NCBI RefSeq assembly: GCF_003932855.1
Contig: NZ_RQYZ01000010.1
Location: 19,776 to 83,775, forward strand
Origin: Tessaracoccus sp. OH4464_COT-324
GTDB lineage: Bacteria; Actinomycetota; Actinomycetes; Propionibacteriales; Propionibacteriaceae
Direction of reading: 5' to 3'
DNA length: 64,000 nt
Position numbers and translations under genes: made by a program. Below, piece by piece: positions 1-64,000 of the stretch (position 1 is its first letter; each line of letters starts with the position of its first letter). Under the pieces are notes generated by a model, which saw only the letters and a list, made by a program, of their open reading frames with translations, had not been told where the DNA came from and ran no database searches.

Positions 1-1414
1 ACAGCGCGATGCCCAGCCCGGTAGCCTCGTCAATACGGATCATGCCCGCGTCCTCGGGCTGCGCCAGCACGGTGTTGCCCCGCACGTAGCGGTCGTACTG
101 CCTGGTGACCCAGGTCTTATCGGCGACGTTGCCGTGGGCGAGCACCCGCTCTAGCGCATGCCGCAGTCCCTCCGGCGAGTTGTCCCGCGGCAGCCTTTCC
201 GCCCGGTTGGCGTTCAACTCATCAATCCAGCCCGGCCGGTGGTAAGGCCGCTCGTAGACTGGGCCATCGTGCGCCACCGTCTTCGGGTCCACGTCGACGA
301 TGGTCTCGCCATGCCAGTCGATGATGAGCCGGTCGCCCTCCGTGACCTCGCCGATCACGGTGGCCTGGACATCCCACTTCCCGCAGATCGCCATGAAGGT
401 GTCGACGTTGTCCGGCGCCACGACCGCCATCATGCGCTCCTGAGATTCGCTCATCAGAATCTCTTCGGGCTTCAGCGACGGGTCGCGCAGCGGCACCAGC
501 TCCAGGTCAACGTGCATGCCCCCGTCGCCGGCGGAGGCGAGTTCGCTGGTCGCACAGGAGATGCCTGCGGCGCCGAAGTCCTGGATTCCCGTGACGATGC
601 CTGCCTGGAACAGCTCCAGGGTGCACTCGATCAGCAGTTTCTCCATGAACGGGTCGCCCACCTGGACGCTGGGGCGCTTCGCCGGGCCGTCAGCGTCGAA
701 GGTCTCGGAGGCGAGGATCGAGGCGCCCCCGATGCCGTCACCGCCGGTGGCCGCCCCGAAGAGGATCACCTTGTTGCCGACACCCGAGGCGTGCGCCCGA
801 TGCAGGTCCTCGTGCCGCAGCACGCCGACGCACAGCGCATTGACCAGCGGGTTCGCCAGGTAGCTCTGGTGGAACTGGACCTCGCCGCCGATGTTGGGCA
901 GGCCCAGACAGTTGCCGTAACCGCCTACGCCGGACACAACTCCCGGCAGCACGCGCGCAGTGTCTGCGGCGTCAAGCGGGCCGAAGCGCAGCGAGTCCAT
1001 CACCGCGATCGGGCGCGCACCCATCGCCAGAATGTCGCGCACGATGCCGCCCACGCCGGTAGCCGCGCCCTGGTAAGGCTCGACGTAGCTGGGGTGGTTG
1101 TGGCTCTCCGCCTTGAACGTGACGGCATAGCCCTGGCCGATGTCCACGACGCCCGCGTTCTCCCCGATGCCTGCGAGCAGCGGCCCACGGGGGGTGTCCT
1201 GACTCAACTCACCGAACCGCTTCAGGTGAATCTTGGAGGATTTGTAAGAACAGTGTTCCGACCACATCACGGAGTACATGGCCAACTCCGCGGCGGTGGG
1301 CCGCCGCCCGAGGATCTCCCTGATGCGCGCATACTCGTCGTCCTTGACGCCCAGTGCCGCGTAGGGTTGCTCGACCTCGGGGGTGTTCGACGCATGATCA
1401 ACGGTATCTACCAC
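1..1414 (-). CDS. purL: Phosphoribosylformylglycinamidine synthase subunit PurL (5' part, runs off the window)
   Basis: Minus-strand reading from a GTG at 1414 gives about 471 residues with no stop before the window edge, so the C-terminal third is missing. The protein converts FGAR to FGAM in de novo purine synthesis, using ammonia passed from PurQ with PurS. Visible hallmarks of small-type PurL include the N-terminal [11 protein letters not shown] stretch, the [10 protein letters not shown] motif, the [16 protein letters not shown] segment and [11 protein letters not shown]. No other in-frame ATG, GTG or TTG lies just upstream of 1414, and the Shine-Dalgarno is weak. It is divergent from the glycosylase gene at 1518. 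It is separated from purS and purQ by about 2.9 kb of unrelated genes, which is unusual because the three subunits work as one complex. The long open frame on the opposite strand is a GC-rich shadow. Confidence 0.95.
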
Positions 1415-1517
1415 AAGATGTAACTCTATCGGGTTTACCCCCAGTGCACCCTCCGATCCGGCGACCGCAGGGCAGCTCGGCAGTGCCCCCGGCAGGGGAC
1501 ACGACTACACTTCATGT

Positions 1518-2693
1518 ATGCGACTCGATAGAGCGCGCCGCATTGCGCTCACGGCCCAGGCTCTGGCTTCCCCCAGGCCCAAGAGGGTCACCCACTCGGC
1601 CTTTCTGAAGCTGTTCGACACGATCGGGCTCTCCCAAATCGACTCGATCAACGTACTCGCCCGAGCGCACCTGATGCCGGCGTACTCCAGGCTGGGCGGC
1701 TACGACGTGGCGCACTTCGAGCGAGCAGCCGCGGCCGCAGAACTGGTCGAGGTCTGGGCGCACGAGGCCACGATCGTTCCGACGGCGACCCGCCACTGGC
1801 TGCGGCCGAGAATGGCGCGCGCAGCCGAGCACCCATTCTGGGCCGCGCCGCTGGCCGAGTATCCCCGCCTGGCGGAGGGCATCGTCGAGACCATCGGGCG
1901 CGACGGGCCGCTGACCGCCCGTCAGCTTCAACTGCGGTTCCGTGCCCCCGACGTGCCAAAGACCAGCTGGGGCTGGAACTGGTCCGTCGTGAAGCGCGTG
2001 TGCGAGGCGCTGTTCGCGCTCGGACGGCTCACGGCCTTGCGCCGCACTCCCACGTTCGAGCGACTCTACGACCTGCCGGAGCGCGCTTTCGGCCCACTGC
2101 CCCCGCCGCCGGGCGCAGCAGAGGCGACGGCGGAGCTGGTTCGGGCGGCCAGCAAGGCCCTGGGCATCGGCTCTCTCAACTGTTTCGCCGACTACTACCG
2201 ACTCCGGAAGGCCGATACGCGCGCAGCGGTGCAGGAACTACTCGCCACGGGCGAGTTGGAGCGTGTTCGCGTGCAAGGTTGGGACGACGAGCTGTTCCTG
2301 CGCACCGATCACGAGGCGCGCCGGGTGCGGGCACGGGCCCTGTTGGCCCCCTTCGACCCGCTGGTATTCACACGCGGGCGGCTGCTTCAACTCTTCGGGA
2401 TGCACTACCGCATCAGCACCTACACGCCTGCTGCCAAGCGGCCGTACGGCTACTACGTGCTGCCATTCCTGCTGGGTGATCGGCTCGTCGGACGCACCGA
2501 CCTGAAAGCGGATCGCGCAACTGGGCGCCTGCTGGTGCGCACCGCCTTTGCCGAGGAAGAGGCCCCGCCCGACACGGCGCGCGAACTGGCAGCGGAGTTG
2601 GCCGAGCTTGCTGCTTGGCTGGGCTTGGGCCAGATCACGCTGGCTGACGACGCAGCAGGCGACCTAGTGGACGCGCTGGCCAAGGAGCTCTGA
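1518..2693 (+). CDS. YcaQ/AlkX-type winged-helix DNA glycosylase
   Basis: 391-residue protein matching the HTH_42/YcaQ family of winged-helix DNA glycosylases, which excise bulky or crosslinked alkylated purines. The family-defining segment is near the N-terminus: SQIDSINVLARAHLMPAYSRLG at about residues 39-60, with the QID triplet (Q40, D42). In this family a Q-hydrophobic-D motif marks the AlkX/YcaQ branch, whereas Q-hydrophobic-Q marks AlkZ. Length and the C-terminal region (LLAPFDPLVFTRGR, then YYVLPFLLGDRLVGRTDLK) are typical of the family. The ATG at 1518 starts directly on the conserved N-terminus. It is divergent from purL and convergent with the anti-sigma-like gene, with a long inverted repeat between the ends. 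The exact lesion specificity cannot be read from sequence. Confidence 0.82.
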   Translation: MRLDRARRIALTAQALASPRPKRVTHSAFLKLFDTIGLSQIDSINVLARAHLMPAYSRLGGYDVAHFERAAAAAELVEVWAHEATIVPTATRHWLRPRMARAAEHPFWAAPLAEYPRLAEGIVETIGRDGPLTARQLQLRFRAPDVPKTSWGWNWSVVKRVCEALFALGRLTALRRTPTFERLYDLPERAFGPLPPPPGAAEATAELVRAASKALGIGSLNCFADYYRLRKADTRAAVQELLATGELERVRVQGWDDELFLRTDHEARRVRARALLAPFDPLVFTRGRLLQLFGMHYRISTYTPAAKRPYGYYVLPFLLGDRLVGRTDLKADRATGRLLVRTAFAEEEAPPDTARELAAELAELAAWLGLGQITLADDAAGDLVDALAKEL

Positions 2694-2792
2694 GGCCCCA
2701 CGCCCCCGCGACAACGTCACCCGGCCTATTCGTGCGTCGCGCTGAAGCGTCGTAGTGCCTCAATCCCGTGAACGGGGCAGGCAACGCGACCG

Positions 2793-2843
2793 AGCTGCCC
2801 CACCCGGCCGCGCGATGAGCGAGGTACACCGGGTGGGGCAGCT
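2793..2843. terminator. Bidirectional hairpin between convergent genes
   Basis: Perfect 15-bp inverted repeat (AGCTGCCCCACCCGG at 2793-2807, its complement at 2829-2843) with a 21-nt loop. It lies between the ends of the convergent glycosylase and anti-sigma-like genes. There is no clear T tract, so it is an intrinsic terminator of the GC-rich actinobacterial kind or simply a transcription-blocking hairpin. Confidence 0.6.
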
Positions 2844-2854
2844 GTCGCTAGGGC

Positions 2855-3682
2855 TCAACTCACTCGCTTAAGCAGCGCGTCGAAACCGTACTCGTCGGCC
2901 GAAAGGCTCCGCCCGATCAGCTCCCTGACCTTCTTCTCCACCTCCGCGTCCTGCGCCCACAGCACGACGGTCAGCTTTCCAGGGTTGCTGTAGTCGTCGA
3001 ACATTGCGATCGGCCCCTTATCCTGGAAGAGGGAGTCGAGCGCTTTCCTGGCCTTAGCAAAACGCTCTTCGGCTGCCTCATCGTCACCGTTTGGGTTGTA
3101 GGGGACGGGATCAACCTTCTCGGAGACCTCCGCTCCTGCGGGAGCCTCACGCGACGGCAACGCCGTCAACGTCAACTCTCCCTTCTCGCTGTCGAAGGAA
3201 CCGAGCACCCAGACATCGTCGGCCCAACGAGTACCCGAGACCTCTTCAGCACCGATTTTTACCCAGTCCACTTCGCCCAGAACGCTGGGCCCCGTGCACT
3301 GCGGCGGGTAGGAAGTGAGCAAGACCTGGCACAGCTTCGGGTGTGAGTCCCCCGGGCTTTGCAAGATAGTCACCTTGCCTGCGACCTGACCGGCAGGTTT
3401 CGGTTCAGCCGGAGACTGCTGGGTCTGCGGCTTCCCGCTCTGAGTTTTCTCCGTTTGGTTACCGGCCTGGAAGACGGTCGCGTTCGAAAACACCTCTGGC
3501 GTCGGTGCGGCGTACTGATTCTGTTGCATGAGAACTCCTCCCACTGCGAGTGCGAGCGCGCAGGCTCCCGTGGTTCCGCCGATTATCGCCTGACGTCGAC
3601 CACGACGTCGCCGAACAGACTGAGCGATTCCGGCCGGATCCATCTCGGGCGCCAGCCCATTCATTGCCTTGTTAAGATCCAT
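2855..3682 (-). CDS. Putative membrane anti-sigma factor paired with the ECF sigma gene
   Basis: About 275 residues. A short basic cytoplasmic N-terminus (residues 1-30, rich in R) is followed by one transmembrane helix (about 31-54, IIGGTTGACALALAVGGVL) and an extracytoplasmic domain rich in Q, T and P, then a charged globular part. It starts right at the end of the SigE-family sigma gene. A GTG at 3688 overlaps the sigma stop, but GGAAGGA at 3697-3691 is best spaced for the ATG at 3682, which I chose. The pairing and topology suggest it holds the sigma factor at the membrane and senses an envelope signal. No HXXXCXXC zinc anti-sigma motif is visible, so the function is inferred from context. 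I do not recognise the extracytoplasmic domain. Confidence 0.6.
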   Translation of the reverse strand: MDLNKAMNGLAPEMDPAGIAQSVRRRRGRRQAIIGGTTGACALALAVGGVLMQQNQYAAPTPEVFSNATVFQAGNQTEKTQSGKPQTQQSPAEPKPAGQVAGKVTILQSPGDSHPKLCQVLLTSYPPQCTGPSVLGEVDWVKIGAEEVSGTRWADDVWVLGSFDSEKGELTLTALPSREAPAGAEVSEKVDPVPYNPNGDDEAAEERFAKARKALDSLFQDKGPIAMFDDYSNPGKLTVVLWAQDAEVEKKVRELIGRSLSADEYGFDALLKRVS

Positions 3683-3687
3683 GATCA

Positions 3688-4152
3688 CTATCCTTCCTGG
3701 ATGTCGACCAGCTGCTTCAAAGCAGCCAGTCCACGATGAATGTGGGTTTTTGCTGTTCCTTCCGGAATGCCGAGCGTCTTCGCAACTTCCGGGATAGTTA
3801 GGTCGTCGAAGTATCGAAGCGTCACCGCGGCACGTTGAGGACGGCTAAGTGAACGCAACGCACGAGCCAAGTCCAGGCGACGTTCCACATCGCCGCCCGA
3901 CAGTATCTGGTCGCGCACCTGCTCCACAGGTTTCTCATGCCAACTGCTACGCCGCCACCAAGAGATATATGTGCGGTGAATCGCCTTGCGAACGTACCCT
4001 TCGAAGCGATCATCCTCGCCGTTGTAGCGGCTGAAGCATTTGACCAGAGCCGTCTGTACCAGGTCCTCGGCATGCTGCTTATCGCCGGTCAGCAGCCAAG
4101 CAGACCGCAGCAGCCTGCTTCCTCGGTCCTGCACAAACTGATCGAAACTCAT
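3688..4152 (-). CDS. SigE-family ECF RNA polymerase sigma factor
   Basis: 154 residues, the usual length of the actinobacterial SigE-like ECF group. Region 2 is seen as LLRSAWLLTGDKQHAEDLVQTALVK (residues about 15-40). Region 4 is seen as LSRPQRAAVTLRYFDDLTIPEVAKTLGI followed by the helix-turn-helix GTAKTHIHRGLAAL. It directs RNA polymerase to alternative promoters. Two adjacent ATGs exist (4155 and 4152). The AGGAGGT at 4163-4157 leaves only one base before the first, so the second is preferred. It is co-transcribed with the membrane protein that starts at its stop codon, the usual sigma/anti-sigma order. It lies between purQ and purL without obvious functional relation. Confidence 0.88.
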   Translation of the reverse strand: MSFDQFVQDRGSRLLRSAWLLTGDKQHAEDLVQTALVKCFSRYNGEDDRFEGYVRKAIHRTYISWWRRSSWHEKPVEQVRDQILSGGDVERRLDLARALRSLSRPQRAAVTLRYFDDLTIPEVAKTLGIPEGTAKTHIHRGLAALKQLVDIQEG

Positions 4153-4172
4153 CATTACCTCCTCACCTTGTT

Positions 4173-4200
4173 AAACGCTGCGGGGCCAGCCAACCGTTTC
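4173..4200 (-). promoter_or_regulatory. Possible ECF-type promoter of the sigma operon
   Basis: On the minus strand GAAAC (4200-4196) is followed 18 bp later by CGTTT (4177-4173), resembling the GGAAC/CGT pattern of ECF sigma promoters and suggesting autoregulation. The downstream spacing to the ribosome binding site is very short, so this is only a candidate. Confidence 0.25.
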
Positions 4201-4234
4201 AGCACATGCCAACTTTTTTCTTGAAACTGCACAT

Positions 4235-4262
4235 GAAAAAAGGCCACCGCACGGTGGCCTTC
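4235..4262 (-). terminator. Rho-independent terminator of the purC-purS-purQ operon
   Basis: Read on the minus strand, AGGCCACCG (4260-4252), a 2-nt loop and CGGTGGCCT (4249-4241) form a 9-bp stem followed by a T-rich tract (4241-4235). It begins about 14 bases after the purQ stop. Confidence 0.85.
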
Positions 4263-4273
4263 TTCACACCTAG

Positions 4274-4948
4274 TCAGGAGCGGTTTTGCAGGAAACTGAG
4301 CAGTGAAGCAAAGAGTCTGCTGCCGTCAAGCGACGCGCCAGTCAACTCCTCGACGTTGTGTTCCGGGTGCGGCATCAAACCCACGACGTTGCCACGCTTG
4401 TTGGTGATGCCCGCGATGTCGTTGGCCGAGCCGTTCGGATTGTCGATGTAGCGGAACACCACCTGGTCATTGTCTTCGAGACGTCGAAGCACGTCGGGCG
4501 CGGCCTGGAAGTTGCCCTCGCCGTTTTTCAGCGCAATCGTGATCTCCTCCCCGGGCTCGAAGGCGCACGTCCACACCGTGTCCTTCGTCTCCACCCGGAG
4601 CCGCTCGTCGCGGCAGATGAACTGCTGGCCGGCGTTGCGAATCATCGCGCCCTCCAGCAGGTGAGCCTCGCACAGCATCTGGAAGCCGTTGCAGATGCCG
4701 AGCACCGGCATTCCCTTGCCCGCCGCATCGATGACGCTGTCCATGATCGGGCTGAACCTTGCAATGGCACCACAGCGCAGATAGTCGCCGTAGGAGAAGC
4801 CGCCTGGCAGCACGATCGCATCCACCCCGTCAATCGAGTCGGAACCGTGCCACAACGCGACGGCCTCGGCGCCGCTCAACCGAACCGCGCGCAGTGCGTC
4901 GTGGTCGTCCAGGGAGCCGGGAAAGGTGACAACACCAACCCTGGTCAT
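4274..4948 (-). CDS. purQ: Phosphoribosylformylglycinamidine synthase subunit PurQ (glutaminase)
   Basis: 224 residues, full length for PurQ. This class I glutamine amidotransferase releases ammonia from glutamine for PurL. The nucleophile is C86 in [11 protein letters not shown] and the rest of the triad is H194 and E196 in [22 protein letters not shown] at about 47-61 is typical of PurQ. The start codon ATG at 4948 overlaps the purS stop by four bases (ATGA), which implies translational coupling and 1:1 production. It is the last gene of the MFS-purC-purS-purQ operon, followed by a strong terminator. Confidence 0.97.
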
Positions 4949-5184
4949 TCGGCCACCACTTCAAAGGATTCGATGACGGTGTTTGCCAGCAGCCGTTCGG
5001 CGGCCTCACCGATTCGGGCGAGCACCTCGTCGGTGATCTGCCCCTCTACCTCAATCTCGAACCGCTTTCCCTGGCGGACCGTCAGCCCTTCGAACCCTAG
5101 GCGACGCAAGGCCCCAGTTACGGCCTTGCCCTGCGGGTCAAGAATCTCGGGTTTCGGCATGACGTTGACGACCACACGTGACAT
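4945..5184 (-). CDS. purS: Phosphoribosylformylglycinamidine synthase subunit PurS
   Basis: 79 residues from the ATG at 5184 ([20 protein letters not shown]), the normal size of PurS, the small structural subunit that bridges PurL and PurQ. Conserved features are the [12 protein letters not shown] start, the [12 protein letters not shown] segment and the C-terminal [10 protein letters not shown]. An alternative ATG three codons upstream (5193) cannot be excluded. The much longer open frame continuing upstream reads through the purC 3' end and is not coding. It sits 61 bp after purC and overlaps purQ by four bases. Confidence 0.95.
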
Positions 5185-5245
5185 GACAACCATGCTAACG
5201 GCAATTCCCTGCTCGGGCGTAGCCAACGGCACGCGCGAACGCCCC

Positions 5246-6112
5246 TCAGTCGGGAAGCCTACCCGTGATGCGGCGGAAGGCCTCCACGTAGCGCTCTCGG
5301 GTGGCTGCCACCACGTCGGCGGGCAGCTCGGGCGGCGGCCCGACCCGGTCCCAGCCGGAGTCGTTCGCCAGCCAGTCGCGCACGAACTGCTTGTCGAAGC
5401 TGGGCAGCGACTCCCCCGGCGCCCAGCGCTGCGCATCCCAGAACCGCGACGAGTCCGGGGTCAGCACCTCGTCGGCCAGCACCAGTTCGCCCTCGCGCAG
5501 CCCAAACTCGAACTTCGTGTCCGCCAGGATAATGCCGCGCGACGCGGTCAGCTCGGCTGCCCGGGAGTAGAGTTCCAGTGTCCGCTGCCGCAATCGCTCG
5601 GCCAGTTCGGTGCCGTGCAGGTCGACGATGGTGGCGAAGTCCACATTCTCGTCGTGCCCACCCGCTCCCGCCTTGATGGCGGGAGTGAAGATGGGTTCCG
5701 GCAGCCGGTCGCCGTCGCGTAGGCCGGCCGGCAGCGCGATGCCACAGACGGTCTGTTGTCTCAGGTACTCCGCCCAGCCGGAGCCCGTGAGGTAGCCGCG
5801 CGCCACGCACTCAACCGGCACCATATCGAGCTTCTCGACGATCACGGCCCGGCCGGCCACGGCCTCCGGCACCGCCGTCGAGACGACGTGGTTGGGCACC
5901 CCAGCGAACTCCTCAAACCACCAGGAACTCAGCTGGGTGAGAATCGCGCCCTTCCCCGGGATCCGGGTGGGCAGCACGTGATCAAAGGCTGAGATGCTGT
6001 CGGTGGCCACCATCAGGTAGCAGGGCTTCCCGTCGTGTTCGAAGTCGAAAAGTTCGCGCACCTTCCCAATATGCCTGAGCGGCAGTCCGAGGGCTTCTTG
6101 ATACTGGCTCAC
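5246..6112 (-). CDS. purC: Phosphoribosylaminoimidazole-succinocarboxamide synthase (SAICAR synthase)
   Basis: 288 residues from a GTG at 6112. It joins aspartate to CAIR with ATP in purine synthesis. Visible family features are HIGKVRELFDF (residues about 13-23), ATDSISAFDHVLP, the E-C-V-A-R-G-Y-L-T-GSGW stretch, DENVDFATIVDLHG and the SLPSFDKQFVRDW C-terminal signature. The GTG overlaps the stop of the upstream MFS transporter gene (GTGA), so this start is favoured over the longer frame, which would run into transporter coding sequence. It is the first purine gene of the purC-purS-purQ block. Confidence 0.95.
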   Translation of the reverse strand: MSQYQEALGLPLRHIGKVRELFDFEHDGKPCYLMVATDSISAFDHVLPTRIPGKGAILTQLSSWWFEEFAGVPNHVVSTAVPEAVAGRAVIVEKLDMVPVECVARGYLTGSGWAEYLRQQTVCGIALPAGLRDGDRLPEPIFTPAIKAGAGGHDENVDFATIVDLHGTELAERLRQRTLELYSRAAELTASRGIILADTKFEFGLREGELVLADEVLTPDSSRFWDAQRWAPGESLPSFDKQFVRDWLANDSGWDRVGPPPELPADVVAATRERYVEAFRRITGRLPD

Positions 6113-7335
6113 CTCGGCATCGTATCCCGGCGCTGCTCGGAACGCGGCAGCGTCTCCGGCGCGGCCAACCAGCTGGCCGCCCCCAGAAGGAGAATGGCGC
6201 CGCTCAGCCCGAAGGCCAGCCCGTAGCCGGAGGCGTCCACGAGGTAGCCGGCCGCCAACGGGCCGAGGATCGCCCCGACATCGGTCACCATCTGCGACAC
6301 CGCAATCACCCGCCCTCCGGAACGCTCGCTGCCGATCACATCGGCCACGACGGCGTTCATGGCTGGGCTGCACACACCCGTGCCCAGCCCGCCAAGCAGG
6401 CACACCACCAGCGCCACCCAGGCGTTGGGTGCCTGCCCGAGCAGGGCCAGGAACAGACCGGAAGCGGCCAGGCCAATGACCGAGGTTCCCCTACGCCCAA
6501 CCCGGTCGGCGTAGCTCGACGCGACGGGCAGCGCCACCGCGTTGCCGATCGCGTAGACCGCCATCGCGGCGCCAGCTAGCCATTCCTCCGCGCCCAGCAC
6601 GCGCACGATGAGCAGTGGGGTCAAGACAAAACGTACCCCGAAGTTCCCCCAGCCGTTGCCGAAGGAGCCCACCAGGTTGGCCCAGAAGGCGCGATTGCGC
6701 AACGCCTCGCCGAGGGGCATCTCCCGCTTGGCTTCTTCCGCGTCCGCCCTCGACGACACCGTGGCCGGCATGAACAGCGCCATGACCAGGCCCGCGAAAA
6801 CCAGCATCGCCGCATAGGTGAGGAAAATCACCCGCACCCCGAAACCGGCCATCAGTCCGCCGAACGCGGGACCGATCACATTGCCAACCAGGAAGGATCC
6901 GCCGTAAAGCGCAGAGACCCGCCCGCGCATGTGCACCGGCGCGATCCGGATCAGCAACCCCATCGAGGAGACAGTGAACATCACCGAGCCGACGCCGCCG
7001 AAGGAGCGAAACAGCAGCAGCGACCAGTAATCCTCGGCAAAAGCGATCAGCGTGGTGGACAGGGCACACAACCAAATGCCCCACACGTAGGTTTGTTTCT
7101 CGCCGATTCGGTTGGCGATGGCGCCCGCCGGGGTAGCCCACAGCAGCCGAATGATGGCGAACGAACTCATAAGGAAACTGGTCGCGGTGACTGCGGCGTC
7201 GGGGAACACGGCGGCCGCCTTGTCCGCTACGAAGGTGGGCAGCACCGGCGCCATCAGGCCGAAGCCCAAGGCGATCAAGAACGCGGCCCCCACCAGCACC
7301 CAGACGGTGGGAGGTAGTTGTTTGTCCAACCTCAC
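6109..7335 (-). CDS. MFS transporter, first gene of the purine operon
   Basis: 408 residues with about 12 hydrophobic segments, typical of drug/H+ antiporter-like major facilitator proteins. MAPVLPTFV lies at the end of helix 1. The helix 2-3 loop carries the basic IANRIGEKQT element, equivalent to motif A, and HMRGRVSALYGGSFLVGNVIGPAFGG matches the motif C region. The GTG start at 7335 faces the histidine kinase gene across 88 bp. Its end overlaps purC by four bases, so it is translationally coupled to purine synthesis. The substrate is unknown; a nucleoside, base or analogue exporter is an inference from context only. A drug efflux role is equally possible. Confidence 0.85.
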   Translation of the reverse strand: MRLDKQLPPTVWVLVGAAFLIALGFGLMAPVLPTFVADKAAAVFPDAAVTATSFLMSSFAIIRLLWATPAGAIANRIGEKQTYVWGIWLCALSTTLIAFAEDYWSLLLFRSFGGVGSVMFTVSSMGLLIRIAPVHMRGRVSALYGGSFLVGNVIGPAFGGLMAGFGVRVIFLTYAAMLVFAGLVMALFMPATVSSRADAEEAKREMPLGEALRNRAFWANLVGSFGNGWGNFGVRFVLTPLLIVRVLGAEEWLAGAAMAVYAIGNAVALPVASSYADRVGRRGTSVIGLAASGLFLALLGQAPNAWVALVVCLLGGLGTGVCSPAMNAVVADVIGSERSGGRVIAVSQMVTDVGAILGPLAAGYLVDASGYGLAFGLSGAILLLGAASWLAAPETLPRSEQRRDTMPR

Positions 7336-7370
7336 CCGGTTAGTTTCGTCCTAAGCGCGTCAACGCGCAA

Positions 7371-7387
7371 TTCCCCCGCGTCGGGGA
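7371..7387. promoter_or_regulatory. Candidate response-regulator box in the MFS/histidine kinase intergenic region
   Basis: TTCCCCCGCGTCGGGGA, an imperfect palindrome roughly midway between the divergent starts at 7335 and 7424. Two similar boxes precede the ABC transporter at 9289-9332, suggesting that the adjacent NarL-type regulator controls both sites. Confidence 0.45.
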
Positions 7388-7423
7388 TCCCTAGCAGCAG
7401 CAGCCAAGCTAACATCCGGGATT

Positions 7424-8641
7424 ATGCTTCACAGAGATCTCCCAGCCGACTGGCTACGCGTCGAGCTTCGCACGGCGCTGGCGTTGGGTGTCTTCGGCTG
7501 CCTGATGGCCTGCCTCAGTTGGCAGGCCGGAATCCGGTTGTTCAATACGCACCTCGGGCTCCAGATGCTCGGCTCCTGCCTCATGGTTGTACCCCTGGTG
7601 TGGCGACGACGTTACCCGCTGTCGGCGGCACTCAGTACACACGTCCTGTACATCCTGGTGGCGAATCTCACCGGCATTGATATCTACGCTTCACAGATCG
7701 CGTTGTTCCTGGCGTTCTACTCCATCGGGGCCTGGTCCGCGCGCAGGTCAGCCGCACTGGTAGTGCGCATCCTCATCGCCACGGTAATGTTCGGCTGGCT
7801 GGTGCTAGCCGCGCTGAACGGGCTGGAGGAGTCGCTGGGCGCCAAGGAACTCGGGGTCCGAGATTTCCTGGCCTTCTTCGTACTACAGGGCGCCATCAAC
7901 GTGGCCTTCTACGCAGGAGCCTGGGTCTTCGGCAACCGTTCCTGGCAGGAGTACCTCGTGCTCACCGAACTCAGGCAGGCACGTCAAGACATTGAACAGT
8001 TGCAGGCCGAGGTCGTCGGGCACGCCATCGAGCAAGAGCGAGTGCGGATGGCGCGCGAGCTGCACGATGTCGTCGCCCACCACGTGACCTTGATGGGGGT
8101 GCAGGCTGCGGCAGCCCGTCGCCTGCTCGCCCGCAACCATGATGGGGCGGTGGAGGCGCTGAAGCAGGTCGAGGCCGGGGCGCGCCAGGCGGTCAAGGAA
8201 CTGCAGCACCTGGTCCTGACGCTCAGGGAATCCGATGCCGACACATCCGGGCTGCCCACCGTCGACGATGTGCGCCGGCTGGTCGCGGAGGCGAACACAC
8301 CGACACGACCCACCACATTCGAGGTGATCGGCGGCCTGCCCCCGCTCACGCCGTCGTTGGAACTCACCATTTACCGCCTCGTGCAGGAGGCCCTAACCAA
8401 CGCCACCAAACATGCCGGGCCCACCGCCAGCGTCGCGGTGCGGCTGCGCAACCTCGGCCAGGTGCTTGAGTTGGAGATCTCCGACGATGGGCTGGGCCAC
8501 GCGACGCAATTGCCCGGCACCGGAACCGGTCTGATCGGAATGCGCGAACGAGTGGCCGCAGTCGGGGGCACACTGGAGACCGGGCCGAAGCCGCTCGGCG
8601 GGTTCCGGGTACGGGCCCAGCTGCCGTTGGGAGAGAAATGA
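7424..8641 (+). CDS. NarL-family sensor histidine kinase
   Basis: 405 residues. The N-terminal half carries about five hydrophobic helices (residues about 17-170) with short loops. It is followed by a coiled-coil-like linker and a HisKA_3 dimerisation domain with ERVRMARELHDVVAHHV (H214 is the expected phosphorylation site). The C-terminal HATPase_c domain shows the N box VQEALTNATKHAG and the G boxes ISDDGLG and GTGLIGMRERV. The short loops suggest intramembrane sensing, as in kinases that guard against envelope-active compounds. It overlaps the response regulator gene by four bases. The downstream ABC exporter suggests control of export of a toxic peptide or lipid-active agent; that is inference. 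Confidence 0.92.
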   Translation: MLHRDLPADWLRVELRTALALGVFGCLMACLSWQAGIRLFNTHLGLQMLGSCLMVVPLVWRRRYPLSAALSTHVLYILVANLTGIDIYASQIALFLAFYSIGAWSARRSAALVVRILIATVMFGWLVLAALNGLEESLGAKELGVRDFLAFFVLQGAINVAFYAGAWVFGNRSWQEYLVLTELRQARQDIEQLQAEVVGHAIEQERVRMARELHDVVAHHVTLMGVQAAAARRLLARNHDGAVEALKQVEAGARQAVKELQHLVLTLRESDADTSGLPTVDDVRRLVAEANTPTRPTTFEVIGGLPPLTPSLELTIYRLVQEALTNATKHAGPTASVAVRLRNLGQVLELEISDDGLGHATQLPGTGTGLIGMRERVAAVGGTLETGPKPLGGFRVRAQLPLGEK

Positions 8642-9288
8642 TTCGAGTGCTCCTCGTCGACGATCAGTCCCTGATCCGCGCCGGGTTCAAAACCATCCTG
8701 GAGACAGAAGCGGACATCCAGGTGGTGGGTGGGGCGAGCAACGGTTTGGAGGCCCTGGCCCTGGCCGAGGAACTGTCTCCCGACGTGATCTGCATGGATG
8801 TGCAGATGCCGGAACTCGACGGTATCGAGGCCACCCGACGGCTCGCCGCGGCGGGCTGCCCGGCCAGTGTCCTGATCCTCACCACCTTCGACCGGGACGA
8901 CTTCCTCTTCGAGACCCTGCGCGCCGGCGCGTCGGGGTTTCTCCTCAAAACGGCGGAGGCCGAACAGCTCATCGACGCGGTGCGAGTCCTTGCCCGCGGC
9001 GAAGGCTTGCTGTCTCCCCAGGTGACGCGACGCGTCATCGGGAGATTCGCGGCCGCCAGCGCCCCCACCGGGGCATCCGCCGATCAACTCACCGAACGAG
9101 AGCACGCCACCTTGATACAACTGGCCCGCGGCCTCAGCAACTCCGAGATCGCGGCCGAACTGTACGTCAGCCCGGAGACGGTCAAAACGCACGTATCCAA
9201 CATCCTTGCCAAGCTGGGACTGCGCGACCGGGTCAACGCGGTCATTTGGGCCTACGAGAACGGCGTGGTATCCCCCAGAAGCCGCTGA
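8638..9288 (+). CDS. NarL/LuxR-type response regulator
   Basis: 216 residues. An N-terminal receiver domain has the acidic pair D8/D9, the phosphoacceptor D54 in ICMDVQMPELDG, and K in LLKTAEAE. A C-terminal LuxR helix-turn-helix covers about residues 147-205 (LTEREHATLIQLARGLSNSEIA, then SPETVKTHVSNILAKLGL). The start overlaps the kinase stop by four bases. Probable targets are the palindromic TTCCCC-N-GGGGA boxes upstream of its own operon and of the ABC transporter that follows 79 bp later. Confidence 0.93.
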   Translation: MIRVLLVDDQSLIRAGFKTILETEADIQVVGGASNGLEALALAEELSPDVICMDVQMPELDGIEATRRLAAAGCPASVLILTTFDRDDFLFETLRAGASGFLLKTAEAEQLIDAVRVLARGEGLLSPQVTRRVIGRFAAASAPTGASADQLTEREHATLIQLARGLSNSEIAAELYVSPETVKTHVSNILAKLGLRDRVNAVIWAYENGVVSPRSR

Positions 9289-9332
9289 TTCCCCCAACCG
9301 GGGGAGGCCCGGATTTCCCCCCTATGCGGGAA
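9289..9332. promoter_or_regulatory. Pair of candidate response-regulator boxes upstream of the ABC exporter
   Basis: TTCCCCCAACCGGGGGA at 9289-9305 and the looser TTCCCCCCTATGCGGGAA at 9315-9332 repeat the pattern seen at 7371-7387. The boxes start 26 bp apart and lie 36-79 bp ahead of the ABC ATPase start. No such palindrome was noticed elsewhere in the window. Confidence 0.5.
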
Positions 9333-9367
9333 GCAGAATGCACCCGGGCCGCAATAGCGTGGGGTAC

Positions 9368-10246
9368 ATGATCAGCGTAAGAAATGTTCACCGGTTCTTC
9401 GGCGACAAGCACGTCCTGAAGGACATCTCATTCGACATCAAGCCTGGCCTGATGACCGGCTTCGTCGGCGGAAACGGCGCCGGAAAGACCACCACCATGC
9501 GCATCATCCTCGGCGTGCTCGCCGCCAGCCAGGGTGAGGTGCTCGTTGATGGGCGCCCGATCGGCGCGGAGTACCGCGCGCACGTGGGATACATGCCCGA
9601 AGAACGCGGCCTATATCCGAAGATGAAGGTGATCGACCAGCTCGTCTACCTGGGGCAATTGCACGGCGCCACCGCAGCTGCCGCCCGCTCGCGGGGCCTG
9701 GAGTTGCTGGAGCGCCTGGGAATGGTGGGCAAGCCCACCGACACCCTGGAATCGCTTTCCCTCGGCAACCAGCAGCGCGCGCAGATTGCCGCGGCCCTCG
9801 TTCACCAGCCGAACGCTTTGATCCTCGACGAGCCGTTCTCCGGCCTCGACCCAGATGCGGTGGACGCCACCGTCCAAGTTCTGCGTGAAGTGGCGGCCAC
9901 CGGCGCACCCGTGCTGTTCTCCTCGCATCAGCTCGACGTCGTCGAGCGGCTGTGCGACGAACTCGTCATCATCTCCGCAGGCGAGATCCGCGCCCAGGGT
10001 ACCCGCGCCCAGCTGCTGGCCAGCGACAACGGCCGCGACTGGGAAATGGTCCTCGCCGGCGACACCGGCTGGGTGCGTGATCTGGTCCCGGTCGTCGAGT
10101 TCGACGGCGGCTACGTACGTTTCCGCGCCGACGACGCCACCGCAGCCAACCGGGTACTGACCGAGGCCCTCGCCCGGGGCACGGTCAGCAAGTTCCAGCA
10201 GGTGCAGCGCAGCCTGCACGAGATGTACAAGGAGATCACGAAATGA
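9368..10246 (+). CDS. ABC transporter ATP-binding protein, NatA-like
   Basis: 292 residues from the ATG at 9368. The longer open frame starting inside the response regulator gene is rejected because the ABC fold begins at MISVRNVHRFFGDKHVL. Walker A is GGNGAGKTTT (about residues 36-45), the signature is LSLGNQQRAQIA, Walker B is ALILDEPFSGLDP, and the switch His is in FSSHQLDV. The C-terminal 90 residues form the extra domain common in NatA/YhaQ-type exporters. It overlaps the permease by four bases and should form a dimeric exporter with it. Expression is probably controlled by the adjacent two-component system. Confidence 0.93.
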   Translation: MISVRNVHRFFGDKHVLKDISFDIKPGLMTGFVGGNGAGKTTTMRIILGVLAASQGEVLVDGRPIGAEYRAHVGYMPEERGLYPKMKVIDQLVYLGQLHGATAAAARSRGLELLERLGMVGKPTDTLESLSLGNQQRAQIAAALVHQPNALILDEPFSGLDPDAVDATVQVLREVAATGAPVLFSSHQLDVVERLCDELVIISAGEIRAQGTRAQLLASDNGRDWEMVLAGDTGWVRDLVPVVEFDGGYVRFRADDATAANRVLTEALARGTVSKFQQVQRSLHEMYKEITK

Positions 10247-11346
10247 GCAACGAAACCATCCGCCCCAGCTTCTGGGCCACCGTCGGCATCGTGGCCAAGC
10301 GCGAGGTCGTGACCCGCTTCCTGTCGAAGTCCTTCCTAATCTCCACGGGCATCATGCTCTCCATCGTGTTGCTCAGCAGCATCTTCCTACCCAAGATAGG
10401 TGACCTGCTCAGCGGGGAGAGCACCGTCGCGGTTACCCGCGAACTGGCGCCCAGGCTGCAGGGCGCCCCTAACGTGGTGGTCGAGATCGTCGCCGACGAA
10501 GCGTCCGCCCGCGAGCAGGTTCGCACCTCGCAGGCAGACAGCGCGGTCGTCGCGGACGCCACGAACCCCATCGGGCTCAAAGTACTGGGCCTGCGCGAGG
10601 TCGATTCCACCGTCATGCGCGCGCTGGCCACCCACCCCAACGTGGAACTGTTGGATCCAGACGCGCCCCACCCCGCCGTCGCGTACATCACCGGCATCGG
10701 CTTCGGCATGGTGTGGATGATGTCCGCAATCACGTTCGGGATGAGCATCGCCCAGTCCGTGGTGGAGGAGAAGCAGACCCGGATCGTCGAGATCCTACTC
10801 GCCGCGATCAACTCGCGGGCGCTGCTCACGGGAAAGATTCTCGGCAACTCCGCAGCAGCGCTCGTTCAGGTGGCCCTCATCGTCGCTGCCGTGCTGATCG
10901 GCCAAGCGGTCAACGAGGAGTCCTTCCCGCTGCAGGGCATCGCCACACCGCTGGTCTGGTTCATCGTGCTGTTCCTGGTCGGCTTCGTCATGATCGCCGC
11001 GCTGTACGCTGCCGCAGCCGCTCTGGTGTCGCGTTCCGAAGATCTGGGCAGCGCAACCCAGCCGATGATCTGGCTGGTGATGCTGCCCTACTTCGCGATG
11101 GCCTTCGCACCCACCAACCCGACGCTGCTCAAGGTGATGACCTACATCCCCTTCTCCACCCCGGTTGCGGTGCCGATGCGCATCTTCCTGGACCAGATAG
11201 CACCCTGGGAACCCTATCTGGCTCTGGCACTCCTGATTTTCTCCACCGCGGCGATCATCGCGCTGGCCGCAAAGATCTACAGCGGTGGGCTGCTGCGCAC
11301 CGGCAAACGGGTCAAGATTGCTGAAGCTCTCCGCTCGGCGGAGTGA
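10243..11346 (+). CDS. ABC-2 type transporter permease, NatB-like
   Basis: 367 residues. One N-terminal helix (about 25-45) is followed by a roughly 110-residue extracytoplasmic domain and five or six C-terminal helices. This is the NatB/YhaP architecture. SVVEEKQTRIVEILLAAI is the amphipathic coupling-helix motif of this family. It starts within the stop of the ATPase gene and ends at a symmetric hairpin terminator. NatAB homologues export sodium or protect against membrane-active agents. The substrate here is unknown. Confidence 0.9.
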   Translation: MSNETIRPSFWATVGIVAKREVVTRFLSKSFLISTGIMLSIVLLSSIFLPKIGDLLSGESTVAVTRELAPRLQGAPNVVVEIVADEASAREQVRTSQADSAVVADATNPIGLKVLGLREVDSTVMRALATHPNVELLDPDAPHPAVAYITGIGFGMVWMMSAITFGMSIAQSVVEEKQTRIVEILLAAINSRALLTGKILGNSAAALVQVALIVAAVLIGQAVNEESFPLQGIATPLVWFIVLFLVGFVMIAALYAAAAALVSRSEDLGSATQPMIWLVMLPYFAMAFAPTNPTLLKVMTYIPFSTPVAVPMRIFLDQIAPWEPYLALALLIFSTAAIIALAAKIYSGGLLRTGKRVKIAEALRSAE

Positions 11347-11353
11347 GCCGGAC

Positions 11354-11394
11354 AAACGACGGCGGGGCACTGCAAAGCCGCCCCGCCGTCGTTT
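11354..11394. terminator. Bidirectional terminator between the ABC permease and purB
   Basis: Perfect 15-bp inverted repeat AAACGACGGCGGGGC (11354-11368) and its complement (11380-11394), with an 11-nt loop. The stem carries A and T runs at its base. It lies between convergent genes. Confidence 0.85.
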
Positions 11395-11411
11395 CAGCTG
11401 CTCAGCGCATT

Positions 11412-12839
11412 TCAGAGCACCGAACCCGGCTCGTAGCGGGCGGCCTCCGAGTGGCGCGCGACGACCTCACCCACCCGCGCAACGAGGGCCGCCACCTGTG
11501 CCTCGGCCATGCCCGCCAGGTCGAGCGGACGGGTGACCAGCGCGTCGAGTTCCGCACGGCTCATCCTCAGGCGGGCGTCGGCCGCCAGCCGGTCGAGCAG
11601 ATCGTTGTGCCCACCCGCGCGCATCCCCAGCGCGACGCCTACCGCATGCTCCTTGATGGCTTCGTGGGCCTCCTCACGCCCGACTCCTCGCCGTACCGCC
11701 GCCATCAGCACCTTCGTCGTGGTGAGGAACGGCAGGTACCGGTTCAACTCGGCCTCCACTACAGCGGGAAAAACTCCGAAATCGGCCAGGACAGTAAGAA
11801 AGGTCTCGAACAGCCCATCCAGTGCGAAGAAGGCGTCCGGCAGCGCCACCCTGCGCACCACGGAGCAGCTGACGTCGCCCTCGTTCCACTGGTCACCCGC
11901 CAGCTCCCCCACCATCGAAACGTACCCACGCAGGATCACGGCCAGCCCGTTCACACGCTCGCAAGAGCGGGTGTTCATCTTGTGGGGCATCGCCGACGAG
12001 CCCACCTGTCCTTTCTTGAACCCCTCCGTGACCAGCTCATGGCCAGCCATCAGCCGAATGGTGGTAGCCACGTTGCTGGGCGCCGCCGCAACCTGAGCGA
12101 GCGCCGTCACCACGTCGTAGTCGAGGCTGCGTGGATACACCTGGCCAGTCGAAGTGAGCACCGCGTGGAACCCCAGTTCCTCACTAACCCACCTCTCCAG
12201 CTGGCTGAGCTTTTGAACGTCGCCGCCCAGCAGATCCAGCATGTCCTGTGCTGTTCCCATGGGGCCCTTGATGCCTCGGGCCGGGTAGCGGGCGATCAGT
12301 TCCTCGACCCGGGCGAGCGCGACGAGCAGTTCGTCGGCGGCCGTCGCGAAACGTTTACCTAGGGTGGTGATCTGGGCCGCAACGTTGTGCGAGCGACCGG
12401 TCAGCGCGAGCGAGCCGTGCTCGGCCGCCAAACGGGCCAGTTGGGCCAACACCGCAACCACGCGATCCCGCACAAGGTGAAGCGAGCGCAGCACCTGGTA
12501 CTGTTCGATGTTCTCGGTGAGGTCGCGCGAGGTCATGCCCTTGTGCACGTGCTCATGCCCGGCAAGCGCGTTGAACTCCTCGATGCGGGCCTTGACGTCG
12601 TGGCGCGTCACCCGTTCCCGAGCGCCGATCGAGGCCAGGTCCACGCGCTCGACGACCGCCTCGTAATCCGCGAGCACCCGGTCCATGTCGGCGCCCGCGA
12701 AATCGACGCCCAGGTCGCGCTGGACCCGCAGCACGCTGAGCCAGAGCCTTCGCTCTGCAATCACCTTCTCCTCTGGCCCCCAGATCTCACGCATCTGCGC
12801 TGAGGCATAACGGGTTGCAAGCACATTTGGCACACTCAT
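11412..12839 (-). CDS. purB: Adenylosuccinate lyase
   Basis: 475 residues. It cleaves SAICAR to AICAR and adenylosuccinate to AMP, both with release of fumarate. The superfamily signature is GSSAMPHKMN (catalytic Ser loop). HKGMTSRDLTENIEQ and LTGRSHNVAAQITTLGKR supply the other active-site segments. Length and motifs match the actinobacterial purB group. It is a single minus-strand unit, divergent from the TetR gene with 95 bp between starts. Confidence 0.97.
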   Translation of the reverse strand: MSVPNVLATRYASAQMREIWGPEEKVIAERRLWLSVLRVQRDLGVDFAGADMDRVLADYEAVVERVDLASIGARERVTRHDVKARIEEFNALAGHEHVHKGMTSRDLTENIEQYQVLRSLHLVRDRVVAVLAQLARLAAEHGSLALTGRSHNVAAQITTLGKRFATAADELLVALARVEELIARYPARGIKGPMGTAQDMLDLLGGDVQKLSQLERWVSEELGFHAVLTSTGQVYPRSLDYDVVTALAQVAAAPSNVATTIRLMAGHELVTEGFKKGQVGSSAMPHKMNTRSCERVNGLAVILRGYVSMVGELAGDQWNEGDVSCSVVRRVALPDAFFALDGLFETFLTVLADFGVFPAVVEAELNRYLPFLTTTKVLMAAVRRGVGREEAHEAIKEHAVGVALGMRAGGHNDLLDRLAADARLRMSRAELDALVTRPLDLAGMAEAQVAALVARVGEVVARHSEAARYEPGSVL

Positions 12840-12910
12840 GGGGTCAGCCTAATGTGCCAGGAGTGTTGCCTCAATGGTCGCTAGCCAGGACCCGAAGCGT
12901 GCCGTCACCA

Positions 12911-12922
12911 TACGATGTCGTA
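12911..12922. promoter_or_regulatory. Candidate TetR operator
   Basis: TACGATGTCGTA, a perfect 5+2+5 palindrome 12 bp before the TetR-type gene and 72 bp before purB. The position fits autorepression; the short length keeps confidence modest. Confidence 0.35.
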
Positions 12923-12934
12923 CCCTTCGGAATT

Positions 12935-13570
12935 ATGGACATACGTGTGGACGGACGCACCACTAGGTGGCAGGCGCACAACATTCAGCGACGCGCCGAG
13001 TTGGTGGACGCGGCCCTGCGCGCCATTCGACGCCATGGCCCCTTGGTCGGGATGGACGAAATAGCGCATGAGGCAGCCACGTCGAAACCGGTGATCTACC
13101 GGCACTTCGGTGATAAGAACGGTCTGTATTCGGCGATAGTTGACGTCGTGAGTCAGCGGATTTGGGAGCAGCTGGGGCTGGAGGATCCCGCCAAGACGCA
13201 TCCGCGCCAGCTGGTCCGAGCGCTCGCGGACACCTACCTCGGCCTCGTCGAGAACGAGCCCGAGATCTACCAGTTCGTGATCAGCCGACCAGCCAACGAG
13301 GAGGGCCAGCACCCACTGACGGGGATCACGACCCGGATCGGAGACCGGGTCTCGGAGCTTTTCCGCGCCTGGTTGACGAGCAACGGGCTAGACCCCGAAC
13401 CCGCCAACATCTGGGGGCACGGAGTCGTCGGTTTCACTCGTGCGGTGGCTGCGCGCTGGATTGTGACCGATCTGCGCCGACCGCGAGCTGATGCGGTGGA
13501 TTACATCGACAGGTTGCTGGCCCCCACCTTCGAGGCGATGCTGGGCCAAGAGCCTGTTAGTCTTTCGTAA
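12935..13570 (+). CDS. TetR-family transcriptional regulator
   Basis: 211 residues from the ATG at 12935. The open frame extends upstream, but the extra codons cross the likely promoter and operator. The N-terminal DNA-binding domain shows RAELVDAALRAIRRHGPLVGMDEIAHEAATSKPVIYRHFGDKNGLY (shown in part: helix-turn-helix near residues 40-62). The C-terminal ligand-binding half resembles the TetR_C group with a conserved WGHGVVGFTRAVAARWI segment. It lies 47 bp upstream of the thioredoxin lipoprotein and DipZ-like genes on the same strand and may control them. The ligand is unknown. Confidence 0.88.
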   Translation: MDIRVDGRTTRWQAHNIQRRAELVDAALRAIRRHGPLVGMDEIAHEAATSKPVIYRHFGDKNGLYSAIVDVVSQRIWEQLGLEDPAKTHPRQLVRALADTYLGLVENEPEIYQFVISRPANEEGQHPLTGITTRIGDRVSELFRAWLTSNGLDPEPANIWGHGVVGFTRAVAARWIVTDLRRPRADAVDYIDRLLAPTFEAMLGQEPVSLS

Positions 13571-13617
13571 GGTTTTCGCCCTCCTCTGCGTTAGCGCCCG
13601 GCGGGCAGGCTGGTGCC

Positions 13618-14154
13618 ATGAGAATTACTGCACAGCTTTCCCTCGCCGTCGCCGCGACCATCGCCCTGGTTGGTTGCGGAGCCACCGAAGCCAAGATGAG
13701 CCCATCCGACGCGATGACGCCGGCCATGAGCCAGCAGGCCACCCCCGGCGGACACGGCTCCATGTCGGGCGGCGCGATGACCGAACCCAGCGGGGCCATG
13801 AGCGAGCCGAGCGGCGCGATGTCCAACTCCACCATGAGCGCACCCGCCTACGTCGACTACGCCGCCTACTCGGCCGACATGAAGAAGTTCTCCGGCCAGC
13901 GGGTGGTCCTCTTCTTCGCCGCCAAGTGGTGCCCAGCCTGCCGAGCTATCGACGAGGCTCTCCTCGCCGATAGCTCCGTCGTCCCCTCGGGCGTGACTTT
14001 CGTCAAGGTGGACTACGACGAGCACACCGAACTACGCAAGCAGCACGGCGTCACCGTCCAACACACCTTCGTCGAGGTGGACTCCGCCGGAAACAGCGTG
14101 AAGAAGTGGGTGGCCACCAGCCTCGACGACGCACTCGCGGGGGCGAAGAAGTAG
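13618..14154 (+). CDS. Thioredoxin-like lipoprotein with a methionine-rich linker
   Basis: 178 residues. A signal peptide ends in the lipobox LVGC (C20), so the mature protein is expected to be tethered to the outer face of the membrane. Residues about 26-75 form a low-complexity linker with roughly nine methionines plus Gly, Ser and Pro, including the near repeat GAMSEPS. The C-terminal domain (about 78-178) is thioredoxin-like with FFAAKWCPACRAIDEALL; C105 and C108 form the redox pair. The gene abuts the DipZ-like gene (stop at 14154, ATG at 14155). The DipZ-like protein should feed it electrons from cytoplasmic thioredoxin. The methionine-rich linker could bind Cu(I) or absorb oxidants; that is inference. 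Confidence 0.85.
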   Translation: MRITAQLSLAVAATIALVGCGATEAKMSPSDAMTPAMSQQATPGGHGSMSGGAMTEPSGAMSEPSGAMSNSTMSAPAYVDYAAYSADMKKFSGQRVVLFFAAKWCPACRAIDEALLADSSVVPSGVTFVKVDYDEHTELRKQHGVTVQHTFVEVDSAGNSVKKWVATSLDDALAGAKK

Positions 14155-15807
14155 ATGCTGCTGGTCCTGCTGTCCCTGCTCGCGGGCGCGCTCAGCGTGC
14201 TGGCCCCCTGCGTGCTTCCCTTCCTGCCCGTGATCGTCGGCGGTTCGGTTGGCACCGGCTCCCGCCGTCGACCGTACCTGATCGCTCTCGGGCTGACCGT
14301 CTCCCTGATCGCGTTCACCCTGCTGCTCAAAGCGTCCACCGCGCTGATCAATATTGACCCGATGGTCTGGGCCATCGCGTCGGGGGCGCTGGTGGTCATC
14401 CTCGGGCTGACGATGCTGCTGCCAGGGGTCTGGGCTGGCCTCGCTGGCCGGCTCAACCTCTCCGGACGTTCGCACAGCCTGCTGCATTCCGCCAGTTCCT
14501 CCGGCCGCGGTGAGACCGTGGGCGCGGTCCTGACCGGGGCCGCCCTGGGGCCGGTGTTCTCCAGTTGCAGCCCAACCTACGCGTGGGTGATCGCGACGGT
14601 GCTTCCCGCCCAGCCTGCGACCGCGATGATCTACCTCAGCGCCTACTGTGTAGGCATGGCCGGGACCCTGCTGGCCGTGTCCCTCGCCGGGCGGAAACTG
14701 ATCGATCGTCTCGGATGGGCTGCTAACCCGTCCGGCTGGTTCCAGCGCGTGATCGCGGTGCTGTTCATCGTCGTAGGCGTGCTGGTCGCCACCGGCGTGG
14801 ACAAGCAGGTTCAGGCCTGGGCGGTTGACAAACTGCCCGTCATCTCGTCGGTGGAAGAAAACCTCCTGCCTAAGCAGCTGCCGTCGGGGGACGAACCCGC
14901 ACGCTCCGCCGCGCTCGGCAAAGCACCCGAGTTCGAGGGCATCACCGAGTGGATCAACTCCAGCCCCCTCACAATGAGCCAGCTACGCGGCAAACCGGTC
15001 CTGATCGACTTCTGGACCTACAGCTGCATCAACTGCATCCGAACCCAGCCCTATCTCAACGCCTGGTACGACCGCTACCACGACCAAGGGCTGGAGATCG
15101 TCGGGGTGCACGCTCCCGAGTTTGCCTTCGAGCGGATGCCCGAGAACGTGCGCCGCGCGGTGGGCGACGCTGGCATCCGTTACCCCGTCGCGCTGGACAA
15201 CGACTTCGCCACTTGGCGGGCCTACGGCAACCGCTACTGGCCAGCGAAGTACCTGGTCAACGCCGAAGGCGAGGTGGTCTGGACCCACTTCGGCGAAGGG
15301 GACTACGACGAGGCGGAAACCCAGATTCGTAAGCTGCTCGACGCCCAGGGCCCGACCGCGAGCACCACCGGCGAGGTGCTGACCCACACCCCCGGGCAAT
15401 CCCCGGAGACCTACCTGGGCACCGACCGCGCCGCCGGCTTCGTCGGTGAGCCGGGCCTGAGCGCCGGGGAAAGCACTTTCCGGGCGGCCGAAGAACTGAA
15501 GGTAAATCAGTGGACCCTAGACGGGCAATGGCTGGTCGACAACGAGTCGATCACTGCCGGCCGCGACGGCGCCCGACTGAAGTACCGGTTCACGGGGCGC
15601 GAAATGTTCCTGGTGATGAGCGGTCCCGAGGGCGCCACCGTCGAGGTCAAGAGCAGCGCGCCCGGCCCTGACGTCGTTGACGGTAAGGTGCAAATTTCGG
15701 GTTCGAAGCTCTATCGGCTGGTCCGGCTTCCGGAAGCCAGCCCGGGCGAAACCGTGGAGTTGACATTCAGCGAAGGTGTACGGGCGAATGCGTTCACCTT
15801 CGGCTGA
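14155..15807 (+). CDS. DipZ-like CcdA/thioredoxin fusion protein
   Basis: 550 residues in three parts. Residues 1-215 are a CcdA/DsbD-beta membrane domain with about six helices and the redox cysteines C19 (LAPCVLPFLP) and C138 (FSSCSPTY). Residues about 255-395 are a redoxin domain with SCINCIRTQPYLN (C291 and C294). Residues about 430-550 form a beta-rich C-terminal domain like that of mycobacterial DipZ. The protein carries reductant from the cytoplasm across the membrane to external thiol partners, most likely including the lipoprotein encoded just upstream. The ATG follows the preceding stop directly. An OmpR-type two-component system follows after 16 bp. Confidence 0.9.
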   Translation: MLLVLLSLLAGALSVLAPCVLPFLPVIVGGSVGTGSRRRPYLIALGLTVSLIAFTLLLKASTALINIDPMVWAIASGALVVILGLTMLLPGVWAGLAGRLNLSGRSHSLLHSASSSGRGETVGAVLTGAALGPVFSSCSPTYAWVIATVLPAQPATAMIYLSAYCVGMAGTLLAVSLAGRKLIDRLGWAANPSGWFQRVIAVLFIVVGVLVATGVDKQVQAWAVDKLPVISSVEENLLPKQLPSGDEPARSAALGKAPEFEGITEWINSSPLTMSQLRGKPVLIDFWTYSCINCIRTQPYLNAWYDRYHDQGLEIVGVHAPEFAFERMPENVRRAVGDAGIRYPVALDNDFATWRAYGNRYWPAKYLVNAEGEVVWTHFGEGDYDEAETQIRKLLDAQGPTASTTGEVLTHTPGQSPETYLGTDRAAGFVGEPGLSAGESTFRAAEELKVNQWTLDGQWLVDNESITAGRDGARLKYRFTGREMFLVMSGPEGATVEVKSSAPGPDVVDGKVQISGSKLYRLVRLPEASPGETVELTFSEGVRANAFTFG

Positions 15808-15823
15808 TGACTACGCTGAGCAG

Positions 15824-16498
15824 ATGGCTCAGATACTTGTTGTGGACGACGACCCCACCGTGCGTGGGGTCGTCGCCGACTACCTGCGCGCGGCGGGCTA
15901 CGAGGTTGTCGAGGCCATCGACGGGCCCAGCGGACTCGCTGCCGCCGAGGCCACCGACCTCGTCGTTCTGGACCTCATGCTGCCGAAGCTCGACGGGCTA
16001 GAAGTATTCCGCAGGCTGCGCTCCACGGGCTCCCGGGTACCCGTGATCATGCTGACTGCCAAGGACAGCGAGGCCGACCGCATCCTCGGGCTCGAACTGG
16101 GCGCCGACGACTACCTCACGAAACCGTTCAGCCCACGAGAGCTGGTGCTGCGGGTCCAGTCCGTGCTGCGCCGAGCGGGCAACGCCCCGGACTCCGGAGA
16201 ATTGGTTGACGGCCCGCTCACCATCGACCTGACCAGCAGAAAGGCCTCCCTGCGCGGCACACCGATCAGCCTCACCCTGCGCGAGTTTGACCTGCTCGCC
16301 CACTTCGTCTCCCACCCCGATCAGGTCTTCTCCCGCGAGGAGCTGATGCAGGCGGTGTGGGGCTGGCGTTTCGGCGACGCGGCCACCGTCACCGTCCACG
16401 TGCGCAGGCTGCGCGGCAAGGTGGAGGACGACCCCTCCAGCCCGACGAAGCTGGTCACCGTTTGGGGGCGGGGCTACCGCTGGGAGCCCGAGCGATGA
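15824..16498 (+). CDS. OmpR/PhoB-type response regulator
   Basis: 224 residues from the ATG at 15824. The receiver domain has D8-D10, the phosphoacceptor D50 in [14 protein letters not shown] in MLTAKD and K in [10 protein letters not shown]. The winged-helix output domain covers about 128-222 ([25 protein letters not shown], quoted by its core, and [16 protein letters not shown]). The longer frame beginning inside the DipZ-like gene is rejected because the fold starts at [10 protein letters not shown]. It is only 16 bp downstream of that gene and overlaps its kinase by four bases, so it may respond to envelope redox state. Confidence 0.93.
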
Positions 16499-17484
16499 TC
16501 GTCCCGGTGATGCTGTCGGTCGGGGCGGCGCTCGTCGTCGGCGCAGCCTCCGCCGTTGTCACCTCAATAGTGGCGAAACGCTCGCTGCGCTGGGCTAGCG
16601 TGCTCGGCCCCACCTCCGTGGTGCTGGCCATCGGGGCGGGGCTCGTCGTCGGCGTGCAGCAGATGGTGGTGAAGTCGCAGCTGCCGCTCATCGTGTTGGC
16701 CGCGACCGCCCCCATCGCGGTCCTCGTGGGCGTCTTCTTGGCCCGGAACTCGCAGCGCCAGGCCGCCGAGGCCAGCGCTGCGCTGGAGCAGGAGCGCGCG
16801 CGACGCGCACTTGAGCAGTCCCGCCGTGAACTGATCGCCTGGCTCTCCCACGACATCCGCACCCCTTTGGCTGGAATCCGGGCCATGGGCGAGGCGTTGG
16901 AGGATTCGGTGGCCCCCGACCCCAAGAGCTATTACCGGGCGATAGTCGCCTCAGCGGAGCGAACGAGCCACATGGTGGACGATCTGATGGCCCTCGCGGC
17001 GCTGCACTCGGGCGAGCTGCCGGTGGCACCGGAGCCGGTAGCACTGGGCGACATCGTCTCGGACCTAATCGCGCAGTTGGCCCCGTTGGCCGAGCGGCGC
17101 AACGTACGGCTCGTCGGGCAGTCAACCGGCCGCACCGAGGTACTCGCCGACCCGAGACTGCTCACCCGCGCCGCACAAAATGCGCTAGTCAACGCGGTAA
17201 ACTACACCGCTCCGGGCAGCACGGTCGAGGCGAGGGTGTCCGCTGAACCAGACCACGTCGTGCTCGAAATCCGGGACAGGTGCGGAGGCATCCCCCCTGC
17301 CGACCTCTCACGGTTGTTCGACCCCGGCTGGCGCGGCGATCAGGCGCGCACCCCCGAAGCCACCGCTGGCTCGGGCCTGGGACTGCCGATTGTGCGCACG
17401 ATCGCTGTGGCCCACGGGGGCAGCGCCACCGTGCGAAACGTAGGCGACGGCTGCTGCCTCCGGTTGACGTTACCCCGAGAATAA
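16495..17484 (+). CDS. Sensor histidine kinase
   Basis: 329 residues from the ATG at 16495, overlapping the regulator stop. Three hydrophobic stretches occupy about residues 4-85 with almost no external loop. A coiled linker (about 86-112) and a HisKA domain with [13 protein letters not shown] (H119) follow. The HATPase_c domain shows [22 protein letters not shown] and [12 protein letters not shown]. The lack of a periplasmic sensor domain suggests sensing in the membrane or through the neighbouring DipZ-like protein. The following gene is a subtilase with its own promoter region. Confidence 0.92.
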
Positions 17485-17487
17485 GAA

Positions 17488-17539
17488 AAGCCGTGCCACC
17501 CGGAAATCGGCACCAGTTGCCGAAAACCGTCCACGGCTT
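17488..17539 (+). terminator. Possible terminator after the two-component genes
   Basis: AAGCCGTG (17488-17495) can pair with CACGGCTT (17532-17539), with smaller hairpins such as GGCACCAGTTGCC inside the loop. It lies just after the kinase stop and ahead of the first subtilase gene. Confidence 0.4.
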
Positions 17540-17602
17540 CCCAAATCTGCTCTCGGACCCGGCTAGGCTGCATATGGCAACCCCGAGCTTGGAGGGTCCT
17601 CA

Positions 17603-20600
17603 ATGAAGAAAGCTTTTGCAGCACTGGCTGCGACGACACTCGCTCTCACGGGAACTCTGTTCTCGCCCGCCCATGCGGACGTTACCGACGCCCCGCCCCC
17701 GCATGCGGTGCTGCGACGAGGCAGCCAGCCGAGCGATTCCGGCAAGCCACAGAAGGCGCTCGTGATGCTCAAATCGCAGCCCGAGGGCAGAGGCGATGAG
17801 GCGGCAGGCTTGGCGGCCGTCGAACGCGTAACCCGTCGTTGGAGCCATGTGGAGGGCTTCAAGGTGCGGCGAAAGTTCGGCTCGCTTGTGCACGGATTCT
17901 CCGTTGAGTTGCCTCGCCACCAGATCCCAAACCTGCTAGGCGACCCTGACATCGAGTCGGTGCGGCCATTGAAAACGTACTATCCGACGATGGCCTCCGC
18001 CGGCGACCTGACGAAGAGCACGCAGGCCCGAAAGAACCTAGGGGTTGACGGCCGCGGCCTCGTCATCTCCGTTATCGATACCGGGATCGACCCCACGCAC
18101 CAGGACATGCGCCTAGATGACGATGTCGAGGGGCGTTTGAGGCCAACTGGTAAAGGCACCACTGAGAAGATTCCCTATGGCTGGAACTTCGCCGACGATA
18201 ACGACAACTTCGTGGACACAACCAGTTCGATGCACGGCATGCACGTCGCCGGGATCGCTGCAGCCAACGGCGGCAAGGACGCGGATGCGCTCAGTGGCCG
18301 GATCAATGGCGTCGCGCCCAACGCCCAGCTGCTCAGCATGAAGGTTTTCTCCAACGGCCAAGATGGGGGTGCCAGCGAGGACGACATTATCGCTGCCATC
18401 GAGAAGTCGGTCGAACTCGGTGCCGACGTGATCAATATGTCGCTCGGCATAACCAACGGCACCGAGCAATCCAGCGTCGGCGAGGGGCGCGCGATCGCGA
18501 ATGCCCAAGCTGCAGGCGTGCAGGTGATCGTCGCAGCCGGAAATGAGGGCATCAACGGGTCCTTGACCGGCGAAACCGACGACGCGACCGGCCTGCTCGA
18601 CGACGGCACCGTCGGCTCCCCCGCAACAGCACGGGGTGCCCTGAGCGTGGCGAGCGTCAACAACACGCAGTCTTTGGCGCACAAGGCCGTGTTCACCGCG
18701 GGCGCCGAGAAGCTGGAGCTGGGTTACCAGCTGCAAACCGGCGCCCGCGATGATCAAGAGTACGACATCGTTGCCGCCGGCTTTGGCAGGTTCCCCAGCG
18801 ACTATGCCTCCGATGACCCGGAGCCTCACGAAAACGAGTTTCCCAACGGGGTTGAAGGTAAGTTCGTGCTCATTGAGCGCGGAAAGAATACCTTCGCCAA
18901 AATGTTCGGCAACGCCATGACGGCGGGCGCAGCAGGTGTGATCATCTACAACTCGGTAGAGGGTGGAGACCGATATGAGAGCATGTCCGGGGTGGATGAT
19001 GTCGCCTTGCCGGGAGCATTCATGTGGCGAAGCCACGGCCTGAAAGTCAAGGAGATGATCGCTGCTCACGGTGGCAGCATCAAGGTGGAACTCACCAGGC
19101 AGACGGTGCCCTATCCTCTGGGAGACAAGGCCCTCACGCCCTCCGCATTCACCTCCTGGGGAACCGGCCCAGCCCTCGATTTCAAGCCCCAGCTCTCGGG
19201 GATCGGTGGTTCGGTCTACTCGACCCTGAACGGCAACGAGTACGGGGAGGAATCCGGCACGTCCATGGCAGCGCCCCACGTCGCTGGCGCCTTCGCGCTG
19301 GGACGCGAGGCCTACGCTAAGCGCTTCCCCAGCCTGGGCAAGTCGGAAGCCAACGAGCGCCTGCGGATCGCGCTGGCGAATACCGCCCGCATCCTGGAAA
19401 ACCCAGACAGGGTGCCCTACGCGCCCCGCCAGATCGGCGCCGGGCTGATCCAGACCGAGGACGCACTGCGCACGAACGTCTTCGCCACCGTCGAGGGTTC
19501 GCCCACCGCCGCGTTGCGCGAGGTCCGGGGCCCACGGACGTTCACCGTCAGGCTCTCCAACCACGGATCGACGGAGCACACGTTCAGCGCGGGCGGCACC
19601 TGCGTGCTGGCCGAGTCGCAGACGATCAACGGCCCCAACCAGATGAGTTGCAACCCGGCGGAAAGCCTATCCGCCAGCGCCGCCAAGGTTCGGGTTCCCG
19701 CCGGGGGCAGCGCCACCGTCGACTTCACCCTGACGCCGCAGGACGGAAAGGACCACTGGATCCAGGGTTGGGCCACGCTGGCCTCCGACGACGAGACCGC
19801 ACAGCCGTCGCTTTCCGTGCCCTACCTGGGTTTCGTCGGAAACTGGAATGCCGAGCGCATCATTGACGACCCGGAGAACCCCTATTTCGCTCCTCTCTTC
19901 GGCGCAGACACCCCGAGCCGCACCAAGCTCGTCCGACCAGGCATCGGCGGCCCGGAAGAAGCCTTCTGGATGTCCTTCGCCGAGAACGAATCCATCTACC
20001 CCATGGTGATGCTGATGCGTTCAGCTAGCGAGGTCGAGGCCGAGGTGCTGAAGGGCGACAAGACGTGGGTCAAGCTGGGAAGCGACCGGGACGTGCTCCG
20101 CCACCGGTTTGTGGAGCTGGATCCGGACACCGACAATTCGCATCTCCTCTCCACGCTAGGCTGGGATGGCGGGATCTACGATCCTGCCAAGAACGCCTTT
20201 GCTAAAACGCCGGATGGTACGGATTACGCGGTGAGAATCCGCGCACGGTTGTCGTCTGACTTCGACTGGCAGGTGACGGAACTGCCCTTCAAGGTCGACA
20301 ACACCGCCCCGGAGCTGAGCCTCAACATGACACCCAACCCCGACGGGTCACGCACCTTCATGGTGTATGCCAAGGACGCGCTCTCCGGCTTGATCCCCAG
20401 CTCTGGGCAGGCAAGCTTGGTCTCGCGTCCCAAATTGTCGCTCCCGGTGGAGAACCAGCCCGACGGCAGCTTCAAGGTCACGGTGCCCCCGGACGCCGTC
20501 AAGGATAACGACTTCCTGCGCTTGACGGTCCAGGATGAGGCGGGCAACGTCGCGGAGAAGATCGAGTATCTGGGCTCCGCGCCAGTCAAGCTGGTCAACG

Positions 20601-22543
20601 AGCACCTGTTCAATAAATGGGTTGGCTCGGATACCGAGCAACAGGTCGCTCCCCGTATTGAGGACGGCGAGATCGTCATGGCGCTCCACGTTCTGGATTC
20701 GGTGAAACGGGTCACCGTGAACGGCCACGAAGCCCGTATTGAGGGCTCAGGCGCCGAAGTCAAGCTTCCGCTGAAGCAGGCGAAGTCTCCCGAGGACGTC
20801 AACCGGTTCGAGGTAGTTGCCTTCGACGGCAGCGGTCAGCAGATCTATAAAATCGACCCGGAAAATCTCTGGCTGGGCTACGACATCACGCCACCCGAGC
20901 TGAAGATCATCAAGATGAACCTCAGCGACAAAGGCGAGGCGATTCTTGATGAGAACGGCGAGATCGAGATCGAGGCTATTGTCTCCGACGACGTCTCGCC
21001 CGTCAGCGACATCGTGGTTTACCAGGACACCCCCGGTAATCCCATACCCGTGGATGGGAACGGCCGGTTCAAGACGAGGCTGACCTCCAGCGACCTGGTT
21101 CCTGCGGTCTTCCTGAATGCGAACGATCACGCCGCACAAGGAGCGCTGGTTAATCAGGCGCTGAAGACTTGGCCTGTCTTTAACGAGGCCCCGGATCTGT
21201 CTCCGAGGATCGCGTTTGACGACCCAAACCTGCACCCGATCGCGCCTGAGGCTGGAGCCGTCTTTTTCGTAGACAGCAGTTTCGAGAACCTTGAGTTGAT
21301 TGACGATGAGGCTACCGGGAATAAAATCGCGGCCCGGCTCACGCTCAAGGGACGAATCTTGGGCGCGTTCCAGGACTTCCGGGTCGAGGACAAGGCCGTG
21401 AAGCTGGACGACAACGGCCGGTTCGAAGTGCCGATCAATCTGGTGAATGGCATCACCAAGGTGGGCATCGAGATCCAGCAGGACGCAAGCAACTGGGCTG
21501 AATCGAGCCTCACCTTCCTCTTCGACAGGAACCTGCCTGACTACTCGTTCGCGACTGATCCCCGGGTGGCCTCTGACGGCGCTATCTATCTGACGTCACC
21601 CAAGGATGTTCGCGTCTCCGGCGAGGTGTCCGACGATGAGTTCGGCTACGCCTTGAAGCTCAATGGTTCAGTGATACGCAACTTCCAGAACCTTAACGAC
21701 CCCGGCGCGGATCGCAACCGGCGCGCCTTTGACGAGAAGATCCTCGGCAAACCCGGCGAGTTCATGCGGATGAGTTTCTACGACGAGTTCCAAAACGGCT
21801 TCGAACGAACCATCCCGTTCGTTTCCGACGGCCAGGCCCCGCGGCTTGAGCACCAAGGGTTGGCGGCGAGTCAGCTGCTGTCCGGAAAGACCACGATCAG
21901 GGTGATCGCGACCGACACAAACCTAGAGCGGCTGCACCTCACCCTGGACGGCAAACCCCTCGCCGGCAAGGTGGTGCAGGCTGACCACCCCGGGGCCACG
22001 TTGACCGTGTACCGCGGCGGCGAGCCGCAGCCCGCACAGGCCAAGGCGTCCGACGCGCGGAGCGAGATCGTTGTGGAGGCGGAAATCGACAGCGCCAAAC
22101 TGGCTTCAGGCACCCATACGCTGGTGCTGCTCGCCGCAGACGCCGCAGGCAACCAGTCCATGGAGAAGCTGCTCTTCCTCGTCAATGCTCCCCCCGTGAT
22201 CGAGGGACCTGAGTTCCTCATCGTGGAGGCGAACGACGACGTGAGCGCCGCAAGCAAGGTGTTGGCCGCGCTGAAGGCCGGCTACGTCGCCCGTGACGCG
22301 GAGGACGGCGTCCTGCCGCTCACGATCTCCTTCGAGCCGTCCACCTTCCAGAAGGGCAGGCAGTATCGGGTGCTGTTGTCCGCCACGGACTCGCTCGGCC
22401 AGCGCGTGCAGCGCGAGGTACGTGTTGAGGTAAGGCCAGCGGGCGACCACAAACCTGGCAGCCCCGGGAAACCAGGCACCCCCGGGAAACCGGTTGGGCC
22501 AGGAAAGCCCGGCAAACCGGGCCTGCCCAAGACCGGGGCCTGA
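17603..22543 (+). CDS. Secreted lactocepin/C5a-peptidase-like subtilase 1 ending in LPKTGA
   Basis: 1646 residues with a GGAGG ribosome site 7 bases before the ATG. Domain order: Sec signal peptide (1-25, cut after AHA); I9-type inhibitor propeptide (about 48-130); S8 catalytic domain with D159 (VIDTGID), H211 (MHGMHVAG), oxyanion N314 (AAGNEG) and S554 (SGTSMAAP). A PA domain is inserted at about 375-505 (GKFVLIERGK, AGVIIYN). Next come an Fn3-like/DUF1034 domain (about 630-760, ending VPYLGFVGNWN), several beta-rich repeats, one copy of a terminal domain (about 1530-1612), a KPG-rich linker, and LPKTGA as the last six residues. No membrane helix or basic tail follows. It probably degrades host or co-resident proteins at the cell surface or outside the cell. 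First of three tandem paralogues. Confidence 0.92.
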   Translation: MKKAFAALAATTLALTGTLFSPAHADVTDAPPPHAVLRRGSQPSDSGKPQKALVMLKSQPEGRGDEAAGLAAVERVTRRWSHVEGFKVRRKFGSLVHGFSVELPRHQIPNLLGDPDIESVRPLKTYYPTMASAGDLTKSTQARKNLGVDGRGLVISVIDTGIDPTHQDMRLDDDVEGRLRPTGKGTTEKIPYGWNFADDNDNFVDTTSSMHGMHVAGIAAANGGKDADALSGRINGVAPNAQLLSMKVFSNGQDGGASEDDIIAAIEKSVELGADVINMSLGITNGTEQSSVGEGRAIANAQAAGVQVIVAAGNEGINGSLTGETDDATGLLDDGTVGSPATARGALSVASVNNTQSLAHKAVFTAGAEKLELGYQLQTGARDDQEYDIVAAGFGRFPSDYASDDPEPHENEFPNGVEGKFVLIERGKNTFAKMFGNAMTAGAAGVIIYNSVEGGDRYESMSGVDDVALPGAFMWRSHGLKVKEMIAAHGGSIKVELTRQTVPYPLGDKALTPSAFTSWGTGPALDFKPQLSGIGGSVYSTLNGNEYGEESGTSMAAPHVAGAFALGREAYAKRFPSLGKSEANERLRIALANTARILENPDRVPYAPRQIGAGLIQTEDALRTNVFATVEGSPTAALREVRGPRTFTVRLSNHGSTEHTFSAGGTCVLAESQTINGPNQMSCNPAESLSASAAKVRVPAGGSATVDFTLTPQDGKDHWIQGWATLASDDETAQPSLSVPYLGFVGNWNAERIIDDPENPYFAPLFGADTPSRTKLVRPGIGGPEEAFWMSFAENESIYPMVMLMRSASEVEAEVLKGDKTWVKLGSDRDVLRHRFVELDPDTDNSHLLSTLGWDGGIYDPAKNAFAKTPDGTDYAVRIRARLSSDFDWQVTELPFKVDNTAPELSLNMTPNPDGSRTFMVYAKDALSGLIPSSGQASLVSRPKLSLPVENQPDGSFKVTVPPDAVKDNDFLRLTVQDEAGNVAEKIEYLGSAPVKLVNEHLFNKWVGSDTEQQVAPRIEDGEIVMALHVLDSVKRVTVNGHEARIEGSGAEVKLPLKQAKSPEDVNRFEVVAFDGSGQQIYKIDPENLWLGYDITPPELKIIKMNLSDKGEAILDENGEIEIEAIVSDDVSPVSDIVVYQDTPGNPIPVDGNGRFKTRLTSSDLVPAVFLNANDHAAQGALVNQALKTWPVFNEAPDLSPRIAFDDPNLHPIAPEAGAVFFVDSSFENLELIDDEATGNKIAARLTLKGRILGAFQDFRVEDKAVKLDDNGRFEVPINLVNGITKVGIEIQQDASNWAESSLTFLFDRNLPDYSFATDPRVASDGAIYLTSPKDVRVSGEVSDDEFGYALKLNGSVIRNFQNLNDPGADRNRRAFDEKILGKPGEFMRMSFYDEFQNGFERTIPFVSDGQAPRLEHQGLAASQLLSGKTTIRVIATDTNLERLHLTLDGKPLAGKVVQADHPGATLTVYRGGEPQPAQAKASDARSEIVVEAEIDSAKLASGTHTLVLLAADAAGNQSMEKLLFLVNAPPVIEGPEFLIVEANDDVSAASKVLAALKAGYVARDAEDGVLPLTISFEPSTFQKGRQYRVLLSATDSLGQRVQREVRVEVRPAGDHKPGSPGKPGTPGKPVGPGKPGKPGLPKTGA

Positions 22544-22554
22544 GACTGGCACCT

Positions 22555-22589
22555 TCTGGGCTGGCAGAACCCGGTTCTGCCAGCCCAGA
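22555..22589 (+). terminator. Terminator of subtilase 1
   Basis: Perfect 15-bp stem TCTGGGCTGGCAGAA (22555-22569) with a 5-nt loop and its complement (22575-22589), 12 bp after the stop. It shows that the reading frame really ends at LPKTGA and has not lost an anchor by a nearby frameshift. Confidence 0.85.
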
Positions 22590-22847
22590 GCCATGTAACG
22601 ATTGGGTAACTCTCATCCTGGTAAAGACGAGCCGCACCCACCCCGGAAGCCAATTGTTTGCCCTTGTCGTCGCACAAAGCACAGCCAAGCCCGCCCCCTA
22701 TCACCGGCAAAGCATAGGGTGACCGCCCAGCAAGCGGGCTGCCCGCAGTCCGGGAAAACCTCCCGAAAGCAAGCGAAGTGGCTTGTTGGCGGATAGTATG
22801 CGGCCGTCCAAGCAAGATTCTGTGGAATCATGAACGAACGGATACAG
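22590..22847 (+). promoter_or_regulatory. Intergenic leader of subtilase 2
   Basis: About 260 bp without a supported gene. A TAGTAT at 22794-22799 resembles a -10 element, but no convincing -35 was found at 17 bp. Nothing else could be assigned. Confidence 0.3.
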
Positions 22848-25800
22848 ATGAAAAAAACGATGGCATCGCTGGCGGCGTTTACGCTGGCGGCTTCCGGGGT
22901 GCTTGCCACCCCCGCCTTCGCGGACGAGAGTACTGAGCCCCCCGCTCAGCCCAGTGTCGTGGCGCCTGTCGTCGACGCTGAGGAGGCGCCGGTGGATCAG
23001 CCGCGGCGCGTGCTCGTCATGCTGAAGCACCAGCCCGAGGGGAAGGGCAACGAGTCCGAGGGCCTCGCTGCCGTGGAGCGGGTGCTGGGCCGTTGGCAAG
23101 ATACCGATGGGTTCAGCGTTCGCCGCAAGTTCGGCACCCTGGTCAACGCTTTCTCCGCGACGCTGCCGGAGAGCCAGATTGATGCGCTAGCTGCCGACCC
23201 TGACGTCGAATCGGTCAAGGTCCTCAAGGTCTTCTACCCGACGCAGCAGACCGCTGGCGACCTCTCGAAGAGCACCTCCGCTCGTAAGAACCTGGGTGTG
23301 GATGGCCGGGGCCTCGTCGTCTCGGTGATCGACACCGGCATTGACCCCACCCACCGCGACATGCGGCTGGATGACGGAGTACCCAAGAAGCTGAAGCCCA
23401 AGGGTAAGGGCGCCACTGACAAGGTGCCCTACGGTTGGAACTACGCCGACGATAACGACAATTTCGTTGACTCCACCAGTTCGATGCACGGCATGCACGT
23501 CGCGGGAATCGTCGCGGCGAATGGCGGCCCTGACGCCAATGTCACCACCAACGGCAGGATCAACGGCATAGCGCCCAACGCCCAGTTGCTCAGCATGAAG
23601 GTCTTCTCCAACAACGAAGAGCTCACGGGCGCGCAGGAAGACGACATCATCGCGGCCATCGAGGACTCGGTGAAACTCGGCGCGGACGTGATCAACATGT
23701 CTCTCGGCTCACCGAATGGTACGAACCAATCCGCAGTCGGTGAGGGTCGCGCCATCGCCAACGCACAAGCCGCCGGTGTCCAGGTTGTAGTTGCCGCGGG
23801 CAACGAGGGCCTCAACGGCTCGCCCAGCACCAACACCACCGACCTGACCGACAAGCTAGACGACGGTACCGTCGGTAGCCCGTCAACTGCTCACGACGCC
23901 CTCAGCGTCGCCTCGGTGAATAACTCCCAACTCATCGCCTCTACCGCCGAAGTCGCCGCCGCAGGCCAGACGGAGAAGGTGGGTTACCAGCTCCAGTCCG
24001 GCGAGACCGATGACGAGGCGCACACGCTGGTGTTCGGAGGTTTGGGCAAGCCGGATCAGATCCCGGCCAACGCGAAGGGCAACTACGTCCTCATCCAGCG
24101 GGGCGAAATCGCCTTCACGGAGAAATTCGACAACGCCATCGCCGCTGGAGCTACCGGCGTGATCATCTTCAACTCTGCTACCGGTGGTGACAAGTTCCAG
24201 GGCATGGCCGGAGTAGGCTCCTACAAGATTCCGGGCGCCTTCATGTTCCACTCCACCGGTAAGCGTCTGGAGAAGCTGATCCAAGACAACCCGGGCGGCG
24301 TCACTATCAAGTTGACCGAGGAGTCTCTCTCCCTTCCCCTGGGCGACGTAGCACTGACCCCGTCGGACTTCACCTCGTGGGGATCCGGTCCAGCGCTCGA
24401 TTTCAAGCCGCAGATCGCGGGCATCGGTGGCTCGGTCTACTCCACGTACAACGACAATTCCTACGGAACCTCGTCTGGTACCTCAATGGCAGCCCCACAC
24501 GTTGCTGGCGCTTTCGCCTTGGGACTGCAAAAGTACGAGGAAAAGTTCAGCGGACTGAACGACGTCCAGCGTAACGAGTTGCTGCGCGTGGCGATGTCCA
24601 ACACAGCGTTGATCCTGGAAAAGGGCGGTGTTCCCTTCGCCCCGCGCCAGATCGGTGCGGGTCTGGTGCAGACCGAGGACGCGATCAATAGCAACGTGTT
24701 CGCTACCGTGGATGACTCCCCCACCGTCGCCCTGCGCGAGGTCAAGGGTGCACGCACCTTCACCGTGACCTTGAACAACAAGGGCGACAAGGCTTACACC
24801 TTCACCACCGACGCGACTTGCGGTGTGCAGGAGTCCCAGCAGGCTGCCCAGGCCAACACCACCTCCTGCAGTGATGCCGAGAAGGCCGTCGCTGCCAAGA
24901 GCGAGGTGACCGTCCCTGCCGGCGGGACTGCTACTGTCGACTTCACGGTCACTCCCGCAGGGAACACCCCGCACTGGCTCCAGGGCTGGGTGAAGCTCGC
25001 GTCCAAGGATGCGGCCCAGCCGTCGCTGTCGCTGCCGTACCTCGGCTTCGCCGGCGACTGGAACGCCGAGCCCATCATTGACGCTCCCGGCGCTACCCCG
25101 TACTACAACGCGTTGCTCGGCCCCTCGCAGCCCAACCGCTCGACGCTTCTGGCTCGCAGCGTGTACGGCCCCCAGCAAACCACTTGGCTGTCCCCCAACG
25201 ATGATGGCAGGAACGACGCCATCTACCCGGCGATCATGATGCTCCGCTCGGCCAGTGATGCCGAGTTCGAGATCGTGAAAGATGGGGAGGTGCTGACCAA
25301 GCTCGGCAGCGCACGGGATCTGCAGCGCAGGCCGCTCGGCAGGCTTCGCCCCTCCGGTCCCAACGCAGCAGCCACCTTCTTCGACAACCGCTGGGGTGGG
25401 CGCATTTACGATGCGGTTAACGACGTGTTCCAGCTTGAGCCCGACAGCAGTCCCGGCGCTTACACCTACCGGGTGCGGGCGAGACTCTCCGAGGACTTCC
25501 CCTGGCAGACCTACGACTTCAACTTCGGGATCGACAACACCGCTCCCAAGGTCGAGTTGAGCTTCCAGGAGAATGCCGATAAGTCGAGGCTGTACACCGC
25601 CAAGGTAACGGAAACGGGTGCAGGTCTGTTCCAGAAATCTGCGAGCGCGCAGAGTCCGGTAACCGGTGATTTCTTCGCGACGACCGAAGGACCGAACAAC
25701 ACCTTCACCTTCACGCTCACCCCAGAGCAGGTGCAGGGCAACGACTACTTCGTCTTCTCGATCATGGACCGGGCGGGCAACATGGGCTCCAAGCTCGAAT

Positions 25801-27854
25801 ACCTCAGCGCAGAGCACCTGCTCATCGATACGGATCGCTACAACAAGTGGATTGGAACCATCACCCGAGTCATTGACGCTCCGAGGCGTGTCAATGATCT
25901 CGTGACCGTCGATTTCGTGGCCAGCCCCCAGGTGGCTCGGGTCACTGTCAACGGTGTTGAAGCCCGGCTGGAAGACGGGGAGGGCGAGGCCGAGATCAAG
26001 CTTGAGGTAGACAAGAAGAACACCATCACCGTCATCGCCTACGATTCGAACGGCGCTGAGCTGTACAAGAAGGAACTCTGGCTTGGGTTGGACCTCACTC
26101 CCCCGGTGATCGAGTTCACCGAGATCAAGCTGAACGCAAACGGTGAGGTGGTCCTTGCGGACGACGGAACCGTCGAGTTCAAGGCTAAGGTGACCGACAA
26201 CCTGTCCGGCCCGGATGACCTGCTCGTTCTGGCAGGCAAGGGTCTTGATGGTGCGGATCTGTTCCCGACCATCGGGGCTGACGGGACCTTCTCAGCGCAC
26301 GTTCGCCCGAATCCTTCGGATACCGGACTGGCTCTCGCGGCCGCTGACCACGCCAAGGAGAACACCACCAGCCTCGCCAACATCGGCCGCCTGATCGTAC
26401 CGATCGCCGGCCGGGCCCCCACTTCGGGACCCTCGACGATGCGGATCGTCTTCGATGATCCGGATCTCAACTCTCCGGGCGCCCCGTTTGGCGAGCAGGT
26501 CTACATCGTCGGTCCCCACAACCTCGCCCTCACCATGGTCAATGACCGCGCTGAGGGCGAGGAGGTTGCCGCGAAGCTCGCCCTCAAGGGCCGCTTCACC
26601 GTGAAACCGCACGCCTTCCGCATCAAAGGCAAGGACGTGGCGTTGAACGACAAGGGCGAATTCAGTGTTCCCCTCGACCTGGTCAACGGCATCAACAGCG
26701 TCGGCTACGAGGTGGTTGAGAAGAGCGGCGACGACGCCCACGAGGGCAAGTGGCGTTTCTTCTACGACCGCAACCTGCCGGGTTACACGATGAAGACCGA
26801 CCCTGCCATCGCGTCCGACGGTGCTATCTACTTGAAGGCGCAGCCGGCGGAGGTTGCGGTTTCCGGCGAGGTCTGGGACAACGAGTTCGGTTACCGTCTG
26901 GAGCTCAATGGCTCCACCGTTAAGGACTTCGACAACCTCTGGGATCCCGGCAAGGACGTGAACCGTCGCCCTTACTCCGAGAAGGTCAAGGTTGCCGACA
27001 AGGACAACTTCCTGAGGCTGACCCTGTTCGACCAGCTTGGCAACGGCATCGAGCGTTCGATCCCCTACGTAATCGACGGGGCAGCGCCGACTGTCAAGAT
27101 CAATGGCATCAAGGACAATGATCTAGTCTCCGCCAAGCACACTTTCACCGTCGAAGCTGAGGATGACTCGCTGAAGGAACTGACTGTCTGGATCAACGGC
27201 AATCAGGTCGACAGCAAGCACATCGCTAAGACGGCGGTGCACCCAGCGGCTAAGCTCATGACCTTCCGCAACGGCCAACCCGTCGCTGCGGAGGATCCGC
27301 AAGAAACCTCCGGTGAGATGCGGCCCGCGGCTCTGCCGGGCACCGGTAAGAAGGCTTTGTCCATCACCGTCGATCTGGGCGCACTCGGTCTTGACAGCGG
27401 AAAGCACGAGCTCCGAGTCCAAGCCGACGACTACGCCGGCAACAAGACCCTGAACGCCCTGTCCTTCGAGATCAACCACAAGCCGACGATCTCCGGGCCG
27501 GACTCCCTGGATGTCACCGTCGAGGGAGACCCCGCGCAGCAGTACAGGGGCGTGATCGATGCGATCAACGCCGCGTACCAGGTGAGCGACCCGGAAGACG
27601 ACAAGGCGGGCAAGGCTATCAGCCTGAAGTTCGACGCCACGAAGATCAAACTGGGTCAGAGCTTCAGCCTCACCCTGTGGGCGGTTGATTCCGCAGGGCA
27701 GCGGGTGGAGCGTGAGGTAACCATCCGCGTGACCGTCAAAGTCAAGCCGGGCAAACCAGGCAAGCCAGGCAAACCCGACAAGCCGGGCAAGCCAGGCAAG
27801 CCGGGCAAACCCGGTAAGCCGGGCAGGCCAGGTCTGCCGAAGACCGGCGCCTAA
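22848..27854 (+). CDS. Secreted lactocepin/C5a-peptidase-like subtilase 2 ending in LPKTGA
   Basis: 1668 residues from the ATG at 22848, chosen because a classical signal peptide starts there ([17 protein letters not shown], cut after PAFA at 25). An in-frame ATG at 22830 would add six residues. Layout mirrors the first copy: I9 propeptide, S8 domain with D162, H214, N319 and S546, a PA insertion ([17 protein letters not shown]), an Fn3-like domain ending [11 protein letters not shown], long beta-rich stalk, one terminal domain (nt about 27475-27750), a KPG repeat linker of about nine units and LPKTGA at the very end. The catalytic region closely matches subtilase 1, so the genes arose by tandem duplication. 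A strong terminator follows 12 bp after the stop. Confidence 0.92.
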
Positions 27855-27865
27855 CAACCAACCGA

Positions 27866-27905
27866 GGGTGGGCCCCAGCTACGCAGCTGGGGCCCACCCC
27901 TTTTT
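27866..27905 (+). terminator. Strong Rho-independent terminator of subtilase 2
   Basis: 15-bp perfect stem GGGTGGGCCCCAGCT (27866-27880), loop ACGC, complement at 27885-27899, then CTTTTT. It starts 12 bp after the stop codon. Confidence 0.95.
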
Positions 27906-28018
27906 CTTCGACGACGTCAATCGCTCACTTCCGATGTTCGATCATCCTTTCCCAAGTTTCACGATCTTCATTTCGGCCCTATCCTGTGGTAGTAAGCAAA
28001 CGATGCGAGGGGACTTTA

Positions 28019-31000
28019 ATGAAGACTACGCTGCTAAAGCTTATGGCATTGTCATTGGCGTTATCAGGAAGCGGAATTGCGGCATTCGCCGACGATTCCA
28101 CTTCACCCACCACTCCTGCCGAAGGAGCTGCAGAAATCAAAGCGCCGGCTTACCATCCCGAAGTCACCGGCGCACTCGTCATGCTCAAGGAACAACCCGA
28201 CGGGTTGGGAGATGAGGACGCAGGCCTGGCGGCCGTTGAGCGGGTGGTGGCCCGCTGGCAAAGCCGGGAAGGTTTCCAAGTCAGGCGAAAATTCGGCGCA
28301 TTGGTCAAGGGATTCTCAGCAACGATGCCACCCGCTCTCATGGCCGAACTCCAGTTCGATCCCGACGTGGCGAGCGTCAGGAAACTCCAAACCTTCTACC
28401 CTGCGCTCACGAATGCTGCCCGGCTCTCCGAGGCTAGCCAGGAAACCCGCCAACGTTTGGGCGTAGATGGCCGTGGGCTCGTCGTAGCAGTGATCGACAG
28501 CGGAGTGAACCCACAGCACGAAGACATGCGACTCGACTCGGATGTGACGCCGCGGCTAGCTCGCGACACGAGCATCCCGGGCACCACCGACAAGGTCCCG
28601 TTCGGGTGGAACTATTCCGACCAGAACGCGTTCTTCACCGAGACGAAGAACGCCTCGCACGGCATGCACGTCGCAGGCATCGTCGCAGCGAACGGAGCAG
28701 AAGGCCCCGCCTCCCCCATCGGCGACCGAGTAGACGGTATCGCGCCTAACGCACAGATTTTGGCTATGAAGGTCTTCACCAACGACAGCAACAGCCCGAG
28801 TGGCTTGGAGGACGACATCATCGCGGCGATCGAGGACTCCGTGAAACACGGCGCCGACATCATCAACCTGTCGCTTGGTGCACCCAACGGCGTCCAGCAG
28901 GTTTCGGTAGGCGAAGGCCGAGCGGTGGCCAACGCCCAGAAAGCGGGTGTTCAAGTGGTCGCTGCTGCGGGAAACGAGGGCCTCAACGGCTCCCGGACCC
29001 GCGATGAGCAAGACATCACCGGCATGCTCGACGACGGCACGCTCGGCACCCCCGCCATCACGGGCGAGGCCCTGGCCGTCGCTTCGATCAACAACAGCTC
29101 CAGCGACAAGCTCACCCCGTCCTACTTCACGTCCTGGGGCACCGGATCCGCCCTACAGTTCAAGCCTGAGATCGCAGGCATCGGCGGAGGCGTCAAATCC
29201 ACTTACAACAACGGGTACGGCACGGAGTGGGGCACCTCGATGGCTTCCCCCAACGTCGCAGGGGCATTTGCACTTGGCCTACAGGCCTACCAGCAGCGGT
29301 TCCCCGACCTAAGCAAGGCCGAACGCAACAAGCTGCTGCGCATCGCAATGAGCAACACCGCCAAAGCGCCTAGCGTGGCCGGCGTGCTCGCCCCGCCGCG
29401 ACAGGTCGGGGCAGGCCTCGTGCAGACCGAAAGCGCGATCAATACCAAGGTCTTCGCCACCGTGGCCGACTCCCCCAACGTTGCGCTCGGCGAGGTTCGC
29501 GGCAACCGCACTATCGCGGTCAACCTCACCAACAAGGGCACCAAGCCGTATTCGTTCACTCCCGGCGCAACCTGTGTTCTCCAGGAGAACCACGCTCCCA
29601 ATGAGCGCAACTACCCCAAGTGCTCCGCAACGGACACAGTCCGCCACCCCTCCGAGAAGGTGACCGTGGCCCCGGGGAGCAGCACCACCGTCGAGTTCAC
29701 TCTGGAGGTGCCCGACGCCGCCGCGCACTGGGTGCAGGGTTGGGTAACTCTCGCCTCGGACGACCGGGAACAGCCTTCGCTGAGCGTGCCCTATCTAGGC
29801 TTCGCCGGCGACTGGAATGCCGAGCCCATCGTCGACGCTCTGGACGGGCCAGGATTCTTCGACGCCTTCTTCTCTGGAAAGACGCACGACCACACCACCC
29901 GGCTGATGACGAACATCGAGGGCGAGGCGCGCCCCACCGCTTGGTTCTCGCCCAACGGCGACGGCCACGGGGACAGCGTCTACCCACGGCTGATGATGCT
30001 GCGTTCGGCCAGCGACCTTGAGTTCGAGGTACAGCGAGACGGCCAGCGCATCATCGGGCTGGGGCAGGGCAGGGATTGGAGTCGGCCGCTGATGCGCAGC
30101 GTGCTGGCTTCGAAGTCCTCCGCCGCCAACTCTGCCTATGCCCACAGCTGGAACGGCAAGCTGTACAACCCCAAGACCGACCAGTTCGATACCGCGGCGG
30201 AGGGGCGCTACACCTACCAGGTCCGCGCCCGGCTTTCTCCCGACTTCGGCTGGCAGGTCACTGACTTCCCGTTGGGCATCGATCTCACAAGACCCAACGT
30301 GTCGCTGAGTTTCACCCGCAACGACGACGGCTCACGAAAATACACCGTCACCGCGTCTGACGCGCTGTCCGGTGTGCGGGATGTAGTGGCCGAGGATTCC
30401 CTTTCCAAGCAGACCTTCACGGTGGCGTTGGACGGCCCCGACAGCTACTCCTTCACTGTTCCGGCGGATATCGCTCGGACACAGTCCTTCGTCCGCGTCG
30501 GTGTCCGGGATCTGGCGGGCAACCTCGCCAGCGAGACCAGCTCCTACAGCACCAGGACCCTGAGCGTGACCAACCTCGACCGATTCGACCGCTGGGTCGG
30601 GGCCGACTCCGATGCGCGAGCCATCCCCGCCATCGCCGACGATGCCGCGCGCGTCGAGTTCGCGGCCGGCCCCGACGTGGCACGGGTGACGGTCAACGGC
30701 GTAGAGGTGGCTCTCGAAGCGGGGCGCGGCGCGGGCACCGCTCCGCTCTCGGTGGGCAGGAACGACATCGTCGTCGCGGCTCACGCCGCCGACGGAACGC
30801 TGCTGGAGGAGCAGCGAATGTGGCTAGGCTACGACCCTGTTCGACCCACCGTGCAGCTGCGCGCGGGGTTGCTGGACGATAGCGGCAGGCTCACTCCCGA
30901 CGACGACGGCAGGATCACGCTCGCCGGCACCGTCACGGACAACATCACAGCACCGGCCGAGCTGACCCTGCAGATCGCCGGGCAGCCGGTGTCCATTGAG

Positions 31001-33271
31001 GCCGACGGCTCGTTCGAGTTCGCCTTCGATCCGGGCGCCGCCGAATACGTCGGCGTGTTCGTGCAGGAGCATGTGAGTGACCATGCGATCGGCAACCTCG
31101 TGTCGGCTCGGTGGCCGGTGGCCACCCGCCAGCAGTTGACGCACGGCATCCGCATAAACTTCGACGATCCCGCGCTTCAGGCGCAGCGCGCGTTCGGCAA
31201 GGCTTTCAACGACGTAACCTCGCGGTACCGAAACCTAGAGGTGGTGAACGCGGACGCGGTGGGCGACGAAGTGGCGGCCCGCCTACGGGTCACCGGGGCC
31301 TTCTCCAAGCGCCCGGCCGCCTTCCGCGTGGATGGTCAGGCCATCTCGCTGGATGCCTCCAACCGGTTTGAGTTCACTCTCGAACTGGTCAACGGCGCGA
31401 AACGGTTCGGCTTTGAGGTCGAGGACACTCCCGGCAATCTGATCGCCGCAGGAAGCTGGCGGTTCAACTACGACTCCACGCTGCCGGGCTACACCTTCGA
31501 CTCTACCCCTGCGGTGAACTCCGACGGCGGGCTGTACCTCAAGTCGGCGCCCACGCACGTGGACATAACCGGAGAGGTGTGGGACAACGAGTTCGGCTAT
31601 CGAATGCTGATCAACGGCTCCGTGGTGGGCAACTTCACGAACAAGAACGATCCGGGCCTGAACGATGGCCAGCCGATCAACCGTCGCCCATACTCGGAGA
31701 CGGTAAACGTCGCCCAGGGCGACAAGTACATGCGGGTCAGGCTGACCGACCTCATGAACAACGGCATCGAGCGGCGCATCCCTCTAGTGCTCGACGAGGT
31801 GAACCCCGTAATCAGCCACTCCAGTACCCAGCCCGGGCCACTGGTTGACCTGGAGCAGACCTACACCTTCAGAGCTACGGACTCTAACATCGAAAGCCTG
31901 GCTGTCAACATCGACGATCAGTCGGTTCGGGCCGAGGTCGTCCGGGTCAATCCCCGGCGCGATGTGATTGAAGGCGAGTACCGCCACGGCGTCTGGCGCC
32001 AGCTGCCCGTCCCGCCCGCGGGTCAGGCGGTCACTGAGCTGGAGATCGTGGTTCGCCTGGCCGACGTTCCTTCGCTCGCCAGCGGACGCCACGTTATCTC
32101 CGTCCTGGCCACCGATAAAGCCGGCCGGACCGCCAGCTATGACGAGCCCTTCGTGCTCGGAGCGATGCCGACGATCGCTGGCCCGGACACGCTGGTGCTG
32201 GCCAACAACGGCAAGCTCGACGAGCAGGTCCGCAAGGCGTTCACAGCGAAGGACTCGCTGGATCAGCCGCTCGAACTCAAGTTCGACCTGTCCGGGTTGA
32301 AGCCGAACCAGGCGGTGGCGGTCACGTTGAGCGCCACGGACTCCTCGGGGCGCAAGGCCGAGAAGGTGGTACAGATTACCTTGGACACGGCACCCGAGAT
32401 CGGTGGAGGAGCCGAGCTGACCGTCGTGGAGCCGAACCCGACCCGGACGGCAACTCTTGAGGAGCAGGTCCGCGCGGCCTTCCCCGTCACAGATGCGCTC
32501 GACGACGCGGCCGGCAAGCCGGTGCGGCTCGACTTCACCCTGCCCGAGCTGCAGCCCGGGCAGGCTACCGAGGTGACCCTTTCGGCCACCGACTCCCTGG
32601 GCCAGGTGACCACGAAGAAGGTGCAGATCACGTTGAAGGCGCGCCCGCAGATCGTCGGGCCGGACAGACTGCGGATCAAGGGTAGCGCCCCGGCGCTCAA
32701 TCAGATCCGCGCCGTCTACCGGGCCACTGATGCGCTCGGCCAGGTGCTGCAGATAACGTTCGGGCCTGAGCTGGCGCCGGATCAGGAGACCGAGGTGACG
32801 CTGCGCGCTGTGGACGAGGACGGCGTGGTGGCCACCCGGAAGGTTCGAATCCTGCTCGATAGCGCGCCGCTCATTTTCGGCCCGGATGCCGTCGAGCTGG
32901 AGCCCGGGGAGGATTACGCGGCAAAGCTGCGTGCGATCTACCGGGCCTCGGACGTGCTGGATGAGGCCGCGGGCAAGGGGGTGGAACTGCGCTTCACCCT
33001 GCCGACGCTGTTGGTCGGTGACGCCGTGAGCCTGGAGCTGTCCGCCACCGACTCTCTGGGCCAAACGACGCGGCGCGTCGTTTGGGTCAGCCTCAAGGCC
33101 ACGCAACAGCCGGATCCGACGCCGGAACCGAAGCCCGTGCCCAAGCCGACGCCGGAACCGAAGCCCGTGCCCAAACCGGACCCCACGCCGGATCCGGAAC
33201 CGAACCCGGGCAAGACGGTCAAGCCTCAGCCTCCGGAGAAGAAGCCGGGGCTACCCAAGACCGGCCGATGA
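28019..33271 (+). CDS. Secreted lactocepin-like subtilase 3, no PA domain, ending in LPKTGR
   Basis: 1750 residues from the ATG at 28019, which has GAGGGG six bases upstream; 11 extra codons upstream are rejected. Signal peptide 1-24 (cut after AAFA), I9 propeptide, S8 domain with D160 (VIDSGVN), H214 (SHGMHVAG), N319 (AAGNEG) and S407 (WGTSMASP). Unlike its two neighbours it has no PA insertion: only about 20 residues separate VASINN from FTSWGTG. The Fn3-like domain and beta stalk are conserved. The terminal domain (consensus GPD...QVRAAY...DALD...LSATDSLGQ) is present in four copies at nt 32165-33105 instead of one. The linker is P/E/K-rich (PTPEPKPVPK repeats) rather than KPG-rich. The protein ends in LPKTGR with no anchor helix. 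Confidence 0.92.
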   Translation: MKTTLLKLMALSLALSGSGIAAFADDSTSPTTPAEGAAEIKAPAYHPEVTGALVMLKEQPDGLGDEDAGLAAVERVVARWQSREGFQVRRKFGALVKGFSATMPPALMAELQFDPDVASVRKLQTFYPALTNAARLSEASQETRQRLGVDGRGLVVAVIDSGVNPQHEDMRLDSDVTPRLARDTSIPGTTDKVPFGWNYSDQNAFFTETKNASHGMHVAGIVAANGAEGPASPIGDRVDGIAPNAQILAMKVFTNDSNSPSGLEDDIIAAIEDSVKHGADIINLSLGAPNGVQQVSVGEGRAVANAQKAGVQVVAAAGNEGLNGSRTRDEQDITGMLDDGTLGTPAITGEALAVASINNSSSDKLTPSYFTSWGTGSALQFKPEIAGIGGGVKSTYNNGYGTEWGTSMASPNVAGAFALGLQAYQQRFPDLSKAERNKLLRIAMSNTAKAPSVAGVLAPPRQVGAGLVQTESAINTKVFATVADSPNVALGEVRGNRTIAVNLTNKGTKPYSFTPGATCVLQENHAPNERNYPKCSATDTVRHPSEKVTVAPGSSTTVEFTLEVPDAAAHWVQGWVTLASDDREQPSLSVPYLGFAGDWNAEPIVDALDGPGFFDAFFSGKTHDHTTRLMTNIEGEARPTAWFSPNGDGHGDSVYPRLMMLRSASDLEFEVQRDGQRIIGLGQGRDWSRPLMRSVLASKSSAANSAYAHSWNGKLYNPKTDQFDTAAEGRYTYQVRARLSPDFGWQVTDFPLGIDLTRPNVSLSFTRNDDGSRKYTVTASDALSGVRDVVAEDSLSKQTFTVALDGPDSYSFTVPADIARTQSFVRVGVRDLAGNLASETSSYSTRTLSVTNLDRFDRWVGADSDARAIPAIADDAARVEFAAGPDVARVTVNGVEVALEAGRGAGTAPLSVGRNDIVVAAHAADGTLLEEQRMWLGYDPVRPTVQLRAGLLDDSGRLTPDDDGRITLAGTVTDNITAPAELTLQIAGQPVSIEADGSFEFAFDPGAAEYVGVFVQEHVSDHAIGNLVSARWPVATRQQLTHGIRINFDDPALQAQRAFGKAFNDVTSRYRNLEVVNADAVGDEVAARLRVTGAFSKRPAAFRVDGQAISLDASNRFEFTLELVNGAKRFGFEVEDTPGNLIAAGSWRFNYDSTLPGYTFDSTPAVNSDGGLYLKSAPTHVDITGEVWDNEFGYRMLINGSVVGNFTNKNDPGLNDGQPINRRPYSETVNVAQGDKYMRVRLTDLMNNGIERRIPLVLDEVNPVISHSSTQPGPLVDLEQTYTFRATDSNIESLAVNIDDQSVRAEVVRVNPRRDVIEGEYRHGVWRQLPVPPAGQAVTELEIVVRLADVPSLASGRHVISVLATDKAGRTASYDEPFVLGAMPTIAGPDTLVLANNGKLDEQVRKAFTAKDSLDQPLELKFDLSGLKPNQAVAVTLSATDSSGRKAEKVVQITLDTAPEIGGGAELTVVEPNPTRTATLEEQVRAAFPVTDALDDAAGKPVRLDFTLPELQPGQATEVTLSATDSLGQVTTKKVQITLKARPQIVGPDRLRIKGSAPALNQIRAVYRATDALGQVLQITFGPELAPDQETEVTLRAVDEDGVVATRKVRILLDSAPLIFGPDAVELEPGEDYAAKLRAIYRASDVLDEAAGKGVELRFTLPTLLVGDAVSLELSATDSLGQTTRRVVWVSLKATQQPDPTPEPKPVPKPTPEPKPVPKPDPTPDPEPNPGKTVKPQPPEKKPGLPKTGR
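32165..33105 (+). repeat. Four tandem copies of an about 78-residue stalk domain in subtilase 3
   Basis: Copies begin near nt 32165, 32392, 32643 and 32868. Each has an I-x-GP-D/E start, a central QVR/QIR-AxY-xx-DALD segment, and ends in LSATDSLGQ or a close variant plus a KVQITL-like strand. Subtilases 1 and 2 carry a single divergent copy at the same place. Confidence 0.8.
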
Positions 33272-33279
33272 TCCACTGA

Positions 33280-33318
33280 CTGAAGGTGGCGTGCCCCGTT
33301 GGGGCACACCACCTTCAG
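33280..33318. terminator. Terminator of subtilase 3, between convergent genes
   Basis: 18-bp stem with one mismatch: CTGAAGGTGGCGTGCCCC (33280-33297), loop GTT, and its near complement (33301-33318). It lies 9 bp after the subtilase stop and 45 bp before the purD stop, so it may serve both strands. Confidence 0.85.
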
Positions 33319-33362
33319 TCTTGCGTCGACTCGCGGCCAACGGAGCGCGGCTGTCTTTGAGG

Positions 33363-34595
33363 TCAGTGCGGGATGCCGATGTCGCTGCGGTTGAAGCCGT
33401 CCGCGAAGTCGACGAGCGCTAGATGCCCGTAGGCTGCGGTCCGAGCCGCAGCCAAGTCGGCGCCCAGGCCCACCGTGCCCAGGACGCGCCCGCCGACGGC
33501 AGTGAGCACCCCGTCAACCATCCTGGTGCCCGCATGCAGCACGTAGGCATCCGGCCCGTCGTGGGGCAGGACGATCGGACAGCCCGTTTCGGGGGTTCCC
33601 GGGTAGCCGCGCGCGGCCGACACCACCACGACTGCGGCCCCGTCGCGCCACTCCAGCGGCGGCAGGCGGGTGAGCCCGCCGGTCGCGGCTGCATACAGCA
33701 CCCCCGCCAGGTCGGTCCTCAGCAGCGAAAGGACCGCCTGCGTCTCCGGGTCTCCGAAGCGTACGTTGAACTCGATCACTTTGAGCCCCCGGCTGGTGAT
33801 CGCCAGACCCGCGTACAGCAGGCCGACAAAAGGCGTGCCCCGGGCGGCCAGCTCCGCCAGCGTGGGCCGCACTACGCGTTCCATGACCTCTTCCACCAGG
33901 CCCGGCTCCGCCCAGGGCAGCGGGCAGTACGCCCCCATCCCTCCGGTGTTGGGACCCTCGTCGTTGTCGCCGACGCGCTTGAAGTCCTGCGCGGGCAGCA
34001 ACGCCATCGCCGCAGTGCCGTCACAGACTGCGAACAGCGAAACCTCTGGCCCGTCCAGGAACTCCTCGATGACGACCCGTCCGCAGGCCTCCGCGTGCGC
34101 CAGGGCCTGGTCGCGGTCGTCGGTGACCACGACGCCCTTGCCCGCTGCAAGCCCATCGTTCTTCACCACGTAGGGAGGGCCGAAGGCGTCCAGCGCCCGC
34201 CGGGCCTCCTCGGCGGTGGTACACAGGAAAGAGCGCGCGGTAGGCACTCCGGCCGCACTCATCACCTCCTTGGCGAACGCCTTGGATCCCTCCAGCCGGG
34301 CGGCGGCCGCCGTCGGGCCAAACACCGGAATGCCTGAGGCGAGCAGCCGGTCCCCAACGCCCGCCACCAGCGGCGCCTCCGGCCCCACCACCACCAAATC
34401 CACAGCTAGCTCGCGAGCCAACTCCTCCACGGCCTGAGGGTCCGCCGGGTCAATGTCGTGCAACTCCCCCAGAACCGCCAACCCTGGATTCCCGGGAGCA
34501 CAGTGCAGTTCGCTACCGTCCGAAACCAGCGCGCGGCCAAGCGCATGCTCCCGGCCGCCGCTGCCAAGCAACAAGATCCTCACGCTTGGGTACAT
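33363..34595 (-). CDS. purD: Phosphoribosylamine-glycine ligase (GAR synthetase)
   Basis: 410 residues. It makes GAR from phosphoribosylamine, glycine and ATP. ATP-grasp features are visible: LLLGSGGREHALGRAL at the N-terminus, VVVGPEAPLVAGV, YVVKNDGLAAGKGVVV, NTGGMGAYCP, and VIEFNVRFGDPETQ with the metal ligands. The ATG at 34595 adds four residues before the conserved VRILLLGSGG; a GTG at 34583 is the alternative start. It is downstream of purA and the small membrane gene on the same strand, with about 105 bp between. Confidence 0.96.
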   Translation of the reverse strand: MYPSVRILLLGSGGREHALGRALVSDGSELHCAPGNPGLAVLGELHDIDPADPQAVEELARELAVDLVVVGPEAPLVAGVGDRLLASGIPVFGPTAAAARLEGSKAFAKEVMSAAGVPTARSFLCTTAEEARRALDAFGPPYVVKNDGLAAGKGVVVTDDRDQALAHAEACGRVVIEEFLDGPEVSLFAVCDGTAAMALLPAQDFKRVGDNDEGPNTGGMGAYCPLPWAEPGLVEEVMERVVRPTLAELAARGTPFVGLLYAGLAITSRGLKVIEFNVRFGDPETQAVLSLLRTDLAGVLYAAATGGLTRLPPLEWRDGAAVVVVSAARGYPGTPETGCPIVLPHDGPDAYVLHAGTRMVDGVLTAVGGRVLGTVGLGADLAAARTAAYGHLALVDFADGFNRSDIGIPH

Positions 34596-34700
34596 TACCC
34601 ACGCCCGTCGCCGGCCACCAGGGCTTGTTTCGAAAGCGCTTCCGGGACGAGGACACTCCCGGCCCGGCGGTCTTCTCCCCTCCTGCGCTGGCGCGGTGGG

Positions 34701-34922
34701 CTAGCCCTCCAGCCGATCCAGCTCTGCGTCGATCTCCTTGGCCCGCTGATCCGCCCGCTGGATCAGCAGCCGGAACACGATGATCGCCAGCACAAAGCCC
34801 GCGCCCACCGGCACGGCCCACCACCAGCCCCAACCAATCGCGCCCTGGAAGATGGCGATGAACACCGTCGCCAGCATGAACAGCGCGATCAACGCCACCA
34901 GGGAAATCGCCAGAGAGCGCAT
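34701..34922 (-). CDS. Small two-helix membrane protein coupled to purA
   Basis: 73 residues from the ATG at 34922, two bases after the purA stop. Two hydrophobic helices (about 4-26 and 31-53, the loop rich in W and G) are followed by a charged, probably cytoplasmic helix ending DAELDRLEG. This is not a recognised enzyme. The tight spacing means its translation depends on purA, so it may be a small regulator or just a conserved hitchhiker. Longer open frames upstream on this strand are purA read in another frame. Confidence 0.7.
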   Translation of the reverse strand: MRSLAISLVALIALFMLATVFIAIFQGAIGWGWWWAVPVGAGFVLAIIVFRLLIQRADQRAKEIDAELDRLEG

Positions 34923-34924
34923 CG

Positions 34925-37401
<2,477 letters not shown>

Positions 37402-37405
<4 letters not shown>

Positions 37406-38007
37406 TGATCAGCAGCAAGACTGTCGCTCGATGGCTGACGCGTTATGCGCAGCTCGTCGCCGACAACGAGGCTCACCTGACCGAGTTGGACTCACCCATC
37501 GGCGACGCCGACCACGGCGCCAACATGAAACGCGGAATGCAAGCGGCGCTTCCCGCGCTGGAGTCCGAGACGATGGGCGGCCAGTTGAAGGGCGTCGCCA
37601 TGGCGATGCTCAGCAAGGTTGGCGGTACCAGCGGCCCGCTCTACGGCACGTTCTTCCTGAAGGCAGCCACCGCGCTCGGTGACGCCACCGAGGTGGAGCC
37701 GCAACGCTTCGCCTCCGCCCTGCGCTCGGGGCTCGACGGGCTGATCGCCCGCGGGAAGACCGAGCTCGACGACAAAACGATGGTCGATGCGCTGGCACCG
37801 GCGCTGGACGCGCTCGAAGCCGAAACAGACTGGTCTGCCGCCACCCGGGCCGCAGCCAAGGCGGCCGCCGCCGGGCGCGACCACACCATCGGGCTGCTGG
37901 CGCGCAAAGGGAGGGCGTCCTACCTGGGTGAGCGCTCCGTCGGGCACATGGATCCGGGCGCGGCCTCGGCCACGCTGCTTTTCGACGCTCTGATTGAGGA
38001 GGAGTAA
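37402..38007 (+). CDS. dhaL: Dihydroxyacetone kinase, ADP-binding subunit DhaL
   Basis: 201 residues from the ATG at 37402, whose ATGA overlaps the dhaK stop. DhaL holds ADP as a fixed cofactor that is rephosphorylated by DhaM. The metal-binding aspartates appear in SPIGDADHGANMKRG (about 31-45). Other conserved pieces are SKVGGTSGPLYGTFF and the C-terminal GRASYLGERSVGHMDPGA. The next gene, dhaM, begins at the base after the stop. Confidence 0.96.
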
Positions 38008-38721
38008 ATGGGAGTCGGCATCGTTGTAGTCTCGCATTCGCGGGCGCTAGCCGAGGCCGCAGTGGAGTTGGCGGACATCATGGTCCAGGACTCGCGGCCC
38101 AAGGTGGCGATCGCCGCCGGCTTGTCCGACGGCCGATTCGGCACCGACGCCACCGAGATCATGTCCGCCGTGGAGTCTGTCAACGGCCCGGAAGGCGTCG
38201 TACTGTTCGTGGACATGGGTTCAGCCGTGATGAACGCCGAGGCTGCGCTAGAGCTGCTGGGGGTGTCGAGCGAGAAGATCCGCATCCTGGCCGCGCCGTT
38301 CGTCGAGGGCATCACCGCCGGCATGGTTCGGGCAGCGATGGGCGGCTCGGTCGATGCGGTGGCCGCTGCGGCGGAGGGCGTGCTGGATGCGAAACTCGTG
38401 GCGTTGGGCCGCACCTCGCTGGCCAGCAGCGACGCCCCTGCAGAGGATCAGGAGTCGGTCGAGGCGGAGGTGGTGCTGGTCAACGAGGTAGGGTTGCATG
38501 CCCGCCCCGCCACCCGCTTGGCGCAGCTGGCCAGCAAGTTCGACGGCGAGTTGGACGTCTATTTCGAAGACGACGACCCGGCCGACGGGATGTCCGCGAT
38601 GAGCCTGATGGCGCTTGGCGCGCGCAAGGGCAGCCGTCTCAAGCTGGTGGCTTCTGGCACCGAGGCGCAGCAGTTGTTGGATGCCGTGGTGGAGTTCATT
38701 TCTTCCGGAATGGGCGATTAA
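38008..38721 (+). CDS. dhaM: PTS phosphoryl donor subunit DhaM (EIIA-HPr fusion)
   Basis: 237 residues. Residues 1-125 are an EIIA(Man)-type domain with the phosphorylatable H10 (VVVSHSRALAE) and the FVDMGSAVMNAE segment. A short linker leads to an HPr domain (about 152-237) with H164 (VGLHARPATRLAQLA) and the MSAMSLMALGARKG stretch. It passes phosphate from PEP via enzyme I to ADP on DhaL. The E. coli protein also carries an EI-like third domain, absent here, so enzyme I must come from elsewhere. The gene follows dhaL without a gap. Confidence 0.94.
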   Translation: MGVGIVVVSHSRALAEAAVELADIMVQDSRPKVAIAAGLSDGRFGTDATEIMSAVESVNGPEGVVLFVDMGSAVMNAEAALELLGVSSEKIRILAAPFVEGITAGMVRAAMGGSVDAVAAAAEGVLDAKLVALGRTSLASSDAPAEDQESVEAEVVLVNEVGLHARPATRLAQLASKFDGELDVYFEDDDPADGMSAMSLMALGARKGSRLKLVASGTEAQQLLDAVVEFISSGMGD

Positions 38722-38762
38722 CCACAAAGCGTCTCAGTCGTGCCCGGGCTAGGCTATAGGGC

Positions 38763-39194
38763 ATGACTGAGACGCACCGCAACTTGCTCGCCGCTCAGCA
38801 GCGTATAGAGCTGCCTGAGGATCCGGCCGCTCAGGAAGTCCGGGACTCCGGCAAGGATGGTTTCCTCTCCTTGGTGGCCAAGTACCCGCAGTCGTGTCTG
38901 CTGTGGGCTCTGCTGGCGGAAGCTTCGCTGCGCGAGGACTCCCTGCCCAATTCGATCAGTGCCTACGCTTTCGCCCGCACCGGCTACCACCGCGGTTTGG
39001 ACGCGCTGCGCCGTAATGGCTGGCGCGGTTCGGGCCACGTACCGTGGGAGCACGTCCCCAACCGGGGTTTCCTACGGGCGTTGTGGGCGCTCAGCGTCGC
39101 CGCTGGCCGGATCGGCGAAACCGGGGAGCAGCAGCGCTGCGCGCAGTTCCTGCGTGACTCATCCGAGACCGCGTTCCGGGAGCTTGCTGGATGA
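38763..39194 (+). CDS. DUF3151 family protein
   Basis: 143 residues, matching an actinobacterial family of unknown function. Recognisable stretches are ESLPNS-like DSLPNSISAYAFARTGYHRGLD, LRRNGWRGSGHVPWEHVPNRGFLRAL and a mostly helical, TPR-like make-up. No signal peptide or membrane helix. It starts 41 bp after dhaM and overlaps the patatin gene by four bases, so the two are translationally coupled. Confidence 0.85.
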   Translation: MTETHRNLLAAQQRIELPEDPAAQEVRDSGKDGFLSLVAKYPQSCLLWALLAEASLREDSLPNSISAYAFARTGYHRGLDALRRNGWRGSGHVPWEHVPNRGFLRALWALSVAAGRIGETGEQQRCAQFLRDSSETAFRELAG

Positions 39195-40081
39195 TTGTCA
39201 ATGCGCCCGATGTCGCTCTGGTTTTCGAGGGCGGCGGTATGCGGGCGTCGTTCTCCTCCGGGGTGTTGTCCGCGCTGGTGGAGGGCGGGGTCTTTGCCGG
39301 CTGGGTGGGCGGTATCTCTGCGGGGTCGAGCTGTACCGCAAACTATTTGGTTCGAGACTTGGTGCGCACCCGCAGGTCATTCGTGGAGTTCGCGGCCGAT
39401 CCGAACTTCGGTGGTTTTGGGTCTTGGCTGAGGGGCCGCGGGCTCTTCAACGCTGAGTACATCTATGAGCGGACTGCGGCGCCGGATCAGCCGCTACCCT
39501 ACGACTTCGAAGCTTTCACCAGCAACCCGACGGCGTTCGCCATTGGCGCCGTTCGCTGCGCGGACGGGGAGATGGTGTACTGGCAGCGCGACGACGTGCG
39601 GGGGCTGCCGGACCTGATGAAACGGGTGCGAGCGTCGTCGACGATGCCGCTGCTCATGCCGTGGGCCGAAGTGGATGGCGAATTTTACTGTGATGGGGCG
39701 CTGGGTCCGACGGGGGGCTTTGCCCACGACGCGGCCCGCGCCGCCGGGTTTCGGCGGTTCATCGTCGTGGCGACGAGGCCACGGGGCTACGTAAAGGGCC
39801 CACAGCGGGCTCCACGCGCGATGCGGGCGCTGCTCAGACGGTTTCCGGCGGTAGCGGATGGCTTGCTGGCCCGCAGCGCCAACTACAACCGTTCCCGCGA
39901 GGAGTTGTTGGCGCTCGAAACTGCGGGGGCTGCGCTGCTGATCTTCCCCGACCGGATGCCGATCGACAATTCCGAGCGCGACGTCACGCGGCTGGCGGAA
40001 ATGTTCGACCTGGGGCTGGCCCAGGGGCGTCGGGAGTTGGCCAGGGTCCGCGAGTTTGCGGGGTTGCAGGCGTCGGCTTAG
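39191..40081 (+). CDS. Patatin-like phospholipase
   Basis: 296 residues. The patatin fold is shown by the oxyanion loop FEGGGMRASFSSGVL (about 12-26), the nucleophile S43 in GGISAGSS (G-x-S-x-G) and the second dyad residue D168 in DGALGP. No signal peptide is present, so it is a cytoplasmic or membrane-associated lipid hydrolase. The family resembles the YjjU group. The ATG overlaps the DUF3151 stop. A 14-bp hairpin terminator lies about 115 bp downstream. Confidence 0.9.
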   Translation: MIVNAPDVALVFEGGGMRASFSSGVLSALVEGGVFAGWVGGISAGSSCTANYLVRDLVRTRRSFVEFAADPNFGGFGSWLRGRGLFNAEYIYERTAAPDQPLPYDFEAFTSNPTAFAIGAVRCADGEMVYWQRDDVRGLPDLMKRVRASSTMPLLMPWAEVDGEFYCDGALGPTGGFAHDAARAAGFRRFIVVATRPRGYVKGPQRAPRAMRALLRRFPAVADGLLARSANYNRSREELLALETAGAALLIFPDRMPIDNSERDVTRLAEMFDLGLAQGRRELARVREFAGLQASA

Positions 40082-40196
40082 GACCTGTTTCGGTAGTCAA
40101 GTCGGGCGCCACACACCGGATCGGGCGGTTCTCCGTCCCTCATACGTCTTGGCCTGTTTCCCCAGCGCAGGAGGCAGGTGTTGAGCCGCCTACCTC

Positions 40197-40233
40197 ATCC
40201 TGCCCGGAGCGAGGGCGCTCCGGGCAGGATTTT
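40197..40233. terminator. Terminator after the patatin gene
   Basis: Perfect 14-bp stem ATCCTGCCCGGAGC (40197-40210), 6-nt loop, complement at 40217-40230, followed by TTT. The rest of the 240-bp gap between 40081 and 40324 shows no supported gene. Confidence 0.85.
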
Positions 40234-40323
40234 CGTAACGTCATTCGCCCCGATGTGTCGCGTGGGTCGCGTCTTTCGGCACGTCGGGCCGGTGGCCGAG
40301 AATCGCCAGGATTTCAACTAGTT

Positions 40324-40554
40324 TCAGTCGTCAGCCTGGCGCTCCACGACGAATAGGTCGCCTGGTTGGCAGTCCAGCGCATCGCACAGGGCTGTCAGGG
40401 TGGTGAAGCGGATTGCTCGGGCCCGCTGGTTCTTGAGGATGGACAGGTTAACTGGGGTAACGCCCACCTGCTCAGCCAGCGCGGCCAAAGTGAGCCCGTG
40501 TCGCTCCAGCAACTCGTCGAGGCGGCAGGTGACGCGGTGCATTTCCTCGGCCAT
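40324..40554 (-). CDS. XRE-family helix-turn-helix regulator (YozG type)
   Basis: 76 residues that are almost entirely a Cro/C1-type DNA-binding domain: LDELLERHGLTLAALAEQVGV, then TPVNLSILKNQRARAIRF, and the closing ALCDALDCQPGDLF. This short class is regularly encoded beside DUF2975 membrane proteins, as here, where only one base separates the two genes. It is likely to bind the clustered ATCGA palindromes upstream of the pair. Confidence 0.88.
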   Translation of the reverse strand: MAEEMHRVTCRLDELLERHGLTLAALAEQVGVTPVNLSILKNQRARAIRFTTLTALCDALDCQPGDLFVVERQADD

Positions 40555-40555
40555 C

Positions 40556-41119
40556 TCAGATCAACCCCTCGGTGTCTTCCTGGATCTCCCGGCCGCGCGC
40601 GAAGGCGTCGGCCATCCCGGCTAGCAGCAGTGCGATGCCCAGCAGAAAGGCTTCCAGGCTGCCGAATTGCTTGGCCCAGAGGATCTCCGACGACGGGTCG
40701 AGTCCGCGCAGCACAGCGGCGTGCAGGAAGCCGTCGGCGAACAGCGGCACCAGGCAGGTCGCGAACGTCAGTGCCGCAGATATCCGCAGCCACAGCGCGT
40801 TGCGTTTCCCGAACGGTCTGCCGCTTGCCACGTCGATGAGCACCCTGGTTAGGCAGTAGAGCGCGCCGACGGCCAACGCGGTGAGCAGCACGCCGCGGGC
40901 GAGCACCCAGACCGGCAGGGAGCCGGGGAGCTGAGCCACATCGACGTATGCGGCCGGCCAGGCCAGTCGATCTGTGGTGTGCTTGATGGGCACCAGCCAG
41001 TTGAGCGGTTGTCCGCGTACGAGCCGGCTAGCAGGGACGACGATCTGCCAGGCCGCGACGGTCAGGCCCACCAGTATGCAGACGATCGCGGCGAATCTGC
41101 TGTCCTTCAGTTCTTTCAT
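40556..41119 (-). CDS. DUF2975 family membrane protein
   Basis: 187 residues from the ATG at 41119, with GAAGGAG seven bases upstream. Four hydrophobic helices at about 9-30, 70-95, 110-135 and 145-170 match the DUF2975 (YoaS-like) family. The frame extends upstream, but the promoter and operators lie there. It forms a two-gene unit with the XRE regulator. Its function is unknown; the pairing of membrane protein and small regulator suggests that the first controls the second. Confidence 0.82.
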   Translation of the reverse strand: MKELKDSRFAAIVCILVGLTVAAWQIVVPASRLVRGQPLNWLVPIKHTTDRLAWPAAYVDVAQLPGSLPVWVLARGVLLTALAVGALYCLTRVLIDVASGRPFGKRNALWLRISAALTFATCLVPLFADGFLHAAVLRGLDPSSEILWAKQFGSLEAFLLGIALLLAGMADAFARGREIQEDTEGLI

Positions 41120-41143
41120 GGTCACTCCTTCACTCGAAGCCCT

Positions 41144-41195
41144 ATATCGAGAAACGATAGCATCGATTTTCGATGTATGCAACGTTTTTCGATAT
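41144..41195 (-). promoter_or_regulatory. Operator-rich promoter of the DUF2975/XRE operon
   Basis: On the minus strand TTGCAT (41182-41177) and TATCGT (41159-41154) are 17 bp apart, a good -35/-10 pair. One palindrome, ATCGA-TTT-TCGAT (41162-41174), fills the spacer. Another, TATCG-AGAAA-CGATA (41145-41159), covers the -10. A half site TCGATAT (41189-41195) lies upstream. The layout suggests tight repression by the XRE protein. Confidence 0.6.
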
Positions 41196-41292
41196 GCCGT
41201 GCTCCTGCTCGCCCGCGCGGAGAGCGCCGACTAGGACGATCAATGGGCACGCGCGTAAACTTTCTGCGGCCCAGAACCGAAGAGGAGCTCCC

Positions 41293-43155
41293 ATGCCTAA
41301 ACGCGACGACCTGCGCAACGTCGCAATCATCGCCCACGTTGACCACGGGAAAACCACGCTGGTGGACTCGATGCTGTGGCAGTCCGGCGCCTTCCGCGAG
41401 GGCGCGGACATCGACACCCGAGTGATGGACTCGATGGACCTCGAACGCGAGAAGGGCATCACCATCCTCGCGAAGAACACTGCGGTCAGGCACCGACGGC
41501 CGGACGGCACCGAAGCCGTCATCAACATCATCGACACCCCCGGACACGCCGACTTCGGCGGCGAGGTGGAACGTGGCCTGGAGATGGTCGACGGTGTGCT
41601 GCTGCTCGTCGATGCCTCCGAGGGGCCGCTCCCCCAGACCCGTTTCGTGCTGCGCAAGGCGCTCGCCAAACAGCTGCCGATCATCGTCGTGGTGAACAAG
41701 GTTGATCGCGCCGACGCCCGGATCAGCGCGGTCGTCGAGGAGACCTACGAGCTCTTCATGGATCTTATTGATGACGACGCAGCCGACCTGCTCGACTTCC
41801 CCATCGTCTACGCATCTGCGAAAGCCGGCCGAGCGTCGCTCAGCCAACCCGAAGACGGTCAGATGCCCGACTCCGACACACTCCAGCCGCTGTTCGACGC
41901 ACTCTTCAAACACATCCCCGCCCCCTCCTACGAGGAGGGCGCGACGCTGCAGGCTCACGTCACGAACCTCGACGCTTCGCCTTACCTCGGCAGGCTCGCG
42001 CTGCTGCGCGTCGTGGGCGGCGAACTGCGCCGCGGACAGCAGGTGGCCTGGTGCCGCGTCGACGGCAGCGTGCAGACAGTCAAGTTGACCGAGCTGCTGA
42101 TGACCGAGGCCCTGGAGCGCAAGCCAGCCGAGGCGGCCGGCCCGGGCGACATCGTCGCCATCGCCGGTATCCCGGACATCATGATCGGCGAGACCATCTC
42201 CGACCCTGACAACCCACTGCCCCTGCCGCTCATCCACGTCGATGAGCCCTCGATCTCCATGACGATCGGCATCAACACCTCCCCCTTGGCTGGCAAATCC
42301 GGAAAGAACCTGACCGCTCGTCTCGTGAAGGCGCGCTTGGATCAGGAGCTAGTGGGCAACGTCTCGATCCGGGTGCACGGCACCGACCGCCCCGACACGT
42401 GGGAGGTTCAGGGCCGCGGCGAGCTGCAACTGGCGATCCTCGTCGAGATGATGCGCCGCGAGTCGTTCGAACTCACCGTTGGCAAGCCCCAGGTGGTGAC
42501 CAAGATGATCGACGGCACGCTGCACGAACCGATCGAGCGACTCACAGTTGATGTCCCCGAGGAGTTCCTGGGCACGGTGACCCAGCTCATGGGCCTCAGG
42601 CGCGGACGCATGGCGACGATGGTTAACCACGGCACCGGCTGGGTGCGGGTCGAGTTCCTCGTGCCCGCGCGCGGCCTGATCGGCTTCCGCACGGAGTTCC
42701 TCACGGAGACGCGGGGCACCGGCATCATGCACCACGTGGCCGAGGGCTACGAGCCATGGGCGGGCGACTTCCGCACGCGCCCGACAGGCTCCCTCGTGGC
42801 CGACCGCTCCGGCGTCGTCACCTCCTACGCACTGTTCAACCTGCAAGAACGCGGCACCATGTTCGTCTCCCCCGGCGCCGAGGTGTATGAGGGAATGATC
42901 GTCGGTGAAAATCCGCGCGCCGAGGACATGGACGTGAACCCCACCAAGGAGAAGAAGCTCACCAACGTCCGCTCCTCCACCGGCGAGGAGCTCGAACGTC
43001 TGGTTCCCGCGAGGGTGATGTCGATGGAGCAGGCGTTGGAGTTCTGCGCAGGCGACGAGTGCTTGGAGGTGACTCCCGACATCGTCCGCATCCGCAAGGT
43101 GGTGCTCAGCGCGAACGAGCGCTCCAAGATCCGCAACCGGGCAAAAAAGGCCTAG
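41293..43155 (+). CDS. typA: Ribosome-associated GTPase TypA/BipA
   Basis: 620 residues from the ATG at 41293 (GAGGAG just upstream); the 40-codon extension crosses the divergent promoter and is rejected. The translation-factor GTPase domain starts with [18 protein letters not shown] (G1) and has [13 protein letters not shown] (G3) and [11 protein letters not shown] (G4). EF-G-like domains follow, with the TypA-specific C-terminal part TGELRGL-type region seen as [20 protein letters not shown]. It assists 50S assembly and stress or cold adaptation. It is a monocistronic gene facing the HD-domain gene end to end. Confidence 0.97.
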
Positions 43156-43211
43156 GAATCGCTTCGAAAGTCCCACCTGGCGGCGGAAGCCCGGCGGGGA
43201 GGCCTGGATCC

Positions 43212-43817
43212 TCACCCATCCTGGCTCGTGCACCCGGTCCCGCTACCATCCTCTCCGCGCAACTCAGCCAGCTCACGGCGCAGGTTCTCTCTAGCCGGGG
43301 CCTCCCAGTGGGTGCGGCCGTGGCCCGTGTGAAAGATGTATTCCTGATCGAGTAGGCCCGCGAGGAACCGGACCCGGCCGGCGCGGAACTCCTCGTCGCT
43401 CAGTTGCGGTAGCTCGTCGCGAATGGCCCGCGAGGCGGAGCGATAGGTCTTCCAGTCGCGGGCCAGCGCGCGCATGTCCGCGTCGCTCAGCCTGGCTCCC
43501 GCGTCATCGCCGGGGGCGGGGTCGTGGGTCGCGGTGAGCAGGATCAGCCGGACCACCTCGTCGAGCTCGCCCGGGGTCAGCACGCCGGTCAGCAGCCTAC
43601 GGGCCACGCGGGCCGAGGCCATCTCGTCGTCGGGGCTGGTGTTGGTATGCACGGCATCGTGACACCAGAAGGCGATCAGTTCCAAGCGGCTGGCGCCCAA
43701 CTCAGCCAGCGTCATGAGCCCGTGGGCCAGGTGACCGTGACCGTGGTAGCGACGATGCGGCTCACGCCACCTGCGGAGCAACTCGTCCTGAATATGCTCT
43801 GGCAAACCCGCAGTCAC
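43212..43817 (-). CDS. HD-superfamily phosphohydrolase-like protein
   Basis: 201 residues from a GTG at 43817 that overlaps the stop of the upstream membrane gene (GTGA). Metal-binding residues typical of the predicted metal-dependent HD proteins are visible: YHGHGHLAHG (about 23-32), WCHDAVHTNTSPDDE (the HD doublet) and TATHDP. C-terminal segments GRVRFLAGLLDQEYIFHT and WEAPARENLRREL match this group. The substrate is unknown. A longer start at 43865 would overlap the neighbour by about 50 bases and is disfavoured. Confidence 0.82.
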   Translation of the reverse strand: MTAGLPEHIQDELLRRWREPHRRYHGHGHLAHGLMTLAELGASRLELIAFWCHDAVHTNTSPDDEMASARVARRLLTGVLTPGELDEVVRLILLTATHDPAPGDDAGARLSDADMRALARDWKTYRSASRAIRDELPQLSDEEFRAGRVRFLAGLLDQEYIFHTGHGRTHWEAPARENLRRELAELRGEDGSGTGCTSQDG

Positions 43818-44197
43818 CACAGTCGGTTCACCCCGTGTGCCGCTCCCGCGCAAGCTGCGGCCCACAGAAAGCTGACGAAGGTGCCGATGATGAATAGCTC
43901 GCCGAGCCTTGGGTCGTTGCCTGACCGAAGCTCCGGATACCGCCCGAGACCCTTGAGCCCGAGCACCACCGCGATCCCCCCTGGGAAGCCCGTCATGAGG
44001 CTCGCGTAGACGGCCAACCGTTCCAACACCCCGATCCAGCGTCCCCCGGGCAGTTTGTCCTGCACCTGTATCAGGGTCGGGTCGGCCTTGGGCCTGGGCG
44101 GATCCGCACGCCTGAGCACCGCTCGGACCACGCCGTTTCCGGAGACGGCCACCAGCGCAAGCACCGTGATCGTCACGCCTTTCAGGATCAACTCCAC
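43814..44197 (-). CDS. Small membrane protein next to satD
   Basis: 127 residues with three hydrophobic helices (about 5-27, 60-82, 100-122). The first is followed by a basic cytoplasmic loop (RAVLRRADPPRP). I do not know a function. The start is 27 bp from the divergent satD start, with a perfect palindrome between and over the latter, so both are probably controlled together. It overlaps the HD-domain gene. Confidence 0.7.
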   Translation of the reverse strand: MELILKGVTITVLALVAVSGNGVVRAVLRRADPPRPKADPTLIQVQDKLPGGRWIGVLERLAVYASLMTGFPGGIAVVLGLKGLGRYPELRSGNDPRLGELFIIGTFVSFLWAAACAGAAHGVNRLW

Positions 44198-44212
44198 CCA
44201 GCCCCCTTAAGG

Positions 44213-44237
44213 TAATATCTGAATATGTCAGATATTA
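44213..44237. promoter_or_regulatory. 10-bp perfect palindrome over the satD start codon
   Basis: TAATATCTGA (44213-44222), ATATG, TCAGATATTA (44228-44237). The satD ATG (44225-44227) sits in the spacer. It can be a DNA operator for the divergent pair, or an mRNA hairpin presenting the start codon in its loop. Confidence 0.6.
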
Positions 44238-44860
44238 AGTCTTTTACTTCATCCGTGGCGCTGCTGGCCGATATCGTCGGCTCCCGCACCGTTGATCGAG
44301 CCAAGGCGCACGCTGAACTGCTGCACGCCATCCGGCTGACCAATGACAACGTAGCGCAGTTGGACCCACTACGTGTGACGGTGGGCGACGAGTTGCAAGG
44401 TGTCTACCCGACGATGGGGCAAGCCTTCCGGGCGATCTTCAGCCTGCGCGCCCATTCATCGGTGGAGTTGCGCTTCGGGCTCGGCGGCGGGACGGTGCGC
44501 ATCATTGACGGCCCGCGGGGCATTCAGGACGGCAGCGCCTGGGTTCGGGCACGCGGCGCCATCGAGCGCGCCGAGTGGTTGGCAGCGCAGCCCGGTTACC
44601 GGGGGGTGCGAACCGCCATCGATGATGCCCGAACTGTCGCCAACCCGCTGGTTGGGCCGCTGTCCCAGCTCGCCGACGCACAGCTCGCGCGGTTGAGCCC
44701 CGGAGCGACCGAGAGCCTATACGGGCTGCTGGCCGGGGAATCCAACGCCGACGTAGCCCACCGGCTGGGGATCTCTCCCTCTGCGAACTCGCAGCGGGTC
44801 GCCACCAACGCGCTGCGCCCGCTGGCGGCCGCGATCGAGAGCCTGTTCCTGCTGGGCTAG
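44225..44860 (+). CDS. SatD family protein
   Basis: 211 residues. The N-terminal part (ALLADIVGSRTVDRAKAH, then DPLRVTVGDELQGVYPT) matches the SatD family, named after a gene of a streptococcal acid-tolerance locus. The C-terminal 50 residues (GLLAGESNADVAHRLGISPSANSQRVATNAL, quoted by its core) look like a helix-turn-helix, so it may bind DNA and regulate itself. The start codon is inside a 25-bp palindrome. The stop is one base from that of the convergent TspO-like gene. Role in this organism unknown. Confidence 0.8.
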   Translation: MSDIKSFTSSVALLADIVGSRTVDRAKAHAELLHAIRLTNDNVAQLDPLRVTVGDELQGVYPTMGQAFRAIFSLRAHSSVELRFGLGGGTVRIIDGPRGIQDGSAWVRARGAIERAEWLAAQPGYRGVRTAIDDARTVANPLVGPLSQLADAQLARLSPGATESLYGLLAGESNADVAHRLGISPSANSQRVATNALRPLAAAIESLFLLG

Positions 44861-44861
44861 T

Positions 44862-45695
44862 TCACCCGACGGGGCGCCCGTCGCGCAGCCCGAAGCGGAA
44901 CTGCCTGATCCCCGTGTGCACTGCTACGCCGCATGCCAGGCAGATCAGCCCGACCAGCACGGCCACCACCGCAGGATAGGCTCCGTTGAAGCCGCTCGCC
45001 GACAGATGGCGGGTCAGGATGCCCGCCAGCGCCCAAACCAGGACGAGCGCGATAGAGGCTTCTCGGAGCCGCCAGGCGAGAGCGCCGCCCAGCGCGCTAC
45101 CCACGAACAACGCGGCATAGAGCCAGCCAACCTCCCCAAAGATTGCCCAGCCGAAGCGCAGGCTCACCAACCACGCTAGGAGGTTCGCCAAGACGGCAAC
45201 GGTGATCCATCCCAGGTAGATCATGAAGGGCAGACGGGTCGCGACATAGTCTGCCCGGCTGCGCTCCCGGGCGGCGAACTGCGTTCGACACAGCCTCGCT
45301 ATCAGCAGCAGGCAGACCCACAGGCAGACGATGGCGACGAAACTCAGCCCGATGAGCCGGAAGTGCCAGCTCAGGATCCACGCGCAGTTGGCCACACAGG
45401 AGGCCACAACGAGCGCCGCCAGCCGGTCGAGATGTCCAGCGTCAAGCTGAGTGTTCCTTCCGGGCAGTTGATACCAGGCGTAGAGCGCCAGCCCCAAGTA
45501 GATCACTGTCCAGATGAAGAACGTGTGTCCTGCAGGAGTGAACAGCGTGGGATACGCCGCGGACACCTCGCCGGTGGTGTTTCCGCCCAGGGAGAAGATG
45601 TTGGCTGCGGCGTTCAGGGCGATGGTAACCGCCACTGCCACGAGGGCAAACCAACGCCACCCGCCGGCGCTCGCCGAACTCGAGGTTGTGGACAT
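44862..45695 (-). CDS. TspO-like tryptophan-rich membrane protein
   Basis: 277 residues with about eight hydrophobic helices, longer than a five-helix TspO. It resembles proteins annotated as tryptophan-rich sensory protein, with an N-terminal helix, then AYPTLFTPAGHTFFIWTVIYLGL and WILSWHF. No catalytic motif is visible. The ligand could be a tetrapyrrole by analogy with TspO, but that is weak inference. It is preceded by its own leader; the fucosidase terminator lies just upstream. Confidence 0.65.
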   Translation of the reverse strand: MSTTSSSASAGGWRWFALVAVAVTIALNAAANIFSLGGNTTGEVSAAYPTLFTPAGHTFFIWTVIYLGLALYAWYQLPGRNTQLDAGHLDRLAALVVASCVANCAWILSWHFRLIGLSFVAIVCLWVCLLLIARLCRTQFAARERSRADYVATRLPFMIYLGWITVAVLANLLAWLVSLRFGWAIFGEVGWLYAALFVGSALGGALAWRLREASIALVLVWALAGILTRHLSASGFNGAYPAVVAVLVGLICLACGVAVHTGIRQFRFGLRDGRPVG

Positions 45696-45750
45696 AACTA
45701 CCTCCTTTGGCCGAGCATAACCGATTGTCCCCCGCCTGGCGGGAAAAGAC

Positions 45751-45785
45751 GAGTGTGGGGCACGCCAACGGCATGCCCCACACTC
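45751..45785 (-). terminator. Terminator of the fucosidase gene
   Basis: 12-bp perfect stem GAGTGTGGGGCA (45751-45762) with its complement (45774-45785) and an inner GCC/GGC extension. It starts 13 bp after the fucosidase stop at 45798 (minus strand), confirming that the protein ends at LPRTGV. Confidence 0.8.
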
Positions 45786-45797
45786 GCTCGATCGCTA

Positions 45798-48700
45798 TCA
45801 GACTCCGGTACGCGGCAGCTTCGGCTTGGCCGGCTTGCTCGGAGCCGGCTTGCTCGGAGCCGGCTGGCTCGGAGCCGGCTTACTCGGTCCAGGCCGGGGC
45901 GTCGGGTCTGGGCTCGGCGTCGGATCCGGGACAGGGGCCGGGTCTGGGCTCGGCGTCGGATCCGGGACAGGGGCCGGGTCTGGGCTCGGCGTCGGATCCG
46001 GGACAGGAGCCGGATCTGGGCTCGGCGTCGGATCCGGGACAGGGGCCGGGTCTGGGCTCGGCGTCGGATCCGGGACAGGAGCCGGGTCTGGGCTCGGCGT
46101 CGGGTCCGGGACAGGGGTATCGGCAATTACCCGGAGCATCACCGGCTCAGTCGCAATACTCCCCGACGGGTTGGTAGCCACGGCCTTGAACAGCGCCCCA
46201 TTCAACTCCTTCGTGGCCGTGAACTCTAGCTTCAGTCCCTCGCCGACACTCTCCCAAATCGGGTCATCGTCGAGCGGAGCGACGTCGGCCGCACCTTCCG
46301 TATCGGCCTTCGGCAGCGCTCGGAGCCACTCCACACCGGGCGTGGGCAAACCGTCGACCGCCACTTCAAAGGCAGCCTGCTCGCCCTCCTTCACCTCGAT
46401 GGGCTTCGGCTGAGCGGTGAAACTCGGCTCCGAGACCACGACGATGCTCAGGGGATCCGTGGCGGCTTCCCCGGCCTCGTTAACGGCAACCGCTCGCACT
46501 ACCCACTGGTTGTGCTCGGCAGCAACTTCCAGCGTGAACTCCGGCCCCTTGGCCTCCAGATCCACCCAGTTGGCGCCCTCCTGCGTCCAGTCTCCGGTGT
46601 TTCGCTGCCACGTGATCTCGGGAGCCGGTGTGCCCGCGGCCTCAACCGCCAAGCGCAAGGTGGCCCCCAGTTTCACCTGAACAGCAGGCCGATCGCTGGT
46701 GATGGGTTTGATGTCTTCGGCCGGCTCTCCGCTGATCTCCAACTCGCTGATCTCCGGCGCGGAACTCGGCTTCTTCCCGAAAACCTCCACCTCCGCCAGG
46801 GCGAGCTGCTTGGAGGTTCCCGGCAGCACGACCCGCAGGTAGCGACCCTTCTTGCCTGCCATCTGCACCACGCTCGGGTAGCCGGCTACTCCCGGAACTT
46901 GAACGGCCTGCACGTCGGGGTTGACCATCTGCTGCGAGAGCGGAACCTCAGGGAATGGCTTCTCCGAGACCAGGAGGACGAAATCCTTCAGTCGTTGATC
47001 GCAGCTCTCCGCGCCACACCTGTCCAGGTTGGACCGGTTCCAGACGTTGACCTCCGTGAGGTCGTACGACTTGCCGAGATCAACCTCCCACCAGGGATCA
47101 GTGGCATGAGCGGTGTGGCTCACAGACTGGTTATCCCACACCCCGTCGGTGTTTCCGTCGTTTGCCCGGCTCGCAAGGCCACCCCAGCCGGTCGAGATCT
47201 GCCGTGAGGGCTTGTTGAGAGCCAGGTTTGCAGCTGCCTCACGCACAGTGAGCAGAGCAGATTCAGAACGCTGTTCACCGAGCGCGTTTGTTGCCACCAC
47301 GAAGTACCTTGCCTCATTGTCAGACAGCTGGGCCTCGAAGCTGAGCGTGGGGGATGTCTCCCCCTCAAGCTTGCGCTCCTTGCCAGCCGATACTCGATAC
47401 CACTGGTAAGTGGGAGCAGGCCGACCAACCGCCCTAGCCCTGAACTCCACTTCCGCGCCCTCGACGACCGACTGGCTCATCGGCTGCACCACGAATTCCG
47501 GCGCGCTATCCTCTGCGCTCTCGGCCGAGACCTCGACCTTACTCACCCGAACGCCCAGCGGAGTGGCGTAGTAGACGGGCTTAGCCAACTCCAGTCGAAT
47601 GCGCGCCACCTGATTCGGCTCCAGCTTGAATCCTTCGCCAACGGAACCGTCCAGCAGCTCCTGTCCGGTGACCTCCACCGAGTTGTCGCCAAACCAGACC
47701 CGGTACTTCGTTTCCGGAGCGAGCCCACTGGCCGTGAATGTCAGCTGAACGCTGTCGACGGCCTTGTCACTGTCACCGAGAACGTAAGAGTCCACCGCTA
47801 CGGGATAGCGCTTTGCCCCATTCCTGCTCAACAGGTCGCTGCCCTCGATGACCCCCGACCCCTTGACCAGCCGGACGGTCTGTTGCGGGACCATCCGGGG
47901 TGTTCCGTCGAGTTCCACCTTGATCACGTTCATGAAGGAGTCGGGCGCATCACCGTCGAGGGTGACGCTCAATTCTGCACCGGTCTGTGTGAATTCGAGA
48001 GCTTTGCCACCGTCGATGGCGACCGAACGAACCTTGTTGGCCAGTCCGGCCAGGCTCACCTTTCGGCCGCCACTCCAAGTGCTCTTCGGCACGAAGAAGT
48101 ACAGTGCATTGTCGTTGGCGGTGATCCGTCCCCATTCCGGGACGGGGAACCAGGTGGCCTGGGCACCGGAAATCGCCTTGGGGTGCCGCTTCATCCATTC
48201 TCCGATGTTATCCAGGACCCGCTGATCGTACGGGTCGAAGGAACCATCGCCCTTGGGGCCGACATTGTAGGCGAACTGGCCGCCGCCAGAGACAACTGTC
48301 ACCAGGCCATCGATTGCCGAGATCGTCTTGCGCTCCAGGGATTCCTCCGAGCGGTTAGCCTTAGAGGTGTTGCAGTAGCTCCAGCAGGCCGGGAAAATCG
48401 AAAGGATTGACTCCCACGGGCCGATGCGGAAGTCGCGCGGTACCGCGTTGTCGCCGCCCACCTCGAAGTCCCCCTTATCGTTCCACACACGGGAGTTCAC
48501 GACCGTGACATCCGGCTGATGTTGCCTGACCCGGTCAGCCATTCGTGCCGACTGGTCGGCGGTGGGCGCGCCCATGTCGAACCAGAACTCCGCGATTGGC
48601 CCGTAACCGGTCATCAACTCGTCGATCTGCGCCAGGATGTAGGGCATCATCGACTCGGGGATTGGGTTGAGGTTTCGGTAGGGCTCGGCCTCGTGCTTGG

Positions 48701-49256
48701 TCCAGTCGATGATCGAGAAGTAGAACGCCAGTTTGACGTCCACCTTGGCACACTCCTGCTGCAATTGCTTCAAGGGATCCTTGCCGAAGGCAGTCTTCTT
48801 GACGACGTTGTAGTCCGTGGTCTTGGTATCCCACATCGCGAAGCCGTCGTGGTGCTTCGTGGTGATCATGACGTAGTTCATACCTGCGTTTTTGGCGGTG
48901 CGGCACACGTGGCCCGCGTCCCACTTCTCCGCAGTCATCTTCGCCGCTTCCTGAAGATAGACGTCATCGGGGATCTTCATCCAGGCTTTGATCTGCTCGG
49001 GATAGCCGATGCCCTGCGGGGTGCCGTTGTAGCTGCCCGCGAACATCGAGTACACACCCCAGTGCATGAACAGGCCGAACTGCAGTTTCTGCCAGTTCGC
49101 GATGCGCTCGGAGTCGCTGTGCGGGACGACGGCGGGGACTCCCTTCACCTCGTCGAGATCCACCTCACCTGTGTTCAGCACGGCCCTGGCTGGCGTGGCT
49201 ACCATCGCCAACATCAGAGCCACCGAAACGATTAGTCCTAGAAATCGTCTTCTCAT
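45798..49256 (-). CDS. Secreted multidomain GH29 alpha-L-fucosidase ending in LPRTGV
   Basis: 1152 residues from the ATG at 49256. The signal peptide (1-25) begins MRRRFLG, which fits the twin-arginine pattern RRxFL. The GH29 catalytic domain (about 45-430) starts WQKLQFGLFMHWGVYS, has KHHDGFAMWD (134-143), and the nucleophile D227 in EFWFDMG. Then come a beta domain, an Ig-like domain (PAPTYQWYR), an F5/8-type discoidin domain (DPWWEVDLGKSYDLTEVNVWNR), two more Ig-like domains (PAPEITWQRN; PTPGVEWLRA), six PDPTPSPDPAPV repeats, KPAPS repeats and LPRTGV at the end. It should remove fucose from host glycans such as mucins. No membrane anchor follows the LPxTG-like motif, as in the three subtilases. 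Confidence 0.93.
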   Translation of the reverse strand: MRRRFLGLIVSVALMLAMVATPARAVLNTGEVDLDEVKGVPAVVPHSDSERIANWQKLQFGLFMHWGVYSMFAGSYNGTPQGIGYPEQIKAWMKIPDDVYLQEAAKMTAEKWDAGHVCRTAKNAGMNYVMITTKHHDGFAMWDTKTTDYNVVKKTAFGKDPLKQLQQECAKVDVKLAFYFSIIDWTKHEAEPYRNLNPIPESMMPYILAQIDELMTGYGPIAEFWFDMGAPTADQSARMADRVRQHQPDVTVVNSRVWNDKGDFEVGGDNAVPRDFRIGPWESILSIFPACWSYCNTSKANRSEESLERKTISAIDGLVTVVSGGGQFAYNVGPKGDGSFDPYDQRVLDNIGEWMKRHPKAISGAQATWFPVPEWGRITANDNALYFFVPKSTWSGGRKVSLAGLANKVRSVAIDGGKALEFTQTGAELSVTLDGDAPDSFMNVIKVELDGTPRMVPQQTVRLVKGSGVIEGSDLLSRNGAKRYPVAVDSYVLGDSDKAVDSVQLTFTASGLAPETKYRVWFGDNSVEVTGQELLDGSVGEGFKLEPNQVARIRLELAKPVYYATPLGVRVSKVEVSAESAEDSAPEFVVQPMSQSVVEGAEVEFRARAVGRPAPTYQWYRVSAGKERKLEGETSPTLSFEAQLSDNEARYFVVATNALGEQRSESALLTVREAAANLALNKPSRQISTGWGGLASRANDGNTDGVWDNQSVSHTAHATDPWWEVDLGKSYDLTEVNVWNRSNLDRCGAESCDQRLKDFVLLVSEKPFPEVPLSQQMVNPDVQAVQVPGVAGYPSVVQMAGKKGRYLRVVLPGTSKQLALAEVEVFGKKPSSAPEISELEISGEPAEDIKPITSDRPAVQVKLGATLRLAVEAAGTPAPEITWQRNTGDWTQEGANWVDLEAKGPEFTLEVAAEHNQWVVRAVAVNEAGEAATDPLSIVVVSEPSFTAQPKPIEVKEGEQAAFEVAVDGLPTPGVEWLRALPKADTEGAADVAPLDDDPIWESVGEGLKLEFTATKELNGALFKAVATNPSGSIATEPVMLRVIADTPVPDPTPSPDPAPVPDPTPSPDPAPVPDPTPSPDPAPVPDPTPSPDPAPVPDPTPSPDPAPVPDPTPSPDPTPRPGPSKPAPSQPAPSKPAPSKPAKPKLPRTGV
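45905..46120 (-). repeat. 36-bp tandem repeat, six units, in the fucosidase linker
   Basis: Six units of 36 bp, nearly identical in DNA, each encoding PDPTPSPDPAPV. They form a rigid proline-rich spacer. The DNA identity makes copy-number change by slippage likely, in whole 12-residue steps that keep the frame. Confidence 0.9.
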
Positions 49257-49350
49257 GACTTCCCTGTCAACTCGTGCGGCCGGGTACTCCTTCGTGCCCG
49301 GCATCTGAGTGAACGTTAACACTGGCTGCCGGAGCCCACAGCCGAATTGA

Positions 49351-49377
49351 GAAAACCCTTCAAAACTTCCTTGAAGG
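49351..49377 (-). terminator. Terminator after trhO
   Basis: On the minus strand CCTTCAA, a 7-nt loop and TTGAAGG form a stem (49377-49357) followed by GTTTTC. It starts two bases after the trhO stop. The remaining gap to the fucosidase start (49257-49350) shows no supported gene. Confidence 0.6.
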
Positions 49378-49378
49378 A

Positions 49379-50254
49379 TTAACTATCGTGCGTAGTGGGC
49401 GCCGAATGCTCCGCGCAAAAAACTTCGCACTCCGGGCAACCCACCAGCTGGGCCTTGCACGCGATGTCGGCGCAGTCGCTCACCCAGTTCGTCGAGTTGG
49501 AGCAGCTGGGACACTCCCCGAGCACCTTGGTGTCCGGGCCGAAGTCGATGACCTTGCGACGATCGAAAACGTAGAGTGCCCCCTCCCAAAGACCGGAGTT
49601 ACCGAACGCCTCGCCGTAGCGCACGATCCCGCCGTCGATCTGATAGACCTGCTCAAAGCCCCGATTGCGCATCAGCGCGCTGAGCACCTCGCAGCGGATC
49701 CCGCCCGTGCAGTAGGTGACCACCGGCTGACCCTTCAGGTGGTCATATTTACCCGAGTCGAGCTCACCAATGAAATCACGCGTGGTGGCCACGTCGGGCA
49801 CGACGGCATTCCTGAACCTGCCGACCGCAGCCTCGTATGCGTTGCGCCCGTCGAAGAACACCGTCTCCGGATGCTCCACGACGAGTTGGTTAACCTCCTC
49901 CGGCTTGAGGTGTATCCCACCACCGACCACACCGTCGGGACCAACCCGCACCTCGTCGGGCACCCCGAACGTGACGATTTCCCTGCGGTGTTTGACGCTC
50001 AGTCTCGGGAAGTCATCGGCACAACCCACGGACCACTTGAACTCGGTGCCCTTAAACCCCGGGTACTCTTTAAATTTGCGGACATAACGCTTCAACGACC
50101 CAAGTTCACCGCCCAAAGTTCCGTTGATCCCGTGCTCGGAAACGATGATCCTGCCCGTCAGCCCCAGCGCCTCCGCCAAAGCGTGCTGCCACAACCGAAC
50201 CGCCTCGGGATCCCGCAGTGGAGTGAACTTGTAGAACAGAATCACTTTCTCCAT
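49379..50254 (-). CDS. trhO: tRNA uridine(34) hydroxylase TrhO (rhodanese-related)
   Basis: 291 residues. An N-terminal ferredoxin-like domain ([28 protein letters not shown]) is followed by a rhodanese domain with C182 and C188 in [11 protein letters not shown] cysteine-rich tail ends the protein ([24 protein letters not shown]). This is the UPF0176 architecture now called TrhO, which hydroxylates U34 of some tRNAs with oxygen. The start has only a weak ribosome site. It is divergent from the proline catabolism gene, 56 bp apart. Confidence 0.92.
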
Positions 50255-50310
50255 GCGGTCATTCTCGCACCTTTCGCTGAGCCCAGCCGGGCCACCGCTA
50301 GCATGGGCTC

Positions 50311-53300
50311 ATGCTTGACGAGGATGTCCTAACCGATGCCGCAGTATCCCGGGTGAAGCGCTGGCTGGCCCGCCCCAAGAAACAACGTGACAAGTCGGCT
50401 CAGCGACTAGCCGCGCTGCTGCAGGACCGAGACGGGCTACAGTTCGCCATCGACTTCGTGGACCGCGTCATCCGGCCGGAGGACGGCCGCGTCAGCGCCA
50501 AAGAGTTCGCCCGGCTGAGCGGCAAGGCCCCCCGATTCCTGGAGAACCACCTACGCCTCGGCGTGCGCGCCGGCGGAATCGCTGCCCGAGTGGCACCCGC
50601 CGTCGTAGTGCCCGCAGCGAAGGCTGCCATGCGCCAGATGGTGAGCCACCTCGTCATCGACGCCACGGAGCACAAGCTCACCAAACACCTGCGCCGCCTG
50701 CGCGAAACCGGGGTGACGCTGAACGTGAACCTGCTCGGCGAGGCCGTCCTCGGCCGCCAGGAAGCCGACCACCGGCTGGCCGGCACGGAAACCCTGCTCA
50801 GCCGAGCGGACGTCGACTACGTCTCCATCAAGGTCTCCTCTGTCGCACCCCAGCTGAACATGTGGGCATTCGACCAAACCGTCGAAGAAGTGATCGAGCG
50901 GCTCATCCCCCTGTATCGCATCGCCGCAGAGCACGGAAAGTTCATCAACCTGGATATGGAGGAATATCGCGACCTCGATCTGACGCTCGCGGTCTTCATG
51001 GGCGTACTGAGCCGCCCAGAGTTCCACCAGCTCCACGCCGGGATCGTGCTGCAGACCTACCTGCCCGACGCTCTCGACGCCTACCGCCGCCTAGCCGACT
51101 TCGCCCGGCGGCGAGTCGCCGATGGCGGCGCGAGGATCAAGATCCGGATCGTGAAGGGCGCCAACCTGGCGATGGAGAGAGTAGACGCCGCGCTGCACGG
51201 CTGGCCGCTGACCACTTGGAACTCCAAGGCCCTGAGCGACGCCAACTACAAGCGCGTTCTGCGCCGCGCACTCGAACCGCAGAACGCTGCCGCGGTCCGC
51301 ATCGGCGTCGCGGGCCACAACCTGTTCGACCTCGCCTACACCATCGAACTCGCCAATGCGCACGGCACCGCCGAGGCACTCGACGTCGAGATGCTGCTCG
51401 GCATGGCCGAGGAACACCTCGACGCGATTCGCCTGGACCTGCCCCGCGTCGTGCTGTACACGCCCGTCGTGAAGCCGGCCGACTTCAACGCGGCCGTCGC
51501 ATACCTCATCCGACGCCTGGAGGAGAACGGCTCGGGCGAGAACTTCATGTCCGGCATGTTCGAGCTCAGCGACCCTGCCGTATTCGCCCGAGAGGAGGGC
51601 CGCTTCCGCGCCTCCCTGGAGCTGATGGCAGCCGACGATGCGGCGGGTGACCCCGTCGCGAACCGCCGCCAGGACCGCCTAGCCGACGTCGGCCGTCCCC
51701 AGCCGGAAAACTTCTGCAACGAGCCCGACACCGACCCATCCCTCGCCGCCAACCGGCAGTGGGCGGCGGCGATCATCGAGCGCGTCCCGGGCTGCACGCT
51801 CGGCGCCGAGCTGGTTGAACACTCGGCCGTCAACGGCGTGGAGCCGATGCTGACCGCCGCACTCGCCGCCCAACCCGCCTGGGCCGATCGGGGGGCCGAA
51901 GGGCGTCGTGACGTGCTGTACGCGGCCGCTGACGAGCTGGCCCGCCGCCGCGGCGAGCTGATCGAGGTGATGGCCCACGAAACCGGCAAGACCATCGTCG
52001 AGGGTGATGTCGAGGTGTCCGAGGCCATCGACTTCTGCCGCTACTACGCGGACTCCGCGCTGTCCCTGGAGGACATCGTCGGCGCCCGGCCCATGCCGGT
52101 GGGCGTCACCCTCGTCGTCCCCCCCTGGAACTTCCCGTGCGCTATCCCCTGCGGCGGCGTCGTCGCTGCGCTGGCCACCGGCTCGTCGGTGGTCATCAAG
52201 CCCGCCCCACAGTCCGCCCGCACAGCAGCCGTGCTCGTCGAGGCGCTCTGGGCAGCGGGCGTGCCTCGCGACGTGTTGCATTTCGCCCCGCTCGGCGAGG
52301 GAGATCAGGCCAGGGCGCTGATCACAGACGAGCGGGTAGGGCGCCTGATCTTCACCGGCTCGTCCGAGACCGCCGGGCTGTTCCTGTCGTGGCGGCCTGA
52401 ACTCACCCTGGTGGGCGAGACCAGCGGCAAGAACGGTATCATCGTCACCCCCGACGCCGACCTCGACCTAGCCGCCAACGACCTAGCCCGGAGCGCCTTC
52501 ATGCACGCCGGACAGAAGTGTTCGGCCGCCTCGCTGGGCATCCTGGTGGGTTCCGTGGGTCGTTCCGAGCGTTTCCTGCGCCAGCTGGTGGATGCCGTAG
52601 AGACGCTGTGCGTCGGCTATCCCGACGATGCCCGCGTGCACGTCGGCCCCATCATCGAGCCTGCTGCCGGCAAACTGGAGCGCGCGCTGACCACCCTGGA
52701 GGTCGGCGAACGCTGGCTGCTGCAGCCGAAGCGGCTCGACGACACGGGCCGCCTCTGGCGCCCCGGAATCCGCGTGGGCGTGGTACCCGGCTCGTACACC
52801 CACCGTACCGAGTTCTTTGGCCCGCACCTGTCGCTGATCGCCGTCGAGACGCTGGATGAGGCCATCGCGGTGCAAAACGGCACAGACTACGGCCTCACGG
52901 CAGGCATCCACTCGCTGGACGCCGACCAGGTAGCCACCTGGTGTGAGCGCGTCGAGGCCGGCAACCTGTACGTGGGCCGCGGGATCACCGGAGCCATCGT
53001 TCGACGCCAGCCGTTCGGCGGCTGGAAACTCTCGCAGGTCGGCCCCGGCGCGAAGGCCGGCGGCCCAAACTACCTGGCCACGCTCGTCGACTGGGAGGCG
53101 GTCGAGTATCCCAGCGACGGCGCCTTCCTGCGCGCGGCCCAGGATGACGACCTGTTGGTATGGGAGTCCGAACTCGGGCTGTCACGCGACGTCTCCGCGC
53201 TCGGGGTGGAGCGCAACGTGTTCCGCTACCGCCCAACCTCAGAGGTGCTGGTGCGCGTGGCGGACAACGCCCGCCACGTCGAACTCCAGCGAGTGCTAAG

Positions 53301-53670
53301 CGCAGCGGTGCGCACCGGATCGCGAATCCGGCTGTCCAGCAACATCCCACTCGACCGCCCCGAGGAGCAGTTCCCGGCGATCGTGGAGTACATCGTCGAG
53401 GATGATCGGGAATTCCATGAGCGCCTCGCCCAGCCCCGGGCGCTGGAACCGCGCTTCGACCTGGACCAGGTGCGCCGCATCCGGTTGGTGGGCTCCGATC
53501 CGCAGTTGAGGCGACTGCTCGCAGGTGACCCGAAGGTGGCGGTCTACGACCAGCCTGTCACCGCGTCGGGTCGCCTGGAGATGCTGCCGTTCCTGCGCGA
53601 GCAGGCGGTCAGCGTGACGGCACACCGCTACGGTAACCCCGATCCTAGATTCGTCAACCTCACCGTCTAA
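50311..53670 (+). CDS. putA: Bifunctional proline dehydrogenase / L-glutamate gamma-semialdehyde dehydrogenase
   Basis: 1119 residues. The N-terminal half (about 90-440) is an FAD-dependent proline dehydrogenase barrel (VSIKVSSVAPQLN, FINLDMEEYRDLDLTL, RIKIRIVKGANLAMERVDAA). The C-terminal half (about 520-980) is an aldehyde dehydrogenase with VVPPWNFPCAIPCGG, general base E703 (LVGETSGKNG) and nucleophile C737 (HAGQKCSAAS). The final 130 residues look like the terminal substrate-channel domain. It turns proline into glutamate in the cytoplasm. No N-terminal ribbon-helix-helix repressor domain is present, so it is not the autoregulatory enterobacterial type. Symbol by function. It is monocistronic and convergent with ppk2. 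Confidence 0.93.
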   Translation: MLDEDVLTDAAVSRVKRWLARPKKQRDKSAQRLAALLQDRDGLQFAIDFVDRVIRPEDGRVSAKEFARLSGKAPRFLENHLRLGVRAGGIAARVAPAVVVPAAKAAMRQMVSHLVIDATEHKLTKHLRRLRETGVTLNVNLLGEAVLGRQEADHRLAGTETLLSRADVDYVSIKVSSVAPQLNMWAFDQTVEEVIERLIPLYRIAAEHGKFINLDMEEYRDLDLTLAVFMGVLSRPEFHQLHAGIVLQTYLPDALDAYRRLADFARRRVADGGARIKIRIVKGANLAMERVDAALHGWPLTTWNSKALSDANYKRVLRRALEPQNAAAVRIGVAGHNLFDLAYTIELANAHGTAEALDVEMLLGMAEEHLDAIRLDLPRVVLYTPVVKPADFNAAVAYLIRRLEENGSGENFMSGMFELSDPAVFAREEGRFRASLELMAADDAAGDPVANRRQDRLADVGRPQPENFCNEPDTDPSLAANRQWAAAIIERVPGCTLGAELVEHSAVNGVEPMLTAALAAQPAWADRGAEGRRDVLYAAADELARRRGELIEVMAHETGKTIVEGDVEVSEAIDFCRYYADSALSLEDIVGARPMPVGVTLVVPPWNFPCAIPCGGVVAALATGSSVVIKPAPQSARTAAVLVEALWAAGVPRDVLHFAPLGEGDQARALITDERVGRLIFTGSSETAGLFLSWRPELTLVGETSGKNGIIVTPDADLDLAANDLARSAFMHAGQKCSAASLGILVGSVGRSERFLRQLVDAVETLCVGYPDDARVHVGPIIEPAAGKLERALTTLEVGERWLLQPKRLDDTGRLWRPGIRVGVVPGSYTHRTEFFGPHLSLIAVETLDEAIAVQNGTDYGLTAGIHSLDADQVATWCERVEAGNLYVGRGITGAIVRRQPFGGWKLSQVGPGAKAGGPNYLATLVDWEAVEYPSDGAFLRAAQDDDLLVWESELGLSRDVSALGVERNVFRYRPTSEVLVRVADNARHVELQRVLSAAVRTGSRIRLSSNIPLDRPEEQFPAIVEYIVEDDREFHERLAQPRALEPRFDLDQVRRIRLVGSDPQLRRLLAGDPKVAVYDQPVTASGRLEMLPFLREQAVSVTAHRYGNPDPRFVNLTV

Positions 53671-53704
53671 GGGCAGCGAAAGTCGCGCTGGCCACGGCGC
53701 GCCT

Positions 53705-53743
53705 GGCCGGGCGAACGGGCCTCGCGATCCGACGGGCCCGGCC
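53705..53743. terminator. Possible bidirectional terminator between putA and ppk2
   Basis: GGCCGGGC (53705-53712) and GCCCGGCC (53736-53743) form an 8-bp stem with a 23-nt loop, between two converging genes. Confidence 0.45.
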
Positions 53744-53746
53744 CCG

Positions 53747-54661
53747 CTACTCCGGCTGGGCCGGGCGCTTTTCCATGTGGTTCCGGCGCCCCCTGGTCAC
53801 GATCAGCGGATCGGTGGGCGGAATCGCCTCCGGGTCTTTTCCGTCGTAGTCGTGCAGGTCGAGAAACAGACGCATGGCGTTCAGCCGAGCACGCTTCTTG
53901 TCATTGGATTTGATCCGATACCAGGGAGCGACGGTGGTGTCGGTGTGCTTGAGCATCGCACTCTTAGCGTCGGTGTAGTCGTCCCAGCGGCCCAGCGACT
54001 CCAGGTCCATAGGCGAGAGCTTCCACCTGCGCACTGGGTCGATCTGGCGGATCGCGAAGCGGGTCCGCTGCTCGCGCTGCGTCACCGAGAACCACAACTT
54101 GGTGACCGTGATCCCGGACTCGATCAGCATCTCCTCGAACAGCGGAGCCTGGCGGATGAAGGTGCGGTATTCCTCGTCAGTGCAGAAACCCATGACGCGC
54201 TCGACGCCCGCCCGGTTATACCAGGAGCGGTCGAACAGCACGATCTCGCCAGCGGTGGGAAGATGCTCCACGTAGCGCTGGAAATACCACTGGCCGCGCT
54301 CCCGCTCAGTGGGCTTATTGAGCGCTACCACCCGCGCGGTCCGCGGGTTCAGATGCTCGGTGAAACGCTTGATGGCACCGCCCTTGCCCGCTGCGTCGCG
54401 CCCCTCAAAGATGATGATGTGCTTCGTGCCGTTGTCCTGGGCGGAGTACTGGAACTTCAGCAACTCGATCTGCAGCTTGCGCTTCTCCGCCTCGTAGCTG
54501 CGCCGGTCGAGGAGTTCGTCGTAGGGATAGCGGTCCCGCCACGTCTCCACGGCAGCGCCCATCGGGTCGATCAGGTACGGATCCTCGCCGTGCACGTCGG
54601 CGACGGTGTACCCGTCGGCCCGCAACTTGTCGATGTATTCCCGAAGACTCTGCTGGCTCAT
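53747..54661 (-). CDS. ppk2: Polyphosphate kinase 2
   Basis: 304 residues from the ATG at 54661. The extra 84 codons upstream run through the ygfZ terminator and are rejected. The PPK2 P-loop is IIIFEGRDAAGKGGAIKRFTEH (core GRDAAGKGG), the lid is NKPTERERGQWYFQRY, and Walker B is VLFDRSWYNRAGVERVMGFC. Family members phosphorylate GDP, ADP or AMP with polyphosphate. A single PPK2 domain of about 300 residues suggests class I, which prefers nucleoside diphosphates. ppk1 lies 2.7 kb away on the other strand. Confidence 0.94.
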   Translation of the reverse strand: MSQQSLREYIDKLRADGYTVADVHGEDPYLIDPMGAAVETWRDRYPYDELLDRRSYEAEKRKLQIELLKFQYSAQDNGTKHIIIFEGRDAAGKGGAIKRFTEHLNPRTARVVALNKPTERERGQWYFQRYVEHLPTAGEIVLFDRSWYNRAGVERVMGFCTDEEYRTFIRQAPLFEEMLIESGITVTKLWFSVTQREQRTRFAIRQIDPVRRWKLSPMDLESLGRWDDYTDAKSAMLKHTDTTVAPWYRIKSNDKKRARLNAMRLFLDLHDYDGKDPEAIPPTDPLIVTRGRRNHMEKRPAQPE

Positions 54662-54761
54662 GCCCTTACTCTGGCACGCCCCAGCCAACCGCACACCCTT
54701 TGCCGAAAAAAGAACAGCGGGACTGCTCGGCCTGCGGTCCCGCCCGGGCCATTGCCTGCCA

Positions 54762-54813
54762 CGAAGACGCCCCGACCCGCCGGCCCCGTAGTTCTGTGGG
54801 GTCGGCGTCTTCG
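54762..54813 (-). terminator. Hairpin terminator after ygfZ
   Basis: CGAAGACGCC (54762-54771) pairs with GGCGTCTTCG (54804-54813); GACCC/GGGTC extends the stem after a 2-nt bulge. It lies in the 290-bp gap between ygfZ and ppk2, which otherwise shows no supported gene. Confidence 0.6.
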
Positions 54814-54954
54814 ATCTCTCGGGCTTGCCAGCAGAGACCGGAGGATGGCCAAAAGCCAGCTCAGGGACATAGCCGTACATCCCGCCGGGAAGCTGCCCGT
54901 CGTAGAGCCCCAAACCCCGGGATTCCGAGTTGGTGGGCGCCCTCCTGCCGTGCC

Positions 54955-55863
54955 TCAGCCCAGCGTGGGCCGCACGTGCAAGCCCACGTTGGGGTCCACC
55001 AGCGGCTCCTGCGCCGCCGGGATGCCTGCCACCGTCAACTCGGCGTCCACCGCTACGGCACGCTTGACCAGGCCTAGCGCTATGGGGCCGAGTTCATGGT
55101 GCAGCGCCGACGCACCCACAAAGCCTACCTTCCGCTCCCCCAGCCACAGGTCGCCGCCAACCTCGGGCAGCGTCACCATCGAACCGTCCAGGTGCAACCG
55201 CACCAGCCGGCGCGGCGGCCGCCCCAGGTTGAACACCTTCGCCACGGTCTCCTGCCCGGGATAGCAGCCCTTATCCAGCACGGTCCCGTACAGTCCGATC
55301 TCGTTTGGGATCGTGCGGGCGTCGGTATCGACTCCGATGCGCGGGATCCCCCCGGCGATCCGCGCAGCCTCCCAGGCCCAGGTGCCGACGTCCGCCGCCA
55401 ACTCCGATTCCGTGACGAGCCACCGACCGCCGAGGGCGCAGGCGCAGGACACTCCCCGCAACTCCATCTGCTCACCCACCCAGTACAGTCTCCGTTCCAG
55501 CACGCGCGCCTCAACCCGCATCGCGAACCGCATCCTCATCAGGTGCGCGACGAGCGGCTCGCCCCCGCCGGGCTCCGTCCATGCCACGAGGCGCGCACCG
55601 TCGTCGACGCCCGTGAAAGCGTGCGCGATATGCCCCTGCGCGTCCAGAATGAGCGCGGTGACCGTCTCGCCCGGCGCCAGCGCATCGAAGCGCGCCGAAC
55701 TGATTAACTGCAACAGGGTGAGCCGATCGTCGCCCGAGATCTCGACGACGTCGCGGTTGGTCAGTGCAACGATGCCCCCGCCTGCCGCCATCGTGCGAGC
55801 CTCGGCCACCGGGCTGCCGTAGTGCCAGGTGAGGCCGGCGTCGATGCCCTCTTCCAGGATCAT
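54955..55863 (-). CDS. ygfZ: YgfZ/GcvT-like folate-binding protein
   Basis: 302 residues from the ATG at 55863, which shares one base with the stop of the preceding gene. The YgfZ signature K-G-C-Y-x-G-Q-E is present as DKGCYPGQETVAKV near residue 220. The N-terminal part SGDDRLTLLQLIS and the closing LVDPNVGLHV are typical. YgfZ helps maintain certain Fe-S enzymes with a tetrahydrofolate-dependent step. It is the last gene of a four-gene operon with the nitrobindin-like, 39-residue and discoidin-like genes. Confidence 0.9.
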   Translation of the reverse strand: MILEEGIDAGLTWHYGSPVAEARTMAAGGGIVALTNRDVVEISGDDRLTLLQLISSARFDALAPGETVTALILDAQGHIAHAFTGVDDGARLVAWTEPGGGEPLVAHLMRMRFAMRVEARVLERRLYWVGEQMELRGVSCACALGGRWLVTESELAADVGTWAWEAARIAGGIPRIGVDTDARTIPNEIGLYGTVLDKGCYPGQETVAKVFNLGRPPRRLVRLHLDGSMVTLPEVGGDLWLGERKVGFVGASALHHELGPIALGLVKRAVAVDAELTVAGIPAAQEPLVDPNVGLHVRPTLG

Positions 55864-56363
55864 CACACGCGCCTCAGCCGGGCCCACATGTGCGGACGGA
55901 GTTCGTGGCTGCTCGTGGCCCGGTCCAGGGCGTACATCAGGTCTCCCTCCACCTTGCCGTAGAGCCGCTGGCCGGCGGTGTGCTCGATCACTGCCCCGGA
56001 GGTTCGCACGACCGCGTCGGTGTTCAAGTCGATCCGGGTGACCTGGATTTTCCCCACCAGCACCTCGGTCCAGCCGTTGGAGTTGGTGAGGCTCACCTCA
56101 AGCGTGGCGTCCGGTTTCGGGGTCCAGAAACCGGTCTCCATCTCGATCAGGTCACCGGGTTTGCCGTCAACGAGTTGGAAGGCCTGCGCCAAGTAGTAGA
56201 GGTATCCTCCGCCACCGGGCCAGAACTGGATGCGCTGCTCGAAGCGGAAGTCGTTGCCCTCATGATCGGTGCCGTTGCCTTCGCCCTCCCAGCTCCCGAC
56301 CAGCCATCCGAGCGCGGTCAGCTTCGGGTCCAAGCCCTCGGGCACCTCGATCTCGATGTTCAT
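55863..56363 (-). CDS. Nitrobindin-like heme-binding beta-barrel protein (FABP-like, DUF1794)
   Basis: 166 residues from the ATG at 56363, with GAGGAG six bases upstream. The family glycine motif appears as LVGSWEGEGNG (about 21-31). The C-terminal H in ATSSHELRPHMWARLRRV is at the usual heme-ligand position. Proteins of this family bind ferric heme in a 10-stranded barrel and can isomerise peroxynitrite. It is tightly coupled to the 39-residue membrane peptide upstream and to ygfZ downstream. Confidence 0.87.
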   Translation of the reverse strand: MNIEIEVPEGLDPKLTALGWLVGSWEGEGNGTDHEGNDFRFEQRIQFWPGGGGYLYYLAQAFQLVDGKPGDLIEMETGFWTPKPDATLEVSLTNSNGWTEVLVGKIQVTRIDLNTDAVVRTSGAVIEHTAGQRLYGKVEGDLMYALDRATSSHELRPHMWARLRRV

Positions 56364-56479
56364 TTCAAGCTCCTCATCTGGGCCACGAGATTGATCAGGA
56401 GTCGCACCAAGGTGGCCAGGGCCACCACGCCGATCAACACGGTGGCGACAATGATTACCCAAGGCAGGATCGCGGCCAT
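56360..56479 (-). CDS. 39-residue single-helix membrane peptide
   Basis: Reading the minus strand from the ATG at 56479 gives 39 residues: a hydrophobic helix of about 22 residues (start MAAILPWVIIVATVLIG) and a short amphipathic tail ending QMRSLK. Its stop overlaps the start of the nitrobindin-like gene by four bases (ATGA), and its start is 21 bp after the preceding gene. Its tail codons also carry the GAGGAG ribosome site of the next gene. The coupling and clean hydrophobicity support a real small gene. Function unknown. Confidence 0.6.
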   Translation of the reverse strand: MAAILPWVIIVATVLIGVVALATLVRLLINLVAQMRSLK

Positions 56480-56500
56480 GTGGGCCAGTCTACAAGCGCG

Positions 56501-57259
56501 CTACCTGCGCCCGAGAAACTCGACCTGGCCGATGCTGATTGCGTCGAACCGGCCCCTGGCGGACGACGGGTCGGTGGTAGCCACAATCTCCAATTCGACC
56601 GAGCTCGCCGTGATGGTAGGAAACAGCACTTCCTGGAAGCTGCTGGGCTTGCCGGTCATGCTCTGATCGAACCAGGAGCCGTCGGAGAAACGCCACCGAA
56701 CGGTCAGCAGCTGACGCTGTTCGTCGGTCTCGTGGGGGTCGTAGAGGTTTCCGCTGGCCAGCCTGAGCCCCACCAGATCCTGTTCGTTGCCCAGCTGGAA
56801 GCGCAGCACGTCACCCTCCCCGCGGCCCGAGCAGCGCCAGACCGTAGCCAGGCTGTAGTCAGCCAGCGCCTCCGGGTTGGAGTCCTCACAGGTGCTAGTG
56901 ACCCGATAGGGCAAAATGGTGCGGGTAGCGCCGTCGTAAACGGCTAGCGAAGAATCCGTTGACGGCCGCGGCAGCTTCACCGCCGAAAACCCGGGCGACG
57001 GCGTGGGGGTCGTCCCCCGGCCGGGTGCGCTAAGCAGCAGGCCACCGGAGACGTAACCGACCACCAGCATCAACAGCACCAAAACAGCGGCCATGTGGAG
57101 TGGGATTAACTTGGGCTGCGCGCCCTCCGCGCCCCGGCCCGCCACCTCCGGGCTCGCCTGAGCCGCCGGCGACTCCGGCAGCTGGGCCTCGTCGGCAGCC
57201 GCCTCCTCCTGCCCTTCCCGGTAGAGCTCGTCAGGTACTTGCAACTCCACGCGCTCCAT
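56501..57259 (-). CDS. Single-pass membrane protein with discoidin/NADase-type glycan-binding domain
   Basis: 252 residues from the ATG at 57259; the longer frame runs into the ppk1 leader and is rejected. An acidic, Ala-rich cytoplasmic segment (1-55) is followed by a membrane helix (about 58-80, MAAVLVLLMLVVGYVSGGLLL), a P/T linker and an extracytoplasmic beta-sandwich. The last resembles discoidin-like domains found in actinobacterial membrane proteins: PYRVTSTCEDSNPEALADYSLATVWRCSG (core DYSLATVWRC), VGLRLASGNLYD, WRFSDGSWFDQ. A glycan-binding role is suggested by family only. First gene of the operon ending in ygfZ and divergent from ppk1. Confidence 0.7.
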   Translation of the reverse strand: MERVELQVPDELYREGQEEAAADEAQLPESPAAQASPEVAGRGAEGAQPKLIPLHMAAVLVLLMLVVGYVSGGLLLSAPGRGTTPTPSPGFSAVKLPRPSTDSSLAVYDGATRTILPYRVTSTCEDSNPEALADYSLATVWRCSGRGEGDVLRFQLGNEQDLVGLRLASGNLYDPHETDEQRQLLTVRWRFSDGSWFDQSMTGKPSSFQEVLFPTITASSVELEIVATTDPSSARGRFDAISIGQVEFLGRR

Positions 57260-57371
57260 CGTAGAGGCTCCGGGAGCAGCCCAGTAGGATTGACCCACCT
57301 GAGCGCCTGCACCGACGTCGGCGCAGGCGGTCGCGATCAGCCACGCCGCACCCGCAAGCACCGGAGGAGTC

Positions 57372-59450
57372 ATGAGTATTGCCGAGCAGCCGCTGCCCGA
57401 TGGCCGCTACCACGACCGGGAGCTGTCCTGGCTGGATTTCAATCGGCGGGTGCTTGACCAGGCCGCCGACGAACTCCGGGTTCCGCTGATCGAGCGGGCG
57501 AAGTTCCTCGCCATCTTCTCCAGCAATCTCGACGAGTTCTTCATGGTGCGCGTGGCCGGCCTGAAGCGCCGCATCGACGCCGGGGTCGCGCAGCCGAGCG
57601 CGTCGGGAATCCTGCCCACGGAACTCTACGGGCGACTGTTGGAAAGGATCCACGAGCTGGTGGAGGAGCAGACGCGGGTCTTTTCCGACGTGCGCCCTCA
57701 GCTGGCCGAGCACGGCATCGAGATCCTGCGCTGGGACCAGCTATCCGCCAACGAGAAGGACCAGATGCGCACGGTGTTTTCGGATCGCATCTACCCCATC
57801 CTGACGCCGCTGGCGGTGGATTCGTCGCACCCCTTCCCGTACATTTCGGGCCTGTCGCTGAACCTCGCGGTGTCGTTGCGCAACCCGTCGACTGGCGCGC
57901 GACAGTTCGCGCGGATCAAGGTGCCCAGCCTGCTGCCCCGTTTTATGCAGGTGGGCGAGGGACGCTACCTGCCGATGGAGGAGATCATCGCTCGCCACCT
58001 GAATCAGCTGTTCACCGGGATGCACGTGCTGTCGCACACCACCTTCCGGGTGACGCGCAACGAGGACATCGAGGTGGAGGAAGACGACGCGGAGAACCTG
58101 CTGACCGCGCTGGAGCAAGAGCTCCTGCGCCGCAAGGTCGGCCGCCCACCCGTCAGGCTGGAGGTGGAAGACGACATCGACGATGCGATGCTCACGATGC
58201 TCCAGCAGGAGGTGGACGTCAGTGACCGGGAGGTATTCCGGCTGCCCGCCCCCCTGGACTTGCGGGGTCTGTTCCAGTTGGAGAGTTCCAAGCGGGAGGA
58301 TCTGAAATACCCCAACTTCCTGCCCACCACGCACCCGGACCTGGCGGAGGCCGAGACCGCCTCCCCTGCCGACCTGTTCCGCGCGTTGAAGCGCCGCGAC
58401 GTACTCGTCCAGCACCCCTACGACTCGTTCGCCACCAGCGTGCAGCGTTTCATTGAGCAGGCTGCCGCCGACCCGCACGTGCTGGCCATCAAGCAGACCC
58501 TTTACCGCACCTCCGGAGACTCCCCCATCGTGGACGCGCTGATCGAGGCCGCGCAGGCCGGCAAGCAGGTGCTGGCCATCGTCGAGATCAAGGCACGCTT
58601 CGACGAGCAGAACAACATCGGCTGGGCCCGAAAGCTGGAGCGGGCGGGTGTGCACGTCGTCTACGGCATGGTGGGCCTGAAGACGCATTGCAAGCTCTCG
58701 CTGGTGGTGCGCGACGAAAGCGACGGCCTGCGCCGCTACTGCCACATTGGCACCGGTAACTACAACCCGAAGACCGCGCGCATCTACGAGGATTTGGGGC
58801 TGCTCACCAGCAACCCGATCATCGCCGACGACGTGGCGCGCCTGTTCAACCACCTGTCGGGCATCACCCAGGAACGCAACTACCGGCGCATGCTCGTCGC
58901 CCCGCACGGCATCCGGGCCGGCCTGCTGAAGCTGATCGAGCACGAGATCGCGAACAAGGCCGCGGGTTTGCCCGCCGGGGTGCGGATCAAGGTCAACTCG
59001 GTGGTGGACGAAGCCATCACCGATGCACTGTATCGGGCGTCGGCGGCGGGCGTGCCTGTGGATCTGTGGGTGCGCGGCATCTGCACCATCCGGCCGGGTG
59101 TCGCAGGACTCAGCGAGAACATTCGGGTTCGTTCCATCCTGGGCCGTTTCCTGGAGCACTCCCGCATCTACTGGTTCGCCAACGGTGGTCAGCCGAAGGT
59201 GGGCATCGGCTCATCAGATCTGATGCACCGCAACCTGGATCGACGCGTTGAAGTGATCGTCAGCCTCTCCAACCGCCGCCACATCAACCAGATCACCGAG
59301 CTATTCGACCAGGCTTTCGCACCCGACACGGTCCACTGGGCGTTGGAGGACACCACCTGGCGGCGCTGCTTCGTCGACGATTCCGGCCAGCCGCTGGCCG
59401 ACCTGCAGGCCCAGCTCATCGAGGCGTTCAGCCGGCGGAGGAGTCGATGA
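57372..59450 (+). CDS. ppk1: Polyphosphate kinase 1
   Basis: 692 residues, usual length. It makes polyphosphate from ATP. The N-terminal domain begins [16 protein letters not shown] and [19 protein letters not shown]. The catalytic histidines are H458 ([12 protein letters not shown], the autophosphorylated one) and H619 ([13 protein letters not shown]). [15 protein letters not shown] and [12 protein letters not shown] are further family marks. It overlaps the mutT1-like gene by four bases, an arrangement also known in mycobacteria. Confidence 0.97.
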
Positions 59451-60313
59451 GCCCGAAGGTGCGCGCGGCCGGGGCGGTGGTGCTGCGCAATCGGGGCGAC
59501 CGCAGGGAGGTGTTGACGATCCACCGGCAGCGCTACGACGACTGGTCCCTGCCCAAGGGCAAGGCCTATCCTGACGAGGCCCGCCCCGTGACCGCGGTGC
59601 GGGAGGTGCGCGAGGAGACTGGAGTGCTGGCCCGGCTAGATGTCCGGCTGAGCAGCCTGAGCTACGGCGTCGGGCGGAGAACGAAGCAGGTCGACTACTG
59701 GCGGGCTAGCGTCGTGGCCAGCCACTACCGCGAGCCGGATCGCGAAGTGGATGAGGTGCGCTGGCTCAGCATCGACGAGGCCCACCGGCTGCTCACCTAC
59801 CCCAGCGAGGTGCGCATCCTCGATGAGGCGCTCGCCCTGCCCGACACCGTCGCCGTGCTGCTGGTGCGGCACGCGAAGGCGATGCTGCGCAAGGACTGGA
59901 CGGGCCGCGACCAGCGTCGCCGCCTCACCGGGCGCGGCAGGCGGCAGGCCGGCCAGCTGGTGCCGCTGTTGGAGGCCTACCGCGCCGCGCGTCTGGCGAG
60001 TTCGCCCGCGGTGCGCTGCATGGAAACCCTCGCTCCTTACGCCGCCCACGCGATGATCGACATCGATACCTTCGACCTGTTCACTGAGGAGGAGGGCACA
60101 ACCCGGCAGGCGGAGGTTGAGGAGCGCGTCCGTCGCCTGGCGGCGGGGTTGAAGAAGCCGACTGCGCTGTGCGGGCATCGGCCCGTGCTTCCCGCGATGC
60201 GGGCCGGTCTGAGCCTGCCCCCGGCGCCGATGCTGGTTGGCGAGGTGACCGTGGTGCACCGCGACAAGTCTGGCCGCAACGTTTCCGTGGAGACCCACAA
60301 GCCAACCGTGTGA
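59447..60313 (+). CDS. mutT1: MutT1-like Nudix hydrolase with C-terminal histidine phosphatase domain
   Basis: 288 residues. The Nudix domain (1-130) carries the box [23 protein letters not shown] (core REVREETG), with a [13 protein letters not shown] lead-in. The second domain (about 135-288) is a histidine phosphatase with [10 protein letters not shown] (RHG-type motif) and LCGHRPVLP. This two-domain form is actinobacterial MutT1, which hydrolyses 8-oxo-GTP, 8-oxo-dGTP or diadenosine polyphosphates. The ATG overlaps the ppk1 stop (ATGA). Confidence 0.92.
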
Positions 60314-60364
60314 GCGAGCGCACGGAGTAGCTGCCCGAGAAGACGGCCAAGGGAGCCTCGCCTT

Positions 60365-61543
60365 TTAGCCGCTTGGGCGGCTGGTTGGCTGTACCCCGGC
60401 TGAGCAGTTCAGCTGCCCCAGGCTTTCCTTCATCCGCAGAACACGCGCGGCCGCCTGGGTGATCAACTCGGCCATCTCCGGGTCGGAGCGTTGGGCGAGC
60501 AGCGCATCGGCCATGTCGCGCGCAAGCTTGGCGTCGGCTGTGATGATCAGGTCGCCCCCGGCACGCACGAACCGCACGGCCCGCTCGCCAGGCGGCAGAT
60601 CCGCCACCGCCTTGGCTGCGCCCAGATCGTCGGCGATCACCAGGCCGGAGAAGCCCAGATCGTCGCGCAGCATGCCCGTGATCACCCGTCTGCTGAACAC
60701 CGCGGGCGAGCCGGGGTCGATTCGTTCGAACACCGCCGACGACACCATCACCGCCGAAGCTCCCGCGGAGATGCCCTCGACGAACGGCCCCCAATAAGCG
60801 TCGCCGCGCACCGTCACGGCGTCGCTGGCCGGCTCGTGGTCGGTGTTTCCGGTGGCCCGGCCCAGCCCCGGGAAATGCTTCAAAGTGGTACCCACCCCGG
60901 CTTCACGCATCCCCTCGACGAAGCTGGCAACAGCCGCCCCCGCCCGGGCCGGGTCGGAGGAATAGTGCCGCTCCAGCCGGCCGATGGGCGCGTTGGTGCC
61001 CACGGCTTCCTCCGGCACCACGTCCGCGGTGGGCGCCAGGTTGAGTTGCACCCCGTGCTCGCGCAGCTCCGTGCCCCAGACCTTTGCCTGGGCGCGCAGC
61101 GCCGCCGGATCCATCCCACCCTGCGCCACCGCCGACGGCATCCGCGTGAACCCGGGCCCACGCAACCGCTGCACCTGCCCGCCTTCCTGATCTGCTGCCA
61201 CGGTGAGCGGCAAGCCCGCCGAACCCAAGGTCGAGAGCTGGGCCGTCAGGGCGCGGATCTGGCTAGCCGGGACATCGCTCCTGCCCAGCAGGACCACGGA
61301 ACCGGCCCGCGCCGCCCGTACCGCGTCGGCCGTTGTCGAGTCCAGGCCGGCAGTATCCACGCCCACCATCAGCAGTTGCCCGACGACGTCCTCGGGAGAC
61401 AGCGCCGACGCCCGCACGGCGCAGGCGTCGGTCATTGGCTGCGGCTCGCCGAGCTGCTGACCGTCGGAGTAGCGCGCCACCGGATCGGGTGCGCACGCCG
61501 CGACCGCGAGCGTCAACGCCACCCCCGCCAAGAGCTTACGCAC
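60365..61543 (-). CDS. GH3 beta-N-acetylhexosaminidase-like lipoprotein (NagZ family)
   Basis: 392 residues from a GTG at 61543, with AGGTGA five bases before it. A signal peptide ends in the lipobox VAAC (C17), so it should be anchored outside the membrane. The GH3 domain shows the family stretches LPLTVAADQEGGQVQRLRG (substrate-binding DQEGG), TTLKHFPGLGRATGNTDHE (the His dyad loop) and LVIADDLGAAKA (nucleophile in DDLG). It probably trims N-acetylglucosamine from peptidoglycan fragments. It overlaps the upstream mycothione reductase by eight bases. Confidence 0.9.
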   Translation of the reverse strand: MRKLLAGVALTLAVAACAPDPVARYSDGQQLGEPQPMTDACAVRASALSPEDVVGQLLMVGVDTAGLDSTTADAVRAARAGSVVLLGRSDVPASQIRALTAQLSTLGSAGLPLTVAADQEGGQVQRLRGPGFTRMPSAVAQGGMDPAALRAQAKVWGTELREHGVQLNLAPTADVVPEEAVGTNAPIGRLERHYSSDPARAGAAVASFVEGMREAGVGTTLKHFPGLGRATGNTDHEPASDAVTVRGDAYWGPFVEGISAGASAVMVSSAVFERIDPGSPAVFSRRVITGMLRDDLGFSGLVIADDLGAAKAVADLPPGERAVRFVRAGGDLIITADAKLARDMADALLAQRSDPEMAELITQAAARVLRMKESLGQLNCSAGVQPTSRPSG

Positions 61544-62939
61544 CGGGATCACCTGATGGCTGCTGCTGCAGCAACCCAAGCAGCGCGTTCTCCACGACTT
61601 CCGGTAGCGCCGGATGAATCCAGTACTGCCCGCGAGCCATTTCGGGCACGGTGAGCCCGAAGGACATCGCCTGGATCAGCGGCTGGATCAGCGTCGCCGC
61701 CTGCGGCCCGACGATGTGCGCGCCCAGCAGGTACCAGTTGACGGGGTCTGCCAGGAGCTTGACGAAGTGTCCTTGGCTCTCCATCGCCCAGCCGTGGGCC
61801 ACGCCGGCGTACTCCTGCACCTTCGCGACGTAGCTCACCCCCCAGTCCCGCAGCTGCTGCTCGGTGGCGCCCACGCAGGCCACCTGAGGTTTGGTGAACA
61901 CCGCGGCGGGCACGTAGCGGTGATCCGATTCGATAGGTTCGCCGCCCAGCAGGTTGTGTTGCACGACGCGCATCTCGTGGTTTGCCACGTGCTTGAGCAG
62001 GTAGTCCGACGAGATGTCGCCCAGCGCCCAGATGTGCGGCTGGGAGGTGCGCTGGGTCGCGTCGACGCGCACCTGGCCGTCGGGGGCGTAGGCGACGCCC
62101 GCCGCGTCGAGGTTGAGGGCCTCGTAGTTTCGCTGCCTGCCGATCGCGACGAGCACCAGGTCGGTCAGGTACTCGTACTCGACGCCGTTGCTGTCGGCGG
62201 TGATCACCGCGATATCGTCGGCGGGCCCCTCCTCAATGCAGGAAACCTGCTGGTTGAACCGCAGTTTGACGCGTTCACGCATCTGCTCCGCCACCCGCGC
62301 CGACACGGCCTCATCGTGGCCGCGCAGCAGCACGTCGGAGCGGTGCACGATGGTGACGTCCACGCCCAGCGAGGTGAAGATGTGCGCGAACTCCATGGCG
62401 ATGTATCCGCCGCCCAGAATCACCATCCGCTCCGGCAGTTCATTGATCCGCATGACGGTGTCGGAGGTGTGTATCCGCTGCTCCACCTCAGTTGCGATCG
62501 GGGCCTCGATCATGCGTGGCCGTGAACCCGTCGCCAGCACGATCTGGTCGGCGGTGATCAATTCATCGCCGACGGAGAGTGTATGCGGGTCCACGAAGGA
62601 GGCTTCGCCCTGGAAAACGGTCACGTTTTCACTGTCCTGGCGCCAGCGCAGCCCGCTTTCTGAAAGGGAGTCGAGCCGACCGAAGATGCGTTCCCGGATG
62701 GCGGGCCAGTCGGCGCGCCCGGGCGTGAGGCTGAGCCCGAGCTTCTCCGCTTCTTCGTGACCGCTGAGCAGATCCGAGGGGTAGACGTACATTTTCGTGG
62801 GAATGCAGCCTCGGTTCAGGCAGGTTCCGCCGAACACGCTGTGTCGCTCGATCAGCGCTACCTTGCGGTCGGCGAACCGGTCGTCGATCAGCGAATTGCC
62901 AGAGCCCGACCCGATGACTGCGATATCGAAATGCTGCAT
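61536..62939 (-). CDS. mtr: Mycothione reductase
   Basis: 467 residues from the ATG at 62939. It reduces mycothiol disulfide with NADPH. It is a flavin disulfide reductase with FAD motif GSGSGNSLID (10-19), redox pair C40 and C45 (GGTCLNRGCIPTKM), NADPH motif ILGGGYIAMEFAHIF, ALGDISSDYLLKHVANHE, and C-terminal HPALPEVVENALL with the catalytic His. GCIPTKMYVYPSDL and the short N-terminus distinguish it from lipoamide dehydrogenase. It marks the organism as a mycothiol-using actinobacterium. The longer start at 63035 crosses the divergent SDR start. Confidence 0.94.
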   Translation of the reverse strand: MQHFDIAVIGSGSGNSLIDDRFADRKVALIERHSVFGGTCLNRGCIPTKMYVYPSDLLSGHEEAEKLGLSLTPGRADWPAIRERIFGRLDSLSESGLRWRQDSENVTVFQGEASFVDPHTLSVGDELITADQIVLATGSRPRMIEAPIATEVEQRIHTSDTVMRINELPERMVILGGGYIAMEFAHIFTSLGVDVTIVHRSDVLLRGHDEAVSARVAEQMRERVKLRFNQQVSCIEEGPADDIAVITADSNGVEYEYLTDLVLVAIGRQRNYEALNLDAAGVAYAPDGQVRVDATQRTSQPHIWALGDISSDYLLKHVANHEMRVVQHNLLGGEPIESDHRYVPAAVFTKPQVACVGATEQQLRDWGVSYVAKVQEYAGVAHGWAMESQGHFVKLLADPVNWYLLGAHIVGPQAATLIQPLIQAMSFGLTVPEMARGQYWIHPALPEVVENALLGLLQQQPSGDPGA

Positions 62940-63033
62940 TCCCCCATCCTGCCATCTGCCGCTGACGATTGGGTTCCGCCCCGCTCGCCGGGCACGGGAT
63001 CGGCGAGCGGTGTTGCCGGGTAGTGTGTCGGAC

Positions 63034-63789
63034 ATGACTTCTCAGTGGGCTGTGATCACTGGCGCATCCTCCGGGATTGGCGCCTGCTTTGCGCGCGAAC
63101 TGGCCAGACGGGGCTCCGATGTGCTGCTGGCGGCGCGCAACGGCACCCGGCTGGCGGAGCTGGCTGAAGAGCTGCGCGGGCAGTACGCGGTCGATGTGCG
63201 GGTGCGGTCTCTGGATCTGGCCGCCGACGGCGGCGCGGAATTGGCGGAAGAGTTGCGCGAGCTTGATGTGCACACCCTCGTCAACAATGCAGGCTTCGGC
63301 ACCGCTGGCCGCTTCGCCGAGCTGGACGGCACGAGCCTGGCGCGACAGGTCAGCCTCAACGTGGCGGCGCTCACCGAGCTCAGCCACGCCGTCGCACCCG
63401 CGATGGTGCGGCGAGGCCGGGGAGCGATCATCAATGTGGCCAGCACCGCCGCTTTCCAGCCGGTGCCCGAGATGGCGGTCTACGCCGCGACCAAGGCTTA
63501 CGTGCTGAGCTTCACCGTCGCGCTCTGGGAGGAACTGCATCCTACGGGGGTGCGCGCCCTGGCCGTGTGCCCCGGCCCCACCGACACCGCTTTCTTCGAC
63601 AACATGGGCGACATCCTGCGCACGCGGCGCAGGCCCGAGCAGGTGGTGGCCAGCGCGTTCACCGGGCTGAAACGTCACCAGCCCTTCGTCGTTGACGGCG
63701 CGGGCAACTACCTGCTCACCTTCACTAACCGCTTTGCTCCGGTACGGCTCTCCGCCAAGGTGGCCCGACGTATCCTGCACCACACCTAG
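63034..63789 (+). CDS. Short-chain dehydrogenase/reductase
   Basis: 251 residues from the ATG at 63034; the upstream extension is antisense to mtr. The cofactor motif is VITGASSGIGACFARELARRG (core TGASSGIG). NNAGFG, the serine in NVASTAAF and the catalytic YAATK complete the classical SDR set. It resembles the YqjQ/DltE-like group with an LPxKVARR-like tail (LSAKVARRILHHT). The substrate is unknown. Divergent from mtr, 94 bp apart. Confidence 0.88.
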   Translation: MTSQWAVITGASSGIGACFARELARRGSDVLLAARNGTRLAELAEELRGQYAVDVRVRSLDLAADGGAELAEELRELDVHTLVNNAGFGTAGRFAELDGTSLARQVSLNVAALTELSHAVAPAMVRRGRGAIINVASTAAFQPVPEMAVYAATKAYVLSFTVALWEELHPTGVRALAVCPGPTDTAFFDNMGDILRTRRRPEQVVASAFTGLKRHQPFVVDGAGNYLLTFTNRFAPVRLSAKVARRILHHT

Positions 63790-63837
63790 GACGCTTCGCT
63801 TAGGCCGAACCTCTAGTACTCGGGCGGCCGTGGATTG

Positions 63838-63910
63838 TCAGGTAACCGGCGTATGTGCGGGGCGCCACCACACCACCCCTGCCAGCACCGCGAGCACCAC
63901 GGTGACGGCT
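63838..63910 (-). pseudogene. 3' remnant of a membrane-protein gene cut by an IS element
   Basis: Minus-strand frame of 23 residues (AVTVVLAVLAGVVWWRPAHT plus PVT) ending at the stop 63840-63838. It is one hydrophobic helix with a short W/R tail, as at the end of a membrane protein. It is open up to the presumed IS end at 63911. No start exists in the window. The remaining bases 63790-63837 show nothing. Confidence 0.4.
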
Positions 63911-64000
63911 GGGTCTGTCCGAAATTCGGTGTGTGGGGTCCGGCGGTTTTCATCAGTGAGTGGTTCTCTCGAACCGTCCGGCGAAGGTGATCGCGAACGC
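63911..64000 (-). mobile_element. End of an IS256-family insertion sequence
   Basis: The sequence GGGTCTGTCCGAAATTCGG from 63911 looks like an IS256-type terminal inverted repeat. It is followed 24 bp later, on the minus strand, by the end of a mutator-type transposase. The element continues beyond the window. Confidence 0.6.
63953..64000 (-). CDS. IS256-family transposase, last 15 residues
   Basis: The minus-strand frame reads AFAITFAGRFERTTH and stops at 63955-63953. The AFAITF-x-GR stretch is the typical C-terminal end of mutator/IS256 transposases. The rest lies outside the window. Confidence 0.65.
   Translation of the reverse strand, partial: AFAITFAGRFERTTH

Follow-up and report, generated by a model that had tools for sequence, protein, structure and literature searches.

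The closest described relative of the ends reported here is the canonical LPXTG sorting signal (TIGR01167, LPXTG_anchor). A hydrophobic segment and a basic tail are standard parts of sortase sorting signals (excerpt of PMC13251363). The physiological roles of class F sortases were called unknown in the excerpt of the same paper, from 2026 (PMC13251363). In Cutibacterium (Propionibacterium) acnes, the class F enzyme SrtF is said to be the only sortase, with an activity very similar to that of Staphylococcus aureus SrtA (excerpt of PMC7913060). Soluble peptides can also be substrates: exogenous LPETG-amide was incorporated by SrtA of live S. aureus, and LPXTG bearing the carboxylate directly may act as an inhibitor of this enzyme (excerpt of PMC4723074).

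The proteins described here share with the canonical signal a C-terminal LPxTG, signal-like N-termini, and a Pro-rich linker before the motif, but they have no hydrophobic segment or basic tail, usually carry one residue after Gly, and have [K/R]-P-G before the motif. With soluble LPXTG peptides they share a soluble substrate form and a short end after LPXTG, while here it would be a native route for genome-encoded proteins. No description of tail-less LPxTG proteins was found among the literature matches listed. We regard the tail-less LPxTG tag as a novel version of the sorting signal of sortases.

Four tail-less enzymes in the window

The window is a stretch of 64,000 nucleotides from Tessaracoccus sp. 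OH4464_COT-324 (GCF_003932855.1, contig NZ_RQYZ01000010.1, positions 19,776-83,775 of the forward strand), whose genome is labelled G000 in the cross-genome comparisons. According to the preliminary description, four enzymes in the window end in LPxTG plus one residue with a stop codon next, and all four ORFs were confirmed (Table 1). The N-terminal hydrophobic signal-like segments and Pro-rich linkers that it named are present as well. Hairpins were seen by eye behind all four stops, but at a spacing of about 7-13 bp and not the 9-13 bp claimed. The subtilase part of the three subtilases is related to the SGO_0316/SGO_0317 family of LPXTG-anchored serine peptidases (NF040553), but the window proteins, at 187-260 bits, stay below the cut-off of 1400 and lack a full anchor.

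Table 1. Positions of the four tail-less enzymes, their tags, and the hairpins behind them in the window
Feature	Position	Strand	Description
Subtilase 1	17603..22543	+	1646 aa; Peptidase_S8, PA, Fn3-like; signal-like N-terminus; PGKP-type linker; C-terminus LPKTGA
Tag of Subtilase 1	22523..22540	+	tail-less LPKTGA, TGA stop next
Hairpin 3' of Subtilase 1 stop	22556..22588	+	by eye
Subtilase 2	22830..27854	+	1674 aa; signal-like N-terminus; PGKP linker; C-terminus LPKTGA
Tag of Subtilase 2	27834..27851	+	tail-less LPKTGA, TAA stop next
Hairpin 3' of Subtilase 2 stop	27868..27897	+	by eye; T run after
Subtilase 3	27986..33271	+	1761 aa as listed, start may lie further in; no PA domain match; PEPKP linker; C-terminus LPKTGR
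Tag of Subtilase 3	33251..33268	+	tail-less LPKTGR, TGA stop next
Hairpin 3' of Subtilase 3 stop	33279..33319	+	by eye
GH29 alpha-L-fucosidase	45798..49322	-	1174 aa as listed, start may lie further in; Ig-like and F5/8 type C domains; PDPTPSPDPAPV linker; C-terminus LPRTGV
Tag of GH29 fucosidase	45801..45818	-	tail-less LPRTGV, TGA stop next
Hairpin 3' of GH29 fucosidase stop	45750..45786	-	by eye

Tail-less ends across the genome and among homologues

LPxTG with K, R, N, S, H, or Q at x occurred at 76 sites in the genome and at 31 in a reversed control. All 76 sites were read individually. Thirty ORFs ended in LP[K/R/S/N]TG plus one to four residues, where the tag had to be at the end of a long ORF (at least 200 aa before the tag) or of a Pro-rich ORF. 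C147:68 (LPKTGV), whose end is cut by a contig edge, was left out. Exactly one residue follows Gly in 27 of the 30, while composition predicts about 0.09 such ends in an assumed 2500 proteins. Given this difference and the 76 sites against 31, a chance origin is excluded. With any residue at x there were 212 sites (161 in the control); of these 100 were listed, and the 30 fetched added no tail-less end of a long ORF to the set.

At least 200 aa precede the tag in 25 of the 30 ORFs, and the other five are short or cut by a contig end. A signal-like N-terminus, called by a simple hydrophobicity rule and not by a trained predictor, was present in 24 of the 25 (the exception is C14:24259), and most of the 30 tagged proteins are predicted to be secreted. 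The net charge of the last 50 residues ranged from -1 to +10. A hydrophobic segment after LPxTG was absent in 30/30, with the stop one to four residues on, and a positively charged C-terminal tail was absent too. The preliminary description had proposed counting such ends against canonical ones; there were 30 tail-less ends, one full LPxTG anchor, and one more tail of the LPSTA type. Among the Pro-rich long LPxTG ORFs of all fetched loci, one residue follows Gly in 62, two in 6, three in 9, four, five, and seven in one each, and at least 18 in 6. None of them had zero residues after Gly, and the last residue was of 12 different kinds.

The tag is conserved among homologues. Of the 120 5'-nucleotidase homologues listed, 71 are tail-less, with exactly one residue after Gly in 69 and zero in none; by eye, four rows marked canonical by the script also had no hydrophobic tail in the stretch shown. 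The 5'-nucleotidase of the environmental Tessaracoccus oleiagri (P0258), for example, has LPSTGN as its C-terminus. The 5'-nucleotidase homologues keep the tag at 43-56% identity despite unlike linkers. Of 51 distinct tail-less ends, all 51 have P at -8, 45 have R/K at -9, and 44 have G at -7; neither x nor the last residue is fixed. The entropies at -6, -5, -3, and -2 are a consequence of how the rows were chosen, but the choice did not impose the [K/R]-P-G upstream of the tag that the homologues have in common.

The tag was also present in all five other genomes of the genus with a close subtilase homologue, and some Cutibacterium 5'-nucleotidases are likewise tail-less. The persistence in these genomes and in diverged homologues supports the proposed selection for the minimal tag. 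Since Schaalia fucosidases and Cutibacterium subtilases still have full tails, the tail-less form probably arose by loss of the tail with the tag retained. By its own account, the proposal of the preliminary description would fail if relatives had full anchors and this genome were one degenerate strain, or if close homologues had lost the motif at random. Full anchors do exist in other genera, but strain degeneration and random loss are excluded because the tag persists in diverged 5'-nucleotidases and across genomes of the genus.

Other genomes were scanned solely for LPKTG or P-[G/K/N/S/R/D/E]-[L/F]-P-[K/R]-T-G, with Arg as AGR. Their site counts include false tags, since 33 of the 47 LPKTG sites fetched in G002, G004, G005, G034, and G062 met the tag rule of the script. 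A search for related loci with P0002 gave no relative.

Sortase genes

A list of the sortases, which had also been proposed, contains three genes in G000, one class E homologue and two class F, and it points to class F. In the class E homologue (C113), the catalytic Cys is replaced by Gln (TLTTQ for TLxTC), and it scored 110 bits against a cut-off of 160 for NF033747. The lost Cys, like the scale of the set, the usual single residue after Gly, and the shared [K/R]-P-G, was absent from the preliminary description. A catalytic His or Cys is lost in 29 of 35 class E homologues in the genus, G035 included, whose row is N, E, R; L320, L321, and L364 belong to another sortase class and were left out of this count. 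Intact class E was found in 0/10 genomes with at least five tag-pattern sites and in 6/29 other genomes of the genus, but these genomes are related and we claim no statistics.

The catalytic His-Cys-Arg was intact in all 39 aligned class F sequences, including both G000 copies. The class F protein of G000 scored 33.6 bits with PF04203 (cut-off 26.6). The class of C. acnes SrtF (NF033748) was its sole NCBIfam match at E 0.01, but at 54.1 bits it is below the curated cut-off of 166, and its putative substrates are tail-less. This protein is predicted to have a sortase fold; its AlphaFold2 model had a mean pLDDT of 86.5 with sortases as Foldseek matches, and a sequence search against PDB returned nothing but one spurious match. 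The second copy (C1:214641) is about 1.1 kb from a tagged DUF5979 protein (C1:213504). PF04203 missed this copy, so other sortases could have escaped detection.

Of the 39 genomes of the genus, 36 carry class F, and in many of these tag-pattern sites are few or missing; thus the presence of class F is no guide to the tag. In G017 (97% complete, 220 contigs), the search found no class F gene despite eight tag-pattern sites, of which the one read is a real tail-less end. Class C sortases were found in G002, G004, G005, G009, G017, G023, and G034, while none was among the PF04203 matches of G000.

How the tag might be read

We think it fairly likely that the short C-terminal tag is recognised on translocated proteins by a class F sortase, which cuts the Thr-Gly bond and links these proteins to the wall. 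The first hypothesis of the preliminary description, an unusual sortase at work after secretion, is supported in this sense. The signal peptide would export the tagged protein completely, and the long, often basic Pro-rich linker would hold its C-terminal end in the wall. From outside the membrane, the catalytic domain of class F, carried by a tether of about 35 residues that is predicted to be flexible, could then take the tag and join the exported protein to the wall. Some residue, whatever its identity, would be required after Gly, because the Thr-Gly bond to be cut needs a Gly without a free carboxylate. The tagged proteins could dispense with the helix and basic tail by which other substrates stay in the membrane for sortase; with no membrane tail, the sortase would likely have to catch them after they leave the membrane. 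The 12 kinds of last residue fit recognition of LPxTG, and recognition of the last residue itself was rejected for the same reason.

Points in favour of class F are that tail-less ends outnumber full LPxTG anchors 30 to one in the genome, that in the fetched loci and listed homologues Gly is usually followed by one residue and in no tail-less end by zero, that [K/R]-P-G is conserved before the tag, that both class F copies keep His-Cys-Arg while the class E homologue has lost its Cys, that the class F model matches sortases, and that the second copy is near a tagged gene; the statements on S. aureus and C. acnes cited above are precedents. Against it stand the tags of G017, the poor match between class F presence and tag in the genus, the low NCBIfam score, and one internal Pro-linked PGLPKTG in G000 with 519 residues after Gly. 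In addition, Actinoplanes without any of its four class F genes showed no phenotype (excerpt of PMC13251363), and soluble peptide incorporation in S. aureus required high concentrations (excerpt of PMC4723074). There is perhaps an even chance that this lineage rebuilt its wall sorting around soluble substrates, with a nine-residue [K/R]-P-G-L-P-x-T-G-x caught by a tethered class F enzyme and class E decayed to a pseudoenzyme.

If the tagged proteins are indeed attached to the wall, native sorting can do without retention by a membrane tail, and a group of surface enzymes has been misfiled as merely secreted. Class F sortases would gain a testable role and a substrate set. Sortagging is the laboratory counterpart of the proposed sorting of soluble substrates, which would in turn be its natural counterpart, and the tag might serve as a very short natural tag for surface display.

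Alternatively, the tag might be a non-covalent wall or receptor signal, with a membrane protein, perhaps the class E homologue, binding [K/R]PGLPxTGx uncut and holding the enzymes at the surface. The genus retains class E homologues without catalytic His or Cys, and basic linkers could bind the wall. However, the tagged genomes G002, G004, G005, and G062 lack a close class E homologue and have matches to class C alone, and the free choice of last residue and the lack of zero-residue ends fit a sortase cut better, so we consider this unlikely. It is similarly improbable that another enzyme cuts or transfers at the tag, whether this is class C in some genomes or a protease or transpeptidase outside the recognised sortases. 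G017 has tags and class C sortases but no class F match, and all seven class C genomes have tag-pattern sites. On the other hand, G000 has the most tag-pattern sites of the genomes scanned and no class C match, and a protein adjoining the G002 class C gene carries a full tail after LPLTG (L116), which would fit tailed proteins being the substrates of class C.

Still less probable is that the tag is a relic left over from a full anchor on proteins that are merely secreted, with only the linker mattering. In other genera, close relatives of these enzymes are fully anchored, and a stop codon makes loss of a tail easy, but a relic would decay, while LPxTG and the extended [K/R]-P-G persist in the diverged 5'-nucleotidases. 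Moreover, the GH29 fucosidase, whose named close homologues listed are from Schaalia, has the same kind of end. Finally, that readthrough or frameshifting makes a hydrophobic tail after all, or that the stops are sequencing errors, has nothing in its favour that we found and is extremely improbable; a hidden tail is ruled out by 90 readings of the 30 genes (readthrough and both frameshifts, with those under 17 residues unscored), in which no frame encoded a hydrophobic tail comparable to real anchors (best scores 1.61 and 1.59; two real anchors scored 1.95 each), hairpins are close behind all four window stops, and ends of the identical kind occur in many independent assemblies.

Tail-less LPxTG ends in the window and the genome

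The three subtilases and the GH29 alpha-L-fucosidase of the window had been described as ending in LPKTGA, LPKTGA, LPKTGR, and LPRTGV, and these ends were confirmed, with a stop codon directly after each. A hairpin does lie behind each of the four stops as the preliminary description claimed, but the spacing, read by eye, is about 7–13 bp and not 9–13 bp. According to Pfam, all three subtilases contain Peptidase_S8 and Fn3-like domains and two of them also a PA domain; the fucosidase contains Alpha_L_fucos, Ig-like, and F5/8 type C domains. The window also carries dihydroxyacetone kinase genes, with an 800-aa ORF whose C-terminal part contains a DhaK domain, followed by DAK2 (DhaL) and a PTS EIIA-man/HPr protein.

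In the whole genome (G000, 2.76 Mb in 217 contigs), LPxTG with x = K/R/N/S/H/Q occurs at 76 sites, compared with 31 for the reversed pattern. All 76 sites were read individually, and 30 lie terminally in long or proline-rich ORFs, with one residue after the glycine in 27, three in one, and four in two. About 0.09 one-residue ends are expected from composition if 2500 proteins are assumed. The x residue is K in 23 of the 30, R in four, S in two, and N in one, and in the 27 ends with a single residue, C and R each stand last in six, A and V in five each, S in three, and N and D in one each. At least 200 aa precede the tag in 25 of the 30 ORFs, and 24 of these 25 have a signal-like N-terminus. 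Among the 18 tagged proteins scanned from outside the window, 14 matched a Pfam family and four did not. Pfam identified tagged enzymes (GH20, GH95, GH35, GH10, and pullulanase), two 5'-nucleotidases, two endonuclease/phosphatase proteins, leucine-rich-repeat, thioester-domain, DUF5979 repeat, and DUF4832 proteins, and a VWA/FlgD-Ig-like protein with scores at or just under the cut-offs. One proline-linked PGLPKTG is non-terminal, with 519 residues behind the glycine, and could reflect a fusion or a separate use of this motif.

The preliminary description had called for tail-less ends to be counted against canonical ones, and the count is 30 to one; the only full LPxTG anchor found is on an HtaA-domain protein. 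The second TIGR01167 match above the cut-off has LPSTA with a hydrophobic, basic tail (a hydrophobic stretch and then RRRRR), a complete sorting signal built on a different motif. Reading through the stop and shifting into either alternative frame in the 30 tagged genes gave 90 readings, those under 17 residues being left unscored, and none of the 90 has a hydrophobic tail comparable to real anchors: the top values are 1.61 and 1.59, and the two genuine anchors score 1.95 each on the same scale.

Conservation and distribution of the tag

The subtilase profile matched 21 of the 39 genomes of the genus at 1e-30. Strong matches (E = 0) are in five genomes besides G000 and all five are tail-less (G034, LPSTGR; G016, MPRTGN; G001, LPKTGH; G023, LPRTGG; G009, LPKTGG), with a dissimilar region ahead of the tag in G016 and G001. 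The weaker matches listed from other genomes are other subtilases, and the tag is absent from them. The subtilase query P0002 gave 120 listed homologues, of which 15 are tail-less. The window's own assembly supplies at least four of the 15, and the others include Arachnia propionica, uncultured Tessaracoccus, and Parenemella sanctibonifatiensis. Most of the Cutibacterium, Trueperella, and Actinomyces homologues among the matches listed have full LPxTG/LAxTG-like tails.

Since the window fucosidase is the only tail-less member among 120 homologues listed, and its nearest named Schaalia homologues among these matches (~50% identity) have LAxTG-type full tails, this gene was probably adapted to the tag independently. 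The sequence comparison suggests that it was acquired and its C-terminal end then refitted.

Among the 120 listed homologues of the 5'-nucleotidase, 71 are tail-less, with exactly one residue after the glycine in 69 and zero in none; among the remaining 49 are variants of the form PPxTGx and several Tessaracoccus proteins whose ends are unrelated. In 51 distinct C-termini, counting back from the end, P at -8 is invariant, G is at -7 in 44, and R/K is at -9 in 45; x and the final residue are variable.

Across 198 genomes of the family, sites matching P-[G/K/N/S/R/D/E]-[L/F]-P-[K/R]-T-G were tallied. G000 has 23 sites, followed by G009 (19), G005 (15), G002 and G004 (14 each), G034 (12), G023 and G062 (9 each), G017 (8), and G016 (5); all others have 0–3, and controls 0–2. 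By a script rule, 33 of the 47 LPKTG sites fetched in G002, G004, G005, G034, and G062 are tail-less ends. Beyond the genus, a tail-less protein resembling the 5'-nucleotidase family is found in four Cutibacterium-group genomes (G083, G084, G090, and G091), and G085 has a full tail on a different protein.

Sortases

Listing the sortases of G000, as had also been proposed, gave two PF04203 matches, and a query with class F brought up a second copy of that class. Among the sortases found in this genome, only those of class F have their catalytic residues intact; in the class E homologue (contig C113), TLTTQ is aligned to TLTTC of a solved sortase. In the genus, 35 class E homologues from 34 genomes were compared. 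Six are intact (G011, G012, G024, G032, G060, and one of two copies in G010, the other being degenerate), and 29 are missing the catalytic His or Cys. The degenerate proteins carry differing substitutions and are still kept, and those without the catalytic His or Cys are a candidate pseudosortase family.

His-Cys-Arg is kept in all 39 aligned class F sequences, including those of tag-rich and Cutibacterium-group genomes. The class F structure model has a mean pLDDT of 86.5. Confidence is low at about residues 31–66, in the segment linking the N-terminal helix to the domain, and the top Foldseek matches of the model are sortases.

Locations of sortase genes and other features
Feature	Location	Locus	Strand
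Dihydroxyacetone kinase genes	window 35003-38721
GH29 fucosidase gene	window 45798-49322		minus
LPSTA protein	G000:C139:7647-7724	L034
Internal PGLPKTG	G000:C135:23484	L365
Second class F copy	G000:C1:214641-215219	L328
Tagged DUF5979 repeat protein	G000:C1:213504	L100
Class F match, G083	G083:C1:843607-844255
Class E homologue	3109-3774	L101	minus
Other class E homologues		L306-L327, L359-L363, L367-L398

Role of the tag

The anatomy and conservation of the tail-less tag are solid. The tag is not a canonical LPXTG sorting signal because it lacks two tested features, a hydrophobic segment and a basic tail. It probably works like one, and wall attachment is predicted. We infer that its role is wall sorting by class F. 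Several points argue against this role. No class F gene was found in G017, despite tag-pattern sites there, one of them confirmed as tail-less, and class F is also present in genomes with few or no such sites. The NCBIfam score of class F is low (54 against a cut-off of 166), PGLPKTG also occurs internally, and deletion of four class F genes in Actinoplanes gave no phenotype according to an excerpt of PMC13251363.

The class F sortase is the predicted enzyme acting on the tail-less tag. A requirement for a residue after Gly, whatever its identity, would be consistent with an enzyme cutting Thr-Gly. Passages of PMC4723074 state that SrtA is possibly inhibited by a carboxylate directly on LPXTG, and that exogenous LPETG-amide was incorporated by live S. 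aureus, with a 20-fold rise when basic residues were added. The net charge of the last 50 linker residues in the tagged proteins of G000 is -1 to +10, and therefore charge could aid retention in some of them, not all. According to PMC7913060, the single sortase of C. acnes belongs to class F.

The second class F copy is ~1.1 kb from the tagged DUF5979 repeat protein, which ends in LPKTGA, and the two genes are convergent. In the Cutibacterium-group genome G083, the class F match consists of two adjacent pieces in different frames.
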